Shown: positions 1 to 64,000 of the stretch, piece after piece | Position numbering within the stretch: position 1 is the stretch's first letter | Layout of the letters: the number at the start of each line of letters is the position of its first letter | Assembly: GCF_006715305.1 (NCBI RefSeq) | Contig: NZ_VFMY01000001.1 | Coordinates: 4,092,001 to 4,156,000 of the forward strand | DNA from: Arthrobacter sp. SLBN-100 | GTDB taxonomy: Bacteria; Actinomycetota; Actinomycetes; Actinomycetales; Micrococcaceae | DNA length: 64,000 nucleotides | Reading direction: 5' to 3' | Made by a program: the position numbers and the translations under genes | The notes under the pieces: generated by a model | What the model saw: the letters and a program-made list of their open reading frames with translations, nothing else | What the model was told of the DNA's origin: nothing | Database searches by the model: none

Positions 1-1
1 C

Positions 2-1288
2 GGGATGGGCCTCAACGTCAAGGACTACCGCATCTGGGATGCCTACGTGGAGCGCCTGATGTCCGTGCCCGTGTCAGGGCTGATTTTCGGCCTGGGTGCA
101 GCGCACCGCGAACTGCCGGCAGGCCTGGTGCAGGCCTGCGAAGCCCATGGCCTTCCGTTGCTCGAGCTCCCTCCCGAGGTGCCGTTCGTCCTGGTGATGA
201 GGCACGTGGACCAGCTCATCGCGGCCGAACGCTACGCCGAGCTACGCGCCGGCTGGGAGCTGGCGGATGAGTGCACCAGGCTGGCGGCGGGGGGCCATTC
301 CCTGGCGCAGGTATTGGAGCGGGTGGCCACGGCCATCCGTGCACGGGTGGCGGTCCTTGACCACAACGGTTTTGAACTCATGTCCGCAGGAACAGCCGAG
401 GGCGGAACGGCCCGGACCACACTGAGCCTGCCCAGCGGCGGAATCGTCCGGTTCAAGCTGGCCATCGAGGGAATTAAGAGCACCCTCGTGCTGCAGCCGC
501 TGTTAGGCCCGGTGGCTGCGGTCATCGCCATGCAGCTGAGCTACACCCTTGGTTCCCGATCGCCACTGCATTCGCGGGAAGCCGCACGGTTCATGGAGGC
601 GCTCTATGAGGCCAGGGGAACGCCGACGGCGGCCTTGGAACGCTACGCCGTGGAGGCCGGGTTCGAGCCGGGCGGAGAGTGGGGCGCGGTGCTGATCGGC
701 GGCGCGGGGGAGGTTGCACCGGTTAAGCTGAGGACCATCGCCTGGCGTGTGCGGGTGGGCCTGCAGGCTGAATACAGGATCGTGCGGTTCATGGAGGGGG
801 CCGGCCTCACAACCCTGCTGGTGCAGCGCGGGGAAGCGGCGATGGAGCTGATGGAAGCCGTCCGGAAGTCTTTCCAGGACGCGCCGGAACTGTCCGCCGT
901 CGTCGCCGAGTGCGGGAACCTGGACGAACTGCCGCTGGTGCTGCAGCTGGCCCGCCGCCGGGTGGGTGAGCCGGGGCTCCATCAGGCGCCCGTGGCCGAC
1001 CTTGCCGGCGTGGTGGAGGGCCTGCCCGGGCGGGGACTGGTGGCGATGTCCCGGCGCCTTCTGGCCCCGTTGATTTCCGACGGCGGAACGGCCTTGCGCG
1101 AAACGCTTGAGGCGTACCTGCGGCACAGCGGGAATACCCGCGAGACCTGCAAGGCGCTCTTCATCCACCGCAACACCCTGACGTACAGGCTGCGCAAGAT
1201 CGAGGAGCTCCTGCGTGTTGACCTGAATGACGGCGAAGTCCGCGCCACTTGCCTGCTGGCATTGCGGGTCGTGGCCCTTGAGACCTAG
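2..1288 (+). CDS. PucR-family transcriptional regulator, 5' truncated
   Basis: DNA-binding regulator of the PucR/CdaR type, which usually controls catabolic genes, often purine or amide use. The reading frame is open to the window edge, and the first visible residues (MGLNVKDY...YVERL...GLPLLELP) match the middle of the N-terminal PucR domain, so the true start lies outside the window. The C-terminal helix-turn-helix is clear around residues 368-410 (LEAYLRHSGNTRETCKALFIHRNTL), including the typical HRNTLTYRL motif. The gene ends tail to tail with the LacI-type gene. It may act on the amidase operon, but that is inference from proximity. Confidence 0.9.
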   Translation, partial: GMGLNVKDYRIWDAYVERLMSVPVSGLIFGLGAAHRELPAGLVQACEAHGLPLLELPPEVPFVLVMRHVDQLIAAERYAELRAGWELADECTRLAAGGHSLAQVLERVATAIRARVAVLDHNGFELMSAGTAEGGTARTTLSLPSGGIVRFKLAIEGIKSTLVLQPLLGPVAAVIAMQLSYTLGSRSPLHSREAARFMEALYEARGTPTAALERYAVEAGFEPGGEWGAVLIGGAGEVAPVKLRTIAWRVRVGLQAEYRIVRFMEGAGLTTLLVQRGEAAMELMEAVRKSFQDAPELSAVVAECGNLDELPLVLQLARRRVGEPGLHQAPVADLAGVVEGLPGRGLVAMSRRLLAPLISDGGTALRETLEAYLRHSGNTRETCKALFIHRNTLTYRLRKIEELLRVDLNDGEVRATCLLALRVVALET

Positions 1289-2340
1289 TTGGCGTCGACT
1301 TCCGCCGGTGCCCTGGCAGCGCTGCTTTCCCGCACGCGCAGCGTGGGTTTTAGCTGTGCAGGTTCGGGCTTTTCGCCCTTGAGGACAGCCTGGATAAGTT
1401 GCACTGCCGTCCGTCCAATGTCCGCCATCGGGGAGTGGACCGAGGTCAGCGGAATCGGAAGTTCGGCCGCGAGGGAGGTGTCGTTGTAGCCCACCACGGC
1501 CACGTCCTGACCTACTGTGAGGCCGTGGGACCGCAAGGCTCCCATCGCTCCGATGGCGGCGAAATCGTTGACGGCGAAGATGGCGGTGGGCCGCGGCTTG
1601 CCACTTGCGAGGATCTTTTCCCCGGCCTCCCGGCCGCCTGCCGTATCGAACTTGGACCACACCACGTCATCGTCGGAGATGGTGCCGCCCAGCGAACGCC
1701 AGCAGTCCAGGAAGCCGGCAGTGCGATCGATAGCGGTGCTTGCGTATGGTTCGCCGGCAATCACCGCCACCTGCCGGTGGCCCATCTCCCAGAGGTGACT
1801 GGCCACGAGTTCACCACCGACGACGTCGTCGCAGGTAGCAGACGGGTAGCCGGGCACCCGGCGGTTCATCAGCACGAACGGGACCTTCCGGTCGGTCAGT
1901 TCCTGCAGGAGGCCCCCGTCAAGATGGGCGTCGCCAATGATCAGGCCGTCCACCCGGCGCGCCAGCATGAGGTCGATCTTCCGCCGTTGTTCTTCGGGAT
2001 CATCGCGGGAGTTCATCACGAAGGCTGAGTAGCCCACCTCGGCTGAGGCTTCGTCGATGCCCTCGTACATGATGGCCAGGACCAGGTCCGAAAGCCGGGG
2101 GACGATGACGCCGAGCAATTTGGTCCGCCGGGTGCGAAGGCTGGCGGCCTGCGGGTCGGGGGAGTAGCCGAGCTTGCGGGCCAGTTCACGGACGCGTTCA
2201 GCGGTGGCAGCCGAGGCGGCCCCCTTGGCCACGTCAGAGCCGGAATGCAGGACCCTGGAGACTGTCGAAGGATGGACCCCCAACTCCCGCGCCAAATCCT
2301 TCAGCGTGACCGTTCCGCCGCCGTCGGCCTTCTCTTTCAT
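1285..2340 (-). CDS. LacI-family transcriptional repressor
   Basis: A 351-residue repressor of usual family length. The N-terminal HTH is at residues 10-33 (VTLKDLARELGVHPSTVSRV), followed by the hinge region and a periplasmic-binding-protein-like effector domain (LLGVIVPRLSDLVLAIMYEG onward; VVGYNDTSLAAELPIPLTSV near the end). The start is an ATG behind a GGAGAGGGA ribosome site. It diverges from the asparaginase operon, whose leader carries two LacI-type palindromes, so it very probably represses that operon. The effector is unknown. Confidence 0.95.
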   Translation of the reverse strand: MKEKADGGGTVTLKDLARELGVHPSTVSRVLHSGSDVAKGAASAATAERVRELARKLGYSPDPQAASLRTRRTKLLGVIVPRLSDLVLAIMYEGIDEASAEVGYSAFVMNSRDDPEEQRRKIDLMLARRVDGLIIGDAHLDGGLLQELTDRKVPFVLMNRRVPGYPSATCDDVVGGELVASHLWEMGHRQVAVIAGEPYASTAIDRTAGFLDCWRSLGGTISDDDVVWSKFDTAGGREAGEKILASGKPRPTAIFAVNDFAAIGAMGALRSHGLTVGQDVAVVGYNDTSLAAELPIPLTSVHSPMADIGRTAVQLIQAVLKGEKPEPAQLKPTLRVRESSAARAPAEVDAN

Positions 2341-2416
2341 GTCCCTCTCCTGCCCACCGGGGTCACTGTAGCCCAGCCTGCCACCCAGGTCCGCCAGGGG
2401 ACTAAAGGGGTAGCCC

Positions 2417-2445
2417 TTGACGTGATCCGCTTCACATCCTATAGT
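2417..2445 (+). promoter_or_regulatory. Sigma-70 promoter of the amidase operon with an overlapping CRP/GlxR-like site
   Basis: A -35 box TTGACG (2417-2422) and a -10 box TATAGT (2440-2445) are separated by 17 nt, the ideal spacing. GTGA-N6-TCAC (2422-2435), the core of a CRP/GlxR-type cyclic-AMP receptor site, overlaps the -35 and the spacer. In that position a bound regulator would be expected to repress. The palindrome could be chance. Confidence 0.65.
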
Positions 2446-2459
2446 CTTTCTTCATCGGT

Positions 2460-2475
2460 ACCCAATCGTTTGGGT
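2460..2475. promoter_or_regulatory. LacI-family operator 1
   Basis: ACCCAATCGTTTGGGT is a near-perfect 16-bp palindrome with the central CG typical of LacI-family operators. It begins about 15 bp after the predicted -10 box, where a bound repressor would block initiation or early elongation. Its partner lies 100 bp downstream. Confidence 0.85.
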
Positions 2476-2559
2476 AGATGGGCCAAAAACCCTCCCGGCA
2501 CCACCACCCCTGGTGCCGAACCCCTTTTCTTATCCGAACACCCTTTCCCGCGGAACGTT

Positions 2560-2575
2560 ACCCAATCGATTGGGT
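2560..2575. promoter_or_regulatory. LacI-family operator 2
   Basis: ACCCAATCGATTGGGT is a perfect 16-bp palindrome differing from operator 1 by one base. It lies between the promoter and the asparaginase start codon, exactly 100 bp from operator 1. A pair of sites at this spacing suits roadblock or DNA-loop repression by a tetrameric or bridging repressor. Confidence 0.88.
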
Positions 2576-2607
2576 TTCGGATCCCCAAGCGAACAACCGG
2601 AGCTGAA

Positions 2608-3627
2608 ATGAGCGTTACCGACTCCCACGTCGTGCTGCTGGCCACTGGAGGCACCATTTCGTCGCGTTCTTCCCTCGGCGGGGGCGCAGTCGCCTCCGAT
2701 ACCGGCGAGCAGGTGTTCAACGCCCTCGGTTCGCGCGTGTCCCATCCCGTCCGTGTGCTGGACGTGTTCCAGAAGGGGTCCTACCTCCTGACCTTCGAAG
2801 ACATGCTCAGGATCTGCACCACCATCAAAGAAGTGCTCAAGGACCCCAAGGTCCTGGGTGTGGTGGTGACCCACGGGACGGACACCATGGAGGAGACCGC
2901 CTACCTCGCCGACCTGACCCATAGCGACCAGCGGCCGGTTGTTTTTACCGGCTCGCAACGCGCCGCCGACTCCGAAACTCCCGACGGGCCGGACAACCTG
3001 GCCCGCGCCATCGCCGTCGCGGGTTCGAAAGACGGAAAGGGAAAAGGTGTCATGGTGCACTTTGCGGGCACCGTCTTCCCGGCCGCCGGCGTCCGGAAGA
3101 GCCAGACTCTTCGGCTCAATGCCTTTGCGAACCCCGATTTCGGGGTACTTGGCCAAGTATCAGCCCAGGGAGAAGTTGCAATGGCGGGCAGTGGCAGCAG
3201 GCCGGAGGCCCTGTCCTTGCCCCGGCCGGACAGCGGCTCCCTGCGGGTGGACCTCGTTGCCGCCTATCCCGGCGCCGATTCCACCTTGATGCACGCCGCC
3301 CTTGCAGCGGGAGCGGCCGGCATCGTCCTGCAAGGTACCGGAAGCGGCAATGCCAACCCCAGCCTCTGCTCCGAGGTCGCCGCCGCGGTGGCGTCCGGCG
3401 TCGTGGTGGTCACCAGCACCCGCGTGGACGCCGGACCCGTGGTCCCGATCTATGGGGCCGGAGGCGGCGGCGAGGACCTGCGCGCGGCCGGGGCCATCGG
3501 ATCGGGCCATCTGCGGCCGTCACAGTCGCTGATCCTGCTCAACCTCCTGCTCAGGCTCAACCTCAACCGGGAGCAGATCACCGAGATCTTCGCCCAACGA
3601 GGGAGGCCTCCTGAACCTTCCACCTGA
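2608..3627 (+). CDS. L-asparaginase family amidohydrolase
   Basis: A 339-residue type I/II asparaginase-fold enzyme that hydrolyses a terminal amide to acid plus ammonia in the cytoplasm. Both active-site signatures are present: ATGGTIS near residues 12-18 with the nucleophilic Thr, and THGTDTMEE near 88-96. The ATG at 2608 is chosen because the family homology begins there (MSVTDSHVVLLATGGT); the frame extends upstream only through the operator region. No signal peptide is seen. In this operon it may act on a half-amide rather than asparagine. Confidence 0.92.
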   Translation: MSVTDSHVVLLATGGTISSRSSLGGGAVASDTGEQVFNALGSRVSHPVRVLDVFQKGSYLLTFEDMLRICTTIKEVLKDPKVLGVVVTHGTDTMEETAYLADLTHSDQRPVVFTGSQRAADSETPDGPDNLARAIAVAGSKDGKGKGVMVHFAGTVFPAAGVRKSQTLRLNAFANPDFGVLGQVSAQGEVAMAGSGSRPEALSLPRPDSGSLRVDLVAAYPGADSTLMHAALAAGAAGIVLQGTGSGNANPSLCSEVAAAVASGVVVVTSTRVDAGPVVPIYGAGGGGEDLRAAGAIGSGHLRPSQSLILLNLLLRLNLNREQITEIFAQRGRPPEPST

Positions 3628-3672
3628 CACCCAAGAACACCCCCGGTTATACGTAATTGAAAGGAAAATTTC

Positions 3673-4563
3673 ATGGCTAAGGACATTCAAGTCGCCTTCG
3701 GCGTGGACGTTGACGCAGTGGCGGGCATGCTCGGCTCCTATGGAGGCGAGGACTCCCCCTGTGACATCTCCCGGGGCCTTTTCAGCGGCGAAGTCGGGGG
3801 ACCCCGGCTGATCCGGTTGTTCCAGAAATACAACCTCCCGGCAACCTGGTTCGTACCGGGCCACTCGATCGAGACCTTCCCCGAACTGACGCAGATGATT
3901 GTGGATGCCGGACACGAAATCGGCGTCCACGGGTACTCGCACGAAAACCCGATCGCCATGACCCGGGAACAGGAGACCGCCATCCTGGACCGCTCGATCG
4001 AACTGATCGAGAAGGTTTCCGGGCGCAGGCCCACGGGTTATGTGGCGCCGTGGTGGGAATTCTCGCCTGTCACCAACGAAATCCTCCTTGAACGGGGCAT
4101 CAAGTACGACCACTCCCTCATGCACCGGGATTTCGAACCGTACTACGTCCGGGTAGGCGACTCATGGAAAAAGATCGACTACACCAAGGACGCCGAAACA
4201 TGGATGGAGCCGCTGGTGCGCGGGCAGGAAACGGACCTGGTGGAGATACCGGCCAACTGGTACCTCGATGACCTGCCTCCCATGATGTTCATCAAGGCAG
4301 CGCCGAACTCACACGGATTCGTCAATCCCCGCGACATCGAACAGATGTGGCGGGACCAGTTCGACTGGGTCTACCGCGAAATGGACCAGGCCGTCTTCAC
4401 CATGACCATCCACCCGGACGTCTCGGGCCGCCCCCAGGTGCTGCTCATGCTCGAGCGCCTCATCGAACACATCAACTCCCACGAGGGTGTCAGCTGGCTG
4501 ACTTTCGACGAGATCGCTGACTCCTTCCTTTCCCGCAGCCCCCGTAAGGACAACAAGTCATGA
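3673..4563 (+). CDS. Polysaccharide-deacetylase (PuuE/imidase-like) family hydrolase
   Basis: A 296-residue metal-dependent hydrolase with the NodB-homology fold. The metal-binding aspartate motif is near residue 13 (FGVDVDAV) and the two histidines lie in HGYSHENP. The family resembles PgdA of Helicobacter, PuuE allantoinase and some cyclic imidases, not secreted chitin deacetylases; there is no signal peptide. A cytoplasmic C-N hydrolase next to an asparaginase-type amidase suggests stepwise opening of a cyclic imide or ureide. The exact substrate cannot be read from sequence. It overlaps the transporter start by ATGA. Confidence 0.85.
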
Positions 4564-5951
4564 CCGTACAAGAACCGGCTGTAGACCTGTCGCAGCCCCG
4601 CCCTGACGAGAAGCGCCGCTTCCCGGTCTTTTCCAAGCGCAACACCACCACCGCTACCGTCCTTGCCCTCCTGGCCTGGACCGTGGCCGTCTTCGACTAC
4701 GGCTTGTTCGGCACCCTGCTGCCAGCCATGCAGGAGGAGTTCGGCTGGTCCGCCACGGAAGCGTACGCAATCAATACGTGGATCGCCGTCGGCACCGCCA
4801 TCGTCTGCTTTGGCATCGGGCCCGTCATCGACAGGCTGGGCCGCCGCAAGGGCATGATGACCACCATTGGTGGAACCGCGATCGTTTCCGGCCTCACGGC
4901 GCTCATTCCCACGGGCATCCCGTTCTTAAGCAACGCCATGCTGGTGGTGGTCCGTTCCTTCGGCGGGCTCGGATTCTCCGAGCAGGCCGTGAACGCCACC
5001 TACATGAACGAGGTTTACCAGGTCACCGAAGTGGCCGACAAGCGTAAGCGCCCCGGCTTCCACTACTCCTTCATCCAGGGCGGATGGCCGCTGGGGTTCC
5101 TGCTGGCCAGCGCCCTCGCACTGGCCTTCCTGCCCTCCCTCGGCTGGCGCGCCCTGTACCTGATGGCCACCATTCCTGCCGCTGTCATCGTCTGGGTCAT
5201 CGCCCGCAAGCTCAAGGAAACGCCCCAGTTCGAACTGCACCACAAGCTGACCGAGCTTGAAAAGAGCGGCAAGACGGCGGACGCGCACTCATTGGCCCAC
5301 GCGTACGGCGTCGAGCACTCCTCGGCAGCACCGCTCAAGCGCATCTGGGAGCCACACCTGCGCCGGAACACCATCGTGTTCTCGTTCGCATGGATCGTGA
5401 ACTTCTTCGGCATCACCATCTTCAGCGTCCTGGGCAGCTCGGTGCTGAAGAACGCCAAGGGCGTGGAACTCTCCGACGCCTTCTGGATGCTGATCATCAT
5501 CAACCTGCTCGCGTACTTCGGCTACGTCTTCCACGGCTGGCTCGGTGACAAGATCGGCCGCAAGCGGACCATTATCGGCGGCTGGATTCTCTCCGGCATC
5601 TCCTTCGCGATCATGCTCAGCCCGATCGCTACCGACGCGTTCATGATCATCCTCACCTACGGTGCCGGACTGTTCTTCCTGGTTGGACCCTATGCTGCCA
5701 TCCAGTACTTCATGGCCGAGTGCTACCCGGTGAGCTGCCGGGCAACCGGAACTGCTTTCATCGGTGCCATGAGCCAGCCGGGAACCATCCTCGGCGGCGC
5801 CATCTTCACGGCCATAGCTGCCGGGGCCGGTACCGGCGCCGCTGCCCTCTGGGTCGGTGCCCTCGGCACCTTGGTCTCCGGACTCCTGATGATCGCCGCC
5901 AAGCCCCCCGTTGAAGCCCTCCTGGAGGACCACCCCCATGACGTCCCGTAA
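4560..5951 (+). CDS. MFS transporter (sugar/aromatic acid-type)
   Basis: A 463-residue major facilitator with about twelve membrane segments. The loop 2-3 signature is visible ([10 protein letters not shown]) and is repeated between helices 8 and 9 ([10 protein letters not shown]), typical of proton-driven importers of carboxylates, aromatic acids and sugars. A cytoplasmic loop of about 70 residues separates the halves. Its start overlaps the hydrolase stop, so it is translationally coupled. It probably imports the operon's substrate. Confidence 0.9.
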
Positions 5952-6705
5952 CAAAGTAGCCATCATCACCGGTGCCGCCAGCGGAATCGGCCGCGCCCTC
6001 GCAGTCCACTACGCCCGCCAGGGAGTGGTGTCAGTCATCGGCACCTTCCCCGGCGACCCCCACGACCCGGAGGAAACCCTCCGCCTGGTCAAGGAGGCCA
6101 GCGGTGAGGCGGTGATCCACGAAGTGGACGTCCGCACCACCGCGTCCGTGGACGCCCTGGCCCAGCGGGCCGTGGACGAGTACGGCCGGCTGGACTACGC
6201 CATCGCCAACGCCGGGATCCTCCGCAATTCCCCGCTGGGGGAGATGACGGACGAGCGCTGGCACGACATGCTCAACGTGGACCTCACCGGCGTGCTGCGC
6301 ACGCTGCGCGCCGGGGCGGAGAGAATGACCGACGGCGGCGCGCTGGTTGCGGTCTCGTCCATCGCCGGCGGGGTGTACGGGTGGGAGGAACACGCCCACT
6401 ATGCCGCCGCCAAGGCAGGCGTCCTGGGCCTGATCCGCAGCGTGGCCGTGGAACTCGGCCCGCGGCAGATCCGCGCCAACGCGGTGATCCCCGGCCTGAT
6501 CGAAACCCCGCAGTCCCTGGATCCGGTGAATTCACTGGGGCCCGAGGGGCTGCAGCGGGCCGGGAAGGACATCCCCTGGGGCCGGGTGGGAACACCGGAG
6601 GAAGTGGCCAGCGTGATTGGGTTCCTCACTTCCGACGAGTCCCGCTACATCACGGGGCAGGCGCTGGTGGTCGACGGCGGCCTCACCGTGAAGATGCGCG
6701 CCTGA
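5938..6705 (+). CDS. Short-chain dehydrogenase/reductase 1
   Basis: A 255-residue classical SDR. The NAD(P)-binding motif TGAASGIG is near residues 10-17, NAGIL near 84, catalytic Ser in VSSIAGG, and YAAAK as the YxxxK pair. The ATG at 5938 follows GGAGG at the right distance and overlaps the transporter's 3' end by 14 bp. It oxidises or reduces an alcohol/ketone in the same pathway as the second SDR. Confidence 0.92.
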
Positions 6706-6731
6706 CAGCGCGCCGAGAAGGAAAGGACACC

Positions 6732-7478
6732 ATGAACACATCGACTCATGTTGCTGACCAGGCCTCCGGAAACGCTCAAGCCGGGAACGGCCGCGGGGTG
6801 GTTGTCACCGGCGGTTCCAGCGGGATCGGCAAAGCCATCGCCGATGCCTTCCTGGCCAACGGGGACCGGGTGGCTGTGCTGGACCGGGCCGGAGGGGACG
6901 GCGCCATCCGCGTGGATGTTGCAGATGAAGCCAGCGTGCGGGCGGCCTTCGCTGAAGCCCGGGACAGGCTGGGCGGCATCGACGTCCTCGTCAACAGCGC
7001 GGGCCTGCTGACGGAGTCTCCGCTGGAGGACATGTCCCTGGCCATGTGGAATGAGACCCTCACGGTGGACCTGACCGGTGTGTTCCTGTGCTGCCGGGAG
7101 GTGGTGGCGGAGATGCGGCAAAAGAAATGGGGCCGCATCATCAACATCGCCTCCCAGCTGGCCATAAAGGGCGGCATGGGGCTGACCCATTACAGTGCGG
7201 CCAAGGCCGGCGTGGTGGGGCTTTCCAAGGCTCTTGCCCTGGAAACGGCGGCGGACAATGTCCTGGTCAACTGCATCGCCCCGGGGCCGATTGAGACGCC
7301 CCTGGTGGAGGGCATCTCGGAAAGCTGGAAGGCCGCGAAACGTGCCGAGCTGCCGCTGCGGCGCTTTGGGACGCCGGCGGAAGTGGCCCCTGCCGCAGTG
7401 CTGCTGGCCAGCGACCCGGGCGGAAACCTGTTTGTGGGACAGACGTTGGGGCCCAACTCCGGCGACGTCATGCCGTAA
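6732..7478 (+). CDS. Short-chain dehydrogenase/reductase 2
   Basis: A 248-residue classical SDR of the FabG type. TGGSSGIG forms the cofactor loop, NSAGLL follows strand 4, and the catalytic motif is YSAAK. The start ATG sits behind GAAAGGA. It has an N-terminal extension of about 15 polar residues before the Rossmann fold. Two SDRs side by side suggest consecutive redox steps or a heteromeric enzyme. Confidence 0.92.
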   Translation: MNTSTHVADQASGNAQAGNGRGVVVTGGSSGIGKAIADAFLANGDRVAVLDRAGGDGAIRVDVADEASVRAAFAEARDRLGGIDVLVNSAGLLTESPLEDMSLAMWNETLTVDLTGVFLCCREVVAEMRQKKWGRIINIASQLAIKGGMGLTHYSAAKAGVVGLSKALALETAADNVLVNCIAPGPIETPLVEGISESWKAAKRAELPLRRFGTPAEVAPAAVLLASDPGGNLFVGQTLGPNSGDVMP

Positions 7479-7491
7479 GGAAGGGGACGAC

Positions 7492-7866
7492 ATGTGCGGG
7501 GCCTGTGGAAGGACTACCGTCGACGACCCTGCCCTGGGACCGGTGCGGACCTTGCGGCAACACCTGATCGTGGCAGGCACGGTCAACGCGGTCTGCACCG
7601 GCCTCCCGGGTGCCCCGAAGGTGACTGCACTCAAGGACGGCTGGATGATGACCGGCCCCGCGGGGTTCTCCGCGCAGTGCCAGACTCTCGAAGAACTGTG
7701 GGTTGCTGTGCTCGGGTGCTTCACCGACGCGTCGGTTTTGGACCGCCTGCGCAGACGCCGGCAGGCGTACGCGGCTGATCCAGCCAATGCGGGCCTGCCG
7801 GCGCGCGCGGCTGGGATGCCGCCGGACCCGGCGGCATCCAATTACTTCCAAGGAGACTTTGAATGA
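7492..7866 (+). CDS. Small CxxC protein of unknown function
   Basis: A 124-residue protein starting MCGACGRTT behind an AAGGGGA ribosome site. The paired cysteines at residues 2 and 5 could bind metal or act in redox; two more cysteines occur further in. Near the C-terminus a basic helix (LRRRRQAYAADP) precedes a proline-rich tail. Its stop overlaps the Old Yellow Enzyme start by ATGA, so it is an operon member and real. I do not recognise a family. Confidence 0.8.
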   Translation: MCGACGRTTVDDPALGPVRTLRQHLIVAGTVNAVCTGLPGAPKVTALKDGWMMTGPAGFSAQCQTLEELWVAVLGCFTDASVLDRLRRRRQAYAADPANAGLPARAAGMPPDPAASNYFQGDFE

Positions 7867-8966
7867 CTGATTACACCCCGCTCTGGTCACCCATCCGGAT
7901 TGGTTCCACGCAGCTGGACAACCGGGTAGCCCTGGCTCCCATGACAAGGATCAGCGCAACGGAGGACGGGCATGCCACGGAAAGAATGGCCTCCTACTAC
8001 CGGACGTTCGCGCGCGGAGGTTTCGGGCTGCTGATCACGGAAGGCATCTATCCGGACACCGCCCACAGCCAGGGCTACCACTACCAGCCGGGCATCGCTA
8101 CAGAGGAGCAGGCCCGGTCCTGGGCGAAAGTCGTCGACGGCGTCCACGCGGCGGGCTCTAAGATCTTCGCCCAGCTGATGCATGCGGGGGCGCAGAGCCA
8201 GGGGAACAGGTTTGTGACTTCCTCAGTGGGACCATCGGCGGTGGCACCGAAGGGGGAGCAGCTGGGGTTCTACCGCGGAGAAGGCCCGTATCCCGTTCCT
8301 TCGGAGATCACCGAGTCCCAAATGAGAGAGGTCCGGGATGGCTTCGTCACGGCCGCGCTGCACGCCCAGCAGGCCGGCTTCGACGGCGTCGAGATCCATG
8401 GTGCCAACGGGTACCTGCTGGACCAGTTCCTCACGGACTACCTGAACCAGCGCGACGACCACTACGGCGGCTCACCGGAAAACAGGGTGCGCTTCGCCGC
8501 TGAGATCTGCCGCGACGTCCGCGAGGCGGTTGGCCCGGGCATGACGGTGGGGATCCGTATCTCCCAGTCCAAGGTCAGCGACAATGACCACAAGTGGAGC
8601 GGAGGAGTGGAAGAAGCCGAAGTCATTTTCACCACCCTGGGCGCTACGGGAATTGATTTTGTCCACACCACCGAATACCGCGCCACCGAGCCCGCGTTCG
8701 CGGACGCTGAGGAAACCCTCGCTGCGCTGGCCAAGCAGTACTCGGGCGTGCCCGTGATCGCGAACGGCAAGCTCGACGATCCGGACACCGCCGTGTCCAT
8801 GCTGGCGGAGGGCTCAGCGGACGTCGTTGCGCTGGGCAAAGCCGCGCTGGCCAACCGGAACTGGCCGCACCTTGTCCGCAACAATCTGGAATTCGACGAA
8901 CTCGACCCTTCCGTTTTCGCTCCTTTTGCAGATGTCAAGGACTGGGAACTGGAGGATCCGGCCTAA
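7863..8966 (+). CDS. NADH:flavin oxidoreductase, Old Yellow Enzyme family
   Basis: A 367-residue FMN-dependent ene-reductase or demethylase with a TIM-barrel fold. Seen: NRVALAPMTR (FMN contact), QLMHAG, the active-site HGANGYLLDQFL region, and the phosphate-binding ANGKLDDPD / VALGKAALANRNWP segment. It would reduce an activated C=C bond of an operon intermediate using NAD(P)H. It is the last gene of the operon, coupled to the small CxxC gene. Confidence 0.93.
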   Translation: MTDYTPLWSPIRIGSTQLDNRVALAPMTRISATEDGHATERMASYYRTFARGGFGLLITEGIYPDTAHSQGYHYQPGIATEEQARSWAKVVDGVHAAGSKIFAQLMHAGAQSQGNRFVTSSVGPSAVAPKGEQLGFYRGEGPYPVPSEITESQMREVRDGFVTAALHAQQAGFDGVEIHGANGYLLDQFLTDYLNQRDDHYGGSPENRVRFAAEICRDVREAVGPGMTVGIRISQSKVSDNDHKWSGGVEEAEVIFTTLGATGIDFVHTTEYRATEPAFADAEETLAALAKQYSGVPVIANGKLDDPDTAVSMLAEGSADVVALGKAALANRNWPHLVRNNLEFDELDPSVFAPFADVKDWELEDPA

Positions 8967-9010
8967 CCAGAGTTGCCATCACCCCGCCACCGCATTGGGC
9001 TGGTGGCGGG

Positions 9011-9235
9011 GTGGAAACCTCCGGGGAGCCGGGCAGGGCCTCCAACACGCTGGTTGCCTTTGGGCCCGACGGCGGCCCGCTGGCTGTCTACCGGAAGGTC
9101 CACCTTAGGTGGATCCGATGGGGGTTGTTGAGGCTGACCTTGGGCTGGAGCCCTGTGTGCGGACGGTGGAGGTGTCGCTGGAGACGGTGGACCGGGCGCG
9201 GGAGAAATGCGCTCGTTGGGCGGCTACGTGATGCT
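9011..9235 (+). pseudogene. Decayed fragment of a carbon-nitrogen hydrolase (nitrilase superfamily)
   Basis: Translation gives ETSGEPGRASNTLVAFGPDGG followed by YRKVHL, then jumps to a segment matching the last 35 residues (DPMGVVEADLGLEP). This is the nitrilase encoded at 42,359 with about 300 bp of the centre deleted, including the catalytic cysteine region. No start codon or upstream half remains. The fragment still has the five-G run that is shortened in the other copy. Confidence 0.8.
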
Positions 9236-9477
9236 GGCGCCGAGGTAGGGGATGACGTAGCCCACCATATGTGCCTGACGTAAACGTGAGCCTTCCCACG
9301 TTATTTTGAGTGGCTCGGGATAAGCCGTAACCTTAGGTACAGGCCGGCGTAGCCCTTGAGTACCGCACCGGTGAACATACCCGGGCCAGCGGGGCAAGCG
9401 ACGCGACGCCCAACCGCCCTCCTGCTTGAGCGGCACAAGAACCTGTATGGCCCTCATCCCGAAACCACGGAGAACCC
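9236..9477 (+). other. Leader region upstream of the GSYVT-repeat gene
   Basis: About 240 bp without a gene. It contains several short GC-rich inverted segments and may be a structured 5' leader, but I match it to no known riboswitch class and see no convincing promoter. Confidence 0.3.
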
Positions 9478-9765
9478 ATGACTTTGCTGACCGAACGCCC
9501 CGCAACCTCCTCATCCACCACCGAAACCACCCTCAAGAACGGTACCGGGATCACTCTCGCTGACACCGCGGTGCGCGGCGGCAGCTACGTGACTCTCCGC
9601 GCCGGCAGCGTCCCCGTCGGCGTCGAGGGCAGCTATGTCACCGTCGCTGGCGGCCGAAACCTGCCCCCCGTCACCCGTGGCAGCTATGTCACAGTAGACG
9701 GCACTCCCGTTGTTGCTGCCAGCGTCATCGAGGGCAGCTACGTAACACTTCCAACGGCGGCCTAG
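9478..9765 (+). CDS. Small protein with four GSYVT repeats
   Basis: A 95-residue protein. After a Ser/Thr-rich N-terminus of about 35 residues, the pentapeptide GSYVT occurs four times (GSYVTLRAG, GSYVTVAGG, GSYVTVDGT, GSYVTLPTA) about every 20 residues, each preceded by a turn-like segment. It starts with ATG after a purine-rich GGAGAA and is followed at once by a strong terminator, so it is a monocistronic gene. There is no signal peptide. It could be a beta-repeat structural protein or a multi-core peptide precursor; no modifying enzyme is adjacent. Function unknown. Confidence 0.75.
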   Translation: MTLLTERPATSSSTTETTLKNGTGITLADTAVRGGSYVTLRAGSVPVGVEGSYVTVAGGRNLPPVTRGSYVTVDGTPVVAASVIEGSYVTLPTAA

Positions 9766-9805
9766 AGTCCCAGCGCCCTGCGTGGGATAGCACCACCACG
9801 GGCCT

Positions 9806-9854
9806 AAAAGGAGGCCGACGACGACACCGGGTGTCGTCATCGGCCTCCTTTTTT
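9806..9854 (+). terminator. Intrinsic terminator of the GSYVT gene
   Basis: A long hairpin pairs AAAAGGAGGCCGA with TCGGCCTCCTTTT, with an inner ACGACAC/GTGTCGT stem and a 3-nt loop, and ends in a run of six T. Confidence 0.92.
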
Positions 9855-9922
9855 CGTGCCTTCAACGATACGAGCTCCGTCCCCCACCGACCACGAAGAG
9901 CCGCCTTAGGCCAGCGCAATCC

Positions 9923-9953
9923 CTCTCTCACTTCTCTCGAGAGAGTGAGAGAG
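9923..9953. repeat. CTCTCTCACT palindrome between convergent genes
   Basis: The 10-bp arm CTCTCTCACT (9923-9932) is mirrored by AGTGAGAGAG (9944-9953) around the palindromic core CTCTCGAGAG, with one extra T. It lies between the GSYVT gene and the end of the ter operon and may terminate the latter. The related motif GACGCTCTCTCA appears twice near 59,725-59,775. Confidence 0.6.
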
Positions 9954-10005
9954 CATCCTTAGGTTGGAAGCTGCAGCCTGGATTCTGGATTAGATGCCGG
10001 GGCGC

Positions 10006-10884
10006 TCAGCTAGTCAGAGCTTTGCGTCGTGCAGGGATCTGTGCCGCTGCGAACATGAGGATCTCCTGGCCGGCCATAATTCCTGAAGAAGAAGTCACGT
10101 CGAGATGCGGAAGGTGGAAGGCGGCCATGTCCAGTTCGCCATGACGGGGCCTGATTGCGGAATCGGCGAGATGCAGCATGCCGGCGTCCAGCAGTGAATC
10201 GCCGGCCGCCACCAACATGTCGACGGGGTGCCGGCGTCGAATTTCCGCCAGGGCCGCCTCTTTGCTGACCGGAGACGGCACGCAGTAAAGCTTTCTGCCC
10301 TGCAGAGAAGTGGTCCATCCGCGTTCCTGGCACCATCCCGATAGGTCCTCCAGATAGTTGGCTGACAGTTCGTCGCGGTTCACGATGGAGTACACGAAGA
10401 CGTCCTCGGCAACTCGGCCCCGCAGGATCGCCGGGGGCCTGGTGGCGCCCAGGACGTAGTCGTGTACCTCCTGCAAGGGGGCGCAATTAGCATGGACGGA
10501 GGCTCGGATGAGATCGGTCCATGCAGGATCCGGGACTCCGTGGTGTAGGAGGACTGCCCCGTTCGTCGTTACCGCGTAGCCTCGGTCCCTCCCGGGTATA
10601 TTCACGCGGCCAAATTGCTGCACTGTTCGCGTCGTGACCGGAACGAAGATGGCATCGTGTACGAGCCGTTCGAGCACATCCCAAGCTGTGCGCGTCATGA
10701 AAGATAACGGCGCTCCCTCATAAACTTCAGCTACGACCAGCGAAGGTGTAGAGCTGTCAGAAGACTGGAGAGCCATGGAATTGGACGAGTAGATGAGCGT
10801 TCGGTCAAGATCACATGCCACCATCATCGAGGACTTGCCGGTGGAGGACTGTGCGAGGTCAATTCCGTTGGCCAGTGTGGTCAC
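10006..10884 (-). CDS. HAD-superfamily phosphatase of the ter metabolite module
   Basis: A 292-residue HAD hydrolase. The nucleophile motif is CDLDRTLIYS (D25, D27) and the distal acidic motif is AAGDSLLDAGML. It has a C2-type cap like Cof or sucrose-phosphatase enzymes. The start is GTG, overlapping the upstream stop (GTGA). In Ter systems such phosphatases are associated with a phosphoribosyltransferase and lyase thought to make a nucleoside-like metabolite. It is the last gene of the operon. Confidence 0.85.
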   Translation of the reverse strand: MTTLANGIDLAQSSTGKSSMMVACDLDRTLIYSSNSMALQSSDSSTPSLVVAEVYEGAPLSFMTRTAWDVLERLVHDAIFVPVTTRTVQQFGRVNIPGRDRGYAVTTNGAVLLHHGVPDPAWTDLIRASVHANCAPLQEVHDYVLGATRPPAILRGRVAEDVFVYSIVNRDELSANYLEDLSGWCQERGWTTSLQGRKLYCVPSPVSKEAALAEIRRRHPVDMLVAAGDSLLDAGMLHLADSAIRPRHGELDMAAFHLPHLDVTSSSGIMAGQEILMFAAAQIPARRKALTS

Positions 10885-13445
10885 AGTGCTGCCGCCTTCT
10901 TCTCAGTCCCGGCCGTTGGAGCCGTACCATGCAGGGGATGGATCAGACCCACACACGTATACGGGAGGTCTTCCACGTAGACAACCTCCACGCCCCTGAG
11001 TCTGGCCAGCAGGAGGACGTGCTGCACGTCTTCACTCGAGGCTGACCGCACCAGGATCTTCCAGGGGACGCGGCGCAGGAGCACGCGTGTGGTTTCGCCC
11101 ACCCCCGGTTTCACGAGGTTTGTGTTGTTAAGCCCGAATTCCTTACTGATTCGCTCCACGGCCGCCAATCCTGACCAGTCCGCTGGCCGAGGGCCGGCAT
11201 CTTCCCCTGAGGCTCTTGCCGCGGTCGTAAGAACGGAGTGTTGGACCTCGGTGAACCGCTCGGACACAATGTCGAGGAAGGCGCCGGAGACGTCCTTGGC
11301 TGCCAGCTGGCGGTAGTACTTTGCCCCATGGAAGTCATTGGGGAAGATGAGGTTTCGGTTGAAGACAGTGCGTGAGACAAGGCCGGATACAGTCGAGTTC
11401 AGGCAGGCCGACGGAATCAGGAAATCGTCCCGGGTGCCGAATATTTCCGTGCAGTGCCCAGGATCGGCGAGCACCGCAAGTTCCGGGCTGAAGCGTGCTC
11501 CGTCCGTGCGCGCAAAGGATTCGACGGCGGTCGCAAGCTCACGGGCGATCGCGCCTTTGCCGGTCCATCCGTCCACGAACATAACTTGTTCTGGCCGGTA
11601 GTGGCTGGCCAGGTAGCTCAGTGCCGTCTGGTCAATGCCAACACCCCGCACGATGCTCGCCGTGTAATGGGGGAGTTCGAGGCCGTGAATTTGCTTGGCC
11701 CAGCGCTTCATCAGAATTCCGACCGGTGTGCCCGCCCGTGCCAGGGATACGAGAACGGGAGTGCCATCCCGGAGCGCTATTACCTGTTCGGTTACGGTGC
11801 CGACGGCGTGCGCCACCCGTGCCGCTGACCTGGACAGGGCTTCCTTGTACAGTTCCTCGTACTCACGTGAGGGTTCATATTCCTCGGGCAGCGATTCTGC
11901 GTAATTGGCTCGGCCTGACTGGATGGCAGCCTCCCGTTCAGCGGTAGGGGCTTCCAGTTCGGCGAAGCTGAGGTCCTTGATCAGCCACTGCACTTCGCCT
12001 GCCTGGTACGAACCAAAGGAGGGCCCCTGACCTGGTGTCGGGAAAGGCCGCTCCGAGCTCAGGAGTACCACCTGCACGCTGGCGCCCGTTCTGGACGCAG
12101 CCTCTGCGATGCTCTCAGAGCCGATCAAGGCAGTTTCTGGCGTTCCTGGTTCGGCCATCACGACCACTTGGTCAAACCGCTGCCCGGGGTGATTGAAGTT
12201 GTAGGCAAAGCGCCTTCCGGGACCATCCGCGGTGACGTCGTGGCTGTTGAAGGTCACCACCGAGCGGACCGGATACCCTGGTCCGTCAATCACGGCGATG
12301 GGGGAGCGGGTGCTGGTGGAGTAGCGGACCGCCACCCCGGGCAGCCTGTCCTGCAGGGCGGCAGCCGTGGCCAACGGCAGGGCCATAAACTCCTCGGTGG
12401 CCAGCACCAGAAGGCTGCCGGCGGCCGGCGTCACCGCGGCCAGTTCCTCTGCAATGCGTTCGGCGACGGCGGCCGATTCGGGCCGCGAGTTGATTCCGAA
12501 CCGGGCGCTCCGGACGGGGTTTACCCGGCGGGTGAGGTCCAGGACTGACACGTCCCCGCTGCTGGGCGCACCGACAGGCCCTACCCCCGACTGACTCACC
12601 AGCAGGGCTGCCTTGGCCGGCAGGTCGTCGGGCAAAGCAATGTCGCCGTTCGCAAGGCTCACAACGGTGATCCTGCAGTCCAGCTCGACAGCCAAGTCGT
12701 CCAGCCGGATCCGGTCGGCTGCTAATCGCAAATCGATTAGTGAAGCAACAACGTAATGCTGGTGCGGGGCTGCCTGATGGAGAGCGCAGATTGTATTGAT
12801 AATGGTTGCACCGGTGGTGAGTTCGTCGTCGACCAGAACGATGGTGCCTGCGCCGCTGAGGGCTGCATGCCGGGTGGGGAAAAGCTGATGCGACGTGGCA
12901 TGGGAGTGGGATTCCTCGAAGGCCACGTAGGGGCGCACCGAGTCGGCACCGTCCACCGCATGGCGGGTGGAGTGGATGTAGTAGGAACCCAGAGAATCGG
13001 CCACCAGCTGACCCAGCCCTGTGGCGGTCTCTGCGTAGCCCATGGTGGCAACGTCCGGAAGGGCCGGCTGGCCGCGAAGGTCCCGGCAGAGTTCAGCGAT
13101 TGCCGCGCTCCGGCCAGCGCGTGCTGCTGTTGGTTCCCCCGCCAGAAGGTCTTCGAACCGGGACGCAGCGTCCTGAACGAGGGTATTCGTAAGCGGGCTA
13201 AGGGCGTCGCGCACCAGCAACCCCAGCAACAGGCCTGCTGCCGTTGCGATTCCCGGCTCTGTGGGTACGTGTTTTGCCAGAACCCGCGAGACCAACAGGT
13301 GGGCCCGCTTGGGGTTGCGGCGCAAGGCCAGGCCAACCAGCGACGTGACCGGCAAGAGACTGGGCACCGAGCCGGGGGAGACCGCCAATCCCCACTCAGC
13401 GAAGCTTCCGGCGGGATCGGGATAGAGGGATTCTGCGACTGTCAT
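10881..13445 (-). CDS. Phosphoribosyltransferase - TRSP - StiP - PELOTA fusion protein
   Basis: An 854-residue fusion of domains that are often separate in other ter loci. The N-terminal third carries a PRPP-binding loop IVLVDDELTTGAT (about residues 202-214) of an orotate-PRTase-like domain. A TRSP-like region follows (about 310-460). From about 520 a StiP domain begins (TPVLVSLARAGTPVGILMKRW, SIVRGVGID, FVDGWTGKGAI). The last 80 residues (GVGETTRVLLRRVPWKILVR) look like a PELOTA RNA-binding domain. It overlaps both neighbours by four bases. It is probably the central enzyme of the nucleoside-like metabolite module. Confidence 0.88.
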   Translation of the reverse strand: MTVAESLYPDPAGSFAEWGLAVSPGSVPSLLPVTSLVGLALRRNPKRAHLLVSRVLAKHVPTEPGIATAAGLLLGLLVRDALSPLTNTLVQDAASRFEDLLAGEPTAARAGRSAAIAELCRDLRGQPALPDVATMGYAETATGLGQLVADSLGSYYIHSTRHAVDGADSVRPYVAFEESHSHATSHQLFPTRHAALSGAGTIVLVDDELTTGATIINTICALHQAAPHQHYVVASLIDLRLAADRIRLDDLAVELDCRITVVSLANGDIALPDDLPAKAALLVSQSGVGPVGAPSSGDVSVLDLTRRVNPVRSARFGINSRPESAAVAERIAEELAAVTPAAGSLLVLATEEFMALPLATAAALQDRLPGVAVRYSTSTRSPIAVIDGPGYPVRSVVTFNSHDVTADGPGRRFAYNFNHPGQRFDQVVVMAEPGTPETALIGSESIAEAASRTGASVQVVLLSSERPFPTPGQGPSFGSYQAGEVQWLIKDLSFAELEAPTAEREAAIQSGRANYAESLPEEYEPSREYEELYKEALSRSAARVAHAVGTVTEQVIALRDGTPVLVSLARAGTPVGILMKRWAKQIHGLELPHYTASIVRGVGIDQTALSYLASHYRPEQVMFVDGWTGKGAIARELATAVESFARTDGARFSPELAVLADPGHCTEIFGTRDDFLIPSACLNSTVSGLVSRTVFNRNLIFPNDFHGAKYYRQLAAKDVSGAFLDIVSERFTEVQHSVLTTAARASGEDAGPRPADWSGLAAVERISKEFGLNNTNLVKPGVGETTRVLLRRVPWKILVRSASSEDVQHVLLLARLRGVEVVYVEDLPYTCVGLIHPLHGTAPTAGTEKKAAAL

Positions 13446-14629
13446 TTCATACTCGCTTCTAAGAGCTCCGCGAAACTGATTCCGGGGTTTGCCACCCCGA
13501 AGGCTCTGGCCCGCAGCAGGATCCGTTCAGCCCACGAACGGTGCGGCTTGTGTTCGTTCATTTTGTTTCGGTAGGAAGAGGCTTGGACCCCGCCGGAATG
13601 ACCAGCAGCGATATCGGTCGCATCCAGGTATTCCTCATGGCTGACAACTGACATCGAGTGCACCACTGGGACATGGCTTGGATGGATTACGGTCTTGCCC
13701 AGCAACCCGTTGGCCTGATCGAGCTCGATCTCACGAATTAAGCCGTCGAGGTTAGCCAGCAGCAGGCGCTGGCGCAGGGCCTCCTCATCGAGGTTAATGA
13801 ACGGCGTCGCCCGCAGGAGGGGGCGCAGGACCCGCTCCTTATTGGAGAAGTGCTCCCAGACGGGTCCGGTGATGACCCAGCTGTTCCCTGTCCGGCCGAA
13901 GACGTTCACGACGTCGCCGATGACGTTGGCCACTACATTGACGTGGTAGATGGTCAGGTCCCGTGAACGGCGGAGCCCAAAAGCGCCAGACATGTCCGTG
14001 GCTCCGATCCGGATGCACAGGACCAGGTCCTGGTTCGCGTTGATCACGGCCAGTGCGTTCTGCAGGGCTGCCGTCCGTGTCTCCACATAAGTGGTGACGG
14101 GGTCTTCGATGATAGGCATAGCCAAGAGTGGCGAAAGTCCGCCGTCCGCCTCGATTCGGCCGGCCTCGCGGTTCAGCCGGCGCAGCGCCTCGAAAAAAGA
14201 CCGCCCCCGGCCTGTTTCGTCCTCAAATTTGGGCAGCACGAAACCCGCCACAACGCCGAGCGAGGACCCCGCCCGCCGGCCGACGTCGAGCAGTTGCTCC
14301 GGGGTCCGGCACCTGATGAACAGGAGCGGGAGTGCTGTGCTGTCTTGCTGGCTGGCAAGTTCAGCCAGCGCTTCGAGGAGGATTGTTTCAGCGCGGGCGA
14401 CATCGTCATCAGCGACGGAGTCTTCCAGGCAGAGGACGAAGCTGATGCAGCCGTGTTCGGTCTGCTTGAGCACCCCCTTCGCCAGACCCGGCCGGTTCGC
14501 GGGAGAGTAGAGGGTGGCACCGAGGGCGACGGCGAGGAGGCCGGGGTCGGAATTGCGTGTCAGTTCTTCGGGTGGCGAGAGAAACAGCCGCCCGCGTTCG
14601 GACTGGCTCAAAGATTTGAAGTGTCGCAT
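13442..14629 (-). CDS. HpcH/HpaI aldolase / citrate lyase-like enzyme of the ter module
   Basis: A 395-residue C-C bond lyase of the citE-like TIM-barrel superfamily (LYSPANRPGLAKG, SFVLCLEDSVADDDV with acidic metal ligands, CIRIGATDMSGAFGLRRS, GLLGKTVIHPSHVPVV). This subtype is known from Ter operons next to PRTase/StiP genes. It overlaps the fusion gene start (ATGA). The substrate is unknown; it may supply or cleave a carbon unit of the proposed metabolite. Confidence 0.88.
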   Translation of the reverse strand: MRHFKSLSQSERGRLFLSPPEELTRNSDPGLLAVALGATLYSPANRPGLAKGVLKQTEHGCISFVLCLEDSVADDDVARAETILLEALAELASQQDSTALPLLFIRCRTPEQLLDVGRRAGSSLGVVAGFVLPKFEDETGRGRSFFEALRRLNREAGRIEADGGLSPLLAMPIIEDPVTTYVETRTAALQNALAVINANQDLVLCIRIGATDMSGAFGLRRSRDLTIYHVNVVANVIGDVVNVFGRTGNSWVITGPVWEHFSNKERVLRPLLRATPFINLDEEALRQRLLLANLDGLIREIELDQANGLLGKTVIHPSHVPVVHSMSVVSHEEYLDATDIAAGHSGGVQASSYRNKMNEHKPHRSWAERILLRARAFGVANPGISFAELLEASMK

Positions 14630-14657
14630 TCATCCCCAAAATTTGGCTCAAAAAATG

Positions 14658-15416
14658 TTAGCGGCGGCCAGTGTGCACGCTGGTGGGAGTGGTCATGGTG
14701 AAGCCGAAGGCAGCCCAGATGGCTTCGTCGTTTACGGCCTCGACGTACTCCGCACGAAGCTCAAGGAGGCTGTCAATGCGGGCGATGTACAACACCGCGC
14801 GTTTGCCGTCAGAGGCTTTGGGGGAAACCGCCAATGCCGATTCCCCAAAAAGGCTGACGACCAGAGGCTCCTCCTGTGCTATGAATATCGCGCGCCGGAG
14901 ACGTTTGACGTGTCTGAGGGCGATCGCGGCGGAGCCGTCATGGAATGCCACCAGGTTTCTGTTTCCGACAGTGGGGCTGGCGACACCGGCCCTCTCACCC
15001 CGCGCATTTTCAGCGCCTGTCAGCTGGTCGATATCCTCCCAGGCGGTTGACCGCGGGCCGTGGACCAAGAGCGTCCCGATGCCGGACTGCCGTGCATTCA
15101 GGCGCACGACGGGAGCGCCCTCAGCCAGTTGGCGGCTCTCCGTGAAACTCGGTGCACTGAAAAGGCGTGCGGAGTCGCGGACAGGTGCCAGCAAGGGTGG
15201 GCGCGCCCCCCTCTCTGCGGAAGGTCCGCTGCCTGATCGGGGGCGTTCCAGGCTGAGGCCCGACGACGACGCAGCGCTGAGTGGGCGATCCGTGTGGTTT
15301 GCGAGGGGTGCTTCCTGAACGCGGTTCCGGGCCGTCACACTGTGGGTACTTGTCGGCCTGATACGGCGGGAAATGTAGGTGATATCGGGACGTGGGCGTC
15401 GCGCTTGATGGTCCAT
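14658..15416 (-). CDS. Uncharacterised ter-operon protein, possibly a divergent TerD-like domain
   Basis: A 252-residue protein beginning one base after the stop of the upstream TerD gene, so coupled to it. Residues 1-110 are Ser/Arg/Pro-rich and look disordered. From about 115 the pattern is beta-rich; LRHVKRLRRAIFIA and RAVLYIARID...WAAFGF recall the strand order of TerD (VDRIVFVVSI and CMIFAELYRH...WKFRAVGQGY). The calcium-binding acidic loop is absent. The TerD relationship is my inference from weak pattern similarity. Confidence 0.7.
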   Translation of the reverse strand: MDHQARRPRPDITYISRRIRPTSTHSVTARNRVQEAPLANHTDRPLSAASSSGLSLERPRSGSGPSAERGARPPLLAPVRDSARLFSAPSFTESRQLAEGAPVVRLNARQSGIGTLLVHGPRSTAWEDIDQLTGAENARGERAGVASPTVGNRNLVAFHDGSAAIALRHVKRLRRAIFIAQEEPLVVSLFGESALAVSPKASDGKRAVLYIARIDSLLELRAEYVEAVNDEAIWAAFGFTMTTPTSVHTGRR

Positions 15417-15417
15417 G

Positions 15418-15969
15418 TCAGAGCGCTAGCTTGTAGTCGGCAGCCACACCGGAAAGCCCGTTCTGGTAGCCCTGGCCAATGGCCCGGAACTTCCAGCCGC
15501 CGCTGTGTCGGTAGAGTTCCCCGAACAACATGGCCTTGACCTGCATCTGATTTCCCAACGGAATATCAAACCGAAGAAGTTCGCGGTTGGTTTCGTCCGC
15601 CAACCGCACGTAGGAGTTTTTCACGGGGCCGAAGTTCCCTGGACCACGAAGATCGGGATCCACATAGACGACAAAGGCTATTTTCCGCACAGCCTCAGGA
15701 ACATTGGCCAGGTCCACGTCGATTTGTTCCTGGTCGTCAGCGCCGACGAATTCCATGCTCCCCTCGGGAGTCGCGAGCTGGTTGAAGAACACTAGATGGT
15801 CGTCGGAGAGGGCCAGCCCGTCTTGCCCGCACATGATGGCCATCGGGACAAGCTCGGCCTGGGGTCCGAGACTTTGCGTTATGGTCCACCCGAATGCCAC
15901 CAGTACTTTGCGAAGACCAGGGTTCTCGCCTGTCAATGCAGCATTGCCGCCAGGGATCATTGACGCCAC
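15418..15969 (-). CDS. TerD-family protein 4 (divergent)
   Basis: A 183-residue TerD-domain protein: LRKVLVAFGW at the start, DDHLVFFNQ, VRKIAFVVYVD, and ELYRHSGGWKFRAIGQGY near the end. The loop that is normally GDGDDE reads ADDQEQIDVDL here, so calcium binding is probably weakened. The GTG start overlaps the stop of the upstream gene and follows GGAAGGA; an internal ATG nine bases later is the alternative. Confidence 0.92.
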   Translation of the reverse strand: MASMIPGGNAALTGENPGLRKVLVAFGWTITQSLGPQAELVPMAIMCGQDGLALSDDHLVFFNQLATPEGSMEFVGADDQEQIDVDLANVPEAVRKIAFVVYVDPDLRGPGNFGPVKNSYVRLADETNRELLRFDIPLGNQMQVKAMLFGELYRHSGGWKFRAIGQGYQNGLSGVAADYKLAL

Positions 15970-16484
15970 TACTGTCCTTCCAAATGGAGGCTGCCCAAAT
16001 CGAACTTGTCCTGGAGGAATCTCCCGTGAATGGCCAGTTCGGTAGCTGCACCGCTGCGGACTTGCTGATTCAGATTGAGGACTGTGGAATGCAAAGTTGC
16101 CAGCTGCGCAAGCAGTGTAGTCGTCTCGCCTGAACCGCCCACGCGGGACGATTTGGGAAGCATCAGGTACGTCCTCAGTGACGTGGGCAGGTAATCGCTG
16201 ATGATTGCACCCGCGAGAACCACCTGCTCCGTGGAGGCATCGGTCTGTTGCATGTGGGCCACCAAAGGCGCGAGAAGGTCATCGATTTGTCGGAACTGCG
16301 AGTAGATAAGAGTGGGCAGCTCGCCGCCTGCGCGCCGGATTTCGGTGCGGAGGGCGTCTAGTGAGGCTCGGTTGGTACCCAGATCTATGACGTTCTGGTC
16401 GAGCACGGGCGCGGGCCCCTGTTCAGCGTCGGAGTTGCGTGAAGCAGCGGCGCTGAACAGGGACCCTATGAACTTACCGACCAT
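15969..16484 (-). CDS. Uncharacterised helical ter-operon protein
   Basis: A 171-residue, mainly helical protein without membrane segments. The region from about 35 to 160 is rich in heptad-like leucines (LPTLIYSQFRQIDDLLAPLV, LLAQLATLHSTVLNLNQQVR), suggesting a helical bundle or coiled coil. It sits directly after TelA, also helical, and its stop overlaps the next TerD start. It may work with TelA. No family recognised. Confidence 0.8.
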   Translation of the reverse strand: MVGKFIGSLFSAAASRNSDAEQGPAPVLDQNVIDLGTNRASLDALRTEIRRAGGELPTLIYSQFRQIDDLLAPLVAHMQQTDASTEQVVLAGAIISDYLPTSLRTYLMLPKSSRVGGSGETTTLLAQLATLHSTVLNLNQQVRSGAATELAIHGRFLQDKFDLGSLHLEGQ

Positions 16485-16514
16485 TTTTCTGCTGGATTTT
16501 TCGTGACAGCAACT

Positions 16515-17708
16515 TTAGTTGCCCTCTTGCTGGCGGACGCGCTCCAAGTAGGGTTTGGCGCGCTCAAGGCCGGACTCAAGGGCACGGACGGTGCCCTCCA
16601 TGTTCTTGTTGGCCTGCGAGCGGAAGGTATCGATGGCATCCATGGTCTCGAAGACATTGTCGAACGCCTTCTGGAGCGTCTCAACACTCACCCCGGAGGT
16701 CGCAGCCTGTTGGTGAATCCGGCCGGTCTGATCCTTCAACATCTGACTGGTATTGAGAATCATGTTGTTGGTTGTGGTGTTGATGGCGTCGATCTGGTCG
16801 AGGACCATCTTTTGATTGGCCAACGCCTGTGCCACGATCACGGCGGTGCGCAGAGCCGAGATGGTGGTGGTCCTGGCCCGTTCCACGCCCTTGATGAGCT
16901 CGGTGTTGTTCTTGCGGATCATGTCGATGGCCAGGTACCCCTGAACCGACACGGCCAGCTGGGTCAGGATGTCTTGGTGGCGCTGGCGGATGGGGAACAG
17001 CACGTCAGAGTCGAGCTTGTTCGCTTCCTCGATCTGGCCGGCCATCTTCATGGAGCTGATTTTGTCGGAAGTGGCCGCGTCCAAAGCTTTGGCAAAAACG
17101 GCGTACTCGCTCAGGCCCTGCATCGTTTCCCAAAGATTGGTCTTCTCCTGGGCGAGGCTGGCGTTGTCCTTGAGAAGCTCGTCCTGCCCGGACATCAGGG
17201 ACTTGATGATCTTGTTCAGCTGTGTTTGCGCCGACTCGTACTTTTGAAAGTACTTGGTTAGCTTGTTACCGCCGGGAATGATACCCAGGATTTTGCGGCC
17301 CACACTCAGGTCTGCACCATTGGGAGTGAGATCCTCGACAGTTGTACGCAACTCGCCCAGCGTGGAAGCCACCTGAATCTGTGCGTTGTTCCCCGATTTC
17401 TTGGCGCCGGCAAGTGACGTCGAGGATCGCTCAAGCAGGCGACTTGAGGTATTCGAGGACGCCACGAGCTGTTCGCCGGCCAGGCGGTTGATGCCGTCGA
17501 TCTTGCTCGAGTACTCGGGGCTATGGGGATTCATCTCGGCGATCTCCGCGATGAAGGCTTTGGCCTGGGCGTTGATTTCGGTCTGGCGTTCGGCTGGAAC
17601 CGGTACCATACCCGGAGCTGCGTCTTCGTTTACGATTTCCGGGGCATCCGGCGCCTTCAATAGCAAGGCTGAGTCGGAAGCGTCCGGCGGTGTCAGTTGA
17701 ATACTCAT
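16515..17708 (-). CDS. telA: TelA-family toxic-anion resistance protein
   Basis: A 397-residue TelA/KlaA-type protein, helical throughout (LLERSSTSLAGAKKSG, KYFQKYESAQTQLNKIIKSL, NTELIKGVERARTTTISALRTAVIVAQAL, the last being the conserved core). It is soluble and its biochemical role is not established, though the family is linked to tellurite and membrane-stress resistance. The ATG at 17708 is preferred because the 38 codons before it run into the upstream TerD gene and are low-complexity. Confidence 0.93.
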   Translation of the reverse strand: MSIQLTPPDASDSALLLKAPDAPEIVNEDAAPGMVPVPAERQTEINAQAKAFIAEIAEMNPHSPEYSSKIDGINRLAGEQLVASSNTSSRLLERSSTSLAGAKKSGNNAQIQVASTLGELRTTVEDLTPNGADLSVGRKILGIIPGGNKLTKYFQKYESAQTQLNKIIKSLMSGQDELLKDNASLAQEKTNLWETMQGLSEYAVFAKALDAATSDKISSMKMAGQIEEANKLDSDVLFPIRQRHQDILTQLAVSVQGYLAIDMIRKNNTELIKGVERARTTTISALRTAVIVAQALANQKMVLDQIDAINTTTNNMILNTSQMLKDQTGRIHQQAATSGVSVETLQKAFDNVFETMDAIDTFRSQANKNMEGTVRALESGLERAKPYLERVRQQEGN

Positions 17709-17733
17709 GTGTGGATCCCTGTCGTCAAGCGTA

Positions 17734-18315
17734 TTAGCTAAGCTGAACGCCGTAGTCAGCGGCAACACCGGCGAGGCCTGATGCGTATCCCTGTCCCACA
17801 GCCTTGAACTTCCACTCGCCATTGTGGCGGTACAACTCTGAGAAGATCATGCAGGTTTCCGGGGCGGCATCTTCGCTGAGGTCGTAGCGGGCCACTTCAA
17901 CGTCGGTTTCCTGATTCACGATCCGGCAGTAGGCTGCCCGTACTTGGCCGAAATTCTGACGCCGTTCCTCTGCCTGGTCGATGGACACTACGAAGACAAT
18001 TCGGGAAACGTCGGTTGCCAGAGTGGAAAGGTCGACGGCGACGGTCTCGTCGTCTCCGTCGCCGTCGCCGGAGCGGTTATCACCCTTGTGAACGACGGTG
18101 CCGTCCGGCGTTGAAGCCTGGTTGTAGAAGATAAAGTCCGCCGAAGAACGAACCTTTCCGTCCTCGCCTAGCAGCAGTGCAGATGCATCGAGGTCAAAAG
18201 CGTCACCTGTCGTCGTGCGGGGGTCCCAGCCGAGTCCGACATGTACTTTTGTCAGCCCCGGGGCTGCCTTTGTCAGCGACAGATTAGCGCCCTTGGTCAG
18301 GGTGAGTCCGGCCAT
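17734..18315 (-). CDS. terD: TerD-family calcium-binding stress protein 1
   Basis: A 193-residue TerD-domain protein of standard length. Typical features: LTLTKGANLSLTK, DLDASALLL, FIFYNQASTPDGTVVHKGDN, the acidic calcium loop SGDGDGDDE, RQNFGQVRAAYCRIV and FSELYRHNGEWKFKAVGQGY. ATG start behind AAGGAGCAGG. It is one of three canonical TerD paralogues in a row. A 16-bp perfect hairpin separates it from TerD 2. Confidence 0.97.
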   Translation of the reverse strand: MAGLTLTKGANLSLTKAAPGLTKVHVGLGWDPRTTTGDAFDLDASALLLGEDGKVRSSADFIFYNQASTPDGTVVHKGDNRSGDGDGDDETVAVDLSTLATDVSRIVFVVSIDQAEERRQNFGQVRAAYCRIVNQETDVEVARYDLSEDAAPETCMIFSELYRHNGEWKFKAVGQGYASGLAGVAADYGVQLS

Positions 18316-18349
18316 TATCCTGCTCCTTCGAGTTGCTTATTGCTTAGAA

Positions 18350-18383
18350 GCGGTCCGCTGCAGCCTTGGCTGCAGCGGACCGC
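18350..18383 (-). other. Strong hairpin between two terD genes
   Basis: GCGGTCCGCTGCAGCC (18350-18365) is followed after two bases by its exact complement (18368-18383). No T-run follows on the minus strand, so it is more likely an mRNA stability, processing or attenuation element than a full terminator. Confidence 0.75.
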
Positions 18384-18389
18384 AATTAT

Positions 18390-18971
18390 CTAGTCGAGAA
18401 CGATGCCGTAGTCAGATGCAATGCCTTGGAGGCCTGTGGCGTAGCCCTGTCCCACGGCACGGAACTTCCAGTCTCCGTTGTGCCGATAGATTTCCGCGAA
18501 GATCATGCAGGTCTCCGAGGCAGCGTCTTCGGTGAGGTCATAGCGAACAATCTCGTTATCGGTGTCCTCGTTCACCACCCGGCAGAAGGCGTCCCGCACC
18601 TGGCCAAAATTCTGGCCTCGGGCTTCTGCCTGGTCGATGGAAACGACGATGACAACCTTCTCAATTTCGGGTGAAACCGAGGCCAGATCAATCAGCACCT
18701 GCTCGTCGTCGCCCTCGCCCTCACCTGTGCGGTTGTCGCCTTGGTGGACAACGGCGCCGTCTTTGGAGGCCAGTTGGTTATAGAAGATGAAGTCGTCATT
18801 CGAGCGGACTTTTCCGGCTGCGGTGAGAAGCAGTGCCGAAGCGTCCAGATCGAACTGTTGTCCCGCCGTCGTGCGCGGGTCCCAGCCGAGGCCGATCATG
18901 GCCTTCCGCAGTCCGGGGTCGGCTTTGCTCAGGGAGAGGTTGCTTCCCTTGCTGAGGGTCAGGCTTGCCAA
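18390..18971 (-). CDS. terD: TerD-family calcium-binding stress protein 2
   Basis: A 193-residue TerD paralogue, close to TerD 1. The calcium loop is TGEGEGDDE, and QNFGQVRDAFCRVV and FAEIYRHNGDWKFRAVGQGY are conserved. The start codon is TTG, placed by an AAGGAG ribosome site five bases upstream; it aligns with the starts of its paralogues. Confidence 0.97.
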   Translation of the reverse strand: MASLTLSKGSNLSLSKADPGLRKAMIGLGWDPRTTAGQQFDLDASALLLTAAGKVRSNDDFIFYNQLASKDGAVVHQGDNRTGEGEGDDEQVLIDLASVSPEIEKVVIVVSIDQAEARGQNFGQVRDAFCRVVNEDTDNEIVRYDLTEDAASETCMIFAEIYRHNGDWKFRAVGQGYATGLQGIASDYGIVLD

Positions 18972-18993
18972 TTGATCTCCTTAGGTGTTTGTA

Positions 18994-19584
18994 CTAGAGG
19001 GCGGAAGCTGCGGGCTGTACGACGTCGTGGACTGTTTTTCCGTTCGCCGGGGCACCGATGGCTTGGAAGGTCCAGCCGCTAGCCCCACGAGAGAGTTTCG
19101 CCATGATCATTGCGGTATGGCGGCCGGATTCGGTGAGCTGGTATTTAGCGACCTCCGGGGAAGTGGACAGGGACTCATCGATGACGCGGCAGAAGGCGTT
19201 TTCCACCATGTCGAAGGTCTGTTGGCTGTAACTGGTAATGACGAAGACGATGTGCGCCACGTTCGGGGCGACGGAGCCCAGATCGACGGTGATGGATTCG
19301 TCGTCGCCGTCGCCGGCTCCGGTGAGGTTGTCACCGGTGTGTTTGATGGAACTGTCCTTGCTCTTCAGGTTGCCGAAGAACACGGCATCCAGCAGTTGTT
19401 TGTTGCTGTCGAACAGGATGGCCGAGGCGTCGAGATCAATTTCAACCGCTTTCGACCCGCCGAAGAAGCCCCGTTTGACGGGAACCGCCGAGTCCCAGCC
19501 CAGTCCCAGCCGGATCTTCGTTAGCGACTCCCCGTTTTGCTTGGTCAGCGACAGCGACTGGCCCTTAGTAAGAGTTAACCCCAT
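18994..19584 (-). CDS. TerD-family protein 3, with an extended loop
   Basis: A 196-residue TerD-family protein with a calcium loop TGAGDGDDE and an inserted segment (KRGFFGGSKAVEI) between the first strands. The C-terminus departs from its paralogues: WTFQAIGAPANGKTVHDVV replaces WKFRAVGQGY. The start is an ATG and it follows the TerC gene by 21 bp. It probably has a partner role different from TerD 1 and 2. Confidence 0.95.
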   Translation of the reverse strand: MGLTLTKGQSLSLTKQNGESLTKIRLGLGWDSAVPVKRGFFGGSKAVEIDLDASAILFDSNKQLLDAVFFGNLKSKDSSIKHTGDNLTGAGDGDDESITVDLGSVAPNVAHIVFVITSYSQQTFDMVENAFCRVIDESLSTSPEVAKYQLTESGRHTAMIMAKLSRGASGWTFQAIGAPANGKTVHDVVQPAASAL

Positions 19585-19605
19585 TGTCGTGCTCCTGTTC
19601 TTTAT

Positions 19606-20721
19606 TTACTTGGCAACTGTGGAAAGTTCGGCCGGTTCTGTTCCCACCGCGAGTTTGGTCTTCTTCTTGTTGCGAATGACTGAACCCGCGAACGCTGCCC
19701 CAATGAAGACAACCCCGATTAGTCCGGTGATGACTTCATTGACTGGCACGGAAATGGTCACGAGAAGAATAATGGCGAGGGCGCCGATTGCCCAGTGGGC
19801 GCCATGATCGAGATATTCGAATTCGTCAAGCGTTCCTTCGCGGACGAGGTAAACCGTCAGCGAGCGGACAAACATTGCCCCAATAAGACCTAAACCAAGG
19901 GCAATGATGATCGGGTCTGACGTGATGGCGAACGCGCCGATGACGCCGTCGAAGGAGAAGGAGGCGTCAATGACTTCCAGGTACAGGAACAGCATGAAGG
20001 CAGCTTTTCCAGCGAGCTTTGCAGGGCCGCTCGGGCCAGAGTGGACGGCTGCAGCGGCGTCCTCGAAATCAACGTCCCCGTCTCCGTCTACATCGAATAG
20101 GTTTCCGAGCCCGTTGACCAGGAGGTAGGTAATCATCCCCATGAGACCCGACAACAGTACGATGCCCTGCTTTTCTCCGGACAGGAATCCTGCGACTGCG
20201 AGGACCACGAGGCCTACAACCATCGACGATCCTTCCAGCCTGCCGAACTTGGCGAGTGGAATCTCCAGGGCTTTAATCCATTTAATGTCTCGGTCCTCGA
20301 AAATGAAATCCAAGAAGAGCATCAGAAGGAAGAGTCCGCCGAAGGCGGCGATTTGTGGGTGGGCTTCATGCAGCAAATAGCCGTACGTTCCCGGTGTGTG
20401 TGGATCCCCCTTTTGGAGTGCCAGGTTAACGGCCTCGATTGGATTCAACTTGGCGGTCACACCGACAATCAGAAGCGGGAAAAGGATGCGCATTCCGAAC
20501 ACGGCGATCACGATGCCAACGGTGAGGAACATTTTTTGCCAGAACGGATTCATCCGCTCGAGGATGCGGGCGTTGACCACCGCATTATCGAAGCTGAGGC
20601 TAATTTCAAGGACGCCGAGAATGAGGCACAAGATGAGGGCTTGGGGTCCTCCGTATAGAAATGCAATCACCAACGCGGCAGCGGTGATGCCAAAGGACCA
20701 CCCGAAAGTTTTTAAGAACAC
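19606..20721 (-). CDS. TerC-like integral membrane protein (DUF475 type) with EF-hand loop
   Basis: A 371-residue membrane protein with about nine hydrophobic segments. TerC signature acidic residues in membrane helices are present (LEISLSFDNAVVNARI, and LEVIDASFSFDGVIGAFAIT). A cytoplasmic or external loop carries DVDGDGDVDFED (about residues 209-220), a textbook EF-hand calcium loop. The start is GTG behind AGGAG. It is the first gene of the ter operon. The family is linked to metal export or sensing, and TerD proteins bind calcium, so a calcium-sensing membrane complex is plausible. Confidence 0.92.
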   Translation of the reverse strand: MFLKTFGWSFGITAAALVIAFLYGGPQALILCLILGVLEISLSFDNAVVNARILERMNPFWQKMFLTVGIVIAVFGMRILFPLLIVGVTAKLNPIEAVNLALQKGDPHTPGTYGYLLHEAHPQIAAFGGLFLLMLFLDFIFEDRDIKWIKALEIPLAKFGRLEGSSMVVGLVVLAVAGFLSGEKQGIVLLSGLMGMITYLLVNGLGNLFDVDGDGDVDFEDAAAAVHSGPSGPAKLAGKAAFMLFLYLEVIDASFSFDGVIGAFAITSDPIIIALGLGLIGAMFVRSLTVYLVREGTLDEFEYLDHGAHWAIGALAIILLVTISVPVNEVITGLIGVVFIGAAFAGSVIRNKKKTKLAVGTEPAELSTVAK

Positions 20722-20728
20722 TGTGCAT

Positions 20729-20810
20729 CCAACTCCTGTAAAGCGGGTTCGGCCACAAGTAAACGGCTTTACCTCAGCGTGCTACCAGGAGTAAGTCTCC
20801 CCCTGACTTG
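20729..20810 (-). promoter_or_regulatory. Structured 5' leader of the ter operon
   Basis: In the minus-strand sense the leader has a hairpin CAGGGGGAG/CTCCTGG (20805-20785) and a second stem GTAAAGC/GCTTTAC (20772-20738) that abuts the AGGAG ribosome site (20737-20733). This could control translation. It does not match the full yybP-ykoY riboswitch consensus that often precedes terC-type genes. Confidence 0.4.
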
Positions 20811-21076
20811 TTCGATCATCTTAGCCGCACCTCGTCATTTGAACAGTCCCCAGAAAGGCGGCTGAAGCCATACTTCGCAGAAACTCGCCTCATCTTGACC
20901 GAATCTTGAGGATGAACTCATTTACTCATTAGCAGTCAACATGGCCTTCGCCGTCTTTCGTTATCTGGGATGCCGCAATATGTGATCCCAGGACGCCCAC
21001 TTATCACTGGGACCCGGACGGCGTGCCCGAGTTGCGCCAGGTACTGAAAACGTCACACGCAAACAGGGGGAATGAG
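20811..21076. other. Divergent intergenic region between ter and tubulin/GTPase operons
   Basis: About 270 bp without a gene, which must hold promoters for both directions. CTGGGAT (20965-20971) and ATCCCAG (20985-20991) form an inverted repeat with a 13-bp spacer, possibly an operator. I see no clear -35/-10 pair. Confidence 0.4.
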
Positions 21077-21370
21077 ATGCCGGAACTCGAACGGATGGTA
21101 CAAGACACGGGTGACCTGATAAGGAGGAAAGCACGAAAATCGGCCCTGATTAACGGAGCCATCTTCGCGGCGGGGCTGGTAGTGACCTTTGGAACACTCT
21201 CTGCTGCAGCCAAGTCAGGCAGTAGTTACTTTGTATTTTGGGGCGCGATCGTATTCGGTCTGTACGGCTCCATCCGCGCGCTTATCCGCTATTCGAGGGC
21301 GGACAGCGAGGCTGGTGCGCTTATATACGCGCACGTCCGACGAGAGAGCCATAGCCCGAGGTCCCAGTAA
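21077..21370 (+). CDS. Small two-helix membrane protein
   Basis: A 97-residue protein with a charged N-terminus (MPELERMVQDTGDLIRRKAR) and two membrane helices (about residues 21-43 and 49-67), ending in a basic tail. The ATG at 21077 follows AGGGGGAATGAG. It lies in the divergent region upstream of the large operon, about 300 bp from it. No family recognised. Confidence 0.65.
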   Translation: MPELERMVQDTGDLIRRKARKSALINGAIFAAGLVVTFGTLSAAAKSGSSYFVFWGAIVFGLYGSIRALIRYSRADSEAGALIYAHVRRESHSPRSQ

Positions 21371-21668
21371 CTCGCGTCTAGTTGCCTAACTTAACCTAAG
21401 TGACGCAGAATTTGACAGCCGCGAATAGAACCAGTAATGGCGCCTTAGTGCCACGACAAGATCAGCACCCAGACGCCGGGTCTCCTCTCACTGGCAAAGA
21501 CAGCATCCGAGGCCTTTTGACGTCGTTGTGATACTGGCATGTGAGCCCCTAGTATTAGCGCTAGCGGGCGAAATCGTTGCCCTGCTGCATCGACGTTGTC
21601 CGCAAAGTCGCGGCATGTTGAAGTTCTTCTGGTTGTGTTCGTCGATGGATTATTGGGGTGTAAGAATT
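21371..21668 (+). other. Gene-free upstream region of the tubulin/GTPase operon
   Basis: About 300 bp with lower GC than its surroundings. A TTGACG at 21518 could be a -35 box, but no -10 box at a fitting distance was found. No other structure seen. Confidence 0.35.
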
Positions 21669-22151
21669 TTGTCTAACGGCAGTAATCCATTTGATTTCAG
21701 CAAATACAACTCGTCGGGACCGGAGCCTGTATCTTCGCGTTCTCTGACAGAGGGGCAGCCGCAGTCTCCGGCCGCAGGCAACGCGGCAGATGTCTCATTC
21801 GCCTTCGGCAGTCACCAGGCTGTGGTGAATTTGGCTCCCCACCTGGATGCGCCAGCCAAGGCACCCGTGATCTGGCTGGCCAGTGCCATTGCCTGCGCAG
21901 TTGTGTCGCTATTAGTGGCCGCTGGCTTCGGTGCAACACCAGCGCTCGCAATCTCGGCATGGCTGGTGGGCGGCCCGGTCGCCATTGCGCTGATTGCCTT
22001 CTTCTCGCTTCGAGATACCCGTGCCCGGACTCATACGCTGTATTCCGCGGACGCGATGGTGCCTTGGATTTACCGGCTGGCACTTGTCTTGAGCCTCGCA
22101 GCGGTAGTGATGAGCGCCTTGAACATTGCCAACTGGGTAGGACGGCTCTGA
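21669..22151 (+). CDS. Multi-TM protein with disordered N-terminus
   Basis: A 160-residue membrane protein. The TTG start is chosen because GGGGTG lies about eight bases upstream and the resulting N-terminus (SNGSNPFDFSKYNSSGPEP) is typical of proline/serine-rich tails on actinobacterial membrane proteins. Four hydrophobic segments follow (from APVIWLASAIACAVV on). Its stop overlaps the next start (TGATG), so it belongs to the operon and probably forms part of a membrane complex. Confidence 0.75.
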   Translation: MSNGSNPFDFSKYNSSGPEPVSSRSLTEGQPQSPAAGNAADVSFAFGSHQAVVNLAPHLDAPAKAPVIWLASAIACAVVSLLVAAGFGATPALAISAWLVGGPVAIALIAFFSLRDTRARTHTLYSADAMVPWIYRLALVLSLAAVVMSALNIANWVGRL

Positions 22152-24907
22152 TGCGGCGATTAGTGGCAGTACTCGTCGGCCTCGCACTGAGCATCCCTCT
22201 GGCAGCCATTAGCGCCGGCGTAAGCGTCGCAGCCGAAACGCCGCTGACCCAAGTGGACGGTTTCCGGGCCTGCATTTCAGGCGGGGGCGTGACGGACATG
22301 TTGTTGCTGGTCGATGAGTCCTCCAGCCTAAACCGGACCGACCCGGACTTCGCGCGTGTCACTTCGGCGTCCTATCTGGTGACACAGCTCGGCGGCTTCG
22401 CCTCTGAATCCAGTGCCGAAGTCAACGTCGCCGTCAGCGTCTTCGCCAACAGCTATACACAGATCCAGCCCTGGACGCCGCTCAATGCCGGGACACTGCC
22501 GCAGCTGCAGTCCACTGTCAGTTCCCTCAAGGACCGAGTGAACGGCATGGAGACGGACTACTGGACAGCACTGGACGGTGCACGCAAGGACCTTGCGGCC
22601 AGGGCGGCGGCCAGGACGGAAAAGGAGAGCTGCCAGGCTCTCGTCTGGTTCACCGATGGCGGCATCAACTACACCATCCGGGCGAACGACGCCGACAAGG
22701 CCGCCTACGGTGCCGCCAAGCCGTTCGCCCCTGATACCGAGTTAACTAGCGCCGAGGCGGCGGAGAGTGTCCGAACAGCAGCCATGACGGACATCTGCCG
22801 CCCTGGCGGCGTGGCTGATCAGCTCCGCTCCTCGCAGGTGGCCCTTTTTGGCATCGGGTTGCAGGGCAATGCCGAGAGTTCCGGAGACTTCTTATTCATG
22901 GAATCCGTGGCCACCGGAGCAGCCCGCACCGACGCAGCACCCTGCGGCAAGTTAATTGATCCAGTGCCCGGCGAATTCCACCTCGCCACGGACATTGACA
23001 GCCTCCTGCTCGCATTCGACGGCATCTCCTCACCTGGCAGCCGTCCCATCACCCAGGACGCCGGCATCTGCCAGGTTTCGGTCTGCATCGACAAGGCCCA
23101 CCGTTTCGTCCTGGATCAGTCGACGCCAGGTGTCCGGGTGCTTGCGACCGCCGACGGCACCAATCTCGCGGCATCCTTGCTGAATCCAGCCGGGCAAGTC
23201 ATCAGTCTGCCCAAGAGCACCATCGGCAGCCCACAATCGCTGTTGTCTGATGACAACAAGCTGACGTACACGTGGCTGTCTGACAAATCGCTGACCGTTT
23301 CGATGACGGAGGGTTCGTCCAAGGCTGGCTGGAGCGGACTTTGGCAGCTCGCCTTTACAGATCCCATTGGCCAGTCCGGGGGAAGGACCTCAAAGTCCAG
23401 CATCCATATCGCCGGGAGCCTCAAGCCGGCATGGTTGAACCCCGCCGCAACATCCCTGCACGTGGGGGAGACGATTCCAGATGTACGCCTCGGTCTCGTG
23501 GATGCAGCGGGCAAGAATGTTGACGCAGCCTCCCTGCTCGGAGAGGTGCAGCTGTCTGCGACGCTCGTTAGCGGCCAAGGCAGGTCTTCCGTGGTCGCTG
23601 CCGCCTTGGGCAAGGATGCGGTTGCCAACCCCGTGTCACTGGACCTTGCCGGATATCCGGTGGGAGCCGCCGAATTGGTCCTGGAGCTTTCCATCACCAC
23701 CGCAGCGACTACGACGGCGGACGGCACGCCCGTGCCAGGCACGCCTCTGGAGCCGGCACTGGTATCAGTGCCATTGGCGCTGCTGCCACCAGCCGAATTC
23801 CCTGTGCTGGCCAGCAAAGTCGATTTCGGTCAAAGCGAGGGTAACAAAGAGCTTTCCGCGTCACTGCCAGTCTCTGGCGTTGGCTGCGTTTGGCAGGTCG
23901 CTGACCAGCCGCCCGAGATCCTCGCCGGACCGGCCGATGTCGGTGCCATCGCAGTCACTTTGGGCACGGCGAACTCCGCCGAGAACTGTCTCCACGTGAA
24001 GGACCTCACCTCGCTTCCCTTGACGTTTAAAGCCGATCAGGCGGGGAACGGTTCAGTCAACGGTCGCGTCGCTCTGATGATCGCGCCTGACGGGGAGCCG
24101 GGCAAAGCAATGCCCGTAAATGTGGATTTCACCGCCAGCATGGCCAAGCCGCTCAATAGCGCCAATTTTCTTCTGGCGCTCCTGGTGGCACTGATCCTTG
24201 GACCGGGAATCCCGCTCCTGTTTCTTTACGCTGCCAAATGGTATGTGTCCAAGATCCCCGGTATTGCACTGTCTGCGGAACTTATCCCCGTCACAGTACT
24301 AAACGAGCAAGTGCAGCGGGACGGCCAGCTCTTTTCACTGCGGCCAACAGACCTCACCGACCTCGTGCCAATGAAGCCCTCGGGCACCCGCTCATTAATG
24401 ATCAACGGGCTGGAACTCAAGGCGCGCTCCGGTTGGTCGCCATTCGGGAGCGGCTTTGTCAGCATCCTGGCGCCAGGCCGTTTTGCGGCGGGATCAGTGG
24501 CTCCCGGAACTGACAACAGCGGTGTCAACGCCCGGCTCCCGCTGGCCGTGCATAACCACTGGGCAGTGCTCCGCGACGTGGGAGGCGACCCGCGCAGCTG
24601 TTACGTCCTCGTGCTGGTTAGTGGAACGGCGGCGGCTGCCCAGAAAAGGGACATCGAAGGTGACATAAATCGACGACTGCCCGATGTACTGGCGCGTTTG
24701 AACGACAAGGCCTCGAAGCTGGAAGATGACCGGCGTGAACGTCCGGCCTCCGGTCAGCCGGCGCTGTCTCCCTCATCCACTTTTCCATCGCCATGGGAGC
24801 CCGCCGACGGCCGGATACAACCGGGGCGACCGGGCGAGGCCACGCACGCCCCTGCCGCAGGCGGAGAACCCAGCGGGTTCAGCCCCTGGGGGACTCCGCA
24901 CTCGTGA
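22151..24907 (+). CDS. Membrane-anchored vWA-domain protein
   Basis: A 918-residue protein with an N-terminal signal sequence (RRLVAVLVGLALSIPLAAIS), an extracytoplasmic von Willebrand A domain whose MIDAS reads DESSS at D55 with LVWFTDGG further on, several beta-rich domains, a transmembrane helix at about 668-698 (LLALLVALILGPGIPLLFLY) and a cytoplasmic C-terminus of about 220 residues ending in a Pro-rich tail. It could report an outside signal or bind a surface ligand and pass it to the cytoplasmic tubulin-like protein encoded next. Confidence 0.88.
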   Translation: MRRLVAVLVGLALSIPLAAISAGVSVAAETPLTQVDGFRACISGGGVTDMLLLVDESSSLNRTDPDFARVTSASYLVTQLGGFASESSAEVNVAVSVFANSYTQIQPWTPLNAGTLPQLQSTVSSLKDRVNGMETDYWTALDGARKDLAARAAARTEKESCQALVWFTDGGINYTIRANDADKAAYGAAKPFAPDTELTSAEAAESVRTAAMTDICRPGGVADQLRSSQVALFGIGLQGNAESSGDFLFMESVATGAARTDAAPCGKLIDPVPGEFHLATDIDSLLLAFDGISSPGSRPITQDAGICQVSVCIDKAHRFVLDQSTPGVRVLATADGTNLAASLLNPAGQVISLPKSTIGSPQSLLSDDNKLTYTWLSDKSLTVSMTEGSSKAGWSGLWQLAFTDPIGQSGGRTSKSSIHIAGSLKPAWLNPAATSLHVGETIPDVRLGLVDAAGKNVDAASLLGEVQLSATLVSGQGRSSVVAAALGKDAVANPVSLDLAGYPVGAAELVLELSITTAATTTADGTPVPGTPLEPALVSVPLALLPPAEFPVLASKVDFGQSEGNKELSASLPVSGVGCVWQVADQPPEILAGPADVGAIAVTLGTANSAENCLHVKDLTSLPLTFKADQAGNGSVNGRVALMIAPDGEPGKAMPVNVDFTASMAKPLNSANFLLALLVALILGPGIPLLFLYAAKWYVSKIPGIALSAELIPVTVLNEQVQRDGQLFSLRPTDLTDLVPMKPSGTRSLMINGLELKARSGWSPFGSGFVSILAPGRFAAGSVAPGTDNSGVNARLPLAVHNHWAVLRDVGGDPRSCYVLVLVSGTAAAAQKRDIEGDINRRLPDVLARLNDKASKLEDDRRERPASGQPALSPSSTFPSPWEPADGRIQPGRPGEATHAPAAGGEPSGFSPWGTPHS

Positions 24908-24965
24908 TATTGCCGGACACTCAACTCACCACAGCCACCACGACCAGAAGAGGCAGGCAGTAACA

Positions 24966-27900
24966 ATGCGGAAATTCCTAGTAGTTGGCTGCGGTGGTTC
25001 CGGTGGTTCCACTCTCGCCTTCATGATGGATCAACTCAGTTCCGAGCTGTCAGCCCACGGGGTCAGCAGCATCCCGGCGGGGTGGCAGTTTGTTCACATC
25101 GACGTACCGATTGCACCCGATACGCGAATTGCCGGCGTCGGCAACGTCTCCCAACAGGGCGGCGGATACATTGCGACAGGCCCCTCCGGCGGAAGCTACA
25201 CCGTTATGGACAATGCGCTGACCCAGACACTGGGCAATGCCAAGGCCTTGGGCCAAATCGGCACGTGGGCTCCGCGGGACCCGGCTCAGATCACCGTTCC
25301 CATTCATAGCGGAGCTGGTCAAATGCGGGCGGTCGGACGCATGATCACCCTCAGCAGGGCGGGTGAGGTCCGGCAAGGCTTGGAGCGCGCTTTCCAGAGG
25401 CTCAACATGGTGGAAACAAACAGCGAAATGGCTCAGCTGTCCGTCCCCGGACTAGGTAAGTTCAATGCCGCCGAACCGCCGATCATCCTGGTGGTCTCAT
25501 CGATGGCCGGCGGCGCCGGAGCATCCATGGCCCTTGATGTTTGCCGGCTGCTGTCCTTGGTGCCAGGCGTTTCCCCTTCCTTGGTGGGTGTCTTCATGCT
25601 TGCCGCGGATGTCTTTGATGGATTGCCCTCCGACGCCCGCGGGGGAGTCCGCGCCAACGCGCTGGCAATGTTGGGCGAAATCGTGGCGGCCCAGACCAAA
25701 GCCGCCCAGGACCATGACCTGGCCACGCTCGCGGCGCTGGGACATGGGAACGGGGTGACGGGTGAAAAGCCCTTTGCACGCGTGTTCCCGGTGGGACGTT
25801 TCGCCGGCGTCAACCGGACGATGTTCGGTGACGGCACACAGGATGCCGTTTATCGGGGGCTCGGACGAGGCCTTGCCGCCCTGATGCTCAGCGGCAAGGC
25901 TGCTGCCGAATTCGTGTCCTTCGATCTGGGCAACAACTCGGGAGACAAGGCTGCTGTACGGGACTACTTCGGGTGGGGCGTCGAACCCAACGAACTCCCC
26001 TGGGGCGCGTTCGGCTTCGCCACCCTTAGCATGGGCCGTGACCGGTACCGTGAATACGCGGCACAGCGCCTTGCCCGGACTGCCGTGGACCGGCTGCGGA
26101 CAGGACATATCCAAGCCGGCAACAGCGCCTCATCGGTGGCGCAGGTCACCGCCTTGGTGTCCAGCCAGTGGAGCAACATATCGACGGCGATGGGCCTGCC
26201 GGTAGCAGCCGACGGTCCGCTCACGCATCAGGAAGTCATGGCATGGTTCACGGGGACGGCTTTCAGCCGTGCAGACGTGGGCCAGCTAGCATCGGCCATC
26301 ACAGACGAGCAGATCGTCCCCTTCATTCCTCCGCCCGCCGGAATCCAAGCGGCACAGTGGCTGCCTGCCCTCCGTCAGAGGCTCCTGGAACGCAAACCCG
26401 CCCTTACCAATGGGACCGTGGAATCGGCCTACCAGTGGGGCTACTCATACAAAGACGTCCTGCTGGCGCGCTTCACCAGGCTGATCGAGAACGCCGTGGA
26501 GCAGTTTGGTTTGCCCTACGCCCGGGCCGTCGTGGAGCGCCTCGAGGCCCTGCTGCGGGAACAGCTCATCGTGACGTTGAAGGGAATGGCCGCCCTGGCC
26601 CAGCCCAACGTCGGTGCTGTTCCCCAGAACTTCGAGGCCGAGATTGCCCGAATGAAGGTCATCGAGAATGGGCAGTCGATCGTGGACCGGCTGATGGGCG
26701 CACTCCGTGGCCAGACAACAGACCTGCTGTACTCGCAGGCCGCGGGATCCGCCGCAACAGTCCTGACCGCTTTCATTTCGGACGTATTGCGGCCGATGCG
26801 GGAAGCGCTCTCGGAAGGGCTTAACATCCTCGATCAGGCGGCGGCCGCCCGGCCGACTGCTGTGGGACTTGCCAATGTGGCCACGAACCAGTATTCAGCC
26901 TGGCCCTCCGACGAGAATCTCTCGGTTCCGCAACGTTTTGATGTAGCGGACAACGAAATCCTGATCACCGAATCCAAGACTTTTGCTGTCCAATACGAGT
27001 CGGACGTGGCGCAGACGGGCGGTGGAGCTCCGGGCATAAAGGGATTCAACGATGCACGGCAGCTTCTGGCTGGCCAGGTCATCCGCGGCCTGTGGCCCGT
27101 GGGAGGTGGGCACCAGGCGCCTGGAGGTCTCCTGGAAGTCACCGTCGGTTGGCAGCCGGGCGAGTTCAACCGGGATCCATACAGCCAGGCACCGCTGACC
27201 CCGTCGCGGGCACGCTTCATGCTTCACACCTCGCCGAAAGAGCTGCTTGGCCGCTCGCGTGCCTTTGTAGGACGGCCAGGCGAGGCATTCGACAAGTTCT
27301 GCTCCCTGTCGCTGCGCGATTACGTGCGCGGAGTGGATGCCAGCCAGTCCGACATACCGCAGCGGCAAGCGGATGTCATCGCAAAATTCACTGAAGCGGT
27401 CAACCGTGCTGTTCCCCTGATCAGCGTCAATCCGGATGTGGTCCAGCAGCTGCACGGGACGTCGGTAGCCTACAGATTCAAGTTCTCTTCCATCCCGTTC
27501 GGCGAACTCGACGACGTAAGTCAAGCGCTCCTGTCAGCAATTGAGGCAAATCCGAACATAGCCGCTGAAACCGCCGCCATCTTGCAGCGCTCCCTCACTG
27601 CAGATACCCGCGTGCAGCGAATCGACATCTTCGGGTCCTACCGCAACTACTCACCCCTGGTCTTCGATTCTGTCCTGTCACCCGTGGCGCAGCAGTGGGA
27701 TGGAACGTCGCTGCCCGAGCGCAAGGGCTTCTGGAGCCAGCGGCGGTCACGCCCACTAACTGCTTCGTTGCCTATGGGGGAGGGTGAGCGCCGGGCGATG
27801 GTAGGAGGCTGGTTCGTTGGCCAGATCACCGGTCAGCTCCGCCTGCCGGAGCCGCCCTACGACGAAGCCGTGGAGATCTGGGACCCAACCGACACCCGTT

Positions 27901-28520
27901 GGATCCAGTTTCCCAACCCGCTGCTGACGCCGCCAAGGCAGTTCCTGGCCAAGTCCTTCGACTGGCTGCCGGCAGTTCTGGAGTCAATTCTCCTCGCAGT
28001 GGCACGGGCACATCAGGCACCCGTCCTTTCTTCGCTGCGCCCGTACCGCCTCCTCCGGGAACTCTACGACGCGAGCCCCGAAGAACCTGCGGCTGGCCTG
28101 TTCGAAGTGACGGCACTTCAGACCCTGACGCGATGGCTCGGCTCCGGGCAGACCGGGTCCGGGAGTCCCAGCCGGGTGCCGGGCGTCGTTGCAGGCAGCA
28201 CCATGACTGAACGCCATGAGCTCACCAAGGAGTGGCTCAAAACCATCAAATTACTTGCCAGCGAGCATTTCATGCCGCCGGGACGCCTCAAGGCGGCCGG
28301 CGGTGGGTCCTTTTCGCAGATCAACACCCGTCGGGCGGCAAGTGCGACGCCTCTCTTTAGGGATGTAGCCGAGGACATTTACGTGGTGCTGGGCGACTTG
28401 CTGGCCCACTTGGAGACCGCCCACCAGCGGGCGCTCCAACCTGGAAAGCATTCTGCTCCCGCGCCGGAGCCGGATGACGATGACGACCCGTTGGCCCTCC
28501 CTGCGATGGGAGCCTTCTGA
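24966..28520 (+). CDS. Tubulin-like (Tubulin_2-type) GTP-binding protein
   Basis: A 1184-residue protein. The N-terminus MRKFLVVGCGGSGGST is a nucleotide-binding glycine loop, and SSMAGGAGASMALDV (about residues 178-192) corresponds to the tubulin/FtsZ G-box. These define the bacterial tubulin-like family found in GTPase-associated conflict loci. The remaining 700 residues are helical and mixed with no further recognised motif; an acidic DDDDDPLALP segment ends the chain. The ATG at 24966 is fixed by the homology and an AGGCAGG site. The upstream extension of the frame is noncoding. It probably polymerises or switches with GTP. Confidence 0.85.
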   Translation: MRKFLVVGCGGSGGSTLAFMMDQLSSELSAHGVSSIPAGWQFVHIDVPIAPDTRIAGVGNVSQQGGGYIATGPSGGSYTVMDNALTQTLGNAKALGQIGTWAPRDPAQITVPIHSGAGQMRAVGRMITLSRAGEVRQGLERAFQRLNMVETNSEMAQLSVPGLGKFNAAEPPIILVVSSMAGGAGASMALDVCRLLSLVPGVSPSLVGVFMLAADVFDGLPSDARGGVRANALAMLGEIVAAQTKAAQDHDLATLAALGHGNGVTGEKPFARVFPVGRFAGVNRTMFGDGTQDAVYRGLGRGLAALMLSGKAAAEFVSFDLGNNSGDKAAVRDYFGWGVEPNELPWGAFGFATLSMGRDRYREYAAQRLARTAVDRLRTGHIQAGNSASSVAQVTALVSSQWSNISTAMGLPVAADGPLTHQEVMAWFTGTAFSRADVGQLASAITDEQIVPFIPPPAGIQAAQWLPALRQRLLERKPALTNGTVESAYQWGYSYKDVLLARFTRLIENAVEQFGLPYARAVVERLEALLREQLIVTLKGMAALAQPNVGAVPQNFEAEIARMKVIENGQSIVDRLMGALRGQTTDLLYSQAAGSAATVLTAFISDVLRPMREALSEGLNILDQAAAARPTAVGLANVATNQYSAWPSDENLSVPQRFDVADNEILITESKTFAVQYESDVAQTGGGAPGIKGFNDARQLLAGQVIRGLWPVGGGHQAPGGLLEVTVGWQPGEFNRDPYSQAPLTPSRARFMLHTSPKELLGRSRAFVGRPGEAFDKFCSLSLRDYVRGVDASQSDIPQRQADVIAKFTEAVNRAVPLISVNPDVVQQLHGTSVAYRFKFSSIPFGELDDVSQALLSAIEANPNIAAETAAILQRSLTADTRVQRIDIFGSYRNYSPLVFDSVLSPVAQQWDGTSLPERKGFWSQRRSRPLTASLPMGEGERRAMVGGWFVGQITGQLRLPEPPYDEAVEIWDPTDTRWIQFPNPLLTPPRQFLAKSFDWLPAVLESILLAVARAHQAPVLSSLRPYRLLRELYDASPEEPAAGLFEVTALQTLTRWLGSGQTGSGSPSRVPGVVAGSTMTERHELTKEWLKTIKLLASEHFMPPGRLKAAGGGSFSQINTRRAASATPLFRDVAEDIYVVLGDLLAHLETAHQRALQPGKHSAPAPEPDDDDDPLALPAMGAF

Positions 28521-28521
28521 G

Positions 28522-31194
28522 ATGGCAGCGTTGACAGTCTTTGTGGCCCCTCGCGGAATAACCGCAGGTGTTCGCGAGGCTCTCACCGATTGGTCCGGGC
28601 TGGGTCTGGTTGGCAGCTTTATCTGGATTGAGCCGGGCATGGTTTCTCCTGGCAGCGTCAATGGTCTCCTCGTGGCGGACGGAAACCTCCAGGCCATCAG
28701 CCTCCAAAGCCTGGCAGGGACCGGCAGTTTCGACGTGCTCCGGCTATGCGTGCTCGTGCCCGGGATTGCCGGGCACGAGCAGGTCGACTCGGCTGTCAGC
28801 CAGCGCATTGCCGAGATGCTGGAATCCTCGTTCGGTGGCCGCCCAGTGGTCAGGGTTCGTGCCGTTGTGGCGCGAAGCGGTGAAACGGCCGTTCTGGACG
28901 GGCTGGCCCAAGGAGGCTGGCACAACCTCGTGCTGGGTCCTGAGGAAGCTGCTGGCCCGGGGCTGGGCCACCATCAGCTTCACGCCACGAAGGATCCCAT
29001 TGAATGGGGTCTACATGCTGCCGCCACCTGCGCCGGGATCCTCGGTCTCTGGGCCGGCAGCACTGGATCATTGCTGGATGGGGAGGCCGCGCTGCCCGGC
29101 GAGAGTGCCAGGCTAGTCCGCGCCTTTTACCGGACCTTGGATGCAACGACGGTTGGGACCGCGCTTCGCAACGACGTGCTCTCGCTCGATAACGGCGTGC
29201 CGTTGCCCACGTACTTCGGCACGTCAGCCATCTACATCGAAGACTCCGGACTGGCCGCAAGAGTCATGGCGGACCAGTTGTGGGAAAAACACGGACGCGC
29301 ACTGCTCGGAGATCGGGAACACTCGGCCCCGCAACCGGTCACCGCCATCGGTCCCTGGGCTGCTTTTACGATGATGTTCGGGTTTATTTGGGCAGCGTTG
29401 AAAAACGCGCCCCGTAGTTGGGCTCAGCGCGTGGCTACCCGGGTGAAGTCGGAAGCTGCGGCCGCTGTCCATGGACTTGTCTTCGGCTCCGCACCTTCGC
29501 AGTATTCCGTGATTGTGGACGGCGTCGGCCGGGATGGCTTGCCGGTCTCCTGGTTGGACGTCCGGGACGCTGCTGCCACTCTTGACAAACTACTGGACGA
29601 CGCCGGGATGGCTCGGGAGCATCGTGCCCCTGCCGATCTGGCCTCGTTCTGGCAGGATTTTGCGGACGGCGCGCTGACGCTCGTCGATGCCGGTGAACGT
29701 GTCACCGCACTGCCACCGGTTCAGGTTGGGACCCAGCGTGCAGTACTCCGGCACGCCAGTGCTTCCGTTCCGGGGCCCGGATCCGGATTCTCGGAAATCC
29801 CCTCGACCCTTTCGGCCGTCATCGAGCTCGATTCGGTGGAGCCATACGATGTTTTGGGCATTCTCAGTATGGAGGAGCGCCTGCAGCGCGCAGCGGGCGA
29901 TCCCAACCTGGGGATACCCGCCAGCACGGCACTGGATGCACTGCGACGCTGGAAGCGTGTCGCAGAGGAAAGCTATGCGGTTCGGGTGGGAACCCAGATT
30001 GGCCAGAGCCTGAACTCCGTCAGAGGCGAGGTTCAGCAACTGCTTAACCAGATCCGAAGGGCCGCCAGTGCCGACGACATGCTTGCCGGCGTGTTAACGC
30101 GCCAGAAGAAATTGGCCTTGTGGATGAAGATTCTGCTGGGCGGGCTGCTGCTCGGGCTCCTGATCACCGGGGTATTGGTGGCCCGGGAGGATTTGCAACC
30201 TTTGGATGGCCTCGGCATCTGGGCAGGCCTCGCCGTGGTCTGGTTGATTGTCACGCTGGTGGTTTTCATGAACGGGCAGCGGGAACTCTTCCAACTGATG
30301 AATGCACGAAGCCAGCTACTCAGTGATGACGAGATTTCGCGCAGGAATCTTCGGCACGCACTGCGTGACCTGCACAGGCTGAGCAGCGCCTACAGCCAGT
30401 TCCTGGCTTGGTCCCGCATCATTGGCACCCTCCTGGCTGAGCCATTCGGCCGGAGCGATGATGAAGCCCAGGCCAAGGCAAAGTTCGTCCAGGGCCTGCC
30501 ACTGAACGTCAAAGTTGGTACGGCATTGGTGCAGCCCCCGGCCGTCGCCGCCGCCGCCGCCCAACTGCGGCACGAAATCTTCGCCGTAGGATGGCTGACC
30601 AGACCGTGGGAACGTGCAAAGGCCACGGCCGGAGGCCTCATTGGGCCGCGCGGGTATGAGCTGACGGCCCACCCCGAGGCAATCTACCGCCAGTCCGGGG
30701 ATGGTGAGCTGTCACTGCTGCGCCTCTGGAGTGACGCGCTTGACGCGGCCGGCACCGATTCCTCCCCGGGCAGGGAAATCTGGGCAGGAGTCCTCAAGGA
30801 CATCACAGGTCCACGGTCCGGCATATCCTCAGGTTTAGTGTCGACTGTGAGTGAGGTTCGCGATTCGGCGGTCGTGCAGACGTCATTGGAGGCTTTCATG
30901 TCCGGTGTGGACCGCGCTCCTGACACGGGACGGCTGGATCATTTTGATGGCGCTGTGCTGACCGACGTTGCCCGGAATGCAGGACGTGCCGTCGTGGAGT
31001 ACAGCGTGCCCTTCGGCTCTCATTCCGGATTGGCCCGGCACGCCGGGCTGATCCAGCTCAGCGGCGGGATCCCGCAGCACGAGTTTCTGGTTGCCCGCCC
31101 GGACGATCGGAATTCGTGGCTGGGGCTCGAACCTCCGGCCGCGGAAGGTGATAGCCGCGACAGCTTCATAATGCCCGAGGGCCCCACGTTCTGA
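28522..31194 (+). CDS. Large two-TM protein of the tubulin/GTPase operon
   Basis: An 890-residue protein starting two bases after the tubulin-like stop. The N-terminal 500 residues are soluble. Two membrane helices lie at about 533-552 and 568-588 (KILLGGLLLGLLITGVLVAR and GIWAGLAVVWLIVTLVVFMN), followed by about 300 soluble residues. The arrangement suggests an inner-membrane anchor with both large domains on the cytoplasmic side. No catalytic motif recognised. It is likely a partner of the tubulin-like protein. Confidence 0.8.
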   Translation: MAALTVFVAPRGITAGVREALTDWSGLGLVGSFIWIEPGMVSPGSVNGLLVADGNLQAISLQSLAGTGSFDVLRLCVLVPGIAGHEQVDSAVSQRIAEMLESSFGGRPVVRVRAVVARSGETAVLDGLAQGGWHNLVLGPEEAAGPGLGHHQLHATKDPIEWGLHAAATCAGILGLWAGSTGSLLDGEAALPGESARLVRAFYRTLDATTVGTALRNDVLSLDNGVPLPTYFGTSAIYIEDSGLAARVMADQLWEKHGRALLGDREHSAPQPVTAIGPWAAFTMMFGFIWAALKNAPRSWAQRVATRVKSEAAAAVHGLVFGSAPSQYSVIVDGVGRDGLPVSWLDVRDAAATLDKLLDDAGMAREHRAPADLASFWQDFADGALTLVDAGERVTALPPVQVGTQRAVLRHASASVPGPGSGFSEIPSTLSAVIELDSVEPYDVLGILSMEERLQRAAGDPNLGIPASTALDALRRWKRVAEESYAVRVGTQIGQSLNSVRGEVQQLLNQIRRAASADDMLAGVLTRQKKLALWMKILLGGLLLGLLITGVLVAREDLQPLDGLGIWAGLAVVWLIVTLVVFMNGQRELFQLMNARSQLLSDDEISRRNLRHALRDLHRLSSAYSQFLAWSRIIGTLLAEPFGRSDDEAQAKAKFVQGLPLNVKVGTALVQPPAVAAAAAQLRHEIFAVGWLTRPWERAKATAGGLIGPRGYELTAHPEAIYRQSGDGELSLLRLWSDALDAAGTDSSPGREIWAGVLKDITGPRSGISSGLVSTVSEVRDSAVVQTSLEAFMSGVDRAPDTGRLDHFDGAVLTDVARNAGRAVVEYSVPFGSHSGLARHAGLIQLSGGIPQHEFLVARPDDRNSWLGLEPPAAEGDSRDSFIMPEGPTF

Positions 31195-31278
31195 TACCCG
31201 GGGCAAAGCCGCATGCCCTTCCTTGGCCGAACGCCGGGGTCGGATCGTAAGTCAAAGACAGTGAACGAAGAGGCAAAG

Positions 31279-33729
31279 ATGAGAGACCAGAAGTACCAGA
31301 CCCGGCTCTCGGCGTTGAAGCTGTGGGCGGACATGGTGTCCGCCAGGGGGTATGTTCCGCCGGCAGAGGAGGATCTGTCCCTCATCGCGGAGCACAAGAA
31401 AACCGACACCGCGGGCCTCGACCAGGCCTTGGTGGGCCCATGGCGGGACGCACTCAAGGAACTTCTCAAGCAGCTTGCTTTCAATATTGCCGATCCCCAT
31501 TTACAACTGGGCCCGGAATTCGATGAACCCGGACCGGGTGCCATCAGGGTTGCGGCGGCAAGGACCGCGAATCAGGGGCCGGTGACGGGCGGTCCGGCCC
31601 TCCCGCCAGGGTCTCCTGCAGCGGATCCCGCCTTCCTGGCTTTGAAAACCTGGCGCAACAAAGCCATCGCAGAGAAGCGTCTGTCTCCCAGCAACCTCAA
31701 GGAAGCCCAGCTTCGTTTGTTGGTCAATTCAGGGCAGACGACGGAGGTGGAGATCCGGTCCGCCTTCCCGCCCGCCGTCGCGAAGTATGCAGGCGAGATG
31801 GCCGAAGTCCTGACCGCGCTTCACTCCTCCGGTGAGGCGGTCGAAACCGCAGGTTCGCCGAAGCCCACTCCCGGGAATCCCGCCCCAAGCGCCCCACCAC
31901 GAGCCGCATCAGTGCCACCGGCCGGAGCTCAAACAGCACCGTTGCGAGCCGCCCCGCCAGTGCCAACCAAAGCCCCGGTTGCTGACAAAGCCCCCAGCCC
32001 TGCCCCACCTGCCGCCGTGGAACTTGATCCGGCCGGCTTCGCGGCTTACGACTATGCCCCCCAGGCACCGGCTCAGGTCAGCGTGGAGGCGCGTAAGGAT
32101 TCGCAAGGCCACCGGAAGTACTCGTGGACGCCGGCGCAGTCAACCAGCCTGGTGACGATCTATCGGCTGGTCGCCGGCGACGAGCATGAGCCCTATGCGC
32201 CGGATCAGGCGGACCTGGTGGCGGCAACAACCGATGCTGAGGCTATTGACGATCGCTCATTTACCACTGCGACGCGCTACCTGCAGGTGTGGCTGAACCA
32301 TGGGCCGAGCATAGCCGAGGCCATGGCAGCCCAGCCGACGTTGTACGCCGCAGGCGGTTACGTGGGGGAACTCGGGAATGTCGAAATCCGCGAGGATGAG
32401 GGTCGCGTCGTTGGCAGGTGGACTGCCCTGCCGGGAACGCAGAAAGTCCAGATTTTCCGGATCCCGATCGAACGCGCTGCCACCGGTGGTGGCGATCAGC
32501 GATACCGGATACTGCAGGACTCAGCGAACCTCGGTGGCTTTGTCGATGCCAATGCAGAGCGGGGCAAGGCCTATCTCTACCAGGTGTGTGCAGAAGCTGC
32601 CCTGGGTGGTGACGTCCGGCTTTCCAGCCCCACGGCTTGCACCGTCCGGGTAAGCGCAGTGCTGGAACCAGTCAGCGACATGCGCATTGAGATGACAGGG
32701 GACAATGGATCCTCCCTCTTCGACCTGCGCTGGAGCAGTCCAGCCGGGGGCAGCGTAGTGGTCTACCGCACCGAGCAGCCTCCACAGGCCGGCCTGGAGC
32801 TGGAACCGCTCTCTGAGGATTCGCTGCGGATCAGCGGGCTGATGCCTGAATCCCGGCTGCCCAACCCTGTGGAGGTCGTCGACGGAACCGCGACCATGCT
32901 CAGCGTCCCGTGGCCTTCCGGCTGGACGCGTGCCTACTTCACTCCGGTGACGCTGCTGGAGGGAATGGCGCATGTGGGGACTGCCATTTTCAAGTCCCGT
33001 AATGACAAGGTCCGGAACCCGAGGATCGTGGAGCGGGTCAATAGCCAGACCCTCAGTTTTGAGTGGCCCGACGGCGCGGATTCCGTCATGGTTTATATGG
33101 GCCCTGCCGGCCAGGACCCGGAGCTGTCACTCAACAGCCAGGGGATGGAAATTTCTCAACCCGACTACCGGCGCCGCGGTGGACTTCAATTCACGCAGCC
33201 GCTGCCCTCCACTGGGTGTGACCTGCATCTGGTGCCGGTGAGTTTTGAAGCTGGCGCGAGGGTGTCCGGAGCAATCACTACCGTCAATTACCCGCATATT
33301 CTTCGGCTGACCTACCAGGTCGTGGAAGCAAAGAGCTTCCTAGGCAAGGTGACGGGTGTGTCCGTCATTGTGCAGACGTCGGAAGCAGTTCAGTCCATGC
33401 CGGCCTTCGTTCTGGTTTACAACCCCGACCGGCTGCCGCTGACCAGCCGGGACGGGAGGGCGCTGAATATGGTGCCGGCCATTGATGTGGCCGCGGCTCC
33501 TGCGCGCCGGTTCACCCCCGGCGGTTCCGGACCCGACGGGCCTGTTCCGTGGAAGACCGACCCCGGGTCCTGGGCATCGGAGGTCAATCCTGAAGGTGGG
33601 TTCCTACGTCTGTTTGCCGATCTTCCAGTGGAAGTATTGCGGCATGTGGCGCTTCTTGACCCGCCGGTCGCATCCCTTCGCTTCTCCGGTACGCCGAGTA
33701 TGGGTGCGAGGTTCTTTGGTGGCCGATAA
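31279..33729 (+). CDS. Protein with helical N-terminus and Fn3-like repeats
   Basis: An 816-residue protein. Residues 1-190 are helical with a repeated pattern (LKLWADMVSARGYVPPAEED, LKTWRNKAIAEKRLSPSNLK), which suggests two copies of a small domain. A Pro/Ala-rich linker (about 190-265) follows. The rest shows repeated beta-sandwich units with a shared core (YSWTPAQSTSLVTIYR, GRWTALPGTQKVQIFR, LRWSSPAGGSVVVYR, FEWPDGADSVMVYM), at least four Fn3-like modules. The ATG at 31279 follows AGAGG; a GTG at 31261 and an ATG at 31213 are alternatives. It is probably a cytoplasmic scaffold. Confidence 0.82.
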   Translation: MRDQKYQTRLSALKLWADMVSARGYVPPAEEDLSLIAEHKKTDTAGLDQALVGPWRDALKELLKQLAFNIADPHLQLGPEFDEPGPGAIRVAAARTANQGPVTGGPALPPGSPAADPAFLALKTWRNKAIAEKRLSPSNLKEAQLRLLVNSGQTTEVEIRSAFPPAVAKYAGEMAEVLTALHSSGEAVETAGSPKPTPGNPAPSAPPRAASVPPAGAQTAPLRAAPPVPTKAPVADKAPSPAPPAAVELDPAGFAAYDYAPQAPAQVSVEARKDSQGHRKYSWTPAQSTSLVTIYRLVAGDEHEPYAPDQADLVAATTDAEAIDDRSFTTATRYLQVWLNHGPSIAEAMAAQPTLYAAGGYVGELGNVEIREDEGRVVGRWTALPGTQKVQIFRIPIERAATGGGDQRYRILQDSANLGGFVDANAERGKAYLYQVCAEAALGGDVRLSSPTACTVRVSAVLEPVSDMRIEMTGDNGSSLFDLRWSSPAGGSVVVYRTEQPPQAGLELEPLSEDSLRISGLMPESRLPNPVEVVDGTATMLSVPWPSGWTRAYFTPVTLLEGMAHVGTAIFKSRNDKVRNPRIVERVNSQTLSFEWPDGADSVMVYMGPAGQDPELSLNSQGMEISQPDYRRRGGLQFTQPLPSTGCDLHLVPVSFEAGARVSGAITTVNYPHILRLTYQVVEAKSFLGKVTGVSVIVQTSEAVQSMPAFVLVYNPDRLPLTSRDGRALNMVPAIDVAAAPARRFTPGGSGPDGPVPWKTDPGSWASEVNPEGGFLRLFADLPVEVLRHVALLDPPVASLRFSGTPSMGARFFGGR

Positions 33730-36496
33730 TTGGGCAAGTCCGCCAGAGGGCGCGCTCCGGTGGGGTCAACTGACCTATGCATCCTTTGATCCGGACAACG
33801 GGGCAGGCGGTTGGCAGGTAACCAGCACGGCCGGAGGCCTCAGCGACGGCGAGATCGAGGCGCTGCGGCAGCGGATAGTCACGAGGTTCGACTCGGACAT
33901 TCAGCTGGGTGCATTTCCCAATGCGGTTGAGCTTCAGGCCATGCCCCGCCGGCTAACGTACATCAATGATGGCCAAGGCTGTGGCGCCTACTGGCACAGC
34001 ACGATGGCGGGGCGGGACTCCACAGGAAGGCCCGGCAACGTCTTTAGCCACGTTCTCCTGGATCGGTCCACGGCGCAGCTGACGCCGGCCATCCGGCCGA
34101 TCGAAATCTGGCGTTCCCCCGGTTTGCTGTGTCCCTTTGGACCGGAGCAAGTGCGCGAGGCGGTGCTGAGCGACGACACCAGTCCAACGTTCGGGGCAGG
34201 CTTGGGCCGGGAGGACGTTCTCGACTTCCTCTTCGACCAGAGCGAATGGCGGGTGGGCTTACTCAGTGCCCTGCTGGACGCAGTGTCTGCCGCGATGAAC
34301 GGCGGCCCCGGCGTCGTATTGGTTACGGACTCCGCGGAGAACGCCGCCCTGTGGATCGCGGCCGTCAGCAGGTTGGCGCCCGCTGACTGGGTCCGGCGTA
34401 TGAATTTTTCAGTCTATGAGCGGGCTGCAGGGCTCGACACCGTTTTCGACCGGGGCGTGCACCTGGTCGGTGTCCCACGTGCCGACGCAGGCGCCCTCCG
34501 ACAGCAGTCAGTGTTCACCGTTCTGGACGAACACGAAGTACCGGACCTTGGCGAAGTGGGCGGCCGGCAACATCGAACCCAATCAGGTTCCCTTATTACG
34601 CCGACCCACTGGTCAGCGCTCGCCCAAGCGGCGTTGGTGGACCGGGCAACTTTTTCTGCAGCCACCTCCATGATGGACGACGTCGCGGACCGTGTCGGCG
34701 ATACGGGCCCGGAGCCCAGTTGGGCTCTGGCGATGGTTGCCCTGCGGCTGCCGGACATCTTCGGAGACTACGATGCCGAGGCAGCGGCAGTCGTCGCGCG
34801 CCACTCACCAGATTCCTTGGGCGGCGATGAAGAGCTGATGCAGCTTGCCCGGAACACCATGCAGCGGGGCAACGGCGGCTCCGCCGGTGAAACATGGGCG
34901 GAGCTTGATCAGGACAGTGCGTCCAGACTGATGCGGCAGGTCTTAATGCAGGCCTATCTGCAGCGCTCGCTTGAGGACGATGAGTGGTTGGCGCAAACGG
35001 GGGCGATTCCGCTACCGCCAGATTACCGCGTGGAGTACAGCACACCGGAAGCGCGGCAGGCGGCACGGTCGGCGATCCTGACGCTGCAGCGGAAGTTCAC
35101 CGATGACGATTCCCCAAAGCTCCCCACTACGGCCATCAGGACATTGGATTTCATCCATCGCGCCGGACTCGTTGACGCGGAGGACCGTTCCGGCGAATCC
35201 CTCGAAGATTCCATCGCAGAAATCCTCGAGCGAATTCTCTTCGATGTTGTCGATGATGATGACAGGGCAAAAGCACTTGTGTCCGACACGGGGGCTCTTG
35301 TGGACGACTCGCTGCGACGGAAAGTCCTGGCGGCCGTCGAAAACTGTGTGAGGTTCCGTACTCAGCCGGCCGGTAACCGGGTTCCCCCGGCTTTTTGTGA
35401 CTGGTTGTTTGGTGCACTCCCGGCCTCGGGGATCCCCAATGTACCCTCGGACCGCAATGCCGTAGTACCTCCTATGGCTGTGGAGCACGCAATCTGGCTC
35501 TGCCGAAACGGCCGGGGCCAGATTGGTGGAGCCCGGGCTGTGGCAGCGGCCGGAGTCATGGAACCAGGACAAATCGAGGTCGTGGCCGATTCGGTTCTGA
35601 CCCAGATATTCGTGACCGAACCGCCGTGGCGTGCGTCGGAACTGCTATTTCTGGAACAGAGATTCCCCGGCGAGCTGCTTCCCCGATTCTTCTCCAAGGC
35701 ATTGTTGAAGGAGGAATGGTCCGAGTCGCTGGCTGAGCTGATCGGTGCTGTCTTGGACCGCAAAATCACTGCCCCGGACTGCCCGGACTCCCCGGATCTG
35801 CCATTTGCCAGACTGCGGCTCATGGCCAGGCAACCGTGGGCAGTGGGTCATCCTGGCGAGGTACAGGTCCAAGCCGACTGGATCCTGAACACGGCCGTGC
35901 ATGCTGTGACGGCCGTGCAAGGCCGCCTGGAACAGGTGGAACTGACCGCGCTGGTGCTCGAAGCTGCAGTGATCGCCGTCGCCAACCCGCGGAACCGCCT
36001 CGAGCTGCCCCGTGAAGTGCGGAACCTGGTCGCCGGCCATGTTGCCGTTCAGGAAGATGGGGTTTCAGATTTTCTTCACGCCTGCGTGGATTCCCGAGTG
36101 CTGGGCCAAGCGGAAATTGAGGAATTGACTCGCTTGGCGATCGTGACGACGCCCGGCTATCCGGGCCGGGAGGACGTCCTGGGCGACTTCCTGTCCGACG
36201 TGATGGTACTTGCAGGGTCCGAGCGCGTCCGGCTGCTGGAAGTGCCCATCCGCCATGCCGTCAGAACGGGCCGGACAGATCCGCAATCAATGTGCGACTC
36301 GATCCTAACGAAAAACTGGAACCAGACCTTCAATACTGCCTCCGAACGCCTTGTGGAAAAGGTTTACGAGGAGCGCCAGAAATTCTCCCGGGAATGGTGG
36401 AAAAAGCTCCGCCAGGAAGCGGGATTCACTGATCTGGATCCTGCGAAACCGGCACGTTTCGGCGGGTTTATGTCCGCAATTAGAAAGGATCGATGA
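33719..36496 (+). CDS. GAP1-like GTPase-associated protein
   Basis: A 925-residue protein whose N-terminus matches the GAP1-N2 type of GTPase-associated proteins: LRWGQLTYASFDPDNGAGGW, LPRRLTYINDGQGCGAYWHS and GRPGNVFSHVLLDRS. The middle and C-terminal parts are helical. GTG start, overlapping the upstream gene by 11 bp; the frame upstream of it is read-through of the previous gene in another phase. Such proteins accompany TRAFAC-type double GTPases in predicted conflict systems. No enzymatic motif is evident. Confidence 0.82.
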   Translation: MADNWASPPEGALRWGQLTYASFDPDNGAGGWQVTSTAGGLSDGEIEALRQRIVTRFDSDIQLGAFPNAVELQAMPRRLTYINDGQGCGAYWHSTMAGRDSTGRPGNVFSHVLLDRSTAQLTPAIRPIEIWRSPGLLCPFGPEQVREAVLSDDTSPTFGAGLGREDVLDFLFDQSEWRVGLLSALLDAVSAAMNGGPGVVLVTDSAENAALWIAAVSRLAPADWVRRMNFSVYERAAGLDTVFDRGVHLVGVPRADAGALRQQSVFTVLDEHEVPDLGEVGGRQHRTQSGSLITPTHWSALAQAALVDRATFSAATSMMDDVADRVGDTGPEPSWALAMVALRLPDIFGDYDAEAAAVVARHSPDSLGGDEELMQLARNTMQRGNGGSAGETWAELDQDSASRLMRQVLMQAYLQRSLEDDEWLAQTGAIPLPPDYRVEYSTPEARQAARSAILTLQRKFTDDDSPKLPTTAIRTLDFIHRAGLVDAEDRSGESLEDSIAEILERILFDVVDDDDRAKALVSDTGALVDDSLRRKVLAAVENCVRFRTQPAGNRVPPAFCDWLFGALPASGIPNVPSDRNAVVPPMAVEHAIWLCRNGRGQIGGARAVAAAGVMEPGQIEVVADSVLTQIFVTEPPWRASELLFLEQRFPGELLPRFFSKALLKEEWSESLAELIGAVLDRKITAPDCPDSPDLPFARLRLMARQPWAVGHPGEVQVQADWILNTAVHAVTAVQGRLEQVELTALVLEAAVIAVANPRNRLELPREVRNLVAGHVAVQEDGVSDFLHACVDSRVLGQAEIEELTRLAIVTTPGYPGREDVLGDFLSDVMVLAGSERVRLLEVPIRHAVRTGRTDPQSMCDSILTKNWNQTFNTASERLVEKVYEERQKFSREWWKKLRQEAGFTDLDPAKPARFGGFMSAIRKDR

Positions 36497-37545
36497 TGCC
36501 CACATACATCTTGGAGGGCACGAGCGAAGTTCAGCTTCGCGTCCGTCCGCTTCGTGTGACCTTGCTTGTTGAGGGTGGATCGTCCCAAGCACGGCTTGAA
36601 GTTTCCCTGAAGGGCCGCCTGCAGGAATCAGTGGTCCGTCCGCCGGACGGGGTCATCCTGCCGGCGGTTGAGGAGCTGACGGTGGTTTCAGTGGTCCCCG
36701 TGGGCCAGAACCGGTTTCCGTCACCCACCGTCCTGCATTTGGCCGTGTCCGTAGAGGAGAGGGCGTCCTTGGACCCTCAGCGAGCCGTGCTGGTGCCGAT
36801 TGATGTGTCCGGGCTGGACCGGAAAGACTTGATCTCCGTGGAACGCATCGGGGAGAGCCTAAGCCTCCGGGTGGCACATCACCAGGAGGACGCGGATCTG
36901 GGTCAGCTCGGCAATGCCGCGCGCGTGGCAACGCGCGAAGTTCTGGGGCTCCAGTGGTTGGATGACGCCGCTGCCTTCAACATGCTGTTGGCCGTGGATG
37001 GATCAGGATCCGCAGTGAACCTTGTGCAGGAAGGTACCGTGAGCGCCATGGCGCAAGTGCTGACCGGGATAGCTCAAGTGATAGCGGGCGGCAATCCGAT
37101 GCGCGCCGCCGTCGTCAGCAGCTCCGTCAACCCTGTCCCGACGCGCGATTTGGCGTCCCTTCCCGCGGATATCGTCGCCACACATCAGGTGTTGCTCCCT
37201 TCCAGCAGTTTCCGTTCCACCTTTCGCCGGCCTGAGGACCTCCGCCCTGGGGCGCCCACCATCGTGTATCTGCTGACGGACTCCATGCCCGCAGACATCC
37301 TTGATCTGGAAAGGCTGGTGGAGCCGGGTGAAGTGCGGCATATCATTTCGGTGATGCCGAAGGCGGCCTGGCAGCTTCTCGGCGGTACCTCGGTTTCACA
37401 TACGGTAGTGGAACCGGTTCTTGGGGGAAATGGTCTTGAAAGCCGCCTGTTGGGCGACCCGCACGCCTTGCGTGCTCTGGTGAATTCGTTGCTCCAGCCT
37501 TGCCTCAGCACGCGCTCAGAGCTCTTGGAAGGAGTTACGCCGTGA
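36493..37545 (+). CDS. Second vWA-like protein of the GTPase operon
   Basis: A 350-residue protein with a beta-rich N-terminal 150 residues and a C-terminal vWA-like domain. The MIDAS is DGSGS at D169 (LLAVDGSGSAVNL), and TIVYLLTDSMP gives the distal Asp. It has no signal peptide. It overlaps the GAP1-like stop (ATGATGA), and a second ATG three bases on is equally possible. It overlaps the GTPase start by GTGA. The linkage suggests it forms a complex with the two flanking proteins. Confidence 0.82.
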   Translation: MMPTYILEGTSEVQLRVRPLRVTLLVEGGSSQARLEVSLKGRLQESVVRPPDGVILPAVEELTVVSVVPVGQNRFPSPTVLHLAVSVEERASLDPQRAVLVPIDVSGLDRKDLISVERIGESLSLRVAHHQEDADLGQLGNAARVATREVLGLQWLDDAAAFNMLLAVDGSGSAVNLVQEGTVSAMAQVLTGIAQVIAGGNPMRAAVVSSSVNPVPTRDLASLPADIVATHQVLLPSSSFRSTFRRPEDLRPGAPTIVYLLTDSMPADILDLERLVEPGEVRHIISVMPKAAWQLLGGTSVSHTVVEPVLGGNGLESRLLGDPHALRALVNSLLQPCLSTRSELLEGVTP

Positions 37546-38708
37546 CTACCCGTTGCCCTGGTTGTTTCCAGCATCTGCCGGAGGATGGCTACCTGTGGAT
37601 CTGCCGGTCCGGACGGTGCCCCACCCAGCCGGATGATGTTGCGGGGCGCTATGCCGGTAAAAATGTTGAAAACGGACCGCTGATTTACCAGCTTCGGCCT
37701 GCCAACGCTGGCAAAAACTGGATACCCGAAGTACCCACGGGCTGCCCCGAGTGTAAGCAAGCGGCGGTCCAGGAGGCATGTGTACGGTGCCATCACGGGT
37801 TGCTTCCGGGCTGGCGGGACGGTCATGCCACCTGTGTGGCAATGAACGGGTCCCGTGCCACCGGCAAGTCCCTCTATATTGCCGTCCTGGTCAAGCAGCT
37901 GGATCAGCTAATGGCCAAGCTGAGCAGCACCGTTCAATTCGCGGACGCCCGCACGCGCGAGAACTACACGGAGATTTACGAGAAACCCCTATACGAGTCG
38001 CGCGGCCTTATGCCCCCGACGCCGAGTGCCATCACTGACAGTTCGTATCAGCGGGAACCTTTGATCTTCAGTCTAGGCATCATCAATGGGGTTCGCAGGT
38101 TTCTTGTGATCCGTGATGTCGCTGGCGAAGACATGGAGAGACCCCCGGCGGATACAGCACCTTTGAATTTCCTGGCCAACGCCGACGCCGTCTTTTTCAT
38201 GTTTGACCCGATGGCGGTTCCTGAGATCCGGGCCAAGTTGCAGGACCTGGTTCCCACCCAGAGCCAATTGGGCGGTGATCCGCATGCGGTTTTGGACAAC
38301 CTGATGAACATCATTGGCGGTGCCACACCTCGGTTGGCGGTCATCCTTTCCAAATTCGATGCCATGCAGGAGCTGCGGAAAGTCGAGGACATCGACTGGC
38401 AGTCCATCATGTCCAACTCCGGCGCTGCCTTCCTCCGGGACCCAAGCCTTGACAGTGCCCAGTATCAGGAAGACGACGGCGAGCTCCTGCACGAGGAAGT
38501 CCGGAGCCTGCTGCACAAGCTCAACGCGGGCCGACTCGTCCGTAGCCTTGAGAATCCCCACAGCGGCAAGCCGATCCCTTACCGTTTCTTCGCCGTCTCC
38601 GCACTCGGGGAAGCCCCTCGTGGAGAATCCGTCCACCCGCGCGGGATTGCCCCATTCCGCTCCTTGGATCCCGCCAAATGGGTCTTGAGCCTCACGGGAG
38701 CAATCTGA
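37542..38708 (+). CDS. Zinc-knuckle TRAFAC-type GTPase (double-GTPase family)
   Basis: A 388-residue protein. The N-terminal 95 residues hold cysteine pairs (RCPGCFQHLPEDG, CRSGRC, CPECKQAAVQEACVRCHHG) that should bind zinc. The GTPase core has the P-loop NGSRATGKS at about 101-109, Walker B/G3 IRDVAGED at about 190-197, and G4 as LSKFDAM near 269. This matches GTPases paired with GAP1 proteins in conflict systems. GTG start behind GGAAGGAG, overlapping the previous stop. Probably the switch or NTP sensor of the system. Confidence 0.85.
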   Translation: MTTRCPGCFQHLPEDGYLWICRSGRCPTQPDDVAGRYAGKNVENGPLIYQLRPANAGKNWIPEVPTGCPECKQAAVQEACVRCHHGLLPGWRDGHATCVAMNGSRATGKSLYIAVLVKQLDQLMAKLSSTVQFADARTRENYTEIYEKPLYESRGLMPPTPSAITDSSYQREPLIFSLGIINGVRRFLVIRDVAGEDMERPPADTAPLNFLANADAVFFMFDPMAVPEIRAKLQDLVPTQSQLGGDPHAVLDNLMNIIGGATPRLAVILSKFDAMQELRKVEDIDWQSIMSNSGAAFLRDPSLDSAQYQEDDGELLHEEVRSLLHKLNAGRLVRSLENPHSGKPIPYRFFAVSALGEAPRGESVHPRGIAPFRSLDPAKWVLSLTGAI

Positions 38709-38796
38709 ATTTCCTGAGGCGCCACGAAGAAGACATGGCAGGGTCATCTTTTGCCCGTCAGCCCATGACACCACAAATCAACGACAAGGACTCGCA

Positions 38797-39576
38797 ATGG
38801 GACTTTCTCTAGACAAGATCAGCGCTCAAGCGCCGGGGCTTCTCTCACTGGCCAAGACCGCAATTGAGGTCATTGACCTCTCCGGGCTAAACGGCCAGAA
38901 GGCCAAGGTCGCCGTAGCCCTGGACTACTCCGGGTCTATGCAGGACGTCTACAGGGCCGGTGCCATGCAGCGCCTGGTCGAAAAGGTTCTCGCCCTGGCG
39001 ACGCAGTTCGATGACGACGGGTCCATCGATTTCTTCGTCTTCGACTCCACAGCCGCCTATCTGGGCGAAATCAGCATCAACGACTTTGCCGGTTCCGTGG
39101 ATCGACTGACCAAGGGACGACGGATGGGCAGCACCAACTACTCCGATGCCTTTCTGACCATTCGGAACTATTTCGGGTTCGCGCCGCCGGTCCCGCCAGT
39201 GCCGCCCAAAAAGGGATTCTTCGGACTCCGCAAAGCACAGCCTGCCCAGGGTGGGTCAGAGGCGTCCAAGCCTGCGGAGATGCCCGTTTACGCCCTGTTC
39301 CTTACTGATGGCAGTCCGGACAACAAGAAGGCTGCCATTCAGGCCCTGACCGAGGTATCCACCGCCCCCATTTTTTGGAAGTTCCTTTCCATCGGCAAGC
39401 AGCCGATGGAATTTCTTGAGCAACTGGACACCCTCGAGGAGCGTTTCGTGGATAACGCCAACTACGAGCCCATCGGCGACGTGGACGCAATTGGCGACTC
39501 GGCGCTCTTCGAGAAAATGCTGCAGGAATTCCCAGACTGGATAACCCAGGTCCGCTCCTTGGGCCTCATCAAATAG
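38797..39576 (+). CDS. TerF-like vWA-domain protein
   Basis: A 259-residue cytoplasmic vWA protein. The MIDAS is ALDYSGSMQDVY (D43), then GSTNY and LFLTDGSPDN. A proline-rich insertion (APPVPPVPPKKGFFGLRK) sits in the middle. The sequence resembles the vWA half of TerF/TerY proteins, linking this operon functionally to the TerD genes on the other strand. ATG behind AAGGA. Confidence 0.9.
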   Translation: MGLSLDKISAQAPGLLSLAKTAIEVIDLSGLNGQKAKVAVALDYSGSMQDVYRAGAMQRLVEKVLALATQFDDDGSIDFFVFDSTAAYLGEISINDFAGSVDRLTKGRRMGSTNYSDAFLTIRNYFGFAPPVPPVPPKKGFFGLRKAQPAQGGSEASKPAEMPVYALFLTDGSPDNKKAAIQALTEVSTAPIFWKFLSIGKQPMEFLEQLDTLEERFVDNANYEPIGDVDAIGDSALFEKMLQEFPDWITQVRSLGLIK

Positions 39577-39597
39577 CGCGATACGAGAGAGAGCTAC

Positions 39598-40232
39598 GTG
39601 AAAACCAGAGACATTGCCAAGAAATATCAACTCGACCCGCCGCTTTTGATGTGTGGTTAAAGCAGTCCGGTTTGCAGTACAAGCCTGGGTTTGCTGGCCT
39701 GAGCGTCGACGACGGTGTCAACGTGGACGAGATGGTCGGCCATTACAACCAGTACCGAGCCCAGGAGAAAGCACGGACAGCTGAAGAGCAAGAACGTCTC
39801 GCGTTGGAGCAGGCTAACGCGCAGCAAGCTGAGCTAGCGAAGCAGCAAGCCGTGGCGAGCATGCTCATCACCTCCGGCTTCAACTTTGACGGCTACAGCA
39901 TCACCAAGTACTGCGACTATATCTCTGGCGACAGCGCGGTATCGATGGACCGCCCAACCCACGGCTGGTTTAACGGCGGGAGCAAGGATGTCGGCGCAGA
40001 TCTACTGTCAGGGCTGTCGCAAATCAGGCGAAACGCTCTAACGGAGTTAAAAGAAGCAGCCTACGCACTCGGATGCAACGCCGTGATCGGCGTGGATTTC
40101 GACTACCTGACCATGGATCCCGAGACAGCGAGTAGTTCGGGTGGGACGCTCTATCTGCCATTCCTGTTTGCAGTAACGGCGAATGGCAACGCTGTCGTGA
40201 TCGAGAAGAACGAACCCGCTGGGTTGGCGTAG
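39598..40232 (+). pseudogene. YbjQ-type heavy-metal-binding-domain protein with N-terminal frameshift
   Basis: The open part (GTG at 39651 to 40232, 193 residues) has a coiled-coil stretch (about 40-75, EEQERLALEQANAQQAELAK) and a C-terminal YbjQ/DUF74-type domain (LTELKEAAYALGCNAVIGVDFDY). A GTG at 39598 starts VKTRDIAKKYQLDPP, which naturally continues as AAFDVWLKQSG if one base were added near 39640. So the gene probably lost one base, or starts at 39651 as a shorter functional protein. It ends the operon. Confidence 0.65.
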
Positions 40233-40747
40233 CTGCTGTTTCTCGCACACAAGGTCAGTGGGAGCGGATTAGACCGTTATGCGCAAATCGCATGAACAGT
40301 ATCTAAAGGCGGTGGGACAATCTTTTCGTCATGATTGCCGGGCACCCCGAAGTCGGAGGAGCGGCTGGTGGAATGCTGCGCGCGCCATGGAAGCAGCGTT
40401 AAGTGGTGGGAGCGTGAAGCGCAAGCGGTTTCGGCGGGAGAATGTGCTGGCGGGCCTTTAAGGGACGGATGAAACTGACTTCGGACTCGAAGCGCTGTCC
40501 TGGCTACGGGCAATTCCTCCGGAGACGGTGGCTCGGGTGTGTCTGTAGTGGCAGCCGAAAGAGGGGGCGTTTTCGGCATGAAAAATAAATCTCGCGTAGC
40601 ATTTGCCAGATTACCCAGTCTGGCACTACTGTCACACCTAGTTGGGGGAATTGCGTCATTCGGACTGATCTGGGGATAACCCGCGTCGTTGTTTAGAGGC
40701 AAAAACTTCAGCTCGCACCCAAGAGCAGCTCTAGACAGGATCCGCAA
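40233..40747. other. Gene-free stretch
   Basis: About 515 bp in which short open frames on both strands have no plausible ribosome site or recognisable product. I see no repeat, terminator or RNA in it. Confidence 0.4.
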
Positions 40748-41323
40748 GTGACCGAGAATAGTACACAAACTGACGTTAAGGGCAACGCCAAAGCCCAAGC
40801 AGCGGCTGACAAGGCCTACCGCAAGGCATCACGTCCTTGGTTCAAGAAGAAGCGCTTCCTTCTCCCCCTGATTATCGTGATCGTTATTATTATTACGACC
40901 GCCGCCAACTCGGGGAAAAAGGACACTGCAGCTACGAGCGCTCCGGCAACGACGACGGCGGCTAGTGCCGAAGCCGTCGCCCCAGCCGCTCCTGCTGCCG
41001 CTGCCACATGGACAAAGGTCGCTGAGCTATCTGGCTCAGCCGACATGGCAAGTCAGTCATTCCAATTGTCAGGCAAGGAAACCCGTCTTGTTTACTCGTT
41101 CACGGGCGGAAAGATGCTCAACGGACAGTCTGCGGCTATCGGCGCGATCTACCTGATGGAAGACGGCAAAGATAAAGCGAAGGACGGCGCCATACCGCTC
41201 AAGATGCTTAACAAGGATGAGTCGAGTGAAACGGCAATCCACAAGTCGGCAGGTAAATACTACCTCGACGTGACTGCAGGCAACTTCGAGGCTTGGACCA
41301 TCACAATCGAAGAGAAGCAGTAG
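40748..41323 (+). CDS. Single-TM anchored small secreted-domain protein
   Basis: A 191-residue protein: a charged cytoplasmic N-terminus (about 35 residues), one membrane helix (RFLLPLIIVIVIIITTAAN), a long Ala/Thr/Pro linker, then a beta-rich extracytoplasmic domain (about 90-190; WTKVAELSGSADMASQSFQL ... KYYLDVTAGNFEAWTITIEE). The layout is common for actinobacterial surface proteins of unknown role. GTG start. Confidence 0.8.
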   Translation: MTENSTQTDVKGNAKAQAAADKAYRKASRPWFKKKRFLLPLIIVIVIIITTAANSGKKDTAATSAPATTTAASAEAVAPAAPAAAATWTKVAELSGSADMASQSFQLSGKETRLVYSFTGGKMLNGQSAAIGAIYLMEDGKDKAKDGAIPLKMLNKDESSETAIHKSAGKYYLDVTAGNFEAWTITIEEKQ

Positions 41324-41397
41324 TCCTAGTTAATTTGGGAAGCAAGTTCCCGTGAGTTCTAGGTGGATCACCTTTAAATTTGGTGCTTAGCATTAAT

Positions 41398-41441
41398 AAT
41401 GAAAGACGCTCGGCCTGGGCATTGGCCGAGCGTCTTTCATT
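41398..41441. terminator. Perfect 18-bp hairpin terminator
   Basis: AATGAAAGACGCTCGGCC (41398-41415) and its exact complement (41424-41441) flank an 8-nt loop. The TTTCATT tail on each side suits bidirectional termination after the surface-protein gene. Confidence 0.88.
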
Positions 41442-41617
41442 GTCGGGCATTGAGTCTCAGCTCCAGTTAGTCAAAAGCCATACGGGTGGGAGGCCTCTGC
41501 GAACCGTCATCCGCGCGTCAGGTCGCCGGTGCCGTCCACCAAGCCCTCGCGACGACGAAGCACGGAGACAGGGTGGGACTGGTCAATCGTCTACTCGGGG
41601 AACTTAACAGTTCAGAT

Positions 41618-42308
41618 CGAATCGCCCCTGGCCCCATCGCCGCCTACTCCTTCCTGGGGTTCGACGCCGTCACCACCCTCAGCGGTGTCCTACGTGACCC
41701 AGCTGGTCCACCCCTGCGGCGTGTTTGAAGACTCGGCGTCCGCGGCCAGCTCCATCGCCCTGCAGATCGGCGGGCAGCTGTTCGGCGCCGTGTTCCTGGC
41801 CGGCCTGGTGGTGGCGCAGTTCGCCTCCGGCCTCGCCGCGCAGGCCAGCGCGTCCCGGCTGATGTACGCCATGGGCCGCGACTCCGTGCTGCCTAAGGCG
41901 GTCTTCGGCCGGCTCAGCGAGAAGTTCCACACCCCGGTGGTGAACCTGGTGATCACCGGCATCATCGGCCTGATCGCGATCTTCCTGGACGTGGCCACGT
42001 CGACGTCGTTCATCAACTTCGGTGCCTTCACCGCCTTCACGCTGGTGAACGCCTCGGTGGTGTTCCACTATGTGCGCCAGCGCCGGGCCAGGCAGCAGCT
42101 GAACCCGGTGTCCTACGTGGTGGTCCCGGTAATCGGCGCCATCATCTGCGCCTACCTGCTCTCCCAGCTGGACAGCAACGCCATTACGCTGGGAGTGTCC
42201 TGGCTGGTGCTGGGCGTCGTGGTCCTGGCCCTGATCACGCGGGGCTTCAAGGCGGCGCCCCCGGAGATGACGGCCACCGAGAAGGCGACGGTCGAGGCGG
42301 CCGCCTGA
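41618..42308 (+). pseudogene. 5'-truncated APC permease (PuuP-like) remnant
   Basis: The downstream part encodes about 205 residues of an amino-acid/polyamine permease C-terminus (SSIALQIGGQLFGAVFLAGL, ASASRLMYAMGRDSVLPKAV). Just before it, in another frame, lies AAYSFLGFDAVTTLS, the preceding membrane region; about 25 expected residues between the two are missing and the frame changes near 41,685. The N-terminal half of the gene is absent. The remnant lies directly upstream of the nitrilase gene. Confidence 0.85.
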
Positions 42309-42358
42309 GTTCTGGGCAGTTTGCAGTTGGGCCCGTTGGGCCGAGGGAAGGAACTCTG

Positions 42359-43137
42359 ATGAGGATTGCGCTGGGGCAGCTGGAGTCGGGCGCCGACATC
42401 CGGGCCAACCTCGCCGTGATCGAACGGTTCGCCGCCGAGGCAGCGCGCGACGGCGCCGTACTGGTCGCCTTCCCGGAGTACGCCACCTACGAGAAGAAGA
42501 AGGTGGACGCGACGTTCCCCGAGGTGGCTGAGCCGCTGGACGGTCCCGTCTGCCGGGAGCTCGCCACTATCGCCCGCCGCCACCGCATCGCGCTGGTGGC
42601 GGGCGTGGTGGAGACCTCGGACGAGCCGGGCCGGGCGTACAACACGCTGGTGGCTTTCTGGCCCGACGGCGGCCAGCTGGCTTCCTACCGGAAGATCCAC
42701 CTTTTTGACGCGCAGGGCTTCGGGGAGTCGACGTTCATCAAGCCGGGGCCGTCCACCGCGCCGGTGGCGTTCGAGCATGGGGGAGTGCGGTTCGGACTGA
42801 TGACCTGCTACGACCTGCGGTTTCCGGAGCTGGCAAGGTCGCCGGCCGACGCCGGCGCCCAGGTCCTGCTGGTCTGCTCGTCCTGGGTGCCAGGGAAGCA
42901 TAAGACGGAGCAGTGGCGGGCGCTGAACGCGGCCCGGGCGATCGAGAACAGCGTCTACGTGGCGGGGGTGTGCCAGGCGCCGCCGGTGTCCGTGGGGCCG
43001 AGCGTGCTGGTGGACCCGATGGGGTTGTCGAGGCCGACCTTGGGCTGGAGCCTGGGGTTCGGACGGTGGACGTGTCGCTGGAGACTGTGGACCGGGTGCG
43101 GGAGTCGTTTCCCATGTTCCGACAGCGGCGGTTATAG
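42359..43137 (+). pseudogene. Carbon-nitrogen hydrolase (nitrilase superfamily), C-terminal frameshift
   Basis: About 260 residues when read through the shift. The catalytic triad is complete: Glu in AFPEYATYE, Lys in YRKIHLFD, Cys in GLMTCYDLRFPE. At about 43,022 a run that reads GGGGG in the fragment at 9,130 has only four G here, so the frame leaves VDPMGVVEADLGLEPGVRTV and ends in unrelated residues (frame open to 43183). The original C-terminus (DRVRESFPMFRQRRL) is intact in the next frame and ends at 43137. The protein could still fold, or the gene is recently dead, or it is a sequencing error. Confidence 0.8.
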
Positions 43138-43230
43138 GAGCGGGAATAGGCAGTTTCGTAAGTTACAACTGTTGAACCCTTAGTTCAGACGTGTTTACGC
43201 GCCCACAAACCAATTTCCAATCCTGGCGTG

Positions 43231-43866
43231 TTACAGCCGGCCCAGTAGCTCTGCCTTCTTTGCGTTGAACTCCACTTCGGTGAGAATGCCCGCGTCCCGC
43301 AGCGAAGCGAGCTTGGAAAGTACCTCCGTGACGTCTGGTGTGGTGATTGATGCGGGATCCGCAGGAGGAGTCTTGGCTGGGGCAGGGAGTCGATCCTTGA
43401 TGATTCCCGAAACGAGCGAGAATGCCTGCTCCGTTACAGTCTGGTTCTCTACGGCACGAGGAATGGCCTCACCCGGCAATGCTTCCGCTGCGAGCGCACG
43501 CTGATTCTCAAGTACGAGTTCAAAATGCTTGAACATCCCGTCAGGCAACTTGATCAGCGAGCGCTTGCCGTCCGCCCAATCAACGCGAACGGTATGCGAA
43601 GATCCCATGGCATCGAACGTCGCGGCCACGGCCGCTGAAGCTGCCTTTCCAAGCCGCCCGGGAAGTATGGCTCCCGCTACTGCCTTGCTTACGTCGCCTA
43701 CGGGGTTTTTCTTTCCGTCGGTGATGACTTCGTCCCACTCGGTCACGTTCTCAGGAGTTAACTTTCGGAACCTGAGCCCTGCCTGCACAACGAGTGTGCT
43801 GCCCATTGGGGTGGACACAATTGCACCCTTGTAATCTCCACCTACGACGCTCCCGTTAGCCACCAT
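43231..43866 (-). CDS. SHOCT-domain protein
   Basis: A 211-residue protein. The C-terminus TEVLSKLASLRDAGILTEVEFNAKKAELLGRL is a clear SHOCT domain, a short oligomerisation or membrane-linked motif. The N-terminal 120 residues look beta-rich (SHTVRVDWADGKRSLIKLPD) and may be a PH-like domain. The ATG has no ribosome site, and TAGACT lies a few bases upstream, so the mRNA may be leaderless. Function unknown. Confidence 0.85.
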   Translation of the reverse strand: MVANGSVVGGDYKGAIVSTPMGSTLVVQAGLRFRKLTPENVTEWDEVITDGKKNPVGDVSKAVAGAILPGRLGKAASAAVAATFDAMGSSHTVRVDWADGKRSLIKLPDGMFKHFELVLENQRALAAEALPGEAIPRAVENQTVTEQAFSLVSGIIKDRLPAPAKTPPADPASITTPDVTEVLSKLASLRDAGILTEVEFNAKKAELLGRL

Positions 43867-44118
43867 GGCCGTAGTCTAACTACAGCCGGAGATAAGAGGC
43901 CGCATTTGATGCGCAAGTGTAGACAGGGTGGCGCGTAGGGGGCGCGCTGGAGCCGTGCAAACTAAGCAGGATGCAAATTGCGCGATATGTGACTGCAAAC
44001 TCCACCGCTGCCTCAAGAGTGGGGCTGTCGCCACCACCCGTTAGTCAGGCTTCGCCGCGTCTTCCTCGATAGGCCTAGGTCTGCGGATACGAGACCCACC
44101 CGGGTCTATTGCTCCTAG
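43867..44118. other. Gene-free stretch
   Basis: About 250 bp with no supported gene or structure. Confidence 0.4.
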
Positions 44119-44851
44119 CTAACGCAGCTTGGCGATGTAGTCTCCGACGGTACTCATGTGCACCTCAACTTGCGCAGCAATCTGAGCCCGCGTCCACCTT
44201 TGCTCGTAAAGCGTCTTCGTTAACGCCAGTCGCTCGTCAATGGTGTTTATCTGTGAAGTTGCGGGCAAAGCGCGTGCCAGACTGCGACCATCTGTCACCT
44301 CGGTGAGGGAGCGATCCTTGCGCGAGCCTCGTGCTCCTAACGCCTTCTTTTGCATCTCAGCCGCAGTGGCACTGGTGTGCCGCTGCTCTGGGGTTAGACC
44401 ATCACGGTTTAGCGGCGGCTTCAGCGCTGTGCGTAGATTCTTTTCAGTGGTTTCCACTAGTGAAGCCGGAACAACTGTCAAAGGACATCGCAAGGTTATT
44501 CGTCATCCAGCTCGATAACTGCAGCTCGTGTTCCCGGATTAGGCCAGGATGCGCGGAATTCCCCCGCCACTCAGCTTGGAGTCCCATCAGTGACGCAAGC
44601 GCTCGCCGGAGTGTTGACTGGGATGAGGGGAGTCTATGATGCTTGGCGCGAGTACGTAGGGATTTCGCCCGTCCGATGTAGATCAGGCCACCCTGTCGAA
44701 TAGGAGCCAGCGCAGGAGGCCAATTGAAATCCTTTGGGAGATCTCCTTGGAGGAACCATTTATACACTCCGGATGACGTTTGGGTGGCGGCCCAGGCCTT
44801 TTCACATGACTCGATGTCCGTCCACTTGTGACCGCCCGGTGATGCCTCCAT
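44119..44851 (-). pseudogene. GIY-YIG nuclease gene split by a one-base frameshift
   Basis: The upstream frame (44851-44444, 135 residues) carries SSGVYKWFL, GGLIYIGRAKSLRTRAKHHR and HELQLSSWMTNNLA, i.e. a GIY-YIG domain. After NNLA the expected continuation (CPLTVVPASLVETTEKNLR, then TALKPPLNRDGL) lies in the next frame, which runs to 44119 and ends with an HTH-like RWTRAQIAAQVEVHMSTV. One surplus base near 44,482 explains the break. The two parts may be expressed separately because the second can start at TTG 44493. The repaired protein would be about 245 residues. Confidence 0.7.
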
Positions 44852-45175
44852 TGTCGAATGTTAGCCAAAGCTGCAAGAGATCTGAATGACGGCTCTGAGG
44901 CGGCGTCAATGGAGGCGACGGCTTGCGGCGGTCAACCTTCGCCGATGTTCCCTGGCCCACCTGCTGTACTTCGGCCTGCCGCTACGCAGGTCACCGCCGA
45001 GCGTCCGCAGCCATCGGACCTGAGCCCCATCCCGGAACGACATGCGCGGTTCTTGCCTGCGGCCTCGCAGTAAAGGGTCGAGGCCAAATCCATTCTGGGA
45101 AAACCTCCAAGTGGTGCCCCACGTCGCCGGCCGCAAAAACATGATGCGCGTTCGCTCGCTAAGTTCGATCGTCCG
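44852..45175. other. Gene-free stretch
   Basis: About 320 bp; open frames here lack ribosome sites and recognisable products. Nothing else seen. Confidence 0.4.
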
Positions 45176-47038
45176 CTATTCGGCGTAGGCCGATTCGGCC
45201 AGTTCCTCCTCGATGCTCGCGCGAAGAGTTGGCTCACTGGTATCAGTATGCGCATCCGCAATGCCGGGGGTCGCTCTTGAGGTTCCTCCCAAGACTGCGG
45301 CGATCCGCCGCCCGAGGGCTGAACGACGTTCAGCGAAAAAGGCAGCGAACTCCGTCACGTCCTTTGGCAGCCACGGGAGATCGTTGCGGCCGAGGTATGC
45401 CTCGTAGGCATCGGGTGTCTTGAAGGCTGCGGACGCCCACAGTGCCGGAGGTGTATCTGACTTTGCAATGTTTTCCGGGCCTTCGATCAATTGGAGGTTG
45501 GCAAGCTGGTCTCGCTTGGACTGAAGATCGTCGGCGGCGCCACGATCGAAACCCGCCTGTTTCAGCTTCGACCGAGACAGCAATGCTTGTGGGAACACAT
45601 GGTCGACGTGGTGGATATTGCGCGTGTTGACATGCGGGAACAGAATCGCCAGCACGGCAAAGGTGCGGGCCGCACCGTACGACAGGTTAAGGATGTCTTC
45701 AACCTGCTCGGCGCTGATGGCCAGAGATTTGCCCCGCGCAGCCATCCGTCGCTCGATCTCGGCGATCGGGAACCCATCCGCACCGTGGTCGTCAATCGCC
45801 TGGCGCAGGTCGCGCAGCAGCGAATCGAGGCCGGAGCCCCAGACGCCTTGAACGATCAGTGAGCGCAGCGTCCACGAGCGCAACACTTCACGGTCGGCGC
45901 TGGCAGCGACCGACTCCCGGTACTTCTGGGTAAGACCGCGCCGGTGGACGTAGTGAGCGATCGGGATGAGCACGCTGCCCGCGGTGAGCGTGCCGTTCGA
46001 CAGGCCAAAGTCGCTCAGCAAGCCGGCGGCGACTTTGAGCGAGTCGCTAATCGCATCCCAGTTGCGGTCCAGGGTGGCCATGTTCTCCGCAGTGAAATTC
46101 TTGACCTTAAAACCGATGTCTCCGATGCCCGCGAGCACGAGCCCCGATTTCAGCACGACGTCCTGGGTGAAACCGAATCCTTGCCCGGTGGAGTTGAGTG
46201 CATCCACTAGTCCGTGGATAGCGTACCGGGCGTCGCGATCCTTCCACTGTGCGGTGGCGATCGACAGTAGCAAGTCGCTGTAGGAGAGTATGGTTCCCGC
46301 AGAGTTCACACGGATGAAGATGTCCAGCACTCGCTCGACATCCTGCTCAGTCTCTTCGTAGAAGTGGACTCCCGGGGCACTGTGAATTGCCTTCCACAAT
46401 TGGCTGAGCGTGTTGCGTGCGGATCGATCATTGGCGAGACCTGCTTCCCCGGCGAGGTCCCACAGGTCGCCAAGGTCATCGGTCTCGTATACGCGGTGCA
46501 CGGGGAACCAGTAGCGCGATTCCTCCGGGTCCGCCGCGGCGAGCTGACCGTCAGTGAGGAAGCGAAAGTCATAGCGCAGGCCGGCCTCGTTCTGTTCGGC
46601 CTCGCCGAGCGCGTTCAAGTAGAGCCTACGTAGGGGATAGTTTTCTGGGTTGTTGGCCCAAGCATGCTTGTTCTTGTAGGCATAAGAGCCGCGGAGACCG
46701 ATGTTCAGCGAGGTCAATCGTTGCTGGCCATCGAGCATCGCAGTCACGGCCTGGCCAGGCGCGATGTCGAGCATGGGGTTATGGCGTGCGTTGAACTGGT
46801 GGTAATCCTTAAGAAACCCGTAGAAACGGAACTTCTTGACCGTCTCGGGATCAACCTTCCAAGACAAGAAACTGCCGATCGGGTACCCTCGCATGATCGA
46901 GTCGAACAGGCCAATAACCTGGGAAGGCCTCCAAACGTACTCCCGCTGGATTGCGGGCAGAATCAGTTCGCCCTTCTGAATGCTTCGCAGCGCGTCTGCG
47001 ATCGTAGTCGGTGGCAGGTATCCCATACGTGAAGACAT
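45176..47038 (-). CDS. DUF262/HNH (GmrSD-like) predicted nuclease
   Basis: A 620-residue protein. The N-terminal DUF262 (ParB/Srx-like) domain has AIQREYVWRPSQV (about 29-41) and DGQQR at 103-107. Further on comes HHVDHVFPQALL (about 473-484), an HNH-type nuclease motif of the DUF1524 class. This combination is found in GmrSD-type modification-dependent restriction enzymes and related phage defence proteins. The ATG at 47038 is preferred; another ATG four codons on is possible, and the frame extends 15 codons upstream. Confidence 0.88.
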   Translation of the reverse strand: MSSRMGYLPPTTIADALRSIQKGELILPAIQREYVWRPSQVIGLFDSIMRGYPIGSFLSWKVDPETVKKFRFYGFLKDYHQFNARHNPMLDIAPGQAVTAMLDGQQRLTSLNIGLRGSYAYKNKHAWANNPENYPLRRLYLNALGEAEQNEAGLRYDFRFLTDGQLAAADPEESRYWFPVHRVYETDDLGDLWDLAGEAGLANDRSARNTLSQLWKAIHSAPGVHFYEETEQDVERVLDIFIRVNSAGTILSYSDLLLSIATAQWKDRDARYAIHGLVDALNSTGQGFGFTQDVVLKSGLVLAGIGDIGFKVKNFTAENMATLDRNWDAISDSLKVAAGLLSDFGLSNGTLTAGSVLIPIAHYVHRRGLTQKYRESVAASADREVLRSWTLRSLIVQGVWGSGLDSLLRDLRQAIDDHGADGFPIAEIERRMAARGKSLAISAEQVEDILNLSYGAARTFAVLAILFPHVNTRNIHHVDHVFPQALLSRSKLKQAGFDRGAADDLQSKRDQLANLQLIEGPENIAKSDTPPALWASAAFKTPDAYEAYLGRNDLPWLPKDVTEFAAFFAERRSALGRRIAAVLGGTSRATPGIADAHTDTSEPTLRASIEEELAESAYAE

Positions 47039-47197
47039 TACTATCGTGTTGCGGGCGCCCCAGCTTACGACGCTCCGGGACATCCCGACCGAAAGGGACT
47101 TCCGCTGGCGTTCCTCATCCGGTCCGACTGTCCATAAACGGGCGAGGACTTACTTAGTTCCACAACGTTTTACAGAACCTGTCGGTGGACTTTGCTC

Positions 47198-47882
47198 AAT
47201 GCGCCGGAGGGCCACGACCTCGACGCCATGGCCGCCGCCGTCACCCACCGCACCAAAGTTATCCTGCTCTGCACCCCAACAACCCCACCGGCGTCCCGAT
47301 CAGCCACCACCGCCTCGAGGCCTTCCTGCAGTCCGTCCGCCCCGACGTCCTGGTGGTGATCGACGAGGCCTACGTGGAGTACGCCGACGCCGGCAGCGGC
47401 CCCGATTCCCTGGCGCTCTACCGACGGCACCCGAACGTCTGCATCCTGCGCACCTTTTCCAAGGCCTACGGCCTGCCGGCCTGCGGGTCGGGTACGCCAT
47501 TACGACGGCGGCCATCGCCGAAGGATTGCGGCGCACCGCCCTGCCGTTCGCCGTGAGCGCGCTGGCGCAGAAGGCGGCCATCGCGTCGCTGGACGCGGGG
47601 GAGGAGATGGAAGCGCGGGTCTCCGCTGTGAAGCAGGAGCGCGCCCGGATGGCCGCGGAGCTGGAGGCCCAGGGCTGGAAACTGCAGCCGAGCCAGGGCA
47701 ACTTCCTGTGGATCCGCGCCGACGCCCGGCTTCTGGCCTTGCTCGTGGATGGGTTCGATGCCGCTGGGATCCTGGTCCGCGCGTACCAGGGTGACGGCGT
47801 GCGGATCACCGTTGCCGATCCCGCCGCCAACGACCGCGTGCTCCGGCTCCTCGCAGCCTACGCGCCCCTGACAACTTCCTGA
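47198..47882 (+). pseudogene. Aminotransferase (HisC-like) remnant with two frameshifts
   Basis: The C-terminal half of a PLP-dependent class I/II aminotransferase: DLDAMAAAVTHRTKVILLC, then NNPTGVPISHHRLEAFLQSV, VVIDEAYVEYAD, LRTFSKAYGL (with the PLP lysine), then RVGYAITTAAIAEGLRRTAL onward. One C is missing near 47,277 and one G near 47,476, so three frames are needed. The N-terminal half, about 180 residues, is absent. Confidence 0.88.
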
Positions 47883-47925
47883 CCTTTTCTCCTTCCGTTC
47901 CACCTAACAAGTAAGAGGAATCCCC

Positions 47926-48999
47926 ATGGAACACGAGACAACGACGTCTTTCCGCGCCCTCGGCGCGACCCTCAAACCCCGGCAGCTCACCATGATGGGC
48001 CTGGGCAGCGCCATCGGCGCAGGCCTGTTCATCGGCTCCGGAGCAGGCATCCAGGCCGCCGGCCCCGCGGTGCTGATCTCCTACCTCGTGGCCGGCACGC
48101 TCATCATCCTGGTGATGTGGGCCCTCGGTGAAATGGCTGCCGCGAACCCGAACAGCGGCGCCTTCTCCGTCTACACGGCCAAGGCCTACGGGCCGGTGGC
48201 CGGCGCCACGGTGGGTTGGCTCTGGTGGCTGCAGCTCGTGGTGGTGATCGCGGCCGAGGCGCTCGGCGCGGCGGGCCTACTGGCCACCATCTTCCCCGCC
48301 CTGCCGGTGTGGCTGATGGCCTTTGTGTTCATCGTGGTGCTCACCGCCGTGAACCTGACCAGCGTGAAGAACTTCGGTGAATTCGAGTTCTGGTTCGCCC
48401 TGCTCAAGGTGGCGGCGATCGTCGGGTTCCTCCTGGTGGGCGCCGCCCTGCTCTTCGGCTGGCTGCCGGGCGTCCAGTCGCCGGGCCTGTCTAACTTCAC
48501 CGGTTCCGGCTTCGCGCCCAGTGGCTTCGCCGGGATTGCTACGGCGCTGTTCGTGGTGGCGTTCGCGTTCGGCGGCACCGAGATTGTCTCCGTGGCCGCA
48601 GCCGAGACGGCCGAACCGGCCCGCAGCGTGAAGAAAGCCGTCCGGACCGTGCTGTGGCGCATCCTGGTGTTCTACATCGGCGCGATCTTCGTGATCGCCG
48701 CAGTGGTTCCCGTGGGGTCGGCGGGGCTGAAGAGCCCGTTCGCCGCGGTCCTGGACGCCGCCGGCATGCCCGGCGCGGCCACCGCCATCACCTTGGTGGC
48801 CGTCGCGGCACTGCTGTCCGCCCTTAACGCCAACCTGTATGGTGCCTCCCGGATGGCGTTCTCCCTGGCCGAGCGCGGTGAAGCGCCGCGCCTGCTCGCT
48901 TCCGTGTCCAAGGCCCGCGTTCCGGTGGTTGCGGTCCTGGCCAGCGTTGCCTTCGGCGTTGTCAACAAGTCCGCCCGGATCACCTGTGCAAAGTGTTAG
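47926..48999 (+). pseudogene. APC amino-acid permease, 3' truncated
   Basis: Starts normally behind AAGTAAGAGGA with MEHETTTSFRALGATLKPRQLTMMGLGSAIGAGL, the conserved first helix, and keeps about nine membrane segments (350 residues). Then VPVVAVLASVAFGVVN is followed by unrelated KSARITCAKC and a stop. Full-length relatives have about 450-480 residues, so the last helices are missing. With the aminotransferase remnant upstream it was once part of an amino-acid utilisation operon. Confidence 0.85.
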
Positions 49000-49009
49000 A
49001 AGTGCGGCA

Positions 49010-49190
49010 GCCCGTTCGTAGCGGTTGCGGACGCCGCCGGGCCGCCGGGAGCTGCTACCCCAATTTTCCCGGTGGCCGTGGCGGCGCTGCTGTCGGCGCT
49101 CGACGCCAAGCTGCAAGGTGCTTCCTGGATGGCGTTGTCCCGGTCGAACGCCGTGAAGCACCGCGCCTGCTTACTTCGGTGTCCATTGCG
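49010..49190 (+). pseudogene. Second diverged fragment of the APC permease
   Basis: The translated stretch GPPGAATPIFPVAVAALLSALDAKLQGASWMAL repeats, with many changes, PGAATAITLVAVAALLSALNANLYGASRMAF of the preceding gene. So a second, older copy of the same permease segment lies in direct tandem just downstream. Confidence 0.7.
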
Positions 49191-49204
49191 ATTCGGGATG
49201 GGTG

Positions 49205-49602
49205 AACTTACTTAAAGGGAATCGTTGAGGTGTTCTTCGCCATATTATGCCGAGGTGCGCGCTGGGCGTCATAGGCGCCCGGGCCTGCAGTGAGCACAGG
49301 TAGCAACACTAGTAACTCCTACCGTGCGCTCGCGGCTACCAGAGGCTTCAACGTGCCGGACGATGGTGGTACTACTGCAGGTCAGCGGCCGACCTCGAAC
49401 GTCGGATGCAGGTTAGGTCGTGTAACTGAGCCTCGAGCGCTTTGATCAGTGGGTGGGCTCGGCAAGTTCTACTGCGTACGGTAAGTGCCGCAAGCCCATG
49501 ACGGTGGCTTAGCTGATTTCAGGGGACCGGCGCGCCCGATCGACCAGCAGGAACGTAGTGTTCCTGGAAAATGTCAGGGCAGTAAGGCAGAATGTCTTCG
49601 TG
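49205..49602. other. Gene-free stretch upstream of the restriction-modification genes
   Basis: About 400 bp with no supported gene, RNA or repeat. It presumably holds the methyltransferase promoter. Confidence 0.4.
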
Positions 49603-51006
49603 ATGAAATACGTAGATCTGTTTGCTGGCTGCGGTGGGCTGTCCCTCGGTATAGAAAGGGCAGGCGGTGAGCTGGTTGTTGCAGTTGAGAAGTCAGACAT
49701 GGCAGCACGCACGTTCTACCACAATCTCGTTGACGACGCGTCTGATCCCCGGCAGTGGAACAAGTACGTAGAGTCGCCTGTCGAAGTGCAAGTAGCGGGT
49801 AAGGTTCTCGTCCGGGAACTTTCCGTACTTCTGAAAGACGAACTGGCCATGGAGAAGCTGGCAGGCGCGTCTCTTGATCTGGTCGTTGGTGGGCCGCCCT
49901 GTCAGGGGTTTTCTCTTGCAGGACTAAGAAACCCGGACGATATCCGCAACAAACTTCCGTGGGAATACCTGCAGTTCGTTGCGCGCACTCGCCCTAGAGC
50001 CGTTGTCATAGAAAATGTCGTGGGCATGAATCAACGCTTCAGCTCACAGGAGGAGTCGTCTTTCTCGCAACTTCAACAAGCTTTGGCGGAAACGGAACCT
50101 GGTTATGTCGTTCAAGGAGTCCGTGTAAACGCCATGCACTATGGTGCACCACAACATCGTCCGCGATTGATGATTTTGGCTGTGAGAGCTGATGTTGCCA
50201 AAACGCGAGGCATAAACGCCACCGACATGCTTTGGAAGTCAGACTTTAGTGACAAGGTGTCTCACCCCTTACCAGATCTAGTGCCAGTTCCTACCGTTTC
50301 GAGCGATCAAGTGCTCACGGTCGCCCATGCTGTCGCTGACTTGTCTCCGCATGCTCCGAGTAGCAGCCGCGTCGCCAGCGCCGGATATGTTAGGCAGATG
50401 CAGAGTAAAGAATGGAAGCTTCGAACCAGGCCGGGGAAACATGAACACAACCATGTTCCCCGTAACCATGCTCAGCGAACGAAACAGCGCTTTCGGCTTT
50501 ATCAGTTTCTTTCCGTCGCGGGCTTGGACCAACGCCTAGTTAGTCGCGCAGCAGGAATGCCGGAGTCTGATGCCCTGCTCTATCTGAAGACCCAACTCGA
50601 AGACGCACCCCTGCCAGCGCTGGCGCCGGACGGAACTGAGCTGGCCTCCAATCTGGATGAGTTGTGCGACTTGGTTATGAGACTTGCCACTAAAAAGCAC
50701 TCTCAGCGTGTCCTGGGGTGGAAAGAGCCTGCCCGGACCGTCGTTACGCTCCCGGATGACTACGTGCATCCTGCTGAGCCTCGGATCTTTACCGTTAGGG
50801 AAATGGCGCGTTTTCAAGGGTTCCCAAGCGGATTCGAGTTTTTGGGAAAGGAGACGACTGGCGCCCATCGACGACGGGTCGAGGTTCCTCAGTACTCGCA
50901 GGTAGGTAATGCAGTTTCGCCATGGTTATCCTTGGCAGTAGGAAATCGACTCGCCGAGATTCTTGGAGATGCATGCTGTGAGGAAACTGAATCCCCTCGA
51001 AGTTGA
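49603..51006 (+). CDS. DNA (cytosine-5)-methyltransferase
   Basis: A 467-residue C5 methyltransferase. Motif I DLFAGCGGLSLG (residues 5-16), motif IV GGPPCQGFSLAG with catalytic Cys near 101, motif VI VIENV, motif VIII APQHRPRLMI and motif X SQVGNAVSP are all present. The ATG at 49603 fits the homology. Its 3' end overlaps the endonuclease gene by about 38 bp. Lower GC and different codon choice than the flanking metabolic genes suggest transfer. It protects host DNA from the linked endonuclease. Confidence 0.96.
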   Translation: MKYVDLFAGCGGLSLGIERAGGELVVAVEKSDMAARTFYHNLVDDASDPRQWNKYVESPVEVQVAGKVLVRELSVLLKDELAMEKLAGASLDLVVGGPPCQGFSLAGLRNPDDIRNKLPWEYLQFVARTRPRAVVIENVVGMNQRFSSQEESSFSQLQQALAETEPGYVVQGVRVNAMHYGAPQHRPRLMILAVRADVAKTRGINATDMLWKSDFSDKVSHPLPDLVPVPTVSSDQVLTVAHAVADLSPHAPSSSRVASAGYVRQMQSKEWKLRTRPGKHEHNHVPRNHAQRTKQRFRLYQFLSVAGLDQRLVSRAAGMPESDALLYLKTQLEDAPLPALAPDGTELASNLDELCDLVMRLATKKHSQRVLGWKEPARTVVTLPDDYVHPAEPRIFTVREMARFQGFPSGFEFLGKETTGAHRRRVEVPQYSQVGNAVSPWLSLAVGNRLAEILGDACCEETESPRS

Positions 51007-52144
51007 GAATATCGCCTTCCTCACACGCTACGATCTAGATTTCGGTCTACTCGAGCCTACCGAAAATGGGCTTCGAAAAGGCATCCTGGATGCTACAAAT
51101 GAATACCGCAAGTTCTTGTTGCGTAACGCCATCCACAACTACAGTTCGCAGGAGCAGGGACAAGACCACAAACTATATGTTCCAGCTCACTTTCTGCTTC
51201 CGACTGGAGAAGTAGTATCGGCAAGGGCGTCCCTCTATCGTCCGGATACTAAAATGGGAGACGCTCGAGTTTGGTTTTCCCGGATGCGAAATTACTGTCA
51301 GCCCCATGACATCTTGGTGAGTCTTTGGTCTAAAGAAGGCCTGTGGATTCTCAATGCAACGAGGGTACGATTTGCCACATCGGCGTCCCTAAGCGAGCAT
51401 TATCGAAAGCTGCTTCATGCATTCACTGAGGGCCGTGAATCTATTTTCGAGGAGCTTCTGGAAAAGCTGCGTGAGCTTTCGGCCCGCGGGCCAATCCCCG
51501 TCTACAAGCAGGCAGATGCAGGTGGCGGCCATCTCTTGGAAACTGAGTTGGGCATTCGTCAGAACTCAAGTGAAAATCCTGATTATAAAGGAATTGAACT
51601 CAAATCAACACGTGCACCTAGATTGGCAAGGTCGAACCTATTCGTTAAAGTTCCTGACTGGGAGCTAAGCCAGGTGATCGATGCGCAGGACATGCTTCGT
51701 GAGTTCGGCTACCGCCGAGGGCGGGAGCGCAAGCTCAACTGCACCATTTCTGCAGCGGCTTGGAACGCCCAGGGCCTCAAATTCGAAGTGGACGAGGAAA
51801 GCGATCTGTTGCATGTCGTTTCTCAGAGGATTGATATCCCCAAGCCAGAGACCTGGAGGCTGCAGGGGCTTCGTGACAAGCTGACAGCAAAACACGCTGA
51901 TACTTTTTGGGTCACCGGAGAGTCACATTTCGTTGGGCCAGTTGAATACATCCATTTTCAATCCGCAACGCAGACGTCAAAACCGATAGTTCAGCAGCTC
52001 TCACCCATGCTTCGGTCTGGCGCTATTACCATGGACCACATGCTTACTTCGAGTGGGGATAAAGGTCCAGAATTTAAGGTTCACAAGAAGCATATTAACG
52101 AGCTCTTTCCCGCACCAATCTTCCACGATCTCACTGTTCATTGA
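50969..52144 (+). CDS. MvaI/BcnI-family type II restriction endonuclease
   Basis: A 391-residue protein. The segment LETELGIRQNSSENPDYKGI followed by ELKSTR contains the PD-(D/E)xK catalytic core (D about 206, ELK about 211-213) in the context typical of MvaI/BcnI enzymes, which cut CCWGG or CCSGG as monomers. The start is ATG 50969 by length, but GTG 50978 has a better spaced GGAG. It overlaps the methyltransferase. A 22-bp tandem duplication covers its stop codon. Confidence 0.88.
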   Translation: MHAVRKLNPLEVENIAFLTRYDLDFGLLEPTENGLRKGILDATNEYRKFLLRNAIHNYSSQEQGQDHKLYVPAHFLLPTGEVVSARASLYRPDTKMGDARVWFSRMRNYCQPHDILVSLWSKEGLWILNATRVRFATSASLSEHYRKLLHAFTEGRESIFEELLEKLRELSARGPIPVYKQADAGGGHLLETELGIRQNSSENPDYKGIELKSTRAPRLARSNLFVKVPDWELSQVIDAQDMLREFGYRRGRERKLNCTISAAAWNAQGLKFEVDEESDLLHVVSQRIDIPKPETWRLQGLRDKLTAKHADTFWVTGESHFVGPVEYIHFQSATQTSKPIVQQLSPMLRSGAITMDHMLTSSGDKGPEFKVHKKHINELFPAPIFHDLTVH

Positions 52145-52167
52145 TCACGATCTCACTGTTCATTGAT
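52124..52167. repeat. 22-bp perfect tandem duplication at the endonuclease stop codon
   Basis: The unit beginning CACGATCTCACTGTTCATTG occurs at 52124-52145 and again at 52146-52167. The first copy encodes the last residues HDLTVH and the stop; the second lies in the gap before vsr. This is a recent slippage or recombination event. Confidence 0.95.
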
Positions 52168-52176
52168 ATCGCCTGA

Positions 52177-52596
52177 TCACACTCGCCGCGTGCCTAGAAA
52201 CCGCGTCACTTCCTCTATAAAATCTCCCGATTCCGTAATTTCGCATTCCCAGAGAGTAAATACGTCCCAGCCTAAGTTGTTCAGCTCTTCCTTTTGTCGT
52301 CGGTCGCGATCTTGATTTTTCTGGCGCTTCTCCGCCCAGAAGTCTCTATTCGTCTTGGGTAGGCGCGTACCAATAGGGCAAGCGTGACCATGCCAGAAGC
52401 AACCGTGAACGAATATCACTTTCTTCCGACTTGGAAAGACCAAGTCGGGCCGACCAGGGAGTCGACGGTCGTGGAGACGGTACCTATAGCCAGCTGCATG
52501 TAAGACCTGCCGGAGCTTTAGTTCGGGCTTCGTGTCTTTCGATCGGATCTTCGACATGTGAGCGCTGCGCTGCTCAGGAGTCATGAAGTCAGCCAT
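52177..52596 (-). CDS. vsr: Vsr very-short-patch repair endonuclease
   Basis: A 139-residue protein with the conserved Vsr core: SAHMSKIRSKDTKPELKLR, GRPDLVFPSRKKVIFVHGCF and WHGHACPIG. Vsr nicks beside T in T:G mismatches formed when 5-methylcytosine deaminates, protecting the methylated sites. The ATG at 52596 matches the family start (MADFMTPEQRS). Convergent with the endonuclease. Confidence 0.96.
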   Translation of the reverse strand: MADFMTPEQRSAHMSKIRSKDTKPELKLRQVLHAAGYRYRLHDRRLPGRPDLVFPSRKKVIFVHGCFWHGHACPIGTRLPKTNRDFWAEKRQKNQDRDRRQKEELNNLGWDVFTLWECEITESGDFIEEVTRFLGTRRV

Positions 52597-52629
52597 GCGG
52601 GCGATTCTACTTCGACAGTTGTCCCTCAA

Positions 52630-53112
52630 TCTGGTTGGGCCCCGACCGGCCTCCCGACCGTTAGGTCAACATGCCGCCGCTTAGCGCAACTGTCGACTTG
52701 GTGGGCCAGAAGTTTCAAGCTGCAGCCGGTGGGCTGCGGCAAAGCTGCCACTGCGAGCACGTCTTGCCTCCAACAGCCTTCGACCATTCCGGTCAGCCAA
52801 ACACGCCGGGCATTGACCAGGACCTTCCGGCCCGCGTCGTAGCGACGATGTGGGGTGAGTTGATGAAACCCGGCCACGCAGAAATTTGCATTTCTTCAGA
52901 CGGTTGACGCTTGGGGCTTTTATATGTATTCTCCAGTAAGAATCCTTTCAGGGTCCTGATCGCGGGGTTAACCCGGTTCATGCGTGTTCTGTTTGATCCA
53001 AAGTTAGTTGTGACTTTCGCTCATTGCAGACCATAGAGTACCTAACGCGAGTACCGACACTGTCAGCCATTCACCCCTTATAGCTTCCAGATGAAGCTCG
53101 GGGGCATAATGG
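52630..53112. other. Gene-free stretch between vsr and the 706-residue protein
   Basis: About 480 bp with only short frames. No repeat or RNA was recognised; it should carry promoters for both flanking genes. Confidence 0.4.
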
Positions 53113-55233
53113 GTGGACTCGCCTCTGGTGGGCTACCCGCATCTTCGTATCAAAGTGATGCGATTGGAGCCTTGGAGGCGAATTTTTTTGTCTAAAAACT
53201 ATGACGCAGCTGTATCGCGTGCTCTGGAAGACCTTCGTGTCGATGACGAGGAGGCCACATACGTCACGCCGTATGGGCCAATAGTCGAGAACCTCAGAAC
53301 ACAAAACTCTCGTGCGAGAAGCGCGGCTGCAGAACTAGTAACGGAAGCTTTTGGGCTTCACACCTTTGATGCGCTTACGATAGCGCGATCAGCCGCCGAT
53401 CTTACACAGCTTAAAGAAGCAATTCGGAACCCTCGCCAGCGCCGATATGGCAAGTACATCGTGCGCTATATAGAGTTTGACGTTGTGACGTGGAGGATTC
53501 TGCCGTCGATCGAAAACATCAGATTTGAAGGGGAACGAGCATGGTCCCCAGGGAAAGCCGCTAGGTATGGAGCTCTTTCGACTGGTGATCCTGTCCTGAC
53601 TCTCGATTATGATGATGTTGAGGCACTTACAACGGCTCTCAAGAAGCAGACACGCGTGATCTGGGCAAAGAATTCTCACTCGAAGTCCATTCCCCTGCGA
53701 GGGATTGAAAATTCAGGTTTGCTTTCTGTTTCCCGCCTATCGCTCGGTGACAACCAGCTGATAGGCATACTCGACGCAACTGATGGGTTCAGCCGGACCG
53801 TTGGTGCGCACAAAGGTTCTGGCGTAGACATAGACGATGTCCTTTTTGCGCTCCAGGACGAGGCCATGGAAAACCGTCTTAGGTTGGATCTGATTGCTCT
53901 TCGGGACAATTTCACCGGTGACCTTAAGTCTCCGGAGGGTGAAAGGGCAGCCGCTCGTCTTCGCTCGAGCATAATGCCACGCGCCCAAGTGATTGTCGGG
54001 TACGGAACTGTCGACCCCGCCGAATCGAACCAGCTTCCGCCCTTCGATTCTGTCAGGCGATCCATTGTCGGTCATATCCACCTTGAACCTCCGTTGAAAT
54101 TTGAAGACACCACAGAGTTTGCTCTGAAGGCCAGAATCGCATTGGCGGAGGTAGCAGCCAAAGGTATGTTGGCCGCCGTTGACGGTTTTTCCACCGACCA
54201 GCTGCTGCGGATCCTTCTCGCCGAATCGGAGCAAGGCTCCGAGTTCTCGCCGGACTTGAAAGGCGTTCAGGATATGTTTCCGGACGAGGTATTGGCGGTG
54301 GCCTATGAAAATCTGGACTCCTTTAAGAACCCGCCCCGTGGTCGGGTTGTAATTTCCTCCATTTATGCGCTGACGGGGAAGAAGCCATCGCGTCTTGACC
54401 GTGCCGCCTTGGCTGCCGACACTGCCTTGCGGGTCAACCGTATTGCAGCGGGAAGGCCTGAAGACGCGGGCTTCAAGGGTCGACGATCAACTATTCAACG
54501 TGTACTCGCTGCTGCTCCTCTTAAAGGGGCTCAACTTAGTCGCAAACCAATATGCGATTTGGTGGAAGCAGCAGTTGAAAAACTGGCACTCCAGCGCCGG
54601 GACATGTCGGAAACTAGTCGGACGATATCGCCGGAAGCAGCTGAACTCGGGGTCCTTGCTCTGTATTGTCTTGTAGAGGGCGCAAGCCAACCCTTGCTCG
54701 TTAGGTCTGGCGAGCGGGTCGACGGAGTCTATCGGGCCGAGCCACCTCAGATAATGGAGAAGCTGGTCACCACTACAAACGGGGTGAAGCAGTTAGGGCA
54801 AATTATCTTGGACGTGCGTGCTGGGCGTGAGCCCAGACTCCTCAACCCTGGGGAAGACGCAGAGGATAGGTATAGGCCCGATGCCAGCCCACTCAGCAAA
54901 GAGCACCTGTATGCGTATGTCGAACAGGCTAGTCGTAGTACTGCGGTACAGACAGATGACCCCGAGACCGCGCGGCAAGTCTACGAGAACAAGATCCGTG
55001 ATTGCGTCAAAGAACTTGAGACTCTCGTCGCGGGAGTTCGACGAGTCAAGGATGATGGTGGTGACATCTTGGTCGAAAAAGTTGGGCTTTCGATCAGCGA
55101 GGAAATGGTCACGCTAAACCGTTCGTCAAGCCATTTGACATTCTGGAATGGAATAGCAGAGCGGCGAAACCCCCTCCTTTTTGATGACAGTGAAGACGAT
55201 GACTTGGATGATGATTTAGGTCAGTCGGCGTAG
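53113..55233 (+). CDS. 706-residue protein of unknown function in the restriction island
   Basis: A long, soluble protein that I cannot assign. Around residues 195-235 the pattern SIPLRGIENSGLLSVSRLSL followed by IGILDATDGFSRTVGAHKG recalls ParB/DGQQR-type domains, which have a residue pair before DG.xR. The C-terminus is strongly acidic (DDSEDDDLDDDLGQSA). No membrane segment. The codon use and lower GC match the methyltransferase genes beside it rather than the metabolic genes. GTG start; the first residues are uncertain. A role in defence is inferred only from position. Confidence 0.8.
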   Translation: MDSPLVGYPHLRIKVMRLEPWRRIFLSKNYDAAVSRALEDLRVDDEEATYVTPYGPIVENLRTQNSRARSAAAELVTEAFGLHTFDALTIARSAADLTQLKEAIRNPRQRRYGKYIVRYIEFDVVTWRILPSIENIRFEGERAWSPGKAARYGALSTGDPVLTLDYDDVEALTTALKKQTRVIWAKNSHSKSIPLRGIENSGLLSVSRLSLGDNQLIGILDATDGFSRTVGAHKGSGVDIDDVLFALQDEAMENRLRLDLIALRDNFTGDLKSPEGERAAARLRSSIMPRAQVIVGYGTVDPAESNQLPPFDSVRRSIVGHIHLEPPLKFEDTTEFALKARIALAEVAAKGMLAAVDGFSTDQLLRILLAESEQGSEFSPDLKGVQDMFPDEVLAVAYENLDSFKNPPRGRVVISSIYALTGKKPSRLDRAALAADTALRVNRIAAGRPEDAGFKGRRSTIQRVLAAAPLKGAQLSRKPICDLVEAAVEKLALQRRDMSETSRTISPEAAELGVLALYCLVEGASQPLLVRSGERVDGVYRAEPPQIMEKLVTTTNGVKQLGQIILDVRAGREPRLLNPGEDAEDRYRPDASPLSKEHLYAYVEQASRSTAVQTDDPETARQVYENKIRDCVKELETLVAGVRRVKDDGGDILVEKVGLSISEEMVTLNRSSSHLTFWNGIAERRNPLLFDDSEDDDLDDDLGQSA

Positions 55234-55399
55234 GGGAACTGCGAGCGAACCATGTGAGGCAATGAGTCGCCAATTCAGGCTGCCTCGCTGCGTCGTCCTA
55301 GCTGGTGGGGCAGGAGCATCAGTCGTGCCCCACCAGCTTCACAGCCTGCTGGTTTAGTCCTACAGCGAGCGATTCTGGAATGGACTTTCCAGCAGGGAG

Positions 55400-55968
55400 G
55401 TGCCGACGAACTGCGACACTGGCATCGACGACGCCCTCGCCCTGGCCTACCTGCTCGCCTCGCCTCTTCCTTCCGTGGTGGGGATTGGGACGGTGAGCGG
55501 GAATGTGAGTGCCGCTGTTGGGGTCCGGAATACCCTCGACCTGCTTTCGTTGGCCGGGGCCGCTTCTGTGCCGGTGGCTGTTGGCGCCCATAACCCCCTT
55601 GTTGGGTCCTTTGGCGGCGGGTCGCCCTGGGTGCACGGGGAGAACGGTGTTGGCGAAGTTGTGTTGGCTCCTTCTGCTGCTTCTGGCCCTGCTCAGCCAT
55701 GCACGACCCTCTGGCGGCGGCGCTCGCCGTTGGTGCCGTTAAGCCTGCGCTGGCACCCGTGGTGCGTGCCGTCGTCGACACCTCCTCCGGGCCCGGCCGC
55801 GGCCAAACTGTATGTGACATGCGCGGGCTGTATGCGGGGTACCCTCCGGTGTCCGGCGCGCGCTGCCGCGTGGTGCTCTCGCTGGAGGAGGACTTCGCCC
55901 CGCACCTGATGAAGACGCTGCTGGCCCCGTCCCCGGCGGTTGAGCCCGTGCCCGCACCTGTTGGATAA
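55400..55968 (+). pseudogene. Nucleoside hydrolase remnant with internal deletion
   Basis: The first part reads NCDTGIDDALALAYLLASPL and VVGIGTVSGNVSAAVGVRNT, the calcium-binding DxDxxxDD region of ribonucleoside hydrolases, and ends near 55,680. A second frame from 55,699 gives MHDPLAAALAVGAVKPALAP and the usual C-terminus. About 110-130 residues between are deleted, and the start codon region is altered. Not functional. Confidence 0.85.
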
Positions 55969-56051
55969 GTCCAAAACTGCCAGTTCCGCCGGGACCGCGC
56001 CAGGGCCATGATTGGAAGTACAGAGCGCTGCGATTTGGATCGGAGGCTGCC

Positions 56052-56222
56052 ATGATCCAGGCCCTGCTGTGCAAGCTGAACATGCGGCACGAATGGCATC
56101 TTGAACATGCCGAGGACGGAAGCGTCTATAGACGCTGTCGCCGGTGTGGCAAGGACGACGACCAGCCCGGCGAAGGAAGAAGGGGCGACTTCAGCGCCTG
56201 GGTCGGGCCGACAGGCGGGTGA
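56052..56222 (+). CDS. Small cysteine-pair protein (56 aa)
   Basis: MIQALLCKLNMRHEWHLEHA, then GSVYRRCRRCGKDD, ending in WVGPTGG. Cys7, His13/His16/His19 and the CRRC pair could form a zinc site, as in other small treble-clef-like proteins. It starts with ATG after GGAGGCTGCC and a perfect terminator hairpin follows, so it is probably expressed. It is too short for standard gene finding. Function unknown. Confidence 0.75.
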   Translation: MIQALLCKLNMRHEWHLEHAEDGSVYRRCRRCGKDDDQPGEGRRGDFSAWVGPTGG

Positions 56223-56242
56223 CCTGACCAGACACAGAAAAC

Positions 56243-56276
56243 GCGGGACGACAGCACCGGAGTGCTGTCGTCCCGC
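56243..56276. terminator. Hairpin terminator after the 56-aa gene
   Basis: GCGGGACGACAGCAC (56243-56257) pairs perfectly with GTGCTGTCGTCCCGC (56262-56276) around CGGA. It lies between two convergent genes; the T-run is weak. Confidence 0.85.
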
Positions 56277-56363
56277 CGCTTCCGTTCCTGAGGGCCTCTA
56301 GTTTTGCGAGCCGATCACCGAGTATGCGATCACGGCGTCGAGATCAATTTTGCCGGGCCACGC

Positions 56364-57650
56364 TCACCCGCAGAGCGCAGAGGAAGCGCGGAACGCCGAA
56401 TACCGGGGATCATCACGTCCCACCAGCTGTCCCAGGGCTTTCACACCCTCCGCGTCCGCGCACCCCATATCCGTGGACAACCATCGGACCAGGAGGTTGG
56501 CATCCCCGCTCGACCTCACCGCCGAGCCAACCGCCAGCTCCAGCTGGTCCCGCAGCAGCTGCACGGCCAGGACGCCGGAGCGGCTGAGCAGGGGAGCGGT
56601 GTACGCCTCGAGCACCTCGGCCACGCGGCCTTCACGCAGCAGCCGCAGCACCCGCCCCGAGTCAGAGCACCCGGCCAAGCCTGCTGCCAGCCGGTAGGGG
56701 TTCGACTCCACGGCGTCGCCCAGCATGGAGCGGACCCGGAACATCTCGGTCCGGATGGCCTGCGGCGTGCCCGCATCCCCGTGCAGCTCATAGGCCAGCT
56801 CGTCGGCGCTCCATCCCTGCGACCGGGAGTCCAGCAGCGCCAGGATCTCCGCCCGGCGCAGCGTCAGCGGCACCCTGCTCCCGTCCGCGAACACCGCGGC
56901 GGGCCGGTCGCCGAGCAGCTCCAACGAGGAGACCGCAACACCAAGCGGGCGGACACTCCGCCTGGACGCACCCACGGAAGAAGACGCACTCAAGGAGGCG
57001 CCGCCGTCGGACGTTCCCAGCAGCGACTCCGCCACCCGCACCGCGCACCGCACCATTCGTAGCGTGTCCGCGCTGATGGTGTCCAGCGGTCCCGAAACAT
57101 CGAGCACGCCCAGCAGCTTGCCGGTGGCCGGGTCCGTGATGGGCGCCGCGGTGCAGGCCCACTCGTGGTGGGTGCGGACCAGGTGCTCGGCGGAGAACAG
57201 CTGCACCGGCCCACCGGTGACCAGCGCCTCGCTGATGGCGTTGGTGCCGATCCCGGCCTCGGACCAGTCCGCTCCCTCGGAGAACTCCAGCCGGTCGGCC
57301 CGCCGCAGCACCTCCCGGCTGCCCACCCGCCACAGAATCTCGCCGTTGGCGTCGGTGAGCACCAGAAGGTGCCGGCCGGAATTGGAATCGTCGGCCAGCA
57401 GGTCCTGCAGCGCCGGCATTACCCGCTGCAGCCGGTGCTCGCGCCGCAGCTGCAGCACATCGGACGGATCGTGCAGGTGCCGCGGGCTGTGCTGGTCCGG
57501 GCTGACGCCCAGCGCCATGGACCGGCGCCACGACTCCGCCAGACCGGTGGGGATCTCCGGGCGCGGAACACCGGAGATGACCAGCTCGTGCGCGCGGCGC
57601 AGGGCACGCGAGTACTTCGCCGGGTCCGAAAACCTCAGGCCGTAGTCCAA
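56364..57650 (-). CDS. GAF-domain transcriptional regulator (AcoR-like, without AAA domain)
   Basis: A 428-residue regulator. The N-terminal part (ESWRRSMALGVSPDQ) and GAF domain (EGADWSEAGIGTNAISEAL, HEWACTAAPITDPATGKLLG) are those of AcoR-type activators. The sigma-54 AAA domain is missing; a winged-helix-like C-terminus (PLTLRRAEILALLDSRSQGW) takes its place. Such regulators commonly control divergent monooxygenase or dehydrogenase genes in Actinobacteria. It is divergent from the flavin monooxygenase and probably activates it. Confidence 0.88.
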   Translation of the reverse strand: MDYGLRFSDPAKYSRALRRAHELVISGVPRPEIPTGLAESWRRSMALGVSPDQHSPRHLHDPSDVLQLRREHRLQRVMPALQDLLADDSNSGRHLLVLTDANGEILWRVGSREVLRRADRLEFSEGADWSEAGIGTNAISEALVTGGPVQLFSAEHLVRTHHEWACTAAPITDPATGKLLGVLDVSGPLDTISADTLRMVRCAVRVAESLLGTSDGGASLSASSSVGASRRSVRPLGVAVSSLELLGDRPAAVFADGSRVPLTLRRAEILALLDSRSQGWSADELAYELHGDAGTPQAIRTEMFRVRSMLGDAVESNPYRLAAGLAGCSDSGRVLRLLREGRVAEVLEAYTAPLLSRSGVLAVQLLRDQLELAVGSAVRSSGDANLLVRWLSTDMGCADAEGVKALGQLVGRDDPRYSAFRASSALCG

Positions 57651-57691
57651 AACAGAGTCCTCCTCACCGCCGGCGTCCTTGCCGGCAGTGC

Positions 57692-57719
57692 CCGTGTAAC
57701 GCCCTTGTTACCCCCACGG
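57692..57719. promoter_or_regulatory. Inverted repeat, probable operator of the GAF regulator
   Basis: GTAAC (57696-57700) and GTTAC (57707-57711) form an inverted repeat with a 6-bp spacer; it is enclosed by CCGTG/CACGG. It lies in the divergent region, about 115 bp before the monooxygenase start. Confidence 0.6.
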
Positions 57720-57729
57720 GGTTCCAATA

Positions 57730-57743
57730 GTGATGCAGCTCAC
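57730..57743. promoter_or_regulatory. CRP/GlxR-like site
   Basis: GTGATGCAGCTCAC has the GTGA-N6-TCAC core of cyclic-AMP receptor protein sites. It is centred about 88 bp upstream of the monooxygenase start codon, a common activator position. Confidence 0.55.
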
Positions 57744-57824
57744 GCCCGCCCCAGCATACCGCAGGGACCCCCGCGGGACGGAGCCGCCCGGACCACCTGA
57801 GGGACCGCACACAAAGGAGTGGAG

Positions 57825-59624
57825 ATGATCGAAACACCCACCGCTGACGCGCAGGCCTGGCTCGCCAGGCTGGACAGCGCGCTGCAGCGGCGCGACGTGG
57901 ACGCCGCGCTGGACCTCTTCGAGGACGACAGCTACTGGCGGGACTTCGTGGCGTTCACCTGGAACCTGAAAACGCTGGAAGGCAAGGCGGACATCCACGG
58001 GATGCTCCAGGCCACACTGGACCACGTGCAGCCCACAAACTGGGCGCTCGCGGAGGACGCCACCGGCAGCGCCGCCGCAGACGGAACTGTGGAAGCGTGG
58101 ATCACGTTCGAGACCGGCGCCGCCCGCGGCTACGGCCACCTCCGGCTGCGGAACGGCAAATGCTGGACGCTGCTCACCACCATGCAGGAGCTGAAAGGCT
58201 TCGAGGAGAAGAAGGGCGTGCGCCGCGAGAAGAGCGTGGCGCACGAGATCATCAAGGGCCGGCGCTCCTGGCTGGAACAGAAGGAGGAGCGCGAGGCGCG
58301 GCTCGGCTACGAGGAGCAGCCCTACACGGTGATCATCGGCGGCGGGCAGGGCGGCATCGGCCTCGCGGCCCGGCTGCGGCGCCTGGGCGTCCCCACCCTC
58401 GTGATCGAGAAGAATGAGAAGCCGGGCGACTCCTGGCGGAACCGCTACAAGTCCCTGCACCTGCACGACCCCGTCTGGTACGACCACCTGCCCTACCTGA
58501 AGTTCCCGGACGACTGGCCCGTCTTCGCCGCCAAGGACAAGATCGGCGACTGGCTGGAGCACTACACCCGGATCATGGAGCTGAACTACTGGGGCGGCAC
58601 CGAGTGCGTGGGAGCAGAGTACGACGACGGCACGCAGGAATGGGCGGTCAACGTGCTCCGCAACGGCGAACCGGTGACCCTCCGGCCCAAGCAGCTCGTC
58701 TTCGCTTTGGGCGTCTCCGGCTACCCCAACATCCCCGCGTTCGACGGCGCGCAGTCCTTCCTGGGGGAGCAGCGGCACTCCTCCCAGCACCCCGGCGGCG
58801 GGGACTGGACCGGGAAGAAGGCCGTGGTGATCGGCTCCAACAACTCCGCGCACGATATCTGCGCCGACCTCTGGGAGCACGGCGCCGACGTCACCATGGT
58901 GCAGCGCTCCTCCACCCACATCGCCCGCAGCGAGTCGCTGATGGACCTGGCGCTGGGGGACCTGTACTCGGAGAAGGCGCTGGCCAACGGCGTCACCACG
59001 GAGAAGGCCGACCTGCTCTTCGCGTCCCTGCCGTACCGGATCCTGCCTGAGGCGCAGGTGCCCGTGTACCAGGAGATGGCGAAGCGGGACGCCGAGTTTT
59101 ACTCGCAGCTGGAGGCCGCCGGGTTCGAGCTGGACTTCGGCGTGGACGGGTCCGGATTGTTCCTGAAGTACCTGCGGCGCGGCTCCGGCTACTACATCGA
59201 CGTCGGCGCGTCCCAGCTGATTATCGACGGCCGGGTGAAGCTGAAGTCCGGGCAGGTCGCCAAGATCACCGGCAACGCCGTGGTGATGGACGACGGCAGC
59301 GAGCTGGAGGCCGACCTGATTGTCTACGCCACCGGGTACGGGTCCATGAACGGGTGGCTTGCGGACCTGGTGTCTCCCGAAATCGCGGACCGCGTGGGCA
59401 AGTGCTGGGGCTACGGCTCAGACACGCCAAAAGACCCTGGCCCGTGGGAGGGGGAGCTGCGCAATATGTGGAAACCAACCAACGTCCCCAACCTCTGGAT
59501 CCATGGCGGCAACCTGCACCAGAGCCGGCACTACTCCTCCTACCTGGCGCTGCAGCTCAAGGCCCGGATGGAGGGGCTGGAGACGCCGGTGTACGAACTG
59601 CAGCCCAGCCACTACACCCGCTGA
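57825..59624 (+). CDS. Flavin-containing monooxygenase (Baeyer-Villiger-like) with NTF2-like N-terminus
   Basis: A 599-residue enzyme. The first 130 residues look like an NTF2-like fold (ALQRRDVDAALDLFEDDSYW). Then come an FAD-binding motif VIIGGGQGGIGLAARL (about 169-184), GDSWRNRYKSLHLHDP, a second nucleotide motif VVIGSNNSAHDI for NADPH, and the late YATGYGS. FLGEQRHSSQH is a relaxed form of the monooxygenase signature FxGxxxH. The ATG at 57825 follows AAAGGAG. It oxygenates an unknown ketone, amine or sulfide. Confidence 0.9.
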   Translation: MIETPTADAQAWLARLDSALQRRDVDAALDLFEDDSYWRDFVAFTWNLKTLEGKADIHGMLQATLDHVQPTNWALAEDATGSAAADGTVEAWITFETGAARGYGHLRLRNGKCWTLLTTMQELKGFEEKKGVRREKSVAHEIIKGRRSWLEQKEEREARLGYEEQPYTVIIGGGQGGIGLAARLRRLGVPTLVIEKNEKPGDSWRNRYKSLHLHDPVWYDHLPYLKFPDDWPVFAAKDKIGDWLEHYTRIMELNYWGGTECVGAEYDDGTQEWAVNVLRNGEPVTLRPKQLVFALGVSGYPNIPAFDGAQSFLGEQRHSSQHPGGGDWTGKKAVVIGSNNSAHDICADLWEHGADVTMVQRSSTHIARSESLMDLALGDLYSEKALANGVTTEKADLLFASLPYRILPEAQVPVYQEMAKRDAEFYSQLEAAGFELDFGVDGSGLFLKYLRRGSGYYIDVGASQLIIDGRVKLKSGQVAKITGNAVVMDDGSELEADLIVYATGYGSMNGWLADLVSPEIADRVGKCWGYGSDTPKDPGPWEGELRNMWKPTNVPNLWIHGGNLHQSRHYSSYLALQLKARMEGLETPVYELQPSHYTR

Positions 59625-59628
59625 GCCT

Positions 59629-59696
59629 GGTGGTTGAGCCTGTCGGAGCCCGCGAACCACGGTGGTTGAGCCTGCCGGAACCCGACGGGCTCAACC
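59629..59696. repeat. GGTGGTTGAGCCTG intergenic repeats
   Basis: Two direct copies of a 22-bp unit (59629-59650 and 59661-59682, starting GGTGGTTGAGCCTG) and one inverted half copy (GACGGGCTCAACC, 59684-59696) that can form a stem with the second. This resembles a dispersed intergenic element of Arthrobacter and relatives. It may act as the terminator of the monooxygenase gene. Confidence 0.75.
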
Positions 59697-59784
59697 GCCG
59701 GCAGGCCGCCGTCGTCCCTTCCGACGCTCTCTCAGTTAATGCGCCTTTTCCTCAGACGCTCTCTCACTTTCCTGCCCCATTCCT

Positions 59785-60423
59785 TCAGCTGGCGCTTGGG
59801 GCAGGAAGGGCTGCAAGCCTGCGGCCGCCGCCTGACAGCATGAAGTAGCCCGCCGTCACCATGGCGAGCCCAAAGGGCATGGCCAGCAGGACTGCGGGGG
59901 TTTGCTCATTGGCGGCCAGTAAGGCGACAGCGCTGACCACGAAGAAGATCCCGAGCCAACGCGGAAAAATGCCCGAACGGAGAATAAGGAGTCCGATCAT
60001 CAGGAAGCCTGCGATGACGCCCAGCAGTCCGGGAATGACGAAGAAGGGCATCCCGGGGAAGTCGCCGGCGAAGAATCCGCTTTGGATGATCTCGCCGGCA
60101 AACAGCAGGATGAAGCCGGCCGCGGCTGTGATCAGGCCGGCGTTCGCGAGCTTCCGGTGTTGGCCGGACCGCCTTGCAAGCAGCGTCATTCCGGCGATAC
60201 CTACCAGTGTGAGGAGGGAAGCGGCAGAGCCAGCCACAGGCACGATACCGATGGCTGAACGCAGCGCCGCCGTCGGGCAGTCCATGCCGATACAGCCAAT
60301 GGGCTGCAGGTTATGCAGGAAGGAAGCGAAGGCACCAAGCGCTCCGCCGAGCATGGCTGCCGCGCCGGCCCACTTGGGGAACTGCCCTGTCCAGAACGCG
60401 TGGTCGAAACTTTCCTGGGCCAT
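59785..60423 (-). CDS. Multi-TM membrane protein of unknown function
   Basis: A 212-residue protein with six or seven hydrophobic segments (AGAAAMLGGALGAFASFLHN, IPGLLGVIAGFLMIGLLILR and others) and a cysteine pair in the first loop (IGCIGMDC). No catalytic motif. The ATG at 60423 is preferred to the GTG just before it. It is divergent from the dehydrogenase. Confidence 0.82.
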   Translation of the reverse strand: MAQESFDHAFWTGQFPKWAGAAAMLGGALGAFASFLHNLQPIGCIGMDCPTAALRSAIGIVPVAGSAASLLTLVGIAGMTLLARRSGQHRKLANAGLITAAAGFILLFAGEIIQSGFFAGDFPGMPFFVIPGLLGVIAGFLMIGLLILRSGIFPRWLGIFFVVSAVALLAANEQTPAVLLAMPFGLAMVTAGYFMLSGGGRRLAALPAPSAS

Positions 60424-60504
60424 CACGGACTCCTAACTCTCGGGAGACCGCCGGTAAGTCCTCTCATGCTGGACCTGGCCCGCGTGGCGGTCAAGAGTTG
60501 GCTT

Positions 60505-60551
60505 GTATGACCGGAGTCCTAGCGTCCGGTGGTCAAAAGTCCCTACCGGAC
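60505..60551. promoter_or_regulatory. Possible DosR-like boxes / inverted repeat upstream of the dehydrogenase
   Basis: GGTCAAAAGTCCCT (60531-60544; reverse AGGGACTTTTGACC) resembles half-degenerate DosR boxes (GGGACTNNNGTCCC). A weaker copy, GACCGGAGTCCTAG, lies upstream. GTCCGGT/ACCGGAC (60524-60530 and 60545-60551) also forms an inverted repeat. Which of these, if any, is functional cannot be decided here. Confidence 0.35.
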
Positions 60552-60649
60552 GTACGGGTCCGGTGCGAGGATGCTCGCGTGCGGCCGGGTGGAGCGTGGA
60601 GACCCGGGACTTGGCAAAACATCACGTACACAGAAAGGAAGAATCCATC

Positions 60650-61705
60650 ATGAAGGCAGCACGTTTCCACGCCCGCAAGGACATCCGCATCGATGACATC
60701 CCGGAGCCGGAACTCCGTGCCGGGGCGGTGAAGATAGACGTCGCGTGGTGCGGCATCTGCGGCACGGACCTGCACGAGTACCTGGAAGGGCCCATCTTCT
60801 GCCCCGCACCGGGCCATCCGCACCCGCTCTCGCACGAGGAATCCCCGGTGACCCTGGGGCACGAATTCTCCGGGACTGTGTCTGAAGTGGGCGAAGGGGT
60901 GGCAGGCCTGGCGAAGGGGGACAACGTCGTCGTCGAACCCTATTTTGTGGACGGCGACTGCGACATGTGCCAGGCGGGCAGCTACCACCTGTGCCGGCAG
61001 ATGGGCTTCATCGGGCTGTCCGGCGGCGGGGGAGGGCTGAGCGAGAAGATCGTGGTGGACGCGCGGTGGGTGCATCCCATCGGGGACATTCCGCTGGATG
61101 AGGCGGCGCTGATCGAGCCGCTGTCCGTGGCGCACCACGCGGTGGCGCGCAGCGGCGTGAAGGCGGGCGACACGGCGCTGGTGGGCGGGTCCGGACCGAT
61201 CGGGCTGCTCACCGCCGCGGTCCTCAAGGGGATGGGGGTGACCACGATCATCAGCGAGCTCACCCAGGCGCGGAAGGAGAAGGCCACCTCGAGCGGTGTG
61301 GCGGACCATGTGCTGGACCCGAGCAAGGAGGATGTCCCTGCGCGGGTGCGGGAACTCACCGGCGGGACGGGGGCCGACGTTGCGTTCGAATGCGCCGGCG
61401 TGAATGCGGTGCTGGACACCATGCTCGACGCCGTCCGGCCCGGCGCCGTGGTGGTTAACGTGTCCATCTGGGGCGCCCCGGCCACCGTGGACATGCAGAA
61501 GCTGGTGCTCAAGGAGATCGACCTGCGCGGCACCATCGCCTACGTCCGCGACCACCCCGCCGTGATCAAAATGGTGCAGGAGGGCAAGGTGGACCTGAAG
61601 CCGTTCATCACCGGCCGGATCGCGCTGGAGGACCTGGTGGAGCAGGGCTTCGACACCCTCATCAACCACAAGGACACGGCGGTGAAGGTGCTGGTGCACC
61701 CGTAG
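60650..61705 (+). CDS. Zinc-dependent alcohol / 2,3-butanediol dehydrogenase
   Basis: A 351-residue medium-chain dehydrogenase. Catalytic zinc ligands: CGICGTDLHEYLEG (Cys) and LGHEFSG (His-Glu). The structural-zinc region is DCDMCQAGSYHLC. The Rossmann fold reads ALVGGSGPIGLL. The insertion GPIFCPAPGHPHPLSHEE is typical of (R,R)-butanediol dehydrogenases, which interconvert acetoin and 2,3-butanediol with NAD. The ATG follows AGAAAGGAAG. Confidence 0.93.
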   Translation: MKAARFHARKDIRIDDIPEPELRAGAVKIDVAWCGICGTDLHEYLEGPIFCPAPGHPHPLSHEESPVTLGHEFSGTVSEVGEGVAGLAKGDNVVVEPYFVDGDCDMCQAGSYHLCRQMGFIGLSGGGGGLSEKIVVDARWVHPIGDIPLDEAALIEPLSVAHHAVARSGVKAGDTALVGGSGPIGLLTAAVLKGMGVTTIISELTQARKEKATSSGVADHVLDPSKEDVPARVRELTGGTGADVAFECAGVNAVLDTMLDAVRPGAVVVNVSIWGAPATVDMQKLVLKEIDLRGTIAYVRDHPAVIKMVQEGKVDLKPFITGRIALEDLVEQGFDTLINHKDTAVKVLVHP

Positions 61706-61845
61706 GGGATGGAGGCCAGCCGCAGGTCATGGAAGCGGGGGTTCAGTCGCTGCAATCTGCAGAAGTATATTCATTTTTGCCGGCTTTATCTGAAGCTAAT
61801 AAAGCTCCCTAAAGCTTGTAAGAGTTGAGCATAAGACTTTGCGTC

Positions 61846-62405
61846 CCCCGCCAGTTCTGGGGCTTTTCAAGTTCCCAAAAATCAGTTCGCTGGACGAGGC
61901 AGACGCAAGAAAGGCGCTCGCCGAGCCAGCTCATCTTGAGGGCGTAAAGTTCAACGATGATGCGCTGGACCGGGCTTTCGAGCTGACCGAAGGCTACCCA
62001 TATTTCGTGCAAGAGCTTGGGTACCAGGTGTGGGCAGTGGCCGAGGGCGAGGTCATCACGCTTGAGGACGTAGACGATGCAAAAGACGCTTACGAGGCGA
62101 AGCTCGACTCGTCCTTCTTCCGGGTCCGTTTGGACAGGGCCACACAGTTACAGATTGCATGCATGCGCGCCATGGCACAGCTTGGTCCGGAGTCACAAAA
62201 AGCCGCGGATGTGGCCGCTGTCATGGGGCGCGAGTCCACGCAGTTGGCTCCTACCAGGTCCGAGCTCATCAACATGGGGCTGCTTTACACGCCCTCCCAT
62301 GGCTACGCGGGATTCACAGTGCCTCACTTTGACCGCTTCATGCTCCGAGCGGTACCCGAATTAGACGTACCTCCTGTCCAGAAGAGGCGCTCACGGGGTA
62401 AGACG
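61846..62405 (+). pseudogene. C-terminal fragment of an AAA ATPase (ORC/Cdc6-like)
   Basis: About 185 residues: ISSLDEADARKALAEPAHLE, DRAFELTEGYPYFVQELGYQ, then a winged-helix part (QLQIACMRAMAQLGPESQKA). These form the lid and C-terminal wHTH of AAA_16-type ATPases. The N-terminal P-loop half is missing and there is no start with a ribosome site; about 100 bp of low-GC sequence (61740-61840) precedes it. The frame continues to 62585 as unrelated sequence. Confidence 0.8.
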
Positions 62406-62594
62406 TATGAGGCAACGGGTGGCCGGCAACAAAAGCAGACCACTCGCCGTCGTCATGGGGTCAGTGTGCAGCTCAACGTCCCGGCAGGTGCTGGAACTCA
62501 CTGGCGGTACCGGGGCGGAGCCCAACGGCGGGAGGCAAGTTCCGCCGTCGTCCTTCCCTTCCTTCGTGCTGGAGCGCCGTTGTAGTGTCATGGC

Positions 62595-63482
62595 GTGATC
62601 GTCCCCGATATTCCCCAGAACGCCGTGGCGGTTGCGGATCACTATGACGAGCTCGATCCGATTTATCGTCGGGTGTGGGGCGAGCATGTCCATCACGGGC
62701 TCTGGGCGACGGGCCGCGAGACACCCGCCGAGGCCGTCGAGGCGCTGGTGGACATGGTGGGCGATCGGCTGGGCCTGATGCCCGGCGAGGCGTGCGTCGA
62801 CGTTGGCTGCGGCTACGGCTCCACCGCAAGGCGGCTCGCGGTGACGTGCAGCGTCAGCGTCACCGGCTTCACGCTTTCCGCCGAGCAGGCCCACTACGCC
62901 GCCGCGCATCCCGTACCCGACGTGGACATCCATGTCCGCGACTGGCTCGCCAACGGGCTGCCCGATGCCTCGGCCAATGCGGCATGGGCGATCGAGTCCA
63001 GCGAGCACATGGTCGATAAGCCCAGGTTCTTCGTCGAGGCGCATCGCGTGCTGTCGCCCGGCGGCCGATTCGTCGTCTGTGCGTGGCTCGCCGAGACCGA
63101 TGCCAGCGGTTGGAAGGTTCGCCACCTGCTCGAGCCGATCTGCCGCGAAGGGCGCCTGCCCTCGATGGGCACGCGCGAGGAGTATGAGGCGATGGCCATG
63201 GCGGCGGGCTTTGCGATCACCGGCTATGAGGATGTCAGCCGCCGCGTCGCCCGCACCTGGCCGATCTGCGCCGGCCGGCTCGTGAAGGCCTTGCTCGTCG
63301 ATCCCGAGACGCGTCGCCTCGCCCTTGGTGGACGCAATCGCATCTCCGTTCTCAGCATTCCCCGCCTGATCCTGGCCTACCGCACCGGTGCGATGCGCTA
63401 CGGGATATTCACGCTGTCGAAGGCCGGGGAGAACGGGGAGCTACGCGAGTCCGGCAAACCAGCGCAGCAGAAGCCGGCCTGA
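62595..63482 (+). CDS. Class I SAM-dependent methyltransferase
   Basis: A 295-residue methyltransferase. Motif I is CVDVGCGYGSTARRLA, with SHEM-like SSEHMVDKPRF and RVLSPGGRFVVCAWL further on; the layout resembles gamma-tocopherol and sterol-type C- or O-methyltransferases. The GTG start has no clear ribosome site. Codon choice (many TCG, ATC, GAG, TAT) and protein sequence look alphaproteobacterial, which suggests acquisition by transfer. Substrate unknown. Confidence 0.85.
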   Translation: MIVPDIPQNAVAVADHYDELDPIYRRVWGEHVHHGLWATGRETPAEAVEALVDMVGDRLGLMPGEACVDVGCGYGSTARRLAVTCSVSVTGFTLSAEQAHYAAAHPVPDVDIHVRDWLANGLPDASANAAWAIESSEHMVDKPRFFVEAHRVLSPGGRFVVCAWLAETDASGWKVRHLLEPICREGRLPSMGTREEYEAMAMAAGFAITGYEDVSRRVARTWPICAGRLVKALLVDPETRRLALGGRNRISVLSIPRLILAYRTGAMRYGIFTLSKAGENGELRESGKPAQQKPA

Positions 63483-63563
63483 TCGCAGGCACCGCTCAAA
63501 CGCCTTAGGCTTGCCGGAGCAACGGTCCGGCCGCAAGGCACATCCGGCGGCGGCGCACTGCCC

Positions 63564-63977
63564 TCAGGGGAGCGGCTGCCGTTCGCCCACGCTGAGGGAG
63601 GACGACGGCGGCAGGTAGTCACGCCGTCGTCGTTCCATCCGGCGCTGCTGGCCCGGTGACGGGACCCTGGCCCGCTTGGCACGGTTGCACCCGGCGCAGG
63701 CCGCCACGAAGTTCTGCAGACTGGTGGACCCGCCCTTGGACCATGGATAAAAGTGGTCGCCGTGTTCGGCGGGGCGGCCGCAGCGCCGGCCGAATCCGGC
63801 TTCCAACTCGCACCGGCCGCCGGCCCGGGCCATCCCTTCGCGGCGCTGCTGGCGGGTGAAACGGCGCAACGGGTCCCTGCGCCGGACGTCCAGGCTGGTG
63901 ACGACGGCGGCGGCAATGCCCAGCACGGCGGCGGCCACGCCGGGGAGCGCAACCGCGGCGAAGACGCCCTCGACCAT
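63564..63977 (-). CDS. HNH endonuclease-like protein with membrane helix
   Basis: A 137-residue protein. One hydrophobic helix (VALPGVAAAVLGIAAAVVTS) is followed by a basic region and an HNH-type core: CELEAGFGRRCGRPAEHGDH, FYPWSKGGSTSLQNFVAACA, GCNRAKRARVPS, with CxnC pairs that bind zinc. The start could lie further upstream beyond the window, since the frame stays open to the edge. A membrane-linked HNH protein of unknown role. Confidence 0.8.
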   Translation of the reverse strand: MVEGVFAAVALPGVAAAVLGIAAAVVTSLDVRRRDPLRRFTRQQRREGMARAGGRCELEAGFGRRCGRPAEHGDHFYPWSKGGSTSLQNFVAACAGCNRAKRARVPSPGQQRRMERRRRDYLPPSSSLSVGERQPLP

Positions 63978-64000
63978 CCCGCGCAGAACCTCCGCGGCGG

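Follow-up and report, generated by a model that had tools for sequence, protein, structure and literature searches.

Does a Ter operon that faces a tubulin/GTPase operon belong with it, or do two unrelated systems merely lie side by side? The question is raised by a 64,000-nt stretch of the Arthrobacter sp. SLBN-100 genome (hereafter the window), in which 11 Ter-type genes on the minus strand (10,006-20,721) diverge from 11 genes on the plus strand (approximately 21,023-40,232; Table 1). The plus operon encodes a Tubulin_2 protein, a GAP1-N2/GAP1-M protein, a DO-GTPase2 and three vWA proteins; its count of 11 includes the small ORF at 21023-21370 and the TM protein at approximately 21645-22151. 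These coordinates and gene counts, taken from the initial annotation, were borne out on re-check. Each operon separately is of a published kind, and the new part is their join.

Table 1. Features of the divergent Ter and tubulin operons in the window.
Position	Strand	Feature	Evidence
10006..10884	-	HAD-like phosphatase, 292 aa, last Ter-operon gene	DLDRT motif by eye, source of the HAD label; no Pfam match; conserved in G015, G731, G812 (contig C48), second Ter locus of G047
10881..13445	-	PRTase_2, TRSP, StiP and PELOTA_1 in one 854-aa protein	Pfam E 4.6e-57, 3.2e-24, 4.1e-101, 5.3e-33
13442..14629	-	C-C bond lyase (C-C_Bond_Lyase), TIM barrel, 395 aa	Pfam PF15617 E 5.7e-110
14658..15416	-	Ter-operon protein without family, 252 aa	No match in Pfam or NCBIfam; conserved in G015, G731, G812
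15418..15969	-	TerD-family protein 4	Pfam E 3.1e-48; without GDN..GDGDDE loop
15969..16484	-	Ter-operon protein without family, 171 aa	No Pfam match; conserved in G015, G731, second G047 Ter locus
16515..17708	-	TelA, 397 aa from inner ATG	Pfam PF05816 E 1.7e-82, scored on longer 435-aa reading
17734..18315	-	TerD 3, canonical	Pfam E 3.3e-80
18390..18971	-	TerD 2, canonical	Pfam E 4.8e-82
18994..19584	-	TerD 1, canonical loop	Pfam E 1.3e-48
19606..20721	-	TerC-family membrane protein (DUF475), first minus-operon gene	Pfam DUF475 5e-125, TerC 1.7e-16
20722..21644	.	Divergent region, with small ORF 21023-21370 (+, two TM helices by eye)	One terminator-like site, no more than in shuffled sequence; no promoter-like site
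21645..22151	+	Small TM protein, first conserved plus-operon gene	Equal place in window-type loci; no Pfam family
22151..24907	+	vWA protein, MIDAS DESSS	Pfam VWA_2 (PF13519) 1.2e-7; signal peptide and TM by eye
24966..28520	+	Tubulin-like protein, Tubulin_2	Pfam 5.5e-44
28522..31194	+	Protein of ~890 aa with long helices, an alpha/beta N domain and, by eye, two TM helices	
31279..33729	+	816-aa protein in the FNIII/HRDC component position	Gene order and the available description in PMC7159879; no significant Pfam match
33719..36496	+	GAP1 (GAP1-N2 and GAP1-M)	Pfam PF20013 1.1e-17, PF20014 3.8e-12
36493..37545	+	Beta-domain and vWA protein, MIDAS DGSGS	Triad, structure model; no Pfam match
37542..38708	+	DO-GTPase2, Cys-pair N terminus (zinc-ribbon-like, by eye)	Pfam PF19993 3.4e-12
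38797..39576	+	vWA-TerF-like protein, MIDAS DYSGS	Pfam 2.9e-51
39651..40232	+	YbjQ-domain protein (YbjQ_1)	Pfam PF01906 7.3e-10

Gene content of the two operons

Ter stress systems, reportedly described by Anantharaman et al. in 2012, are said to comprise TerC, TerD, TelA, vWA-TerF, PRTase-StiP-PELOTA, lyase and HAD genes. The window locus shares this gene set, with TerC, multiple TerD and TelA accompanied by the PRTase-StiP-PELOTA and lyase genes. We know of no tubulin or DO-GTPase partner for such systems, nor of any experimental function for the FtsZl1/DO-GTPase machines. TerD domains are Ca2+-binding beta-sandwiches, and the solved structures nearest to TerD 2 are 2kxt and 3ibz. A loop check found the canonical acidic loop missing from several operon TerDs, so that calcium sensing may not be general.

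On the plus strand, the approximately 1184-aa tubulin-like protein, the only Tubulin_2 match in the whole genome, has a tubulin-like GTP-binding N domain and a long extension. Its orthologues carry an AGGAGA-type glycine loop in 47 of 47 cases and GxGGxGG in 34. The GAP1 protein has an N2-type N domain and an M domain, and the DO-GTPase2 a P-loop and an [NST]KxD-type motif, Walker A and [ST]KxD being present in all 41 orthologues. The DxSxS motif is found in 44/44 orthologues of the first vWA protein and in 33/37 of that at 36493-37545; an alignment of 19 sequences of the latter shows no variation in its D169-S171-S173 triad, and its structure model (pLDDT 82.6) resembles vWA/MIDAS folds.

This operon fits a class already described, the actinobacterial tubulin-type GAP1-N2 system (Kaur et al. 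2020, PMC7159879, available text), with which it shares a single tubulin gene, GAP1-N2 plus GAP1-M, DO-GTPase2 and a membrane vWA protein. As presented there, the system also has two FNIII-repeat proteins, one with HRDC and one membrane-bound with a vWA domain, and a tubulin with a C-terminal helical extension. No Pfam match to FNIII or HRDC domains was obtained in the plus-operon proteins, among which a vWA protein is present. FtsZl1 systems are similar in that they combine a tubulin-superfamily protein, vWA proteins, a divergent GTPase and TM proteins, with a predicted role in membrane remodelling (Makarova & Koonin 2010, PMC2875224, available text). Judged by its gene set, the window tubulin appears to be of FtsZl1 type, and Tubulin_2 would then equal FtsZl1.

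A join of Ter and tubulin operons was found neither in the available text of PMC7159879 or PMC2875224 nor in literature searches. The former text names TerD once, for MoxR-vWA systems, and never TelA, TerC or YbjQ, and no Ter linkage or GAP1::TerD fusion was seen in the available main text; the word TerD does not occur in the latter. MeeF and MeeY of B. subtilis are likewise TerC-family membrane proteins, meeF lying in a yceCDE-meeF operon, and TerC proteins metalate exported enzymes in that species (PMC10550928, available text). Unlike these, the window TerC matches DUF475 best and adjoins a tubulin machine.

Recurrence of the join

The join is present in four Micrococcaceae genomes, those of the window, P. 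sulfonivorans ALL 2 (G015), G047 and G731. Back-to-back order is seen in the window, G015 and G731; G047 has a separate full Ter operon elsewhere, yet beside its tubulin operon, likewise back to back, a TerD pair only (TerD1 and TerD2). A fifth window-type locus, in G812, is split by a contig end: 186 nt separate the TerC match from the end of the Ter contig, and 335 nt the TM-gene match from the start of the tubulin contig. TerD therefore adjoins the tubulin operon in all four uncut window-type loci; Ter operons with TelA in that position are limited to the window, G015, G731 and, judging by its contig ends, G812. In G763, the sixth genome with a tubulin, that tubulin is distant and TerD is absent. 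Nucleotide homology between the window and G015 spans 10,031-40,245 (87.7% over the main block), and the DNA just outside gave no match between the two. Kept in other species and with block homology to G015, the arrangement is more than chance. The YbjQ-domain gene at the end of the plus operon occurs, besides the window, in G015 only. Further along the window, a GmrSD restriction protein and a C5-methylase/MvaI-type pair are encoded at 45-52 kb.

Among 401 Mycobacteriaceae genomes, 208 carry TerD and 49 a clear Tubulin_2. Of the 33 genomes in which both families occur, one fragmented genome being set aside, 27 have TerD no more than 20 kb from the tubulin gene, versus 1.76 expected at random, uncorrected for kinship. 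The six others gave no TerD in that range, one of them being contig-limited. For tubulin loci without the window-type order, in 16 TerD-bearing genomes, TerD was within 20 kb in one, versus about 1.0 expected; in eight of these loci the contig ends before 20 kb on at least one side, and the remaining eight have no TerD in that range. The claim that the two operons form one linked locus thus stands, adjacency being conserved. Independence is nevertheless also common: 15 of the 49 tubulin-bearing genomes lack TerD, and 174 of the 352 without tubulin have it. Because many genomes carry either system alone, Ter is a recurrent accessory of the tubulin system and not an obligate part; these 15 genomes, and the six without a TerD found nearby, indicate that the tubulin machine can do without Ter.

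TerD placements and fusion to a GAP1-like protein

Ter placement varies, from a divergent Ter operon to a gene just upstream, a gene starting at the GTPase stop codon, or a GAP1-like::TerD fusion at that position. In nine loci (G1081, G1157, G1029, G1173, G512 and four fusions) TerD is co-directional with the GTPase gene, and its start codon lies 0-35 nt from that gene's last sense base. The fusions, from four Rhodococcus-group genomes, are related to the window GAP1 (BLASTP 34% over 244 aa, E 1e-23), and when only these four proteins were searched with a profile built without them, the matches had E 2e-58 to 5e-63. Codon differences among them are mostly silent, and 6 of 33 database matches cover at least 97% of the fusion length.

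The recurrent link is therefore TerD, up to the point of fusion, and not the TerF-like vWA, which had been proposed as the bridge. The latter directly follows the GTPase in only two of five window-type Micrococcaceae loci, G015 and the window, where it starts 92 nt past the last sense base of the GTPase gene; elsewhere, in G1037 and two plasmids, it is fused to TerD, farther downstream.

A proposed composite module and its alternatives

We consider, with a probability of roughly 0.55, that the whole locus forms a single composite module, in which the Ter system is the input layer of a membrane-anchored, GTPase-controlled tubulin machine. This is favoured because of the recurrent linkage, the TerD genes at the GTPase stop codon and the GAP1-like::TerD fusion, as well as the three DxSxS motifs and the TerC metalation in B. 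subtilis (PMC10550928, available text). The recurrent linkage and the fusion suggest that the Ter and tubulin systems work together at the cell membrane.

From the observed linkage we infer a mechanism in which TerD and TerC would provide metal- or ligand-sensing input to a machine made of FtsZl1-type tubulin, vWA proteins, GAP1, DO-GTPase and TM proteins. TerD domains would dock on GAP1 or DO-GTPase as sensor or adaptor subunits, TerC (DUF475) might export or load divalent metal for the extracytoplasmic vWA MIDAS site, and the PRTase-StiP-lyase-HAD enzymes may make or process a nucleoside-like signal, a role already predicted for them in the literature. Upon envelope or metal stress, or phage entry, the GTPase/GAP1 pair would then switch tubulin assembly at the membrane, leading to remodelling or growth stop. 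In that sense the locus could be the 'sensor, polymer and nucleotide-signal device' of the initial annotation. More tentatively, TerD may be an interchangeable input subunit that has repeatedly been recruited beside, into or, by fusion, onto the GAP1/GTPase node, and through which a signal from a metal or ligand reaches tubulin assembly at the membrane.

The repeated physical link and the fusion offer the Ter and FtsZl1/DO-GTPase machines each a partner that can be tested, with the predictions that TerD binds GAP1 or the DO-GTPase and that losing Ter alters tubulin assembly. A composite module would tie metal or stress sensing to a cytoskeletal, membrane-associated response in actinomycetes. 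Were TerD the input subunit, the long-unexplained role of Ter in many actinomycetes would be control of a bacterial tubulin cytoskeleton.

We know of no phage assay on such a locus. That the locus serves in anti-phage conflict, killing infected cells or arresting them through Ter as its effector side, seems rather doubtful. Such a role is in line with the classing of GAP1-N2 systems as predicted conflict systems (PMC7159879, available text), the restriction genes nearby and a TerD/exonuclease-BRCT fusion that G979 encodes 5 kb upstream of its tubulin gene. However, the eight plus-operon proteins scanned gave no match in PADLOC (PADLOC-DB 2.0.0, library of 2023), and Pfam detected no toxin or nuclease domain in 20 scanned proteins of both operons.

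It is unlikely that the operons are two unrelated cargoes of a stress/defence hotspot island, kept together by shared transfer only. The 30.2-kb block is indeed flanked by other DNA in G015, the neighbouring block 974-9863 being displaced, tubulin is sporadic (3 of 150 genus genomes), the restriction genes at 45-52 kb are close, and two Rhodococcus copies are on megaplasmids. But shared transfer accounts poorly for a fused gene and for TerD starts at the stop codon of the GTPase gene, for the several arrangements and the spread of linked TerDs over several tree branches, for the TerD pair of G047, or for the chance-level TerD proximity in loci without the window-type order, half of them contig-cut. 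A machine that includes TerD but no other Ter protein, with the complete Ter operon of the window an ordinary metal/tellurite resistance operon in which the partner TerDs happen to lie, is also improbable. TerD, often a single gene, is the sole Ter family within the fetched flanks of many Mycobacteriaceae loci, as the G047 pair would also suggest; yet in the window, G015, G731 and G812 the Ter set beside the operon includes TelA, and in G1029, G1173, G1113, G1121, G1063, G1037 and two plasmids the operon is accompanied by TerC, the PRTase/lyase/HAD set or both.

Gene content of the two operons

Gene calls and Pfam matches bore out the initial annotation of eleven genes on the minus strand and eleven on the plus strand, a small ORF and a TM protein included in the latter, within this segment (4,092,001–4,156,000) of the 4.94-Mb genome. 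The minus-strand genes form a Ter operon. The HAD-like protein was assigned from a motif read by eye, and the second vWA protein was identified via its invariant DxSxS triad and its fold; the triad occurs in each of the window's three vWA proteins. No promoter signal was found in the region between the operons. In PDB sequence searches the tubulin gave only matches of E 0.026 or worse, and the PRTase-StiP protein gave none. A fold search with an 889-residue model returned nothing at E ≤0.001, with middling Z scores, and PADLOC models did not match any of eight plus-operon proteins.

Features of the window and of related loci
Feature	Position	Strand	Content	Basis
Minus operon	10,006–20,721	−	TerC/DUF475, four TerD, TelA, PRTase_2-TRSP-StiP-PELOTA_1, C-C bond lyase, HAD-like, two unknowns	gene calls, Pfam
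Plus operon, first half		+	small ORF, TM protein, vWA protein with signal peptide (by eye), Tubulin_2, 890-aa helical/TM protein	
Plus operon, second half	to 40,232	+	816-aa protein, GAP1 (N2+M), second vWA protein, DO-GTPase2, vWA-TerF, YbjQ	
GmrSD-type restriction protein	45176–47083	−	5 kb downstream of the locus	PF03235, 1.8e-26
Methylase, endonuclease	49558–52144	+	C5 cytosine methylase, then MvaI/BcnI restriction endonuclease; near low-GC stretch (0.53 at 50–54 kb)	
Megaplasmid loci L022, L023	about 39.3–40.6 kb		TerD::vWA-TerF fusions, about 450 aa, near tubulin operon	
Megaplasmid locus L022	about 41.9–43.3 kb		further TerD::vWA-TerF fusion	
Locus L132 (genome G979)	12644–14734		RNase_T exonuclease-BRCT-TerD fusion, 5 kb upstream of tubulin gene	
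Contig G031:C1	871–1401 and 3868696–3869226		identical TerD score near both contig ends; probably a circular assembly whose ends overlap	

The plus operon agrees with the GAP1-N2 systems of the actinobacterial tubulin type described in PMC7159879, except for FNIII and HRDC domains, neither of which was detected in it by Pfam. The text of that paper names TerD once, for another system, and does not contain TelA, TerC or YbjQ. The window tubulin appears to belong to the FtsZl1 family; PMC2875224 predicts a role in membrane remodelling for this family. A literature search, mostly at record level with few full texts, found no description of Ter genes linked with this tubulin system.

Recurrence of the TerD-tubulin adjacency

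The adjacency recurs in Micrococcaceae and Mycobacteriaceae loci, which rules out a one-off arrangement. Tubulin_2 was found in 3 of 150 genomes of the genus and TerD in 18; at all three tubulin loci, a TerD gene on the divergent strand is no more than about 5.5 kb away. In the family sample, four of 295 genomes carry Tubulin_2: the window's own, G731, G812 and G763. The two operons stand back to back in G731, where the proteins are 40–81% identical to those of the window. In G812, 186 nt remain between the TerC match and the end of its 11.3-kb contig, and another contig opens with the tubulin operon; the tubulin of G763 is a distant one, and this genome lacks TerD. G047, another relative, carries its complete Ter operon at a different place, and a TerD pair alone adjoins its tubulin operon. 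A scan of genome contigs revealed one relative, and viral contigs none. The TerF-like vWA protein had been proposed as the bridge between the operons, a role that its distribution does not support: it directly follows the GTPase in the window and in Pseudarthrobacter sulfonivorans ALL 2 (G015) only. Roughly at the position of the window vWA-TerF/YbjQ genes, G731 and G812 each have an additional gene that matches about the first 80 residues of the 816-aa protein; it lies downstream of the tubulin start, by about 15.0 kb in G731 and about 14.0 kb in G812.

Tubulin_2 matches were present in 54 of 401 Mycobacteriaceae genomes. Of these, 49 were clear, one of them fragmented (G1019), and five weak partial matches (G863, G878, G940, G1025, G1111) were counted as tubulin-negative. 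TerD was found in at least 34 of the 49 tubulin-positive genomes versus at least 174 of the 352 others, as weak TerDs may be missed (Fisher test, p 0.009, uncorrected for kinship). The association by presence and absence is thus weak, a mild enrichment. Fifteen tubulin-positive genomes had no TerD among the matches listed; tubulin systems without any TerD exist, and Ter is therefore accessory.

Leaving out G1019, 33 genomes had both families, 28 examined as DNA and five (G847, G965, G1008, G1011, G1071) by coordinates alone. In 27 of them no more than 20 kb separated TerD from the tubulin gene, TerD counts being those of the matches listed. With every TerD placed at random as its own cluster and kinship ignored, 1.76 would be expected; since the genomes are related, such chance figures overstate independence. 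Per genus, the TerD-adjacent fractions were 3/3, 0/1, 0/1, 1/3, 5/6, 9/10, 8/8 and 1/1. The exceptions were G849, G883, G987, G899, G922 (about 24 kb) and, limited by its contig, G1068.

A general link between TerD and tubulin across Actinomycetes was considered and rejected, as TerD is rarely near tubulin outside the window-type order (TM-vWA-tubulin-890aa-816aa-GAP1-vWA-GTPase). Tubulin_2 occurred in 28 of 394 genomes of the class; all but the window's were searched, and at least 17 of these 27 carried TerD, weak TerDs being possibly missed. Once G512, which has the window-type order, was set aside, 16 TerD-bearing control genomes remained, none with this order; for G290, G165, G431, G424 and G439 the locus search recovered no tubulin entry. 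TerD lay within 20 kb in one of the 16 (G424, about 16 kb), with about 1.0 expected, and just beyond the limit in G270 (about 20.3 kb). This control is limited in G471, G165, G355, G270, G431, G424, G390 and G439, where at least one flank is shorter than 20 kb; among the eight controls with full flanks, none had TerD within 20 kb.

The locus as a probable unit of inheritance

The window's genome is close to that of G015, and their tubulins are 95% identical. Homology between the two DNAs covers window positions 10,031–40,245, essentially both operons. Identity is 87.7% in the main block and 83.3% in the final 0.7 kb, and the match extends no further. Between these two genomes, the operons thus behave as a single 30-kb unit. 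The left neighbour block (974–9863) is present in G015, some 16.5 kb past the other end of the locus. No clean empty site emerged from the search for one, which yielded one 72% match, 0.5 kb long, within the window's own genome.

Placements of TerD and the GAP1-like::TerD fusion

The gene order was nearly invariant across the window-type loci read, and the position of TerD varied. TerD is downstream and co-directional in one placement, and upstream and co-directional in G918, G929, G947, G992 and G1000; a TerC-TerD block lies downstream in G1037 and in two Rhodococcus megaplasmids (L022, L023), and TerD is inside larger Ter sets in G1029, G1113, G1121 and G1173. At nine loci (G1081, G1157, G1029, G1173, G512 and four fusions), 0–35 nt separate the downstream start codon from the final sense base of the GTPase gene; the start codon therefore overlaps the stop codon or closely follows it. 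In G1041, G1063, G1113, G1121 and G1153 the downstream TerD domain starts 600–1000 nt off, which leaves space for another gene.

In four genomes of one genus of the Rhodococcus group (G960, G978, G1003, G1043), the gene immediately downstream of the GTPase codes for a protein with a GAP1-like region ahead of a TerD domain. Pfam recognised the TerD domain (E 7e-23 to 3e-26) and gave no match for the GAP1 part, which aligned with the window GAP1 by BLASTP (E 1e-23 over 244 residues). A GAP1 profile of 41 sequences, fusions excluded, matched the four fusion proteins at E 2e-58 to 5e-63 when only these four were searched. Silent differences exceeded amino-acid differences in three pairs (77 to 31, 162 to 106, 94 to 54), as expected of a real gene. 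Among 33 protein database matches (7996 candidates scored), six span at least 97% of the fusion.

The varied placements and the TerD branches argue for repeated recruitment; the number of recruitments is uncertain given the long branches in the TerD tree, G427, G512, G1121 and G1063 among them. The TerD-like gene of G427 is weak (27 bits, no Pfam TerD match).

Proposed mechanism

From the gene content, we infer a device that would span the envelope, with a metal-dependent vWA domain outside the cell, TM proteins and TerC in the membrane, and tubulin, GAP1, DO-GTPase, vWA proteins and TerD inside. According to PMC10550928, homologues of TerC supply exported proteins with metals, and TerC is on this basis suggested to serve the extracytoplasmic MIDAS site. 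The placement of TerD on the GAP1 node, or its fusion to it, suggests that TerD may inform the GTPase, which would govern tubulin assembly, of the state of a metal or ligand. The response may serve to repair the membrane, arrest growth or exclude phage. Many downstream TerDs are without the canonical GDN..GDGDDE loop, and their ligand may therefore differ. Proteins combining an exonuclease with TerD were frequent among the database matches.
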